The notes below the pieces were generated by a model. The model had not been told where the DNA came from, did not search any database, and saw nothing but the letters and a program-made list of their open reading frames with translations. The translations under genes were made by a program, and so were the position numbers. A stretch of DNA of 27,311 nucleotides from a virus: positions 1 through 27,311 of IMG/VR virus record IMGVR_UViG_3300005511_000062; one strand, 5' to 3'. Positions within the stretch are counted from its first letter, which is position 1. Every line of letters starts with the position of its first letter. Positions 1 to 27,311 of this stretch are shown here, piece by piece.

Positions 1-41
1 ACCGATGACGGCGTTGTGTACTGACCTGATGAACGTGGCAT
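1..41 (-). CDS. Virion/tail protein, 5' end only (cut by window edge)
   Basis: An ATG at 41 opens a frame that reads MPRSSGQYTTPSS before leaving the window. Short Ser/Gly/Thr starts of this kind (MPR-x-GxYxxP) are common at the N termini of podovirus tail-fibre or virion proteins. An AGAGGAAA sequence lies upstream. The gene follows the 860-aa virion protein by 43 bp on the same strand, so it probably belongs to the same late operon. Only 13 codons are visible, so the product is an inference from position and N-terminal style. Confidence 0.5.
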   Translation of the reverse strand, partial: MPRSSGQYTTPSS

Positions 42-43
42 TG

Positions 44-84
44 CGCGTTTCCTCTTATTCTTCTTCTAGTTATCGGGAAACGCG
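44..84 (-). promoter_or_regulatory. Inverted repeat covering a ribosome binding site
   Basis: Positions 76-84 and 44-52 form a perfect 9-bp inverted repeat (CGCGTTTCC / GGAAACGCG) with a 23-nt loop, between the stop at 85 and the start at 41. The right arm contains the GG of the likely Shine-Dalgarno AGAGGAAA, so folding would partly hide it. There is no U tract, so this is not a terminator. Translational control is an inference. Confidence 0.4.
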
Positions 85-2667
85 TTATTGACGTCCCTTC
101 TCAAGCTCTGTGGCCTTCGCGAGAAACCTCTGTCTGGCTTCCTCGCTGAGTCCCTTTCGGCTTGCTTGTGATCTCCACCAGTTGGCGTTGCCTTGCGGGC
201 CTGTGCCCTGCCCCTTGAACACTGGTTGGTTAGCGGCTTGACGCTGCGCCAGTGCGCTTGCCAATGCCCCTGCTTGGTCCTGTGGTGCAACAACGGGTGC
301 CGCTGCTGCTTGGGGTGCTGGATTGGCAGGCGTCAGGCCAGCGATCTTTGCCGCTTGGTCTGCGCGTTGTTCCAACGCTGTTGCGAGTGCCGCCTGTTGA
401 GGGGCAACACCCTGTGTGGGCTGCTTCGGTGCTTGTGCTGCAAGAGCTGTAGCCAATGCATTGCCGCTGCCTGATTGCTCGACGGGGACACCCAACAGTC
501 GGTTGCGGATTGCAGGGTTGGTACTCTGAAGCAAGCGACGTGCGCCGGCTGCGAGTGGCACTGCTGCGAACGACGCGGGATGCGCGGCCATGACGCCCAG
601 CTTCAACACATCATCAGCACCCAGACCGGTTTCCGCCCCTTCCTTGGGCAACCCCTGCGCCATCTTCAGCACATCTTGGTATGGGGCTTCGCCGCGCTCG
701 AAAGCTGAACGGTTGCGCCCTTGCTTGATTGCGCTGGCAATCTTGCTGGCAGTCAACACGCCCGTGTCATTGCTGTTGCGGACCATGTTTTCTGCAGCTT
801 GGAGGTGACGCCACTGGTTGTTAGCCTCTTTGTAGAGACCAACACGATCCGCTGGCACTGCGCGTTCCAGTTCACGATCAATAGCGCTCTTGACGCTGTT
901 CAGTGCGTCCTTCTCGATGGGGTCAACGGAAAGGCCGCTTGCCTGCTTGCCAATCCGTGATCGCAGAGCTTGCAACTGAGTAGCTGGCACCTCTTTCTCC
1001 AGACTTGCCTTCAGCTCCGCGACCACGTCTTGAACCTTTTTGCTTTGCAGGGATGGGAGGTTGTCACCTTCCCTCTTGAGAATGGCCGCGAGGTCTTCAC
1101 CCAGTTCCTTCGACGGCTTGACCACGACGCCGTTGAACACGTCGTCAAACTTCGAGCCCAAATCCTTCTGGGCCTTGGCAATCACACTGCTGTCGAGGGT
1201 GCCTGCGTCTTGACCAAACCCGCGCGTGATTGCGCGTGCCAGTGCTTCTTGCTGAACTTCGCCGTTGCCTGCACCACCCAGCGCACGACCGAACGGAACC
1301 CTACCCGCTGCATCGTTGACCGCACCCAGTGTGGGAGACAAATCGGCTGCACTGACCGGAATGCCAGCTTTCTCGTATGCGGCAATCTTGGCCGCGAGAT
1401 CTTCTGCTGACTGACCGCCACGGGCCACCGATCCAGCACCCTTCATGAGTGCGCCCGGAACCGCCGCGAGTGCATCAGCACCCAGACTGCCCGCTGTGCC
1501 GATTGCGCCTCGTACTGCTGCGTTCTTGAGACGGTCACCGTCCTGTGCCGTGTCACCCAGTGCGCCGTATGCCGCGTTCGTGATGCCCTGCACTGCTGCG
1601 CGACGTGCAACCGTAGCGCCCAAGGAGCCACCACCCGTCAGCGCGGCTGCACCCACGTCCACTGCTAGACCTGGAGCTGCTGCGCCCACGACGCCCGCGC
1701 CGCGTTCCATCGTTGCGCGGTATTCAGGATCGGCTTCCGCTGCTGCTTTTGCTTGACGCAGCTCCTGCACACGCGCATCGTTGCCAGCGAGACCGGCTGC
1801 GATCTGCTGGGCACCACGACCCAGCGAGTTCAACTCGTAGCCCGCGCCGTCCCATGCGGTCTTGAAAGCGCCTTGATCCGCAACCTTCTCGCGTGCTGAA
1901 ACCATGTCAGTCACAGCCTTGCCACCCAGCTTGGCAACAATCTCGTCTGCGGAGTAACCACGGTCGAATGCCGTACTGATGAGATCAGCAGCAGGCCCGT
2001 TGCTGAGCTTCTTCAAGATCGCTTCGGGTGGCAAGCGGTCGTTCACGTCCTTGACGATGCTGGACTGCACCGCATTCATGTCCATCGCTGGCACTGCTTC
2101 TTTGCCCAGTGCACCCAGCTTGCCCGCAATCTCTTGAGGGGTGTAGCCGCGCGACTGCGCTTCAGCGATCAAGTCACCGTACTGTGCTTGGAATGGTGCA
2201 AGAGGATCAGCCACGCTTTTTGGCACTGGCGCGCCACCTCCGCCCATCACGGCACGCACCATTTCTGCGGCCTTCGTGCCCTTAGCGACATACAGCGGGT
2301 CTTCCGCGTAGCCACCAGCTTTCAGACCACCAAAGTATTTGGCGGCGTCGTTGCCAGTGTTGAGTGCAGCCGCGTAGCGCTTGTTCTGCAGAAGCTTCGC
2401 GAAGTCGTCAGCGCCTGCATCAGCGGATTCGTAAGCACGGTACTTGTCCACGCTTCCGTTCTGGTTGTCCTTGGCTGTGACGCCACCACCACTGAAGTCT
2501 TTAATGTTGCCGAGATTGTTCGTGCCGGGAATGATCTTCTTGCCCCACGCTGTCTCTAGACCCCATTGACCCAGAATCAAAGCTGGGTCAACGCCCAAGG
2601 CTTGCCCCGCGCGCTTTGCTGCATCGCCGTACTGGCCGACGAAGCTGTTTACGTTGTCATTTGCCAT
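85..2667 (-). CDS. Internal virion protein with N-terminal glucosaminidase (peptidoglycan hydrolase) domain
   Basis: This is an 860-aa protein. Residues about 8-140 look like a FlgJ/Glucosaminidase-type (PF01832) domain: the likely catalytic Glu38 lies in LGQWGLETAWGK, followed by NNLGNIK and the conserved KYRAYESADAGADDFAKLL. Such domains cleave the glycan strands of peptidoglycan and in podoviruses help DNA pass the cell wall during ejection. Residues about 320-415 are very rich in Ala and Gly with hydrophobic runs, as in membrane-active ejection proteins. The C-terminal 150 residues are Ala/Gln-rich and end in a basic helix. AAGGAGAG sits just before the ATG. The gene starts 9 bp after the 572-aa gene and is the last complete gene of the ejection block. 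The hydrolase domain is well supported; the virion location is inferred from context. Confidence 0.8.
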   Translation of the reverse strand: MANDNVNSFVGQYGDAAKRAGQALGVDPALILGQWGLETAWGKKIIPGTNNLGNIKDFSGGGVTAKDNQNGSVDKYRAYESADAGADDFAKLLQNKRYAAALNTGNDAAKYFGGLKAGGYAEDPLYVAKGTKAAEMVRAVMGGGGAPVPKSVADPLAPFQAQYGDLIAEAQSRGYTPQEIAGKLGALGKEAVPAMDMNAVQSSIVKDVNDRLPPEAILKKLSNGPAADLISTAFDRGYSADEIVAKLGGKAVTDMVSAREKVADQGAFKTAWDGAGYELNSLGRGAQQIAAGLAGNDARVQELRQAKAAAEADPEYRATMERGAGVVGAAAPGLAVDVGAAALTGGGSLGATVARRAAVQGITNAAYGALGDTAQDGDRLKNAAVRGAIGTAGSLGADALAAVPGALMKGAGSVARGGQSAEDLAAKIAAYEKAGIPVSAADLSPTLGAVNDAAGRVPFGRALGGAGNGEVQQEALARAITRGFGQDAGTLDSSVIAKAQKDLGSKFDDVFNGVVVKPSKELGEDLAAILKREGDNLPSLQSKKVQDVVAELKASLEKEVPATQLQALRSRIGKQASGLSVDPIEKDALNSVKSAIDRELERAVPADRVGLYKEANNQWRHLQAAENMVRNSNDTGVLTASKIASAIKQGRNRSAFERGEAPYQDVLKMAQGLPKEGAETGLGADDVLKLGVMAAHPASFAAVPLAAGARRLLQSTNPAIRNRLLGVPVEQSGSGNALATALAAQAPKQPTQGVAPQQAALATALEQRADQAAKIAGLTPANPAPQAAAAPVVAPQDQAGALASALAQRQAANQPVFKGQGTGPQGNANWWRSQASRKGLSEEARQRFLAKATELEKGRQ

Positions 2668-2676
2668 AGCCTCTCC

Positions 2677-4395
2677 TTAGCGACGCGTCGGAAAGTGCTC
2701 GTCAACCAAGCTCTTTGTTGTCGGGTCAAGTTGTTTCTGTGGTGCCTTTCTCGTGCGGTACTGGTCATAGATGCCCGTGTACGTGTCGAGGTCCTTTTGC
2801 TGCGTCTCTGCTTGACGGCGGTAGCCCTTCAGCAAAACGTTCAAGCTGTTCTGGCTTGGAGCAAGACCCTTCTCGATACTCGCTTTCACGTCGAGCTGTG
2901 CCTTGCGTTCGCCTTCTGTGGGGTTGCCACCGAAACTCTGCTTCAAGTCCCCGAATGCGAGGTCTTTAAGAGCCATGTCGATTTCGTTCGCTTGGTCGTT
3001 GCCGACTGTGCGTGCGATGGCGCCGTATGCATTGCTCCAGATACCGCCTGTCGGGGCATACTTCGAGAGCAACTGCACGGCACGTTCTGCCTTGTCGGCA
3101 ACTTGTCGCGTTGCGTCCAGCTTCGTGCGGGCCTCGTTGACCTTGGCTGCGGCGTCGAACGCAAACTTGTCGTCGTCGCGGTCGCCACTGCGAGCATCGC
3201 TTGCCGCTTTCAATGTCGCGGTGAGTGCCTTCGTAGACGGACCACCATCAGCAACCAACACAGGGCCGTTCGGACCCATGCGGTACAGCTTGTCGCCTTC
3301 GCCCAGCTTCTCGTAAGTTGGCTTCGTACCAACTGTCTGGGCAAGCAAAGCGCCACTGAGTGCCTTGCCCGTGTCGCCACCAGCACGGCCCATACCCAAA
3401 ATCGCTTCCATCTGCTGTGCTTGCTGTGCTTTCGTGGCTTCCGCATTTACAACCGCACGGTACGCGGCCTGCTGTTCGGGCGTTACGCGGTTGATGTTGA
3501 AATCGGCATCGCCAGACGCTGCTGGTGCTGCTTGGGGCGGTACTGGTTGTCCAGACGCTTGCGGCATCGCCGCGCCTGCCTGCGGTGCAGCCAAGGGGGT
3601 TGGCGTCGGTTGTTGCAGCGCAGGGGATGGCTGATCGCCAATGACCTGCTGTGGCATGACTGGCGGACGCTGTTGCGCACGTTCAGCCAACGTGGGAATG
3701 CGGTCCTGCGGACGCACGTTCTCGCGAATACCTTGCAGCACGGAACGGTTCATGGCCGCAGCCAGTGCGTTGCCGGAAGCACCCGCGGGCGCGTTCACGC
3801 CTTGCAGTTCTGCTGCCGTGGGGCCGCCCTGCCCTCCGCGACCGCCACCAGCGCCAGGAGCAACCATCGCGGTGTCTGCCTTCGACATGGGCGCACCAGC
3901 TGGGTAGCCGGGTACTGCGCCGCTGTAGTTCTGGGTTGTGCTGTCGATGGGCTGTGGAAGCACGGCCTGCGGAGCAACTGGGCTGGTTTGAACGCCGTTG
4001 AGCTGGTCCATCGTGGGGCCAACTGCATTGGGGTCCTTGTACGTGTAGCCGTCCGATGGTGCTGTGTTGTTCGCCTTCGCTGCGTCGATGAATGGCTGAC
4101 TGTTTTGCGCGTCTTGGTACTGACCGAGATACTTTGCAAGTGCTGCTGCGCTGTCATCGGACAGCTTGCTTTGGTCTGCCTTTGCTTCGTCAATGCCCTT
4201 CATGCTGAAGTAGCCCGACAGTGCTTTTGCGAGCCCTTGTGTCCACGAGGGAGCTACATACCGACCGCTGACCATCTGCCCATCCAACGGCGTGGCAAGG
4301 TTCTGGTCCAGCATTTTCTGGCCTTGTTTTTGACGCTCCAACGCCTGCGCTAGACGCAGGTTGTAGTCGAAATTGTTTGGATCTACGTTTGCCAT
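2677..4395 (-). CDS. Putative internal virion (ejection) protein, Pro/Gln-rich
   Basis: This is a 572-aa protein of no enzyme family I recognise. The N terminus (about residues 1-95) is helical and includes SGRYVAPSWTQGLAKALSGY, a segment reminiscent of podovirus internal proteins. Residues about 110-290 are a low-complexity stretch rich in Pro, Gln, Ala and Gly. The C-terminal half is charged and probably coiled coil (residues about 390-560). The start has a good AGGAAAGG ribosome site and lies 10 bp after the diiron-like gene. It sits between the 452-aa injection-type protein and the glucosaminidase protein, which suggests it is ejected with them. A long antisense open frame covers nearly the whole gene; I treat that as a codon-bias shadow. 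Confidence 0.6.
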   Translation of the reverse strand: MANVDPNNFDYNLRLAQALERQKQGQKMLDQNLATPLDGQMVSGRYVAPSWTQGLAKALSGYFSMKGIDEAKADQSKLSDDSAAALAKYLGQYQDAQNSQPFIDAAKANNTAPSDGYTYKDPNAVGPTMDQLNGVQTSPVAPQAVLPQPIDSTTQNYSGAVPGYPAGAPMSKADTAMVAPGAGGGRGGQGGPTAAELQGVNAPAGASGNALAAAMNRSVLQGIRENVRPQDRIPTLAERAQQRPPVMPQQVIGDQPSPALQQPTPTPLAAPQAGAAMPQASGQPVPPQAAPAASGDADFNINRVTPEQQAAYRAVVNAEATKAQQAQQMEAILGMGRAGGDTGKALSGALLAQTVGTKPTYEKLGEGDKLYRMGPNGPVLVADGGPSTKALTATLKAASDARSGDRDDDKFAFDAAAKVNEARTKLDATRQVADKAERAVQLLSKYAPTGGIWSNAYGAIARTVGNDQANEIDMALKDLAFGDLKQSFGGNPTEGERKAQLDVKASIEKGLAPSQNSLNVLLKGYRRQAETQQKDLDTYTGIYDQYRTRKAPQKQLDPTTKSLVDEHFPTRR

Positions 4396-4405
4396 TCCTT
4401 TCCTC

Positions 4406-4993
4406 TTACCGCATGCGATTCACAGCACACTGGTGATAACGTGCTGTCTGCACAGCGGTGTTGAAAACTAGTTCTTGTTCTTCGGGCTTCAACTTGTTCA
4501 AGATGTCCTGCAAGTCGTTGCCGTGGTCGATGTCATGCACCGCGTGGTATTTAAGCGTTCTAAGCAAATCCACTCCATGCATGCGCTCAAGCTCTTCAAC
4601 GAGATCGAGGCTCATCGGGAAGAACTCCAGCACTGCCATGTAGCCCAGCAATGCACGCGGATGCTCATGGAAGATCGCGTAATACGGGGGCATCAGGCGT
4701 GCTTCCACGGGGCACACGGTCTGAGTGACATCAACGCCCGCTGTCAGGAGGTCTTTTGCCAACCACGCTTCGTGTCCGCGTTCTTCTTCGAGGTGTTCCA
4801 CCAGATACGCATGCAACTCCGTGCCCTTCTCCGATTGCTCAACGGCAACACGCAGAAGGTTTTCGCTTGCGCGGATGACGTGGTACATGAACACGAGCTG
4901 CTGAATGAACTGAATGCGATCAGTCCAGTCAAGGTGTGTCGTCTCCGCACGGATCGCGTGCAGCACGTCATGAAGGCGCGTCGCGAAGTCCAT
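4406..4993 (-). CDS. Haem-oxygenase-fold diiron-like protein (HDO / iron-containing redox enzyme-like)
   Basis: This 195-aa all-helical protein has spacing like haem-oxygenase-like diiron oxidases and TENA/PqqC-type folds. It carries ASEN (Glu44) in helix 1, an ExxH motif EERGHE (Glu71, His74), an acidic VLEFFP (Glu123), and HAVHDIDH with a DxxH motif (Asp154, His157). In that family such residues bind a two-iron centre used for oxidations of amino acids or fatty acids. The assignment rests on these motifs, not on a database match. The ATG overlaps the TGA of the upstream virion gene (TGATG), implying translational coupling with structural genes, which is an odd place for a redox enzyme. It may have become a structural or host-modifying protein. 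Confidence 0.5.
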   Translation of the reverse strand: MDFATRLHDVLHAIRAETTHLDWTDRIQFIQQLVFMYHVIRASENLLRVAVEQSEKGTELHAYLVEHLEEERGHEAWLAKDLLTAGVDVTQTVCPVEARLMPPYYAIFHEHPRALLGYMAVLEFFPMSLDLVEELERMHGVDLLRTLKYHAVHDIDHGNDLQDILNKLKPEEQELVFNTAVQTARYHQCAVNRMR

Positions 4994-6351
4994 CAGAACA
5001 TCGCCGCCAATGAACCAATGACACCGATAGTCGAAGCACCAGCGCCACTCGCAGCCGCGATACCTGCACCTGCCAGACCTGCAACGCCCTTCGCAGTGTT
5101 TGCGGATGCGGCATTCTTTGCGTTCTGGCTTGCAATCGAGTTAGCTTGGTCAGCAGCAACCGCACCGCTGAGGTTTGCACCCGGCGAAACTTGCTGTTGG
5201 TAGTAGCCATTGAACGTTGGCGCTGTGACCTGTTGGCCGTTCAGCATCGCGTTCATTTCATTCAGCGGCAGCGCACGTTCCGCGTATGCGGCGTCGTAGG
5301 CAGCACCGTACTTCGCCATTGCTTGCGCGTAGGCTTGGCTGATCGCAGTGTTCTGCGCTGCTTGACCCGTCAATGCGGCGTTGTATTGGGTGTTCGCGTT
5401 CTGGAAGCCCTGCTGTGCAACCTGATTCTTCGTCGTGTAGCCCGTCAGGTCAGCACCATACGTCTGCAAGCGGTTCGTGAGGTCTTGCGTGATGCTGTTG
5501 TTCTTGAGGCCCATGCCGGACAGGTACGACGCGTAGTCGTTGTTCGCCATGGTGTTGCCGGTCAAGATCGACTGATTGGCAAGCTGGTTGTAGGCCTGAT
5601 TCTTGCTGTCGTAGAAGCTGCCTGTAGCTGCGCCACTGGCTTGCGACATGGGGTTCAAGCCCTGCAATGCCAGGTTGTCGCGCAGCGTCTGTTCCGACTT
5701 CGCGTACTGGGGTGCAAGGAACGAGTTCGCGGAGTCGTAGGCCGCTTGCGCGTATTGCTTGTAAGCCTCGGGGTCAAGAGTCTTGATGTTGGTATCGACG
5801 GACTGCGCGCCTTCGAGGTACTTCTGTAGGTCGGGTGCGTTGTAGTCCAGACCCGGTACGCCCTTCAAGAAGTCATTCAGGTTGTATGCGGTCTGGTCAG
5901 TGCTTTTCACATCCTTCAGGTAGTCCGCGATCTGCGGTGCCTTGAAGTCCTGCGAGTAGTTCTGCGCCGCGCGTTGCTGCAACTGCAATGCCAGCTGAGA
6001 TTGGTTGTTCTGGATTTGCTGTTGTGCAGCCAGTGCAGCTTGCGTCTCAGGCGTCAGCGTCAGCGTCTGCGTGTACGTGGGATCGCTGTCCTTCAGGAAC
6101 TGATCCGGCGTAGGCATCGGGCCTTCCTGCCCGTGCTGCTGCCAATTCGCAAACGCATACTGGAACGCGGCAGGGTCTGGAACCTTCGTGCCTGCGTTCT
6201 GCTGGTACGTCAGTGAGCCCCACGGCGTGACCTGATCTACGCGGTTCGCTGCTGTGGCCCTTTCAGCCGCTAGTTGATTCGATTGGGCCGTGGCCATCGC
6301 GGCCGCGACGCTTTCACCCGGTGCTGGTCCGCTTGAACTTTTTCCACCCAT
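4993..6351 (-). CDS. Injection-type internal virion protein
   Basis: This is a 452-aa protein beginning MGGKSSSGPAPGES, with RVDQVTPWGSLTYQQ at about residues 37-51, a segment style typical of podovirus internal or DNA-transfer proteins. The middle (about 100-390) is rich in Ala, Gln, Asn and Tyr and probably helical. The C terminus (about 418-452) is a hydrophobic Ala/Gly segment, GVAGLAGAGIAAASGAGAST and onward, that could insert in a membrane, as in P22 gp7/gp20-like ejection proteins. It is followed directly by the diiron-like gene through a TGATG overlap. A GATAAATA octamer lies 140 bp upstream inside the GNAT gene. Its role in ejection is inferred from composition and neighbours. Confidence 0.6.
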   Translation of the reverse strand: MGGKSSSGPAPGESVAAAMATAQSNQLAAERATAANRVDQVTPWGSLTYQQNAGTKVPDPAAFQYAFANWQQHGQEGPMPTPDQFLKDSDPTYTQTLTLTPETQAALAAQQQIQNNQSQLALQLQQRAAQNYSQDFKAPQIADYLKDVKSTDQTAYNLNDFLKGVPGLDYNAPDLQKYLEGAQSVDTNIKTLDPEAYKQYAQAAYDSANSFLAPQYAKSEQTLRDNLALQGLNPMSQASGAATGSFYDSKNQAYNQLANQSILTGNTMANNDYASYLSGMGLKNNSITQDLTNRLQTYGADLTGYTTKNQVAQQGFQNANTQYNAALTGQAAQNTAISQAYAQAMAKYGAAYDAAYAERALPLNEMNAMLNGQQVTAPTFNGYYQQQVSPGANLSGAVAADQANSIASQNAKNAASANTAKGVAGLAGAGIAAASGAGASTIGVIGSLAAMF

Positions 6352-6369
6352 ACTCGCCTCTTATTGTTC

Positions 6370-6843
6370 TTATTGGTGCCATCTGCTGGCCTTGTAATCG
6401 CTGTGGGTGAATCCGTAGAGATACGCGTCTCGTCCCTCTCCCAACAGGTCTCGCATCAGTCCCTCACGGACGTGACCGAGCTTTTCATGCATATTTATCG
6501 CTGGAACGTTGTCCACCGACACCCCCATTGAAAGCCGCAAGCGCGCATGCGTGACGAACACGTGGTCGTACACAGCGCGAAAGAAAGTGCGGCTTGCCCA
6601 ACGGGTGGTCTGATCGCTGGCAATCGACCCCTCAACGCTGGTATGCGTCCAGCGGTTCAACACGACTACCGCCAGAGGGGTAAACGTGCCATTCGGTTCG
6701 GTCTGGATGTAGGAGATGCAGCGTGCGAGTGGATCGTTCTCGAAGTCGCTGCGTTCGCCGATAACATCGCTGGCCCACTTCAACAAGTAGGGCTTGGTGT
6801 GGTAGTAGACAAAGCGGTTAGACAACTGGACCCAACTCCGCAT
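6370..6843 (-). CDS. GNAT-family N-acetyltransferase
   Basis: This 157-aa protein has a GNAT-like order: two beta strands (AVVVLNRWTHTSVEGSI, residues 58-74), the helix that normally holds the CoA-binding loop (QTTRWASRTFFRAVYDHVF, about 78-96), then strand-helix VSVDNVPAINMHEKLG (about 108-123) and GHVREGLMRD. These enzymes move an acetyl group from acetyl-CoA to an amine. The canonical Q/RxxGxG/A loop is degenerate here (QTTRWASR). The ATG at 6843 overlaps the tail gene by 26 bp. A TTG at 6825, about 10 nt after GGAG, is an alternative start. It is embedded among virion genes, so it may modify a virion or host protein; the substrate is unknown. Confidence 0.65.
   Translation of the reverse strand: MRSWVQLSNRFVYYHTKPYLLKWASDVIGERSDFENDPLARCISYIQTEPNGTFTPLAVVVLNRWTHTSVEGSIASDQTTRWASRTFFRAVYDHVFVTHARLRLSMGVSVDNVPAINMHEKLGHVREGLMRDLLGEGRDAYLYGFTHSDYKASRWHQ
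6492..6499 (-). promoter_or_regulatory. GATAAATA promoter-like octamer inside the GNAT gene
   Basis: The minus strand reads GATAAATA, one of eleven (C/G)ATAAATA sites in the window. It lies in the GNAT coding frame (codons GCG ATA AAT) and 140 bp upstream of the 452-aa virion gene start. It may be fortuitous, since it is farther from a start than most members. Confidence 0.35.
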
Positions 6844-8440
6844 AGCTGATGTCTGTGCCCACCCACATGATGTCGTCGTTGACCGGGAATGCGATTGCTA
6901 CGCTCCCACAAGTGCCGACACCACGAATGCCTTGACCAATGTTGATTGTGTTTGCCCCATCCGCCCAAGTGGCTTGATCCCACTTGCCGCTGTCCCATGT
7001 GTTCCCGTTCGGGTAGCTGGAAGCAGCGCTGTTCATCGGAGGTGACAAGTCGTATTCGACGTTGAAGCTCAGCTTTACTTCAAGCTGCGTCGTTGTCGAA
7101 ACGATGTTGGGGCGTGCACGGATGTACTTCTTTTTCAGTCCGGGTGTGCCGAAGTTGTAGAACGCTTGCTGTGCGCGTCCGATGTAACGGGTACCGCCCG
7201 TGCCGTCGAAGTTCACGAGGTCTTTGTGCCCTACGTCTGCCTTTGCCACAAAACCGTTTGAGCCGAAGAACAGTTCGTCGTTGAAGACGCACCACGACTG
7301 CGCGGGTACACCGTCCCAACGCGACCACGCATGCATGATGGTGTTGTAAACGAACTGTGTGTTCTGGTCTGGGTTTGCTGCCGGGACGTTGAGGATCAGC
7401 ATGTTGCTGCCCGCGTACGGCATTACTTCCCAGCCCCTTAGAGAGCCCACGGAGCGTGCCTGTGCGGTAATTTCCTTGTCGATCAGCAACGAGAACGAAA
7501 CGCTGTCGTCGTTGCGGTTCGCCTTCATGTACAGGCTCAGGGGCTTCAAGCCCTCTTTGCACAGGTACAGCACGTCGCCCTGAAACTGCGTCAAGCAACG
7601 GATGCCAAGAGGTTCTGCCAGCTGCCAGACACCCATGAGGCTCCAGGTCGTTGCATCTGCGGGGTTCTTGCCCTGATACAGCGCTACGTCGCCTGCACTG
7701 GACACGGCAACCAACATGTTGTTGATGCCCGTGCTGTTGTCTGTGCTCCATGATGCGAGTGCGCGCAAGCTGCCGCCGCGTGGGAAAGATGGGCCGAAGT
7801 CGAACCCGAATGCTTCACCACCCATGCTGTCGATGGGCATGTAGAAGGCTTGCGTGCTGTTCTTGCGGACGATCCAGATACGACGCTGATGCGTCATGAC
7901 CTGTGACCAATCCGACAGGGACGGAATGCTGCCCGTTTTGATCTGACCCGGGGCGGTCGGTGTCGTTGCGAAAGAGAACGATGACCAGCCTGACGAAGGA
8001 CTGTAGAAACGCGCTGTGTCTTCGCCATTGCAAGCAACCAAGTAGTTGCCGCCGTTGGTAGTCATCGTGACCGACTCGAAGTACGGGGAAAGCAAGCCCG
8101 TCACAACAGGTGTGGGGTTGCTGACGCTCGTTGTCACGTCGTAGATGCTGGTGCCCGCTGCACAGAAATTGCGGTCATCCGCTTTTGTCTGGCCTTTGTA
8201 TCCCATCCACGAACTACCACGCCCCGTCAGACCGATTGCAGTCTTGATCGAGCCGCGACGGCCTGTCAGACCCTGCGGTGTCGCGTTGAGATTCGTGCAT
8301 GTGATCGCGTATGAAACGTCCATGCTTGCGTATGGATCGCGAAGGTTCAGACCCTTCGTGGGCGCACCTATGGACTGCGATTGCAGATGCTGGCGCTTAG
8401 GGACACGCTTGGGGCTGGTAGGCTTCTTGTACATTGCCAT
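6818..8440 (-). CDS. Tail hub / packaged-DNA stabilisation protein, P22 gp10-like
   Basis: This 540-aa protein is rich in beta structure, with many Gly, Ser, Thr and aromatic residues. It has propeller-like repeats such as FYSPSSGWSSFSFATT and VYNTIMHAWSRWDG, and QRRIWIVRKNSTQAFYMP. Its size, composition and place directly after a gp4-like adaptor fit the podovirus tail protein that closes the portal channel (P22 gp10 family). Its ATG follows the TAA of the adaptor gene with no gap (TAAATG), so expression is coupled. MAMYKK offers a second ATG two codons later. The C-terminal 26 bp overlap the GNAT gene. The structural role is well supported by synteny; the exact family name is inferred. Confidence 0.65.
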   Translation of the reverse strand: MAMYKKPTSPKRVPKRQHLQSQSIGAPTKGLNLRDPYASMDVSYAITCTNLNATPQGLTGRRGSIKTAIGLTGRGSSWMGYKGQTKADDRNFCAAGTSIYDVTTSVSNPTPVVTGLLSPYFESVTMTTNGGNYLVACNGEDTARFYSPSSGWSSFSFATTPTAPGQIKTGSIPSLSDWSQVMTHQRRIWIVRKNSTQAFYMPIDSMGGEAFGFDFGPSFPRGGSLRALASWSTDNSTGINNMLVAVSSAGDVALYQGKNPADATTWSLMGVWQLAEPLGIRCLTQFQGDVLYLCKEGLKPLSLYMKANRNDDSVSFSLLIDKEITAQARSVGSLRGWEVMPYAGSNMLILNVPAANPDQNTQFVYNTIMHAWSRWDGVPAQSWCVFNDELFFGSNGFVAKADVGHKDLVNFDGTGGTRYIGRAQQAFYNFGTPGLKKKYIRARPNIVSTTTQLEVKLSFNVEYDLSPPMNSAASSYPNGNTWDSGKWDQATWADGANTINIGQGIRGVGTCGSVAIAFPVNDDIMWVGTDISYAELGPVV

Positions 8441-9145
8441 TTAGTTCCCCAGACCCGAACCCGGGATGTTGCAGCCGTCGATCATTCGGAATCGGCTGGA
8501 CGGGTACAGATTGCCGGGCGCACCGTCACTGCTTTGCACCGTGTCCAGCAACGCGTTGTATTCCGCAAGCGTGTTCGTGGTGTCCATCTCCTGGGAGTCT
8601 TGCCACTTCACTTTCACGAGTGCCGTTACTAGCGCATCGTCAAACACGTACATGTCTGAGTCGCCCGTGAACGTGCGTTTGCGCACGAAGTCACCCGGGT
8701 TGATCGCGTAGTAACCGCTGATGTATTCAAAGCTGATCTCCTGCGCGCTTTGTGGCGTGGGAGTCAGGTAAAGCTTGCCGCCCTGAAAGCGGAAACGGGT
8801 CGTAGGACCGATGTCGATCCCACTTCCCTTGATGGTCGCCCAGTCGCGGGGCGACACAGCGCCGAACACCGGGGAGTTCTCGCTGTGGTTCCACATCGTT
8901 TCACCAATCAGACGTTCAAAGTCTGCTGGCAAAACGTAGCTGGCAACACCCGGCACAGTCTGGAACGAGTACAGGGTTTGCAGTTCGCTCCAGTCGTGCA
9001 ACTTGACAAGTCCCTTGCATGCACCGCGAATCAACGACAACATGAGTTGAACGTCGCTGCGGTCGCTGGCAAAGACCTGTTCTGTCATCGGCTGGGCTAG
9101 TTCGCCCAACGCTTGCGAGACTGTTTCAATGAGGGTGTTGCGCAT
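8441..9145 (-). CDS. Head-tail adaptor, P22 gp4-like
   Basis: This 234-aa protein has the pattern of the short-tail adaptor that docks under the portal. A helical N terminus (about 1-65, SDVQLMLSLIRGACKGLVKL) is followed by a beta-rich middle (YSFQTVPGVASYVLPADFER, then FRFQGGKLYLTPTPQS and ISFEYISGYYA), and the protein ends with helices. A strong AAGGAGG lies before the ATG, 12 bp after the 188-aa gene. Its neighbours (capsid-proximal gene upstream, tail hub downstream) match the order in P22- and epsilon15-like phages. The protein would form a ring that binds portal and tail hub. Confidence 0.65.
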   Translation of the reverse strand: MRNTLIETVSQALGELAQPMTEQVFASDRSDVQLMLSLIRGACKGLVKLHDWSELQTLYSFQTVPGVASYVLPADFERLIGETMWNHSENSPVFGAVSPRDWATIKGSGIDIGPTTRFRFQGGKLYLTPTPQSAQEISFEYISGYYAINPGDFVRKRTFTGDSDMYVFDDALVTALVKVKWQDSQEMDTTNTLAEYNALLDTVQSSDGAPGNLYPSSRFRMIDGCNIPGSGLGN

Positions 9146-9157
9146 CGCTCAGCCTCC

Positions 9158-9724
9158 TTATTCTTCGGAGTCCGAGCCTTTCTTTGCCTTGGCTACAGGC
9201 GCATTCACGCGGGCTTCCAGCTCGGCGATGCGGGCCATCAAATCGGCTTCCTTCTTCTGGGCTGCTGCAACGCTGTTTTTCTCAAGGAAGATTGCTGCCT
9301 TACGCTTCCACTCTTGCAGACCCATGATCGTCACGTTGTCGGACAGGTCAGCCAGGTCTTCCACTGTGCGAACTTGCAGGGTGCGCAGTTCAGACACAAC
9401 GGATGGGGTAATGCCGCGCAGGGATTCCACGGGCGTACCAATCAGGTCGTCTTCCTTCTTCGCAATGAACGCTTTGTACTCGTTCGGGAAGCGCTTGATG
9501 TACGCCTCGGTTGCGAACGTATCGATGTTCATGTGCTGGTCGCCGGGGATGCGGATGAGGATGAACGTTTCGTCCTTGGTAATCCTTCGGCCTTTTTCTG
9601 CAGATTCAAGCGTGCTTTCAACGCCTTGGGTGTAAAACTTGACATGCAACTTCTCGTCGCCAGAAAGACGGCCACGGCCATCACGGGGTTCGTCGCTGTA
9701 GTCTTCGTCGTATGTATCGCTCAT
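9158..9724 (-). CDS. Capsid-proximal protein with helix-hairpin-helix-like segment
   Basis: This is a 188-aa protein. The N terminus is acidic (MSDTYDEDYSDEPRDGRGR). Residues about 45-80 are a beta strand and helix region. Residues about 97-150 contain GTPVESLRGITPSVVSELRT and VRTVEDLADLSD, a helix-hairpin-helix-like pattern often seen in small phage proteins next to the capsid gene. The C terminus is a coiled coil (KKEADLMARIAELEARV) followed by a charged tail. It begins 100 bp after the capsid stop, beyond a terminator, so its expression needs read-through. Function unknown; probably a minor head component. Confidence 0.5.
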   Translation of the reverse strand: MSDTYDEDYSDEPRDGRGRLSGDEKLHVKFYTQGVESTLESAEKGRRITKDETFILIRIPGDQHMNIDTFATEAYIKRFPNEYKAFIAKKEDDLIGTPVESLRGITPSVVSELRTLQVRTVEDLADLSDNVTIMGLQEWKRKAAIFLEKNSVAAAQKKEADLMARIAELEARVNAPVAKAKKGSDSEE

Positions 9725-9778
9725 TTGCTTTCCTTTGTTCTTGTTGTTTTCACCCCCACCATGGGGATGCGGATTTGG

Positions 9779-9806
9779 AAAAAGCGGAGGACATGCCTCC
9801 GCTTTG
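9779..9806 (-). terminator. Intrinsic terminator after the major capsid gene
   Basis: On the minus strand a perfect 10-bp stem (9796-9805 pairing with 9781-9790, 5-nt loop) ends in five Us (A run at 9779-9783 on plus). It lies 18 bp after the capsid stop. It would end most capsid transcripts and lower expression of the genes that follow. Confidence 0.8.
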
Positions 9807-9824
9807 TTCCCTTTCTACTTATCC

Positions 9825-10793
9825 TTAGTTGGACAAGACACCTTGCAGACCTGCGTTAGAGCAAGTCAGGTTGCCGGCCCAGACCATGATTTCGACCTTC
9901 GCGTCTTGCGCGTAAGCGATGCGGTTGTCCAGCTTGGAGAAGTTACGATCCTTGTGGGTACGGAACTTCAGGTACTTCGTGTTCAGCGAGTACAGAACGC
10001 CAGCGGGGATACCGTTGGTGTCAAACACAACTGGCACACCCTTGAACATCAGCGTGTCGAAGCCAGCTTGCGCTTGCGACGTAGAGCTGAAACGTTGCTG
10101 GGCAATCAGCGTGGATTCGTAAATGCCGTACAGGTCAATGCCGGTAACCATCAGGTTAGGCTTGTCATTAGTACGCACTTGTGACATGTACAACGCATTC
10201 ATCTGTGCAACGATGTTCGTTGCGTCCAGCGTGCCTGCGAAGTCAGTACCAGCGCCCTTGCGCTTCTTGTTGCGCCAGAAAGCCCACGTAGCGCGGTCAA
10301 TGCCACCGTATGTGCCGGTTGCGTTGCTGACCGGAACGGCAGCAGCCAGACCCGTGATGGCCTTGCCGGAAGTACCGGTGCCGTCGCCGTAGATCGAAGC
10401 GCTGATGATGTTCATCAGGGTGCTCTCTGCGACTTCGAGGCGTGCGTCGAGCAAGTCGATCATCGCTTCTTTGCCGCTGTTCTGGAGTTCTTCCAGACCA
10501 GAGATCACAACAGGCGCAGCAGCTTGCTTCAGGCCGTAAGTAGCGGAGCTAATCACGTCTTGTGCAGCGGTAGCCAGAGTGTCGTAACCGGAGTAGAAGC
10601 CACCGTTGCCGTTTTCGGCGAACGACAGTTCTTCCATGATGGTGGAGCCACCGCTGACCGTCGCATTCTTGATGTTGCCGATGGTGCGGAGAGCTTGAAG
10701 CACTGCGTTGTGCTTGGTAACGTTGTCAGCGACTTCCTTTTGACGATTTTCAATAGTCGTCGCAACGATGTCGTTTAGATTTGGAAAAGCCAT
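9825..10793 (-). CDS. Major capsid protein
   Basis: This 322-aa protein has the look of HK97-fold coats of epsilon15/BPP-1-like podoviruses. A helical N terminus (IENRQKEVADNVTKHNAVLQ) leads into a Gly/Ser loop with an EELSFAENGNGGFYSGYDTL segment. There is a long helix (GLEELQNSGKEAMIDLLDAR), an A-domain-like middle with LMVTGIDLYGIYESTL, and a C-terminal WAGNLTCSNAGLQGVLSN segment typical of these coats. It follows the scaffold gene, as expected. GGGAGA lies before the ATG. It has a dedicated leader with an octamer promoter and a hairpin, and a strong terminator behind it, so it is set up as its own high-level transcript. Confidence 0.8.
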   Translation of the reverse strand: MAFPNLNDIVATTIENRQKEVADNVTKHNAVLQALRTIGNIKNATVSGGSTIMEELSFAENGNGGFYSGYDTLATAAQDVISSATYGLKQAAAPVVISGLEELQNSGKEAMIDLLDARLEVAESTLMNIISASIYGDGTGTSGKAITGLAAAVPVSNATGTYGGIDRATWAFWRNKKRKGAGTDFAGTLDATNIVAQMNALYMSQVRTNDKPNLMVTGIDLYGIYESTLIAQQRFSSTSQAQAGFDTLMFKGVPVVFDTNGIPAGVLYSLNTKYLKFRTHKDRNFSKLDNRIAYAQDAKVEIMVWAGNLTCSNAGLQGVLSN

Positions 10794-10948
10794 TTAATTA
10801 TTTCTCCCAGTGTTTAGGTTTGAACTTGCAAAGAAGCCCAAGAACTTCTCGACTAGTGGTCATTCCGCTGTGGGAGTGTTTAATGGCGATGGGTCGCAGG
10901 GGGCTCGTAAGTCCTGCGTGTGTCCTGCCTTCAGGGACGGGTTCCGCG

Positions 10949-10988
10949 CGTGTGAAACTAGCGTAGAAAGGCCGAAGCCTTTCACACG
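10949..10988 (-). promoter_or_regulatory. Structured 5' leader of the capsid mRNA
   Basis: On the minus strand a 7-bp hairpin capped by TTCG (10983-10977 with 10972-10966) begins a few bases after the CATAAATA octamer. A second, competing 9-bp pairing joins 10980-10988 with 10949-10957. If transcription starts near 10984, the mRNA begins with a UUCG-capped hairpin, a known way to protect 5' ends. The remaining 10794-10948 leader holds no gene that I can see. Confidence 0.5.
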
Positions 10989-10989
10989 T

Positions 10990-10997
10990 TATTTATG
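10990..10997 (-). promoter_or_regulatory. CATAAATA promoter-like octamer for the capsid gene
   Basis: The minus strand reads CATAAATA in the gap between scaffold stop and capsid start, 197 bp before the capsid ATG. It is non-coding and lies immediately upstream of the leader hairpin, which makes it one of the most convincing members of the set. Confidence 0.6.
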
Positions 10998-11009
10998 CAG
11001 ATGAGCGTT

Positions 11010-12008
11010 TTAGACGCGTTTGTCGTCTGCTGAATGCGCGTCCCATTGCGCGGCCAGCAATGCGCGACGGTCACTGACCTGGACTTTCGCAGCTGGTGCG
11101 CGTGGTGCCGTGCCCTTCAAGCTCGCGGACGCGGACAGCTTGCTTTGCACGTTGTTGTTCTGCTTGCGCTTCTCGATGATGCCGCGCACCTTGTCATCGG
11201 CGTTGCAAGCCATCGTGTAGGCCTGTGCCAAAGTCTTCGCGCTGCCCGACTGCAACAGACCCTGCATGACGGGATGCACGTCACGAAGGAATTCATTCTT
11301 AGGGTCGTTCATGAACTCAACGACTTGTCGGTCTGCATCTGAGGCTTGTGCGGCTTCACGTTCAGCCTGCAATGCGCGCTGTGCTTCTTCACGTGCAAGG
11401 CGTTGAACATCCTGCGGGGTGTACTGCTGCTGCACCTGTGTCTGCTGCGTGTATGCGCCGGAAAGTTCCGAACTCAGCAGGTCAACGTCAATGTTGTTGT
11501 TCTTGACGATGTTTGCCAGAAGACGCGCCTTGGTCTGTGGGTCGCCACGACGCAGTGTGTACACGTCATTGAGCAAGCCCTTGACGGCAACCATCGGCTC
11601 GTAGCCCATGCTCTGGAACTCAGCGCGATACGGGTCCAAGGTCTCTTTCAGTTCCTTGGCCGTCTTACGTTCATCGGCGCTGGTGCGCAGGTATTCTTGG
11701 TGGTCACGTTCACGACGGGCAATCGCACGGCGTGCGGATTCGGGAATGGCTTCCCATGCTTCGCGTTCATCGGCCTTCCATGAGTTGGGCGCGCGATCGA
11801 TCTTTACGTCCGGCTCTGTTGCTGTCTCTTCTTCGATTTGCGGCGTCTCTACAGCGGGTTCTTCTTTTTCTGGCTCCGCGGCTTCAACGGGTGCGGCCAC
11901 CTCGGTTTCTACCTCAGGCGTTTCCATGTCCGCAAATGCTGCTTCAAGCATGGATCGGCGGTCGCTGGGTTCCGCTTGCTCTACTTGTTCGATGTTGGTG
12001 TCTTCCAT
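11010..12008 (-). CDS. Capsid scaffolding protein
   Basis: This is a 332-aa, highly charged, helical protein directly upstream of the capsid gene. Residues 1-75 are very acidic (repeated Glu/Pro/Val/Thr). Residues about 75-130 are charged helix (SARRAIARRERDHQEYLRTS). About 185-240 are Gln/Arg coiled coil (QDVQRLAREEAQRALQAERE). The C terminus is basic (KRKQNNNVQSKL, then DRRALLAAQWDAHSADDKRV), as expected for the coat-binding end of scaffolds. AAGGAAAGG precedes the ATG. Scaffolds guide coat assembly and leave the prohead. The assignment rests on composition and position. Confidence 0.7.
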   Translation of the reverse strand: MEDTNIEQVEQAEPSDRRSMLEAAFADMETPEVETEVAAPVEAAEPEKEEPAVETPQIEEETATEPDVKIDRAPNSWKADEREAWEAIPESARRAIARRERDHQEYLRTSADERKTAKELKETLDPYRAEFQSMGYEPMVAVKGLLNDVYTLRRGDPQTKARLLANIVKNNNIDVDLLSSELSGAYTQQTQVQQQYTPQDVQRLAREEAQRALQAEREAAQASDADRQVVEFMNDPKNEFLRDVHPVMQGLLQSGSAKTLAQAYTMACNADDKVRGIIEKRKQNNNVQSKLSASASLKGTAPRAPAAKVQVSDRRALLAAQWDAHSADDKRV

Positions 12009-12023
12009 TCCCTTTCCTTGTTG

Positions 12024-12377
12024 TTATGTCAGTTGGCGAACCACTTCGCCGATTTGCTTCTTGCGCGCTGCGCGATCCTTCTTCTTCTGCTCCGCTTTCT
12101 GATAGCTTGCTTCACCCTTCAGTTCGCTTTGCGGTAAGACGCCATGCTTCTTGTTGTGCTCATTCATCTGCGTCTTGCCGTAGTAGCGGCGTCCGTCGAT
12201 GGGTGAAACAAAGCTTGCGTGGTCTGCGATACCAATTGCACCGACCATCACGTGATCGGGCCTTTTCTCCGTCTTCACACCGCACTGTTCACAGTCTGGT
12301 GTGTTGTGTCGCTCAGCCATGCTGCGCATGTACGTTTGAACATGCTCACATGCCGGGCATCCTGCCGTGTAGATCAT
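12024..12377 (-). CDS. FmdB-like zinc-ribbon protein
   Basis: Taking the ATG at 12377 gives a 117-aa protein, MIYTAGCPACEHVQTYMRSM and on, with two CxxC knuckles at Cys7/Cys10 and Cys29/Cys32 (CEQCG), the layout of FmdB-type zinc ribbons. A longer frame from 12452 is open, but its extra 25 residues lie inside the fibre gene and AAGGGAG fits the 12377 start. It overlaps the 3' end of the fibre gene by 32 bp. The C terminus is basic and Lys/Arg/Gln-rich (KAEQKKKDRAARKKQ). It could bind nucleic acid or act in head assembly; function unknown. Confidence 0.6.
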   Translation of the reverse strand: MIYTAGCPACEHVQTYMRSMAERHNTPDCEQCGVKTEKRPDHVMVGAIGIADHASFVSPIDGRRYYGKTQMNEHNKKHGVLPQSELKGEASYQKAEQKKKDRAARKKQIGEVVRQLT

Positions 12378-15300
12378 TCCCCACTCCCTTGATTGCGTCT
12401 CGAATGCGTTGACGCATCGCAAGGTTTCTCTGCTGGGCAAGGAAATCAGCAACCATCTGCACTTCTTCGGCAGTGATATTTATGATGGGAAAGACGAAAG
12501 GCTCCACGCTCATTGGCGGAAGCTCAACGGTCTCATCTGCCGCTACTGGGGCCGTTTCTGTTTCGACAACAACGGGCTTCGGGTCGATCAGGTCTTCAAC
12601 GATCTTGCGGCGCTTCTCGCCGCGTTCACGATGCACCTTGGGGTCTTCCACCACATAGCCACCGCCTCCAAAATCGGGCACTGCCGGGGCATTTCCCGTG
12701 TTCAGCTCTGCCGTTTGTGTGAAGGAGACGTTCTGCGTGTACGAGAGAGCCCTAGGCGTCGTCAACGCTGCTGTCTGCGTCAGGTCAATGCTTTGCGTGT
12801 ACGACAGCGCCTTGGGGCTGGTAAGCGTCACCGCTTGCGTCAACGAGATGGGCTGGCTGTACGCGAGGAACTTAGGCGTTGTCAGTGCTGCTGCCTGCGT
12901 AAAACTAATGACCTGGCTGTAGCCCACCGTTCCGGCAATGGTCAAGGATGCGGACTGGCTGAAGTCAACCGTCTGCGCATAAGCAAGCATCTTCGTCACG
13001 GTCAGCGCTGCCGCCTGCGTAAACGACACGTCCTGCGCGTAAGCAAGGGACTTGGGCGTTGTCAGCGCCGCTGCTTGCGAGAACGACACCGATTGCGCAT
13101 AACCCAGAATCTTCGGGGTCGTGAGTGCCGCTGCTTGGGAAAAGCCAACGGTCTGCGAGTAGCCGATTGACTTCCACGTGTTCAGTACCGCTGCCTGCGT
13201 GAAGCCAATCGATTGGCTGTAACCCACGTAAACAGGGGGCGTTGCGTAGCTGGGAGCGCCGTGCGGGAACTCGGTTTCAGAGGTCGTGAACGCGGCTGTG
13301 TAGCGCGCAACGCCATTCGTGATCCGAACTTCGTCAATTAAACCGTTGAAGCCATAACCAAGGTCGTAGCCCTGTCGCCCGATCACAAGTGCGGGTGCGG
13401 TCTGGTTGTAGTTCACGGTGTTGTTCACGGTGGCGTACAACTGGCCGTCGAGGAAAATCCTCAACTTTCCGCCGGTTCGCGTCACAACTGCTTGGTGCCA
13501 GTCTCCGTCTGCCCACGAATGCGTGCCTGCCTCGATGTAGTTAAAGTCCGCGTCGGTGTAGAAGCCGATGCCACTTCCAAATCCACTAAGGTAGATTTGC
13601 CACCCTGCGGTCATGTTTGAGTCGAGGAAGTCGACCAAGATCTGACCACCGCTTGAGCTGTTGGGTTTGAAGTCAACTTCAATCGTGAAGTCACCCGTGC
13701 CGAACCTGAGGTCATCGAGGTTCGTTGTTGACTTGATGTAGTCGTCGGTTCCGTCGAGCGCAAGGCTCGCTGATCCCATGATTGGGGCTGTGGTGCTGAG
13801 TGCTGCGCCGTTGTACGCGGTCCAGCTTCGGCCCGTCTGGTCAAGCATCGTCGTGCTGCCGTTGGTGCCGTTGAAATGCAGAGCCGCAACAACGTTGCCC
13901 CAGTAGGGGTCGGTCGCGACGACCGTGCCACCCGTGTAGCTCACGCTAACTGTGATGCTATCGACGTTCGCGACCCGGTTCGCGCCCGTACCGTTGCCGA
14001 TGGCACGGAAGCTCGGACCGAAGTTCGGATTCTTAATGTCGGCGGGAGTCCAGGTCGTTCCCCACAGAAAGGTCGCGTTGCCGTAAACAATCGATGTGTC
14101 AGTGGTGCCCCAGTTTGTCGAGGTCGCAGCCAGATTTGTACCGACGCGCGTTCCAGCTTTCATTAGCTGGACGGTGTTGTCTCGCACGTTGCCCGTAGTT
14201 CCACCAGAATACTTGCGCTCGATTGACAAAGAGATGCCGGTGATCGTTGCATCATCTGGGATGCTGCTGAAGTCGTACCCAGTAATGTTCAGGTACGGCA
14301 TGTTTGCCGCAGTAGTTGACGTGGTGTGAGTCGTGTAGTTGTTGTCGCTAGCTAGGCCATTCGACGGCGTGGCCCATGAGACAGTTCCGCCCGATGTTGC
14401 CGCGCTTGTTCCGGTCTTTGGGCCGACCGTAATAGGCGGATCAGACCAGTAGAACTTTGCCTCGATGCAATCGAGACTTGTTGTGTTCGAGCCGAACGTT
14501 GAATTCTGGGTCCAGCACACGCGAAATCGAGTTGAGTTCGCAATTACAGCGCTGTAATTCTGCGTATTAAGGTTTGTCGATGCTCCACCCGTTACTGCGC
14601 TTGTCGTGGACGGCAAGTTAAGAGGCGCGAGCCCAAAGGTGCCACCGGTTGGCTCGTAGATCACCGGTTGAAGGGTCATGCCCGAAGCAGTCGCCGAGCC
14701 GGTGATTCTGAACTCGATTCCCGCGAGAACCTTACCTGCCGGGAGATTGACTGGGTAGTAGGTCGTCAGTTGCATCATCGATGCAAAGCCGGACGTAATC
14801 ATCTGCGCGCTCGTGCCGTCGAGCGTCAGTACGTTCAAAGGGTTCGTCCATGCCGTTCCGCTAGACGTGCCAGCATCCGCGCCCGTGACCGCATGACGGG
14901 GCAAAATCCACCCACTGTCAGTGCCAGACGCCGCGTCAGGGGTGCCGTTGAACTCAACCAAAAGAGCCGCAACGTTCGATGAGAAGTTCGAGGTGTTCCA
15001 CTCATAGTCCCACACATCGGTTGTCTGGGTAACCATTGCGCCGTTGCTTCCCAGCGAATACCACTGGGCATCAGTTGGCGTCATGTTCGTGAACACGTAT
15101 GGGGCGTTCACGTAGGAGCCGTACGTGACGACGCCAACGCTGTTTGAGAACCCGCTTGCTACCTGCGCAACCGGCGCCGTTGTGTTGACCCCAGTTGCGC
15201 GATCGATAATGAAGCCTTGATCTAGGCCGGACGTGACGTTGAAGCTGACATTGCCTGACTTGCCTGACGTGCAGAAGCCGCCGTAGATGTACAGAGTGAC

Positions 15301-15504
15301 CGGGTTAAGTCCGCCGTTGACCTGAGCCGAATGCAGCAGCGTGAACGTCACGTTTGCATCGGAGGTCGGCACAGCCACCGTTCCATAGCGCCACGTTGAG
15401 ACGATGTAGTAGTCGCCCGTAGTCGTGGTGATGGAAGCGTTTGTAGTTGTTCCAGCCGTTGCAGTGCCGGTCGTGACGTTGTAGAACTTAGGGATCGATG
15501 CCAT
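12346..15504 (-). CDS. Lectin-like fibre/adhesin protein with LamG domain and 20-residue tandem repeats
   Basis: This 1052-aa protein contains beta-sandwich-like Thr/Ser/Asn/Gly-rich segments at residues about 1-530. A LamG/concanavalin-A-like domain follows at about 533-735 (AALHFNGTNGSTTMLDQTGR, then FTIEVDFKPNSSSGG, WHQAVVTRTGGKLRIFLDG and GLIDEVRITNGVARYT). Nine tandem 20-residue repeats occupy 761-940, and a Gly hinge plus a charged helical tail end the protein. LamG domains bind sugars, so receptor binding or surface decoration is likely. The ATG directly abuts the TAA of the 97-aa gene. It lies in the head cluster rather than beside the tail genes, so a head fibre is possible. A CATAAATA octamer occurs near its 3' end. 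Confidence 0.65.
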   Translation of the reverse strand: MASIPKFYNVTTGTATAGTTTNASITTTTGDYYIVSTWRYGTVAVPTSDANVTFTLLHSAQVNGGLNPVTLYIYGGFCTSGKSGNVSFNVTSGLDQGFIIDRATGVNTTAPVAQVASGFSNSVGVVTYGSYVNAPYVFTNMTPTDAQWYSLGSNGAMVTQTTDVWDYEWNTSNFSSNVAALLVEFNGTPDAASGTDSGWILPRHAVTGADAGTSSGTAWTNPLNVLTLDGTSAQMITSGFASMMQLTTYYPVNLPAGKVLAGIEFRITGSATASGMTLQPVIYEPTGGTFGLAPLNLPSTTSAVTGGASTNLNTQNYSAVIANSTRFRVCWTQNSTFGSNTTSLDCIEAKFYWSDPPITVGPKTGTSAATSGGTVSWATPSNGLASDNNYTTHTTSTTAANMPYLNITGYDFSSIPDDATITGISLSIERKYSGGTTGNVRDNTVQLMKAGTRVGTNLAATSTNWGTTDTSIVYGNATFLWGTTWTPADIKNPNFGPSFRAIGNGTGANRVANVDSITVSVSYTGGTVVATDPYWGNVVAALHFNGTNGSTTMLDQTGRSWTAYNGAALSTTAPIMGSASLALDGTDDYIKSTTNLDDLRFGTGDFTIEVDFKPNSSSGGQILVDFLDSNMTAGWQIYLSGFGSGIGFYTDADFNYIEAGTHSWADGDWHQAVVTRTGGKLRIFLDGQLYATVNNTVNYNQTAPALVIGRQGYDLGYGFNGLIDEVRITNGVARYTAAFTTSETEFPHGAPSYATPPVYVGYSQSIGFTQAAVLNTWKSIGYSQTVGFSQAAALTTPKILGYAQSVSFSQAAALTTPKSLAYAQDVSFTQAAALTVTKMLAYAQTVDFSQSASLTIAGTVGYSQVISFTQAAALTTPKFLAYSQPISLTQAVTLTSPKALSYTQSIDLTQTAALTTPRALSYTQNVSFTQTAELNTGNAPAVPDFGGGGYVVEDPKVHRERGEKRRKIVEDLIDPKPVVVETETAPVAADETVELPPMSVEPFVFPIINITAEEVQMVADFLAQQRNLAMRQRIRDAIKGVGNDLHGRMPGM
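12477..12484 (-). promoter_or_regulatory. CATAAATA promoter-like octamer upstream of the zinc-ribbon and scaffold genes
   Basis: The minus strand reads CATAAATA inside the fibre gene (codons ATC ATA AAT), 100 bp before the zinc-ribbon start at 12377. It would let zinc-ribbon and scaffold be transcribed apart from the fibre. Confidence 0.45.
12685..13224 (-). repeat. Nine 60-bp tandem repeats encoding 20-residue units
   Basis: Nine in-frame copies run without gaps through fibre residues 761-940. The protein consensus is (G/A/S)Y(S/A/T)Qx(V/I)x(F/L)(S/T)Q(A/T)AxL(T/N)TxKxL. Copies are diverged at the DNA level but keep period 60. Alternating polar and hydrophobic residues suggest a beta-solenoid or stalk. 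Copy number could vary between relatives and change fibre length. Confidence 0.85.
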
Positions 15505-15798
15505 TTACTCGCCCTCGCCCTCTTCCGGTGGAAGCTCTTCTTCGGGGTTGGGATTCGTGATCGCTTCCATGGTGAACAGAAGCGTCTCGTAATCGGGATG
15601 CGTCAAGCGCCAGTTGAAGACGCCATTCGGGCTGATCTGGATCAAGAACGTGGGCTCATCCCAGTAGAAGTCGGTCGTCCAACCGAAGCCCACTTGCTCT
15701 ACCTCGATGCGGACACCGGGTGGCAGATCAACAAGCTCTGTCGTGTTGCTGCCGTCGCCGTACAGCGTCAGCGTTGCGGGAAGTGTGAAAGTCAGCAT
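15505..15798 (-). CDS. Small virion-associated protein, unknown
   Basis: This 97-aa protein has a beta-rich first half (LTFTLPATLTLYGDGSNTTE, then VRIEVEQVGFGWTTDFYW) and a strongly acidic tail (PNPEEELPPEEGEGE). I recognise no family. A good GGAGG lies 5 nt before the ATG, and its TAA is immediately followed by the ATG of the fibre gene, so the two are probably coupled. It may be a fibre-attachment or fibre-assembly protein; that is inference only. Confidence 0.6.
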   Translation of the reverse strand: MLTFTLPATLTLYGDGSNTTELVDLPPGVRIEVEQVGFGWTTDFYWDEPTFLIQISPNGVFNWRLTHPDYETLLFTMEAITNPNPEEELPPEEGEGE

Positions 15799-15818
15799 CT
15801 AAGCCTCCATGAACAAAT

Positions 15819-15844
15819 GGGGACGCGAGGTCCCCTGTCTCGCG
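15819..15844. other. Two mutually exclusive short hairpins between genes
   Basis: In the 57-bp gap, GGGGAC (15819-15824) can pair with GTCCCC (15830-15835), or CGCGAG (15824-15829) with CTCGCG (15839-15844). No U tract follows on either strand, so neither is a classical terminator. It may slow ribosomes or RNase; weak. Confidence 0.3.
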
Positions 15845-15855
15845 TGCGCGTGTGC

Positions 15856-16239
15856 TTAGACCGAATTCAAGGTCGTAGTCGCCATGCTCGGATCGATCTT
15901 CACCGGGTCGCCCGATGCAACTGTCTTTGCCGAGGTCAATGGGACGAAGAACAGGAAGTTGCCGCCCGAGAAAGCGTCGTAGGCAACCAAGTGCGTGATC
16001 GTGCCGCCCGTGACCATCGTGCCGAGGTCAATCGTTGCACTGTTGTTAATCGAACGAAGCGCGGGCGTGTTCCACGTTGCAGCAGTGGTCTGAACGCGTG
16101 TGCCGATGGGCGTCACGTTCGTGCCCGTGAGTGTGGGCGTCGTTGTCGAGCCGCAAATCCACAAGTTGGCTGGCATCGTGAATGACGCCTTGCCGTGAAT
16201 GTGGCCGAGGATCGCGTTTGCGAGGTAGTCTGAAATCAT
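15856..16239 (-). CDS. Small beta-rich phage structural protein
   Basis: This is a 127-aa protein matching a pattern common in phage structural clusters: MISDYLANAILGHIHGKASF at the start, then an aliphatic WICGSTTTP strand, W-N-T-P-A and a closing block THLVAYDAFSGGNFLFFVPL with TSAKTVASGDPVKIDPS. Such proteins are usually labelled minor tail or decoration proteins without direct proof. It follows the portal gene by 18 bp. A GATAAATA octamer lies 102 bp upstream inside the portal gene. The family resemblance is from memory; the exact role is unknown. Confidence 0.6.
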   Translation of the reverse strand: MISDYLANAILGHIHGKASFTMPANLWICGSTTTPTLTGTNVTPIGTRVQTTAATWNTPALRSINNSATIDLGTMVTGGTITHLVAYDAFSGGNFLFFVPLTSAKTVASGDPVKIDPSMATTTLNSV

Positions 16240-16257
16240 GGGGTCTTTCCCTTCTTG

Positions 16258-18612
16258 TTATTGGATAGTGCCGCTAATGTTGCCGTCGAGGTCCTTCGTG
16301 AACTTGAAGGATTGCTCAGGCAAAGGCGTGCTTACAGCGGTATTTATCGCCTGTTCGAGATTGGCTGCCATCTGGGCGTTCTGATCTTGAATCAGTGCGG
16401 CCATCTGGGACATGCGCGCGTCCATTTGCTGGAGCATGTTGGACACAAACTCGGGTGTTAGGTGTCGCGCGTGTTCTTCGGCCATGACGCCTTGAACTTC
16501 TTGCGTCATACCGTTCATGTCCACGTAGTCTTCCAACTTGTCGTCGGTGTTGAGGACTTGACCGGGTGCGGGCAATGTAGCGCGGGCTTTCAGCTTGGCA
16601 TCAAGCACCAGTTTCTTTTCTTCCAGCACCAGACGTTGACGCTCAAGCTCAAGCTTCATGATTGCAATCTGATGCTCTTGATCGACACGCTCTTTCTCGG
16701 CCTGTGCCTTGATAAGCTCTACCTTGGCTTCCGCGTCTGCCTTTTGCGCGTCAGTCGCCATTTTGTTTTGTGCGTCCTGTTGTTCGCGCTGTGCCTTGGC
16801 TTGGTCCTGCTGCATTTCGTGCTGCATCTTCTGCTGCTCCATCTGCATGCGGATTTCTTCGGGACTTGGCTTGGGTGGCTGCGGGTTGTCGCGTTGCTGC
16901 TGCGCTTGCTTTTGCAGGTTGCGCACTTCTTCATCGACAACGCCCAACAGGCTTTCGCTGCCCTTGAACTTGCTCGCAGCCATGCGGAATGACTCAAGCA
17001 AGATGCGGCCGACTTCGGGGTGTTCCTTGGCTGCAACCAGACCTTGATTCACGAACTGGCTCACGCCCATCAGGAACTCGGTTGCTGCTGCCTTGTCTGC
17101 TGTCTGGTCAGCGACTGCCATGCTGTCGGCCTGCACCTCGATACGAAACTCTCTCGCGCCAGCATCTTTGAGAAGCTGGACAGCCTGTGGCACATAGCGC
17201 ATGTCTTCGTCGTACAACTGACCGCAGCGATCCATCAAACGTTGCGGGTCGTACTGCTGGCACATCAAGTGCGCTTTCAGCTTTAGAACACCGGACACGA
17301 ACTCACCGATTTGGCGTTGCTTGTCCACGATACGAGTGATTGTGTTGCTGCCCTTCATCTGCTCCGCTTGTGCGGTCACGTAGGGCTGTGCCATGCTCTT
17401 GGTAATGTCCGTGATGCCCGTCAGTACCTCGATGTCATGCATGACGCCCGCGCGTGCTTGCAGCACCTGTGAAAGCGTCGTCGCGTATTCCGCAATGGGC
17501 GCAAACTGCACTTGGCTTTGAACGCCCTTGTCTGCAAGGTTCTGTTCCCACTTCGCAGCCGCGATCATGAGACCGTCGCCGTTATTGGAATCCAGTAGCT
17601 GTTTCAGTTCTGGAATCTTCCCGTTGTACACACCGCTTGCGCGGATCAAGCCGATGAGCTTGGAAGCGCGGTTGTTCAACTGGTTCAGCAAGTTGTACTG
17701 GTCTTGATGCAACACGTAGTCGGGCTTCGGGACAAAGCTGTGCGTGCTGGTGTTGGCAATCAGCGGCTTGGGGCACGGGAAAAAGTTGGGCAAATGTAGG
17801 AAGTCATCGCGCTCGTCCAGCAGTTCTGGTGCTGACTTGCACATCCAATAGACCTTCTTGTCCAGCTTGTTCCAGATTTCCCAAACTTCAGCTTCCATCA
17901 GCAACTGGCCGTCATTGCTTTCGAGGTCTTCACCGAAGCCGATGGTGTCCGCCTTTTCTTCACCGAAGCGGGCCTTCAAGGCGTCGTAGGGCAGAAACGT
18001 GCGACGTGCAACCCACTGCGCTTCGCTCCATGTGCGGCATGGGCCAACAAGGAAGTCGTCCCAGTTCACGTACTCTGTGGGGGTCTGTTCATCGACAACG
18101 ATCGGATCGGGTTCAACCAAGTTGCCGAACTCGTCAATGTCGTCCGTCAGTTGTGGATCAAGTTCGGTTGTGAGGTCGTAGCGCTGCCACGTCACACCCA
18201 GACCAACGACCAAGTAGTCTTTGACGACGTTGCGCAACGTCTCGTGCATGTCGTCCAAGCTGTAGTCGAACTTCATAGCCCGACCAAGGATCAAGCCAGC
18301 TACGCGGCCAATGGCATCGTTGGGGTCCACGTTGCGGCGGCTGACATCGGGCTCTGGCGGCCGTGCGTACAGCATGTTCATCAGCATGTTGGTGTTCGTG
18401 TTGAACACGTTCATGTTGTTCAGACCGTCCGTGGCCGTGCGGTCTAGGTCCAGGTACTTCTTGTAAGTGGCACGGGCTTGGTTCTTGTACTGCCCCCACT
18501 TCTTCTCAGCTGCGGCGATTTCTGCCATCCAGCGGCGTTGTTGGCCTTCTGGCGTGTCATCGAACTGACTGAGGCTCTTGATGCTTGCGCGAATTTGTTC
18601 TTGTCTTGACAT
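16258..18612 (-). CDS. Portal protein, P22/epsilon15-like
   Basis: This 784-aa protein has the size and order of podovirus portals, downstream of terL. The N-terminal part contains GQYKNQARATYKKYLDLDR and NTNMLMNMLYARPPEPDVSR. The core includes YVNWDDFLVGPCRTWSEAQW and EVWEIWNKLDKKVYWM, typical of P22-type portals. Residues about 380-440 hold QVLQARAGVMHDIEVLTGIT and an EQMKGSNTITRIVDKQRQIG helix. Residues about 556-690 are a long Gln/Glu/Lys coiled coil, probably the barrel. The portal forms the dodecameric DNA channel. AGGAAAGG precedes the ATG, and terL ends 8 bp upstream. A CATAAATA octamer lies 89 bp upstream, within terL. Confidence 0.8.
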   Translation of the reverse strand: MSRQEQIRASIKSLSQFDDTPEGQQRRWMAEIAAAEKKWGQYKNQARATYKKYLDLDRTATDGLNNMNVFNTNTNMLMNMLYARPPEPDVSRRNVDPNDAIGRVAGLILGRAMKFDYSLDDMHETLRNVVKDYLVVGLGVTWQRYDLTTELDPQLTDDIDEFGNLVEPDPIVVDEQTPTEYVNWDDFLVGPCRTWSEAQWVARRTFLPYDALKARFGEEKADTIGFGEDLESNDGQLLMEAEVWEIWNKLDKKVYWMCKSAPELLDERDDFLHLPNFFPCPKPLIANTSTHSFVPKPDYVLHQDQYNLLNQLNNRASKLIGLIRASGVYNGKIPELKQLLDSNNGDGLMIAAAKWEQNLADKGVQSQVQFAPIAEYATTLSQVLQARAGVMHDIEVLTGITDITKSMAQPYVTAQAEQMKGSNTITRIVDKQRQIGEFVSGVLKLKAHLMCQQYDPQRLMDRCGQLYDEDMRYVPQAVQLLKDAGAREFRIEVQADSMAVADQTADKAAATEFLMGVSQFVNQGLVAAKEHPEVGRILLESFRMAASKFKGSESLLGVVDEEVRNLQKQAQQQRDNPQPPKPSPEEIRMQMEQQKMQHEMQQDQAKAQREQQDAQNKMATDAQKADAEAKVELIKAQAEKERVDQEHQIAIMKLELERQRLVLEEKKLVLDAKLKARATLPAPGQVLNTDDKLEDYVDMNGMTQEVQGVMAEEHARHLTPEFVSNMLQQMDARMSQMAALIQDQNAQMAANLEQAINTAVSTPLPEQSFKFTKDLDGNISGTIQ
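16341..16348 (-). promoter_or_regulatory. GATAAATA promoter-like octamer near the 3' end of the portal gene
   Basis: The minus strand reads GATAAATA (portal codons GCG ATA AAT), 102 bp before the 127-aa gene start. It could drive the fibre module separately from the portal. Confidence 0.45.
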
Positions 18613-18620
18613 TCCTTTCC

Positions 18621-20108
18621 TCAGATACGAGTGGGACGACTAGGGCCACGACGCTGTGATGCGTAGAGTTGGTCGAGCGTGACGCCCAGTGGCTTCAACG
18701 TATTTATGCGAATCTTTGCGTCGTAGAGCTCCTTGCCCTTCTTGCTGGACAAGGGCTTGGGCGTTCGCTGTGATGACTTGCGAAGCAGCTCAGGTGTGAG
18801 CTGCCAAGCGCAGTACCGCACCATGTCCGCTGCATGGCTGTGGATGTCGTGGAGTGCGTCTTCTGCGAATACCTGCTTGTCGCGGTTGTACTTGCGGCTG
18901 TACGCCTTCAAATGCTCCACAAGCGCGTAGCAGCGGTCGTCATCGAAATACATTTGCGGCAGCATCTTGCGAACCGCGTGAATGCCGTCCTTGACGAAGT
19001 GGCGTTGCACTGGCTCAACGTCAATGCCGGTCATGTCCTGCAACTGCTCCAAAAGCGGCAGTTCAGCGACCGCGAACTCAGAGCGCGCATCCCATGGGAC
19101 GTACAGCGTTTCGATCTCGTATCGATCCCCGTTGGCATCGCGCATTTCCAGAAGCGCATCTGCTATCTCGCCCACCCACTGATTGCTTACCTGCATGAAG
19201 TCAACGAAGTGGATGTTTCCGCGGATTACTTGAACAATGCCGCATGCTGTGGCGTCACCCCGCCCGAAGTCGAAGAACGCGTAGGTGCGCGCCCCTTGGT
19301 AGTGCGGAACTGGCACCACATGCGTTTCGTACAGGTCTGAGATGTACTTGCCGTAGTAGCTGCCCTTGATTGCCGCATCAAAGCTGCATTCGTATTCCGC
19401 CGCGTACTCGTCGTCGTCCATTTCCAGACGTGCATCTGCCAGTTCTTCTTGAGACAGAACACCACTTTCGCTGGCCTTCACTTCGAGGTAGAACCAGTTG
19501 CCCTTGACGTTGAGGCGTGCTTTCTCGCGCTGTTCGTAGAACGCGTTGTGTCCTTTGGGCGTGCCGATGAACAGAACCCAGCCTTCGTAGTCCGAAAGCA
19601 TCGGGCGAACAACCGCTGTCCAGACCTCGCCCTTCATGTCGCCGTACTCGTCCAACACGATTCCGTCGAAGTAGCCGCCCCGCAAGCTGTCTGGGTCATC
19701 CGCGCCGTAAATCTTGATTCGCGCGCCGTTGTGCGGGAAGGTGACGCTCAGTTCACTTTCGCTGATCCGCATTCCCGGAATGTCCGCTACCGATTCCTTG
19801 AGGTAGTCCCAAGCGTTGTCCTTGGCCTGCGTGCGGAACGGGGCCACGTATGCATACCGGGGCGTAGCCGCGTCAGGACGGGGTGTGAATAGCTTGCCTG
19901 CTGCTTTTGCTTTAGCTGCGTTGCGGGCGTTATCGGCCTTCAAATTCTTCATCAGCGCACGAAGCTTCAGCTCGTGAATGCTCATGACTGTTTTGCCCCA
20001 ACGTCGATGGCAGACCACTAGGCCGAACCGCTTGGTGCGGTTGTGAACGCGTACCGCTTCGCGTCTCGGTGTGTAGCGCGCGGCAATGACCTTTGTGTTA
20101 CTCGTCAT
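18621..20108 (-). CDS. terL: Terminase large subunit (ATPase and nuclease)
   Basis: This is a 495-aa DNA-packaging motor. The Walker A-like CHRRWGKT is at residues 33-40, Walker B IVLDE at 150-154 and the coupling motif FIGTPKG at about 180-186. The RNase-H-like nuclease domain starts at AFFDFGRGDATACG (Asp280, Asp285), with a second acidic site at PWDARSE (Asp340) and a late block HSHAADMVRYCAW. All main domains are present and the length is normal. The ATG overlaps the end of terS by 11 bp, and GAGGG lies upstream. It works with the portal to package concatemeric DNA. I cannot tell cos from headful packaging from the sequence alone. Confidence 0.9.
   Translation of the reverse strand: MTSNTKVIAARYTPRREAVRVHNRTKRFGLVVCHRRWGKTVMSIHELKLRALMKNLKADNARNAAKAKAAGKLFTPRPDAATPRYAYVAPFRTQAKDNAWDYLKESVADIPGMRISESELSVTFPHNGARIKIYGADDPDSLRGGYFDGIVLDEYGDMKGEVWTAVVRPMLSDYEGWVLFIGTPKGHNAFYEQREKARLNVKGNWFYLEVKASESGVLSQEELADARLEMDDDEYAAEYECSFDAAIKGSYYGKYISDLYETHVVPVPHYQGARTYAFFDFGRGDATACGIVQVIRGNIHFVDFMQVSNQWVGEIADALLEMRDANGDRYEIETLYVPWDARSEFAVAELPLLEQLQDMTGIDVEPVQRHFVKDGIHAVRKMLPQMYFDDDRCYALVEHLKAYSRKYNRDKQVFAEDALHDIHSHAADMVRYCAWQLTPELLRKSSQRTPKPLSSKKGKELYDAKIRINTLKPLGVTLDQLYASQRRGPSRPTRI
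18701..18708 (-). promoter_or_regulatory. CATAAATA promoter-like octamer upstream of the portal gene
   Basis: The minus strand reads CATAAATA inside terL (codons CGC ATA AAT), 89 bp before the portal ATG. It would give the abundant head genes their own transcript. Confidence 0.5.
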
Positions 20109-20538
20109 CGTCGCCCTCTAGAGGGGCGCCACCCTCAACGTCGATGGTGTAGATGCCATGATCGAGCGGGCCAGCGGGCACATTGGTCTGAATCACAATC
20201 TGCGTGCCACTGGCACTCTTGCCACTCGCAAGCGCTTGGGCCATGGCAGTTTTGTATTTCAGGTACAGGGGGTAGAACAGGTGTTTGTTCTGGTCTCCCC
20301 ATACAGCCATGCCCTCCAGGTCTCCCAAGATGCTGAACGTCGCGTCCAGCATGATCCCGGCGTGCTCCTGATCGCGCTTCTTGTAGCGGTACGCCTTGAT
20401 CCGCTCCGCGATGGGCAGATCAGCCAGCACAGCCAGCCCGTTTTCCTGAATGTCCTTGTTGATTTCCTCAAGGCGCTTGCGCTCGGCCTCAAGGCTTTCA
20501 TCCATGGGGGCTAGCTGCCCCTTCTCGTTGTTATCCAT
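20098..20538 (-). CDS. terS: Terminase small subunit (by position)
   Basis: This 146-aa protein lies directly upstream of terL and overlaps it by 11 bp, the normal terS position. It has a charged helical N terminus (DESLEAERKRLEEINKDIQE), a central helical region (ERIKAYRYKKRDQEHAGIML) and a strongly acidic C terminus (EGDDDE) that could contact terL. I see no clear helix-turn-helix, so DNA binding is not shown. The Shine-Dalgarno GGAGGTGAT is near perfect and well spaced. A CATAAATA octamer lies 60 bp upstream. Confidence 0.65.
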   Translation of the reverse strand: MDNNEKGQLAPMDESLEAERKRLEEINKDIQENGLAVLADLPIAERIKAYRYKKRDQEHAGIMLDATFSILGDLEGMAVWGDQNKHLFYPLYLKYKTAMAQALASGKSASGTQIVIQTNVPAGPLDHGIYTIDVEGGAPLEGDDDE

Positions 20539-20559
20539 TCATCACCTCCGCCCCACGCT

Positions 20560-20567
20560 CATAAATA
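20560..20567 (+). promoter_or_regulatory. CATAAATA promoter-like octamer for the plus-strand HNH-like gene
   Basis: The plus strand reads CATAAATA in the terS/HNH divergent gap, 36 bp before the plus-strand ATG at 20603. With the opposite-strand octamer it forms a perfect 10-bp inverted repeat (20558-20567 with 20598-20607). Confidence 0.55.
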
Positions 20568-20597
20568 GCCGATGAGCAACTTTTGAGGGCTAGGTGA

Positions 20598-20605
20598 TAT
20601 TTATG
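20598..20605 (-). promoter_or_regulatory. CATAAATA promoter-like octamer for the terminase operon
   Basis: The minus strand reads CATAAATA 60 bp before the terS ATG. It covers the ATG at 20603 of the plus-strand gene. The two facing promoters would give transcripts with complementary 5' ends of about 20 nt. Confidence 0.55.
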
Positions 20606-20938
20606 AGTTCAAGTGACGAATCGGGATTCGTACCCGTAAGGGGCTGCGCGCCCTACGAAATCAACCGTCTGGGTGTGGTGCGGTCGAGTACAACCAAGAT
20701 CGAACGCAAGTGGCAACAGATTGCGGCGTGCTGGGCAGTGGTGCTGTACGTGGGATTGCCTGCACGACCCAGCACCAAATACATTCACCGCTTGATGGCC
20801 GAAGCGTTCTTGGAGCGCCCAAGTGGCTGGACGGAGAAATGGAAAGCGGTCTTCGTCAACAACGACAAGACAGACATGCGACTGGAGAACATTGCGTGGA
20901 TGGACGCACGACGCGCCTACAAGCATGTCCGGTCTTAA
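20603..20938 (+). CDS. HNH/NUMOD4-like protein lacking the catalytic histidine
   Basis: This is a 111-aa protein from the ATG at 20603, preceded by AGGTGAT. Residues about 18-33 (YEINRLGVVRSSTTK) resemble a NUMOD4-type DNA-contact segment. YIHRLMAEAFLERP and VNNDKTDMRLENIAW follow, the layout of HNH homing endonucleases (normally VNHxDGxKxNNRxENLxW). The position of the metal/catalytic His in that block holds no His here, while the RLEN-W part is kept, so nicking activity is doubtful. It diverges from the terminase genes; HNH proteins beside terminases can take part in packaging. It may now be only a DNA-binding or packaging accessory protein, or a decaying homing gene. Confidence 0.55.
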   Translation: MSSSDESGFVPVRGCAPYEINRLGVVRSSTTKIERKWQQIAACWAVVLYVGLPARPSTKYIHRLMAEAFLERPSGWTEKWKAVFVNNDKTDMRLENIAWMDARRAYKHVRS

Positions 20939-21260
20939 GAAGGAAATCCAAAAGCAACTACGCGAACGGGGATTGCCAGAAGCGATGGCAAGTCAGGGAT
21001 TCGCTGACCTGGAGTTGCAGAACAGGGAACGTCTGGCTGTGATCCGAGAACGATGCAAGGTCGTTCAAGAAGCCGCGATGCGGGAAGGTGTGGACCTAAG
21101 GTGGCGAGAACGGGAAGAACCCCTTTTCGCTACCGTGGACCAGATGCCCGAGTGGTACCACCTACTGCGCGAAGCAATCAAGAAGTGGAACTGGGACGCA
21201 AACGGCGGTATGAAGGTCAGTCAGGATCGCCGTAACCAACGACGACCCCGAAAGCGTTAG
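20925..21260 (+). CDS. Small basic helical protein, unknown
   Basis: The ATG at 20925 lies inside the end of the HNH-like gene (14-bp overlap), giving 111 aa. It is mostly helical and charged (MSGLKKEIQKQLRERGLPEA, then RERLAVIRERCKVVQEAAMR), has WYHLLREAIKKWNWD near the end and finishes with a very basic tail (DRRNQRRPRKR). A nucleic-acid-binding role is possible but not shown. The overlap implies co-expression with the HNH-like gene. Its stop overlaps the stop of the convergent 81-aa gene by 4 bp, with no terminator between. Confidence 0.55.
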   Translation: MSGLKKEIQKQLRERGLPEAMASQGFADLELQNRERLAVIRERCKVVQEAAMREGVDLRWREREEPLFATVDQMPEWYHLLREAIKKWNWDANGGMKVSQDRRNQRRPRKR

Positions 21261-21502
21261 AGCCAGCGTAGCTCGAAATGCGCGGCGTCAGCTGCTTCCT
21301 TAAACGAGAACCGAAGGCTGTATTGGAATCCGAAGCGCAGGCCAAAATCTTCACCGTCGTATCGAGTCCAACCGATCAAGGTGCATTCGATGTTGGCGTT
21401 GACCCATTTTTCCACTTCGTCAATGTCGGACAGTAATTCGCTGAGGATGATGTAGCCGTAGTAATCGTCGTTCGTGAGCTTGATCTGTTTGTAGATTTGC
21501 AT
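21257..21502 (-). CDS. Small protein with FELRW C-terminal ending, unknown
   Basis: The open frame is longer, but the ATG at 21502 overlaps the TGA of the previous gene (TGATG), giving 81 aa starting MQIYKQIKLTNDDYYGYI. The C terminus YSLRFSFKEAADAAHFELRW is a predicted beta hairpin like those ending three neighbouring small proteins. Acidic, no membrane segment, no recognised family. It is the last gene of a three-gene coupled operon headed by a CATAAATA octamer at 22166. Confidence 0.55.
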   Translation of the reverse strand: MQIYKQIKLTNDDYYGYIILSELLSDIDEVEKWVNANIECTLIGWTRYDGEDFGLRFGFQYSLRFSFKEAADAAHFELRWL

Positions 21503-21762
21503 CACATCCACCGCAGTTTGAACGCGACTGCGTGGTGATCTTGCACCACAACAGTTATGCGGTAAGAGACCGTGTCGAATGGCACCATAGCACCAGAGCA
21601 AGCAAATAGTTCCTCCGTTGTCTTTGTCACGTAGGCATAACGCACCGGGGTGCCACGTTCCCAAGGACCCATCTCCTCGAAATATTGGATAACTTCCCTC
21701 ATGTCTTCTAGGCTTGCCGAAGTGCTCTCAAAGCCGTAATCGGTCTTTGTCCACTCGATCAT
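21502..21762 (-). CDS. Small protein with FKLRW C-terminal ending, unknown
   Basis: This 86-aa protein overlaps the upstream gene by ATGA and the downstream gene by TGATG, so translation of the three is chained. An N-terminal helix (SLEDMREVIQYFEEMGPWER) is followed by strands, VRYAYVTKTTEELFAC, and a closing VSYRITVVVQDHHAVAFKLR plus WM. The ending matches the 81-aa and 132-aa proteins. AAGGTGG lies before the ATG. Function unknown. Confidence 0.6.
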   Translation of the reverse strand: MIEWTKTDYGFESTSASLEDMREVIQYFEEMGPWERGTPVRYAYVTKTTEELFACSGAMVPFDTVSYRITVVVQDHHAVAFKLRWM

Positions 21763-22142
21763 GCAACCACCTTGCTCTTATGCGGCAGTTCCCCGGATTC
21801 AATGATTTCTTGCAGCTTTTTCCTCGCAAGCTCATAACGGCATTCCCAGAGGTCACGTTGCTGTTCGGGTGATGGGTTTTTCAGCATTTCCTCACCAGTG
21901 ACCTTGAACGGCACTGCTACCTGGGAGTAAGCGGGTCCGTCGATGTTGAGGACTTCCTGTGTTTCGTCGTCTAGGCACTGCGACACTTTCACGATCTGCA
22001 TCAGATAGCGCAAAGTGATGTCCTCATCGTGGCTTACTCGGCCATCAACGATGAATGGCTGAAGTTTGTCGGCTGGAATCTCAACGGCCTCTGTTTGGTC
22101 AGGTCCGAAAAAGTCGGTGTGTGGGATGGTCTTGATTGACAT
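21759..22142 (-). CDS. Small acidic protein, unknown; first gene of operon
   Basis: The ATG at 22142 is chosen because CAGGAG lies 8 nt upstream and the octamer promoter sits 24 bp upstream; the open frame extends further but through the promoter. The 127-aa product has IPADKLQPFIVDGRVSHDED and ITLRYLMQIVKVSQCLDDET, then a C-terminal helix RDLWECRYELARKKLQEIIE. No family recognised. It is the first of three overlapping genes, so it sets translation for the operon. Confidence 0.6.
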   Translation of the reverse strand: MSIKTIPHTDFFGPDQTEAVEIPADKLQPFIVDGRVSHDEDITLRYLMQIVKVSQCLDDETQEVLNIDGPAYSQVAVPFKVTGEEMLKNPSPEQQRDLWECRYELARKKLQEIIESGELPHKSKVVA

Positions 22143-22165
22143 TGTGGTTCTCCTGTTGGAACCAC

Positions 22166-22173
22166 TATTTATG
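22166..22173 (-). promoter_or_regulatory. CATAAATA promoter-like octamer of small-gene operon 1
   Basis: The minus strand reads CTTCATAAATAG, exactly 24 bp before the start codon at 22142. The same extended core and the same 24-bp distance occur at the second small-gene operon (24023). Confidence 0.65.
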
Positions 22174-22760
22174 AAGCCGTTTTCGAGACACGGCAGATGC
22201 CAACCATCCGCCAAGCCACAACCACTCGATTTTCACTGTGTACGTACCCCTACCCTGTGGCAGTCACGTCATGATGCTGCTTTTTTCAGCAACCCTCAGA
22301 GGGCGGTGCACCTAGGCTGTGAACAACTTGCACATGCACGTGAGGCCAAAGTAGTTCGTCTACTTTGGAGCAATGCAGAACACCAGATGCCACAAGGCTT
22401 TAGCGCTGTCCCCCAGGTTGTGCACGGCTGGTGCACCCTTTAAGCTGATTGCAACATGATTGCATTAGTGGCTAGGAGCGTCTGGGCGTCATGGACACGT
22501 CTGGGTATTGCTTGGCATCAAACGTCTGCTGGTGCGTCTTCTAGGGGTTGCCGTGGGGCTGTTTTGACGTGCTGCTTTATCGTGATTTACAGGGGCTCTT
22601 GTGACCTTTAGAGGTGTGCGTCACGTGTTGGGAATCATCGTTAAATTACGCTGATTCCGCTGAGAAAGCTGTTTTGGCGCACATGCAGCTTGGTTGTCAG
22701 GTCTGACTCTTGAACACCCTTTGCCGTCCGACGTTCATCGCGAACCGTCACGAAGTGGCA
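22174..22760. other. Non-coding stretch of about 590 bp with hairpins and short repeats
   Basis: I see no credible gene here on either strand. It holds a perfect 9-bp hairpin (22346-22354 with 22360-22368, loop TTCGT), a GTGCAC hairpin (22420-22425 with 22431-22436), a doubled ATTGCA near 22449, and four CGTCT-type direct repeats starting at 22479, 22498, 22523 and 22535 with irregular spacing. A weak AAGCTG/CAGCTT inverted repeat near 22669-22690 could end the operon to its right. A regulatory or replication role is possible but unproven. Confidence 0.4.
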
Positions 22761-23012
22761 TCAGCCTTTGTCACGTTCCTGTGCGTTCGCCAATGTCATG
22801 TTGTCAATCTCGTCGAGTGCTTCTTGAAGGCCACTGCCCATCAGCGCAAACAGTCTGGCTTTGGCTTCGTCCTCTTGCTTTGGCGTTGCATCAATGGGCA
22901 CCTGAATGCCGTTGTCGCCCACCCAGATGTAGCGCATACCTTCGTCTTCCATCCAGTCGTCGTTGTCGTCGTCTGGCAAGTAGCTGGGGCCATTCATTTC
23001 GTTTTCGGTCAT
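22761..23012 (-). CDS. Small very acidic protein, unknown
   Basis: This 83-aa protein is rich in Asp and Glu (YLPDDDNDDWMEDEGMRYIW), then VGDNGIQVPIDATPKQEDEA and a C-terminal helix (LFALMGSGLQEALDEIDNMT). The strong negative charge is like that of DNA mimics or inhibitors, though nothing proves this. It starts 2 bp after the 132-aa gene and is the last gene of a four-gene operon. No family recognised. Confidence 0.55.
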   Translation of the reverse strand: MTENEMNGPSYLPDDDNDDWMEDEGMRYIWVGDNGIQVPIDATPKQEDEAKARLFALMGSGLQEALDEIDNMTLANAQERDKG

Positions 23013-23014
23013 GG

Positions 23015-23413
23015 TTACTTGCTACCGTTCATGCCCAGACCGTCACCGAAGCGCAGTTTGAAACCCACAGCCGCTGATGGATCGAAGTCCATCCTGAAAT
23101 AGAGGTACGGGATGTAGTCATACTCATCCCACTGCCCGTTAAGTTCATAGCTTGTCGACCCGTAGACGTGCTCGACCCTAAGTTGCTTGCGCTCTGCAGT
23201 CACAAAAGCGCGTATTAGGGCATCGTCACCACAGGTCGTTATCAACCAGTCCACGTACTCGTCACAGCGTGCGCGAAACTTTGCGGTGGTTGCCGTTATG
23301 TCCTGGTTGTCCCAAATGCCGAGACTGCATCGCTGCTCGATCCCGCTAGGCAGGTTGTGGTGCCCCAAGGACGACAACAGGGGCGATGTGTAGGTGATGG
23401 GTTCGTAAATCAT
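23015..23413 (-). CDS. Small protein with FKLRF C-terminal motif, unknown
   Basis: This is a 132-aa protein. The middle has a helix (AKFRARCDEYVDWLITTCGD, then DALIRAFVTAERKQLRVE), the next part is YDYIPYLYFRMDFDPSAAVG, and FKLRFGDGLGMNGSK closes it. The FKLRF motif matches the endings of the 81-aa and 86-aa proteins in the other operon, followed here by a short extra tail. The ATG overlaps the TGA of the 93-aa gene (ATGA). Function unknown; probably a member of a small phage family that has duplicated. Confidence 0.6.
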   Translation of the reverse strand: MIYEPITYTSPLLSSLGHHNLPSGIEQRCSLGIWDNQDITATTAKFRARCDEYVDWLITTCGDDALIRAFVTAERKQLRVEHVYGSTSYELNGQWDEYDYIPYLYFRMDFDPSAAVGFKLRFGDGLGMNGSK

Positions 23414-23691
23414 TTTGTTCCTACCATAAATTCAAGCTGGGTCTTGTCTTGCTCGCTTGTGAATAGCAACCAGACCTCAAATGGCTGCTGCCAGTTGCGG
23501 AAAGAACCGGGCAGCGCCTTCCAAGTAAATTCCGGGCACCATCTAGGTACTACACCGCCCAATTGCTGCCTGACCAATGCCCTCCATGCCAGTGCTGGTC
23601 CCGCCTTTAATGCAGCAAGATGCCAGGCCCTTTCCAGTTCTGGGGTGGGGTTAATTTGCATTTTCAGCAAGTAATTGGCAATTGGAGTCAT
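23410..23691 (-). CDS. Small protein with hairpin-like C terminus, unknown
   Basis: This 93-aa protein has a helical first half (PTPELERAWHLAALKAGPAL, then AWRALVRQQLGG) and the ending FEVWLLFTSEQDKTQLEFMV, which resembles the hairpin ending of its neighbours with LEF in place of LRW. It overlaps both neighbours by ATGA, a sign of tight translational coupling. No family recognised. Confidence 0.55.
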   Translation of the reverse strand: MTPIANYLLKMQINPTPELERAWHLAALKAGPALAWRALVRQQLGGVVPRWCPEFTWKALPGSFRNWQQPFEVWLLFTSEQDKTQLEFMVGTK

Positions 23692-23999
23692 GCTTCGGTC
23701 AGCGTCTCCATCATTGCAATCTGCTGTTCCTCATTCCACATACCCTCGTATGCGGCTTGCATCATTGCCCTCAATAGCTCTAGATCGGTATTGCGCTTAG
23801 ACACTAGGCCGTCAATTGTCGCGTTGGTTTTTTCAACGGTTAATCCAGTTGGAATGAGTTGTAAATCTCGAAATTTTTCAAAGTCGTTGATAGCGCGGGT
23901 GTGTTCTTCAACTCGGGCTCGGCAATAGCGCCATACCTGTAGCAAGCGCTGGCTGTGTTCTTGGCTATTGGCGTAATGGGAAGGCATTGTTGTGGTCAT
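23688..23999 (-). CDS. Small helical protein, unknown; first gene of operon
   Basis: Two ATGs lie 6 bp apart (24005 and 23999). I choose 23999 because AAAGGA is only 2-3 nt from the first but 7 nt from the second, and because 23999 gives the same 24-bp distance to the promoter octamer as in operon 1. The product (103 aa) is helical: HSQRLLQVWRYCRARVEEHT, INDFEKFRDLQLIPTGLTVE, then LLRAMMQAAYEGMWNEEQQI. Two helices separated by a turn suggest a coiled coil. Function unknown. Confidence 0.55.
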   Translation of the reverse strand: MTTTMPSHYANSQEHSQRLLQVWRYCRARVEEHTRAINDFEKFRDLQLIPTGLTVEKTNATIDGLVSKRNTDLELLRAMMQAAYEGMWNEEQQIAMMETLTEA

Positions 24000-24022
24000 C
24001 TTCATTTCCTTTGTTGTCAGGC

Positions 24023-24030
24023 TATTTATG
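24023..24030 (-). promoter_or_regulatory. CATAAATA promoter-like octamer of small-gene operon 2
   Basis: The minus strand reads CTTCATAAATAG, 24 bp before the start at 23999. It lies directly after the terminator of the Abi-like gene, so operon 2 begins afresh here. Confidence 0.65.
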
Positions 24031-24052
24031 AAGACGGCAATTGCTGCATGCC

Positions 24053-24094
24053 AAAAAGGCGACGCCCCTGACCATTTCTGGAAAGAGGCGTGCC
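24053..24094 (-). terminator. Intrinsic terminator behind the Abi-like gene
   Basis: On the minus strand GGC-ACGCCTC pairs with GGGGCGT-C-GCC (one bulge, one G-U), with an inner CCA-GAAA-TGG hairpin, followed by TTTTT (A run at 24053-24057 on plus). It lies about 75 bp after the stop at 24169 and isolates that gene from operon 2. Confidence 0.6.
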
Positions 24095-24142
24095 CAACGT
24101 CATTGAAGTATCCACTGCACCAGCTCCCCAGTGCATCGCGGG

Positions 24143-24150
24143 TATTTATC
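24143..24150 (-). promoter_or_regulatory. GATAAATA octamer between the Abi-like gene and its terminator
   Basis: The minus strand reads GATAAATA, but the terminator at 24053-24094 lies between it and the next gene. It may be a relic, drive a short RNA of about 80 nt, or be chance. It is the least convincing intergenic member. Confidence 0.3.
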
Positions 24151-24168
24151 AGCGCGACGTAAATTGCG

Positions 24169-25224
24169 CTACATCCGCATCACGAGGCTCTTTGTCCACG
24201 ACATCGCAGCCTCGATGGTCCAGTCTGTCTGGGTGTCAGAGAGCTTGGGCATTTCAGCACTGCCCGGGCCGTGTCCCAGCGGATTGCGAATGTTCGTGAA
24301 GATCAGCTTCATTGCGTCGGCTTCCCATACTTCAACGAAGCGGCCATTCTTTGCCGACACAAGATTGTCGATAAATGCGTGCGCGCCCTTTTCATTACCG
24401 GTCGTCCAGCCTTTGCGGTCGCTGACGATCTTGATCGCGCTTTCTAAAGCCCGCACTGCATAGAACGCAGGGTCGCGGTCGTTTGACTCCTGCCGGTCTA
24501 CGGCTTCTTTCATGTCGGTGTCGACATTTGCCCAGATGGGGTCGCGGACCAATGCCCAGAAGGGTTCCGCGATCTGCTCTTCGATACGCTCGTCTTTGGC
24601 TATCTGGACAAAACCGTTGTGGTAGCTCAGCGGCACTTTCGCCTGTCGGAACCGCGTGTTGAGTTCCTCGCAGCAGGACTCCCAGATTTTTATCTGATTG
24701 TCGTGAGCTGACTTCAACATTCCGGCAAAGCTTCCCGTAACCACAATGCCGTGCCTTTTTGCGTTGAGCGCCTCACGTGCGTGCGCCGTGCGTACTGATG
24801 ATTCAGCTTCAGCGCTTTGCTTGTTCAACAACGCTTCCCGGTTTCTAAATGCGAGTTCCACAAAGCTTACCCGCTGCTTCATGTGCCGGTCCGCCTGCTT
24901 CTCGTCAGTGAGGGCCGCCGTCATCCATTGCTCGCATTGAAAGTCGAGTGTGTAGCTGCCCGAAACCCACGTTTTATTAGCGGTGTAGTACCCGTACACC
25001 TGGGGATGAAGCGACTTCACGCCCAATTCCATGCTCACGCGACTCTCTGTATCTTTCCACAGCGGTAGAAAAAGCTCGTTGACCTTATTCTGTGGGGTGT
25101 GGTACGGCATTAACTGCTCTTTGAGAATGCGCCACATCTGTACCAAAAGCGTCCGCTCTCGCTCGCCAACCTCTGTCCAGATTGGCCGTTCGTCGTAGCG
25201 CGTCGCGAAAATGTCGGTCAGCAT
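24169..25224 (-). CDS. Abortive-infection-like protein with C-terminal HEPN (Abi_C/AbiJ-like) domain
   Basis: This is a 351-aa protein. The N-terminal region (1-105) has FATRYDERPIWTEV, ERTLLVQMWRILKEQLMPY and KTWVSGSYTLDFQCEQWM, a style I associate with the N termini of Abi-type proteins, though I cannot name it. Residues about 110-155 form a charged coiled coil. The C-terminal part (about 250-351) has AVRALESAIKIVSDRKGW and then the HEPN RNase motif Arg313-x4-His318 in NIRNPLGHGPGS, as in Abi_C proteins. HEPN enzymes cut RNA, halting infected cells. A good AGGAG precedes the ATG. The gene has its own terminator and a LexA-type box 47 bp upstream, like a moron carried for defence against rival phages. 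RNase activity and defence are inferred. Confidence 0.65.
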   Translation of the reverse strand: MLTDIFATRYDERPIWTEVGERERTLLVQMWRILKEQLMPYHTPQNKVNELFLPLWKDTESRVSMELGVKSLHPQVYGYYTANKTWVSGSYTLDFQCEQWMTAALTDEKQADRHMKQRVSFVELAFRNREALLNKQSAEAESSVRTAHAREALNAKRHGIVVTGSFAGMLKSAHDNQIKIWESCCEELNTRFRQAKVPLSYHNGFVQIAKDERIEEQIAEPFWALVRDPIWANVDTDMKEAVDRQESNDRDPAFYAVRALESAIKIVSDRKGWTTGNEKGAHAFIDNLVSAKNGRFVEVWEADAMKLIFTNIRNPLGHGPGSAEMPKLSDTQTDWTIEAAMSWTKSLVMRM

Positions 25225-25270
25225 CGAAGTCTCCTGATGGGGGTGTCACTTTACCCGACGCTGCGCCAAC

Positions 25271-25288
25271 ACTGTATGTCCGTACAGT
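25271..25288. promoter_or_regulatory. LexA-type (SOS box-like) operator
   Basis: The site is a perfect palindrome, ACTGTA-TGTCCG-TACAGT, containing CTGT-N8-ACAG at 25272-25287, the LexA consensus of many Proteobacteria. It lies 47 bp upstream of the Abi-like start (minus) and overlaps the first ATG (25276) of the divergent plus gene. Either or both could be SOS-controlled; a phage repressor of similar specificity is also possible. Confidence 0.6.
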
Positions 25289-25638
25289 ATGATCCCAGCA
25301 TGCTCTGGGACGTTGTTCGTAGTCGTGATGAAGGAAAGCTGATCCCCAACTGGCAATGGGGTCGGCTGGCCGCACACAGGGGCCGCATCCTTGTCGAGCA
25401 GCGCCACCTACAGATGCTGCACCGCTCCAGCATGGTTGCGACGCTGATCCAGCCCACGAAGCCCCTGCCTGACCTGTGGGACGCCCATCTGGTCAAGCTG
25501 ACCGAGAACTACATGGTGTTCGCGGGGTACGAACGGGTGATCGACGCCTTGGAGCTGATCCACGACTACGCGCAGACCTGGGTTGTACGGCCTGCTACTG
25601 ACGACCAGCCGGGGCATGGGCCGGGCGGCATCGTTTAA
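25276..25638 (+). CDS. Small conserved-looking protein of unknown function, possibly SOS-controlled
   Basis: The ATG at 25276 gives 120 aa (MSVQYDPSMLWDVVRSRDEG and on). An ATG at 25300 (MLWDVV) is an alternative that would put the whole operator upstream. Neither has a clear Shine-Dalgarno, so translation may be leaderless or weak. Recognisable stretches are LIPNWQWGRLAAHRGRILVE, MVATLIQPTKPLPDLWDAHL and NYMVFAGYERVIDALELIHD. The pattern looks conserved, but I cannot name a family. It is divergent from the Abi-like gene across the LexA-type box and convergent with the membrane protein gene, 30 bp away. Confidence 0.6.
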   Translation: MSVQYDPSMLWDVVRSRDEGKLIPNWQWGRLAAHRGRILVEQRHLQMLHRSSMVATLIQPTKPLPDLWDAHLVKLTENYMVFAGYERVIDALELIHDYAQTWVVRPATDDQPGHGPGGIV

Positions 25639-25668
25639 TTTCGACAGTTCAGGCCATGCCTGCTACGC

Positions 25669-26187
25669 TCAGAAATGCAGTTGCAGGTACTGGCTGAAAA
25701 CTTCGTCACGCCGAGCGTACTGCTGAAGAATCTGGGCACGGATAGAGCTGGCCTCCATCGTCTTCGCCACGTCAATCTGCCCCGTGTCGTTGATGTGAGG
25801 GCCGTTCATCAGGACGACCAGTACCTTTTGGACGTACGGCATCAGCTCGCGGTCGATCCAATCGTAGACCTCGATTGGGAACACCCACTTGATCGGCGCT
25901 GTGTCACGGAAGAACTTTTCGGTGTCGAGGTCCTGATGCCGCTGCAACGCCGCCAGCTGGTTCATGTAGTCAACGACCACTTGGTAGAGCCGATGCCGTT
26001 CAGCGAACAGGTCGAACTTCAGCTTGTTGCGGGCTGTCTCTGCGGCCATGCGTGCGGTTTCAGACTGCCGCTTCGCCGTTTCGACCTGGGCTGACTGGAA
26101 CTTCCACGTGATGAAGCCCGCTGCGATGGCTGCGATGGTCGTCGAGGCCGGTCCAGCGAAATCCTTGAAGAATTGATATGCGTCCAT
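25669..26187 (-). CDS. Membrane-anchored coiled-coil protein, unknown
   Basis: This is a 172-aa protein. One membrane helix lies near the N terminus (about residues 11-29, PASTTIAAIAAGFITWKF). A coiled coil follows (QVETAKRQSETARMAAETAR), then KFDLFAERHRLYQVVVDYMN, a pattern seen in many small membrane-tethered proteins of unknown role, and a helical C-terminal domain (FPIEVYDWIDRELMPYVQKV). The body probably faces the cytoplasm. The ribosome site (GAGG next to ATG) is poor. It sits in the accessory block next to the Abi-like gene, so superinfection exclusion is a possible but unproven role. Confidence 0.6.
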   Translation of the reverse strand: MDAYQFFKDFAGPASTTIAAIAAGFITWKFQSAQVETAKRQSETARMAAETARNKLKFDLFAERHRLYQVVVDYMNQLAALQRHQDLDTEKFFRDTAPIKWVFPIEVYDWIDRELMPYVQKVLVVLMNGPHINDTGQIDVAKTMEASSIRAQILQQYARRDEVFSQYLQLHF

Positions 26188-26284
26188 GCCTCAATCTTAT
26201 TTCGACAAACGGGGCAAGGCTTCGTAAAATCGGGTTCGACGGCAAGAACATCGTTTTTTCCGTCTTAAAGCATCGATTTTGACC

Positions 26285-26386
26285 ATTGCGCTAAATACGA
26301 TGTACGCAATCTCGTCCGTTGCAAAAAGTTGATTATCCGTGCTACCGCACGTTGACGATCCCAGTAACGGACGAGGTTACTGGGAT
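26285..26386 (+). promoter_or_regulatory. Leader-like region with mutually exclusive RNA hairpins
   Basis: CTCGTCCGTTGC (26311-26322) can pair with GTAACGGACGAG (26364-26375), 12 bp with one G-U. The second partner also forms the left arm and loop of a perfect 11-bp hairpin (26358-26368 with 26376-26386). Only one can form at a time, as in attenuators. Only three Ts follow, so it is not a clear terminator. ATTGCG/CGCAAT arms (26285-26290, 26305-26310) flank the GCTAAATA. Confidence 0.4.
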
Positions 26387-26918
26387 TTCGTCATTACGGC
26401 GTCCCACCCAGTCACCCGACGCAAAACACCCCACAACTACAAAACAGATTTCAACTACGAGATCGCATCATCCGCAAACGTTAGGGTCGCCGAATAGGCT
26501 TGCAACCGGACGCAGTAGCGGTGGTACTCAAGGGTACGAAGCTTTCCAGAACAACTTAGCGGTTCTGGGCACAAAGGCAGGACGGCAGCTTTACTAACAC
26601 TAGAGCTTGAAGACTAAGCGGAGCCAATAAGCGAGGCATACGATAAGCAGGGGGTGTCCATGATGATGCAGGATGATCTAAAACCACAGCAGGGGGTTTA
26701 GATTAACTATGGCTGTTCGATCTTGTAGTTGATGAAATTCCTAAAGACGACTGACTGGCAGCGACACAAAACGCGATGAGCGTTTTTGGAAGCGAAGTCA
26801 GGAAGTCCCTTGCAGCGCGAAGGCGTTGCTAGGTGCATGTTGCTTTCGACCTGGCCTGCAAAGATTCATCGCGAATCTTTTCCGAAGAAGCAGCCATTTC
26901 TTGCTACACCTACGTCCT

Positions 26919-27036
26919 CAGTTGCCAGACAGGCTCACGAAGTCATCCCCTACGGGGGCGTCTGGCTCACTTCGTTTACCAGACGGGCTTACGCGCTACG
27001 CCGCCGCTGTCGCTTCGGCCACGCGCGACGCAACTG
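26919..27036 (+). other. Possible pseudoknotted RNA structure
   Basis: Stem 1 pairs 26924-26930 with 26960-26966 (GCCAGAC/GTCTGGC). Stem 2 pairs 26938-26944, inside its loop, with 26969-26975 beyond it (ACGAAGT/ACTTCGT). This is an H-type pseudoknot, with an inner CCCC-TACG-GGGG-type hairpin. A second CCAGAC (26979-26984) competes for stem 1. An outer CAGTTGC/GCAACTG (26919-26925, 27030-27036) and GTCGC/GCGAC (27009-27013, 27025-27029) could close the domain. Confidence 0.35.
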
Positions 27037-27175
27037 CTGACGCAGACTCGTTCTGGTTGAAGCCAGAAGACACGTGGTTGGTACTTGGCTGCCAGATGGC
27101 TGGTGAGTAAATCCGAAATTTTTGGCATGGCGAACGCGGAAATCAGCTGCTATTGAGCCTCGTTTCGTCTGTCTT

Positions 27176-27183
27176 CATAAATA
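27176..27183 (+). promoter_or_regulatory. CATAAATA promoter-like octamer inside a palindrome
   Basis: The plus strand reads CTTCATAAATAG, the same extended core as at 22166 and 24023. CTGTCT (27169-27174) and AGACAG (27183-27188) flank it as a perfect inverted repeat with an 8-bp spacer, so a repressor could sit over the promoter. It points rightwards to the terminator at 27264-27298. Confidence 0.5.
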
Positions 27184-27188
27184 GACAG

Positions 27189-27299
27189 GACGCAGCATTA
27201 ACGGGGCTGCATCACGCAACAACTGATTTGCTCGCACGCGGACCCATCGCAGCGAGCTTTTAGAAAGAGCGATTGGACCGTTAATCCAATCGCTCTTTT
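27189..27299 (+). ncRNA. Candidate small RNA of about 110 nt
   Basis: The octamer at 27176 and the terminator ending at 27298 would bound a short transcript with no open frame. It could hold a GCAGC/GCTGC hairpin near 27192-27211 and a GCTCGC/GCGAGC hairpin (27230-27235, 27252-27257) followed by four Ts. The RNA is an inference from its flanking signals. Confidence 0.35.
27264..27298 (+). terminator. Strong intrinsic terminator, possibly bidirectional
   Basis: A perfect 14-bp stem (27264-27277 with 27285-27298, AAAGAGCGATTGGA arms, 7-nt loop) ends with a T run on the plus strand. The A run on the left arm allows it to work on the minus strand too. An imperfect GCTCGC/GCGAGC hairpin with TTTT lies just before it. 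Confidence 0.8.
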
Positions 27300-27311
27300 C
27301 ATTAGAAGAAT

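Follow-up and report, generated by a model that had tools for sequence, protein, structure and literature searches.

Late transcription in T4 starts at promoters of the sequence TATAAATA, which are read by gp55 with gp33 and gp45. The T4 late promoter consists of a -10-like element and has no -35 element (PMC7892883), NATAAATA late promoters are known in S-PM2 (PMC2984593), and late genes gated by hairpins have been described in T4 (PMC3014915, PMC2988022). At the phiEco32 gp36 promoters (tAATGTAtA), the host RNA polymerase works with a phage sigma factor that lacks region 4, and transcription starts 6-8 bp downstream (PMC8948821). In the literature that we found, phage late promoters of the ATAAATA type were discussed for T4-like and other myoviruses.

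Here we analyzed the whole IMG/VR record IMGVR_UViG_3300005511_000062 (hereafter, the window), in which a T4-late-like octamer, (C/G)ATAAATA, had been proposed to organize the transcription of a podovirus-like late region. The record is a linear 27,311-bp fragment, and the window therefore holds no early region.

An over-represented octamer in the late region

The octamer occurred 11 times in the window, nine times on the minus strand and twice on the plus strand, and each copy was found at the coordinate and on the strand given in the original prediction. Chance alone had been estimated there to give about one copy. This was an overestimate: dinucleotide shuffles yielded 0.21 copies (sd 0.43, largest 2 in 100) and a second-order Markov model 0.08 for NATAAATA. 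ATAAATA was the most over-represented 7-mer of the window (11 copies vs 0.08 expected), and the base before it was C or G, never A or T, in all copies. The site list comprises exact octamer matches, and the variants surveyed were single substitutions in the window, where none of the one-mismatch neighbors of ATAAATA was enriched (0-1 copies each vs 0.02-0.76 expected), so that the core is exact. An Rfam search of the window gave no match. The octamers and the genes that follow them are listed below.

6492..6499, minus strand: octamer GATAAATA, within a GNAT-like gene as in-frame ATA-AAT codons; the 452-aa virion gene starts 140 nt downstream
4993-6351, minus strand: 452-aa virion gene
10990..10997, minus strand: octamer CATAAATA, intergenic; the major capsid gene starts 196 nt downstream
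9825-10793, minus strand: major capsid gene (phrog_9953)
12477..12484, minus strand: octamer CATAAATA, in the 3' end of a tail-fibre-like gene; the zinc-ribbon gene starts 102 nt downstream
12024-12374, minus strand: zinc-ribbon gene
16341..16348, minus strand: octamer GATAAATA, in the 3' end of the portal gene; the 127-aa head gene starts 101 nt downstream
15856-16239, minus strand: 127-aa head gene
18701..18708, minus strand: octamer CATAAATA, in the 3' end of TerL; the portal gene starts 88 nt downstream
16258-18612, minus strand: portal gene
20560..20567, plus strand: octamer CATAAATA; the HNH gene starts 35 nt downstream
20603..20938, plus strand: HNH endonuclease gene (phrog_959)
20598..20605, minus strand: octamer CATAAATA, 59 nt before terS, facing the plus-strand octamer at 20560
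20098..20538, minus strand: putative terminase small subunit gene (terS), named by its position before TerL, no database match
22166..22173, minus strand: octamer CATAAATA, 23 nt before a 127-aa ORF (21759-22142, minus strand)
24023..24030, minus strand: octamer CATAAATA, 17 nt before a 105-aa ORF (23688-24005, minus strand)
24143..24150, minus strand: octamer GATAAATA, just 3' of an AbiJ-like gene, 137 nt before the 105-aa ORF
27176..27183, plus strand: octamer CATAAATA, no ORF up to the fragment end

The octamers precede late (virion) genes on the coding strand. For all 10 testable copies, the next start codon in the same direction lay 17-196 nt from the octamer end, and random placement brought 2.0 of 10 within 200 nt of a start. 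The proximity to gene starts on the right strand, noted originally, held, and some gene assignments were corrected: the copy at 6492 lies within the GNAT-like gene and upstream of the 452-aa gene, that at 12477 is upstream of the zinc-ribbon gene, those at 16341 and 18701 are in the 3' ends of the portal and TerL genes, those at 24023 and 24143 both precede a single gene, the 105-aa ORF, and that at 27176 has no gene before the fragment end. About 80 nt past this last copy, a terminator-like hairpin with a short T run was seen by eye at about 27264-27299; a terminator scan did not flag it. The four octamers within coding sequence account for 4 of the 12 ATA codons in the window. Synonymous shuffling gave 0.095 coding octamers, and none of 1000 shuffles reached four.

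Recurrence in diverged relatives

The octamer recurred with a late-strand bias in the diverged relatives L009, L063, G001, G773 and G774. Counts were 4+/0- in L063 (0.02 expected), 3+/0- in L009 (0.04 expected), 10+/1- in G773 (1.0 expected, log10 p -8.0) and 6+/0- in G774 (1.1 expected, log10 p -3.1), with eight copies in G001. Near-identical relatives were found neither by a megablast of window positions 1-25000 against the phage collection nor by a TerL scan of IMG/VR. The octamer position was conserved between L009 and L063 before the zinc-ribbon, 174-190-aa and GNAT genes, and the octamer before the zinc-ribbon gene was shared by the window, G001 and G773; in G001, the counterpart of the 12477 octamer falls within coding sequence, at the end of the gene before (FPIINITAEEV vs YPPINITDDEL). 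Across 43 sites in six genomes, ATAAATA was the only sequence in common. T was avoided at position -1 (2 of 43 sites) and a pyrimidine was present at -3 in 34 of 43. The absence of a shared -35 element, noted originally for the window, held over these sites for the 20 upstream bases profiled, and for 45 bases by eye in the window.

In a capsid tree of the wider set, the octamer phages fell on one side of a 100/99 split, together with eight close kin not labelled enriched, and octamer-poor kin including BUCT555 and Mx8 fell on the opposite side. This superseded a first tree, in which four octamer phages had formed one capsid clade (98/94). The lineage is related to Mx8 and BUCT555 and is at least partly temperate. 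Around the matches of a tail-protein profile search in ~770 bacterial genomes, the loci examined had no octamer enrichment. Private motifs of other families (GTTTAAAC palindromes, CGTGTAAAC and repeats) were rejected as parallels, as their contexts were not promoter-like.

This distribution bears on the possibility that an alternative host sigma factor, rather than a phage factor, reads the octamer, a reading with which the lack of any sigma factor in the phage records searched (see below) would agree. However, the octamer tracks one phage lineage despite capsid identities down to 53-58% and is absent from related phages of Pseudomonadota, and we know of no host sigma factor with a lone ATAAATA element. 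We consider a host sigma factor improbable.

Predicted hairpins at short leaders

We compared the predicted folding of read-through RNA with that of RNA starting at an assumed octamer+6. The window, L009 and L063 have eight short-leader sites. At each of them, a structure covering the start region was predicted for read-through RNA but could not form in RNA initiated ~6 nt beyond the octamer; each site individually reached p<0.05 (Fisher 1.2e-9) in fold testing that was exploratory, with window sizes and the leader-length cut picked after the data were seen. None of the four long-leader sites in these genomes passed. The short-leader sites of the window gave the following structures (energies for read-through vs octamer-initiated RNA).

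20557..20608, plus strand: predicted HNH read-through hairpin, covering the HNH start codon by pairing of the octamer with TATTTATGAG (-14.6 vs -3.3 kcal/mol; p=0.043)
20535..20606, minus strand: predicted read-through hairpin that would sequester the ribosome-binding site of terS (-26.5 vs -14.1; p=0.003)
22144..22165, minus strand: hairpin GTGGTTC-CAACAGGA-GAACCAC between the octamer at 22166 and the start codon (-10.2 vs -0.3; p=0.017)
23997..24036, minus strand: predicted 105-aa ORF read-through hairpin, formed by ATGAAGATG at the start codon and the octamer region GTCTTCAT (-12.1 vs 0; p=0.010)

For one gene compared between L009 and L063, the stem sequences differ and the function is the same. 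As a positive control, the test recovered the known T4 cases e, 49 and segB and did not flag genes 15, 18, 20, 22, 24 and 51; inh passed (p=0.04) though outside the cited hairpin list. Among non-octamer gene starts of the same phages, 5 of 31 reached p<0.05, and background structure is thus not nil. In G001 only one of six short sites passed, and in G773, G774 and their kin it was mainly the terS leader that passed (p 0.005, 0.10, 0.010 and 0.030). In the terS leader of G773, L301 and L310, the octamer itself is predicted to pair with UUAUUUA, which lies between the GUG start and an SD-like GAGG. Not all octamer phages thus share the hairpin gate.

These structures could also indicate that AUAAAUA is an RNA element, bound or cut together with its hairpin by a translational regulator or a ribonuclease, and not a promoter. 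Several hairpins begin right after the octamer and end at the start codon, and a single strand sense relative to the gene would be expected of such an element as well. Yet the long-leader and intragenic octamers have no such hairpin, and in several hairpins the octamer itself or the bases upstream form the 5' arm, so that no fixed relation of structure and octamer exists as for an RNA motif. Conservation of the 7-mer alone, with T avoided at -1, resembles a -10-type element, and the equal geometry in T4 is that of a promoter overlapping a hairpin. We regard an RNA element as unlikely; the T4-type geometry argues for octamers as promoters, and a hairpin sequestering the ribosome-binding site at short leaders would imply a transcript start ~5-8 nt past the octamer.

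Search for the factor reading the octamer

Sigma factors of the gp55 kind diverge strongly. Protein searches with T4 gp55 gave no match in 22 records including the window and G001, and Sigma70_r2 none in 26 records, the octamer genomes among them being fragments; for G773 and G774, a Pfam scan covered nine early-region ORFs and the terS-adjacent gene. The original proposal that the phage encodes its own sigma-like factor thus found no support in these records. The window encodes one candidate regulator.

20925..21260, plus strand: terS-adjacent gene whose 111-aa product is basic and helical

At the loci examined, a family of helical proteins of 111-142 aa beside terS co-occurred with the octamer. 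The model has five helices (pLDDT 76), and its fold had no significant match in PDB or BFVD; a sigma-28/FlgM match (E 5.6) was discarded as noise.

In G001, an octamer precedes the gene of a 578-aa protein with motifs that by eye loosely resemble polymerase motifs A, B and C, and CATAAATA-G resembles the TATA/initiation part of T7 and SP6 promoters. The octamers might accordingly be short AT-rich promoters of a T7-type single-subunit RNA polymerase of the phage. Known T7-type promoters are much longer, however, and if transcription began right at the octamer end or adjacent to it, the hairpins at 22172, L009:1601 and L063:2521 would keep their 5' arm. The protein, the only candidate for such a polymerase, had no Pfam, PHROG or PDB-sequence match and its single-sequence model was useless (pLDDT 37). 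Its weak homologues include one in a Desulfovibrio phage and others encoded by small Polaromonas plasmids; the plasmid proteins, one of them beside RepA, suggest a role in replication. We set it aside as replication-type and hold T7-type promoters to be quite improbable. An operator or other site for a DNA-binding protein (repressor, packaging or replication) unrelated to transcription starts, with which the many copies of exact sequence would agree, is very improbable, since the octamer is asymmetric, oriented to the downstream gene and within 200 nt of starts, and the hairpin geometry would be left unexplained.

Proposed mechanism

From the exactness, orientation, position and recurrence of the octamer in diverged relatives, and from the hairpins sequestering ribosome-binding sites, we infer promoter activity and late timing. 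A T4-late-like single-element promoter signal organizing the late region, as originally predicted, is thus supported, and the full proposal, VATAAATA (V, not T) as a single-element late promoter with a hairpin gate in a small podovirus-like lineage, is in our view quite probable. RNA polymerase, most likely that of the host, would be redirected by a phage-specified specificity factor, open the DNA at the octamer and initiate transcription some 5-8 nt further on, with no need for a -35 element. Each of the octamers distributed over the late region, including several in the 3' ends of preceding genes, would serve the next gene in its direction. Where the leader is short, the promoter may also act as a translation gate: in read-through RNA the octamer or the bases just after it would base-pair with the start codon or the ribosome-binding site, and translation should be blocked, whereas octamer-initiated RNA, its 5' arm missing, should be open to translation. 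More tentatively, the lineage could have evolved, independently of gp55, its own factor reading a lone ATAAATA, possibly the terS-adjacent 111-142 aa protein, and converged on T4 promoter-in-hairpin gating; we find this conceivable but doubtful.

If the proposal is true, small temperate phages, here roughly 40-kb podovirus-like phages with integrases, would combine core and hairpin gate as in T4, and would have either acquired the T4 late strategy by transfer or reinvented it. In such a compact system one factor should suffice for late transcription, and the minimal size of a late sigma factor becomes directly testable.

Comparison with known systems

The nearest cultured relatives by capsid and portal, Mx8 and BUCT555-like phages, share a homologous capsid (54-55%) and portal and the same late gene order, but in the stretches read the octamer is not enriched and other k-mers lead. 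The phiEco32 gp36 promoters likewise have a single conserved element without a -35 in a podovirus; they differ in their tAATGTAtA element as against the ATAAATA core, and neither kind of sigma factor was found here.

Unlike T4, the octamer phages are podovirus-like with small genomes, some of which at least encode an integrase, and no gp55 relative was found in the records searched. The first base is T in the T4 consensus TATAAATA but in only 2 of 43 sites here; the cyanophage form NATAAATA does not require it. As in the late promoters of T4 and cyanomyoviruses (NATAAATA), a seven-base core without a -35 stands before virion genes, and some copies lie inside upstream genes. The gated genes differ from those of T4 type in including terS, zinc-ribbon and GNAT late-region genes. 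As in T4 e, soc, 49, I-TevI and segB and in Aeh1 mobE, the late promoter lies in or next to the 5' arm of a hairpin sequestering the ribosome-binding site, only promoter-initiated RNA is predicted to be open, and the gated set includes an endonuclease gene (here HNH), suggesting that an unrelated lineage of small tailed phages uses a T4-like late-gene switch.

Octamer enrichment in the window

The window is a linear fragment comprising an entire IMG/VR record; its capsid, portal and terminase large subunit (TerL) group with those of Mx8 and BUCT555-like phages, and it contains a late region and some small operons, with no recognisable replication or transcription genes. All eleven SATAAATA copies (S, C or G) of the original prediction were present where it had placed them, compared with a mean of 0.21 in dinucleotide shuffles. 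By unbiased k-mer counting, ATAAATA was the top 7-mer by a wide margin (11 versus 0.08 expected), preceded by C or G in 11/11 copies, and none of its 21 single-substitution neighbours was enriched. For all 10 testable copies the next start codon in the same direction lay 17–196 nt away, versus 2.0/10 for randomly placed positions. The four intragenic octamers were all in frame as ATA-AAT (Ile-Asn), where ATA is a rare codon (12 of 342 Ile codons), and this number was reached by 0 of 1000 synonymous shuffles (mean 0.095). From the counts, the orientation and the coding copies beyond synonymous shuffles, we therefore concluded that the octamer is under selection at the nucleic-acid level.

Recurrence in related phages

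Relatives were gathered via the capsid, portal, tail and haem-oxygenase-like protein, and enrichment was absent from most of those fetched. A count in relatives, proposed with the original prediction, found the octamer again in the related records L009 (3 plus/0 minus, 0.04 expected), L063 (4/0, 0.02 expected), G001/L192 (8 VATAAATA, V being not T, within 31.9 kb), G773/L284 (10/1, 1.0 expected, log10 p −8.0) and G774/L268 (6/0, 1.1 expected, log10 p −3.1); further small contigs had two apiece, both on one strand. Sites before the zinc-ribbon, 174–190-aa and GNAT genes were common to L009 and L063, and the zinc-ribbon site also occurred in G773, the window and G001, in the latter two within the 3' coding sequence of the gene before it. 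A 100/99 split in the capsid tree separated the enriched phages, together with their nearest relatives, from 29 others, among them BUCT555 and Mx8. Among 43 sites drawn from six genomes, the seven core bases alone were invariant, as follows from how the sites were selected; T was avoided at position −1 (2/43) and position −3 was mostly a pyrimidine (34/43). As the original prediction had noted, there was no shared −35.

Other genes and repeats

Window 4406–4993, minus: haem-oxygenase-like protein (weak Pfam Haem_oxygenas_2) among virion genes
Window 21759–22142, minus: 127-aa ORF, weakly matching part of capsid family phrog_9953 (E 2e-4)
Window 24169–25224, minus: AbiJ_NTD4-domain gene (abortive-infection-type defence) adjoining a late operon
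L063 10283–10702, plus: haem-oxygenase-like protein
L192 13388–13978, plus: haem-oxygenase-like protein
G001 26958–28694, plus (= L229 11959–13695): 578-aa protein

The haem-oxygenase-like protein was also found in L225–L227, which lack octamer enrichment. By its sequence match, the 127-aa ORF is perhaps a capsid-derived fragment. The 578-aa protein had no family match; it showed polymerase-like motifs by eye and homologues in a Desulfovibrio phage and Polaromonas plasmids, one adjoining RepA, and directly upstream of its gene lay a hairpin with a perfect 10-bp stem whose loop contained an octamer. Window 26240–27170, about 0.9 kb with no convincing gene and no Rfam match, is possibly a non-coding RNA; it lies just before the plus-strand octamer at 27176, which has a terminator-like hairpin. 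A PAPS-reductase-like gene (by eye; G773 22453–23208, plus) bears CATAAATA close to its 3' end, kept in at least six relatives (L305, L308, L309, L317, L320 and L268). The palindrome GTTTAAAC was strongly over-represented in L030 (13 copies versus 0.9 expected, dispersed within genes) and its kin L028, L029, L038, L043 and L044, and in L024 AGTTTCAT, CCAGTTTC and overlapping 8-mers each occurred 22–23 times in 10.9 kb, probably as a single repeated unit.

Search for a reader protein

No reader of the octamer was found in the records searched: gp55, the T4 late sigma, had no match in 22 records and Sigma70_r2 none in 26, both sets excluding whole G773/G774 records and containing incomplete octamer genomes. 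For G773/G774, a scan against Pfam only covered nine ORFs of the early region plus the gene next to the terminase small subunit gene (terS). This terS neighbour encodes a helical, basic protein of 111–142 aa; it is present in the window, G001, G773, G774 and their kin and absent from all other loci collected, about 75 of which include TerL and at least 1.5 kb upstream; it may simply be a lineage marker, and its model (pLDDT 76) had no significant structural match.

Predicted hairpins at short leaders

At short leaders, the read-through RNA was predicted to fold such that the start codon or the region upstream of it was paired, the 5' arm being the octamer, the bases immediately preceding it or the 7–8 nt that follow it, and RNA begun at octamer+6 was predicted to be open or far less structured. 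In exploratory analyses taking octamer+6 as the transcript start, with shuffles preserving octamer and start codon as the null, all eight short-leader sites of the window, L009 and L063 passed singly (p 0.003–0.043; Fisher 1.2e-9) and 0/4 long-leader sites passed. Since 5/31 non-octamer starts in the same phages also passed, the contrast is 8/8 versus 5/31. The zinc-ribbon stems, GAAGAGCA/TGCTCTTC in L009 and CCGGGCA/TGCCTGG in L063, form the same pairing from differing sequences. The predicted hairpin gate was weaker in G001 (1/6 short-leader sites) and found mainly at the terS leader in the G773 group; there, UUAUUUA, lying between GAGG and the GUG start codon, is the predicted pairing partner of the octamer (p 0.005 in G773, 0.010 in L301, 0.030 in L310 and 0.10 in G774). 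Among T4 controls, e, 49 and segB, which are known or implicated hairpin-gated genes (PMC3014915, PMC2988022), passed with energies similar to those of the phage sites; inh passed at 0.04, and 15, 18, 20, 22, 24 and 51 failed.

A promoter from which RNA would start 5–8 nt downstream explains the exactness, orientation, spread and intragenic copies of the octamer and the missing −35, as well as the hairpin 5' arms overlapping it. That the octamer is instead an RNA element seems unlikely, as this accounts for the hairpins but leaves the long-leader and intragenic copies unaccounted for. Reading by a T7-type polymerase starting at the octamer's end is less probable still, since three hairpins would then stay intact. 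As a promoter, the octamer at short leaders, with its predicted folds, would share the promoter-hairpin layout of the hairpin-gated late genes of T4, in which read-through RNA is silent and late RNA is translatable (PMC3014915, PMC2988022).
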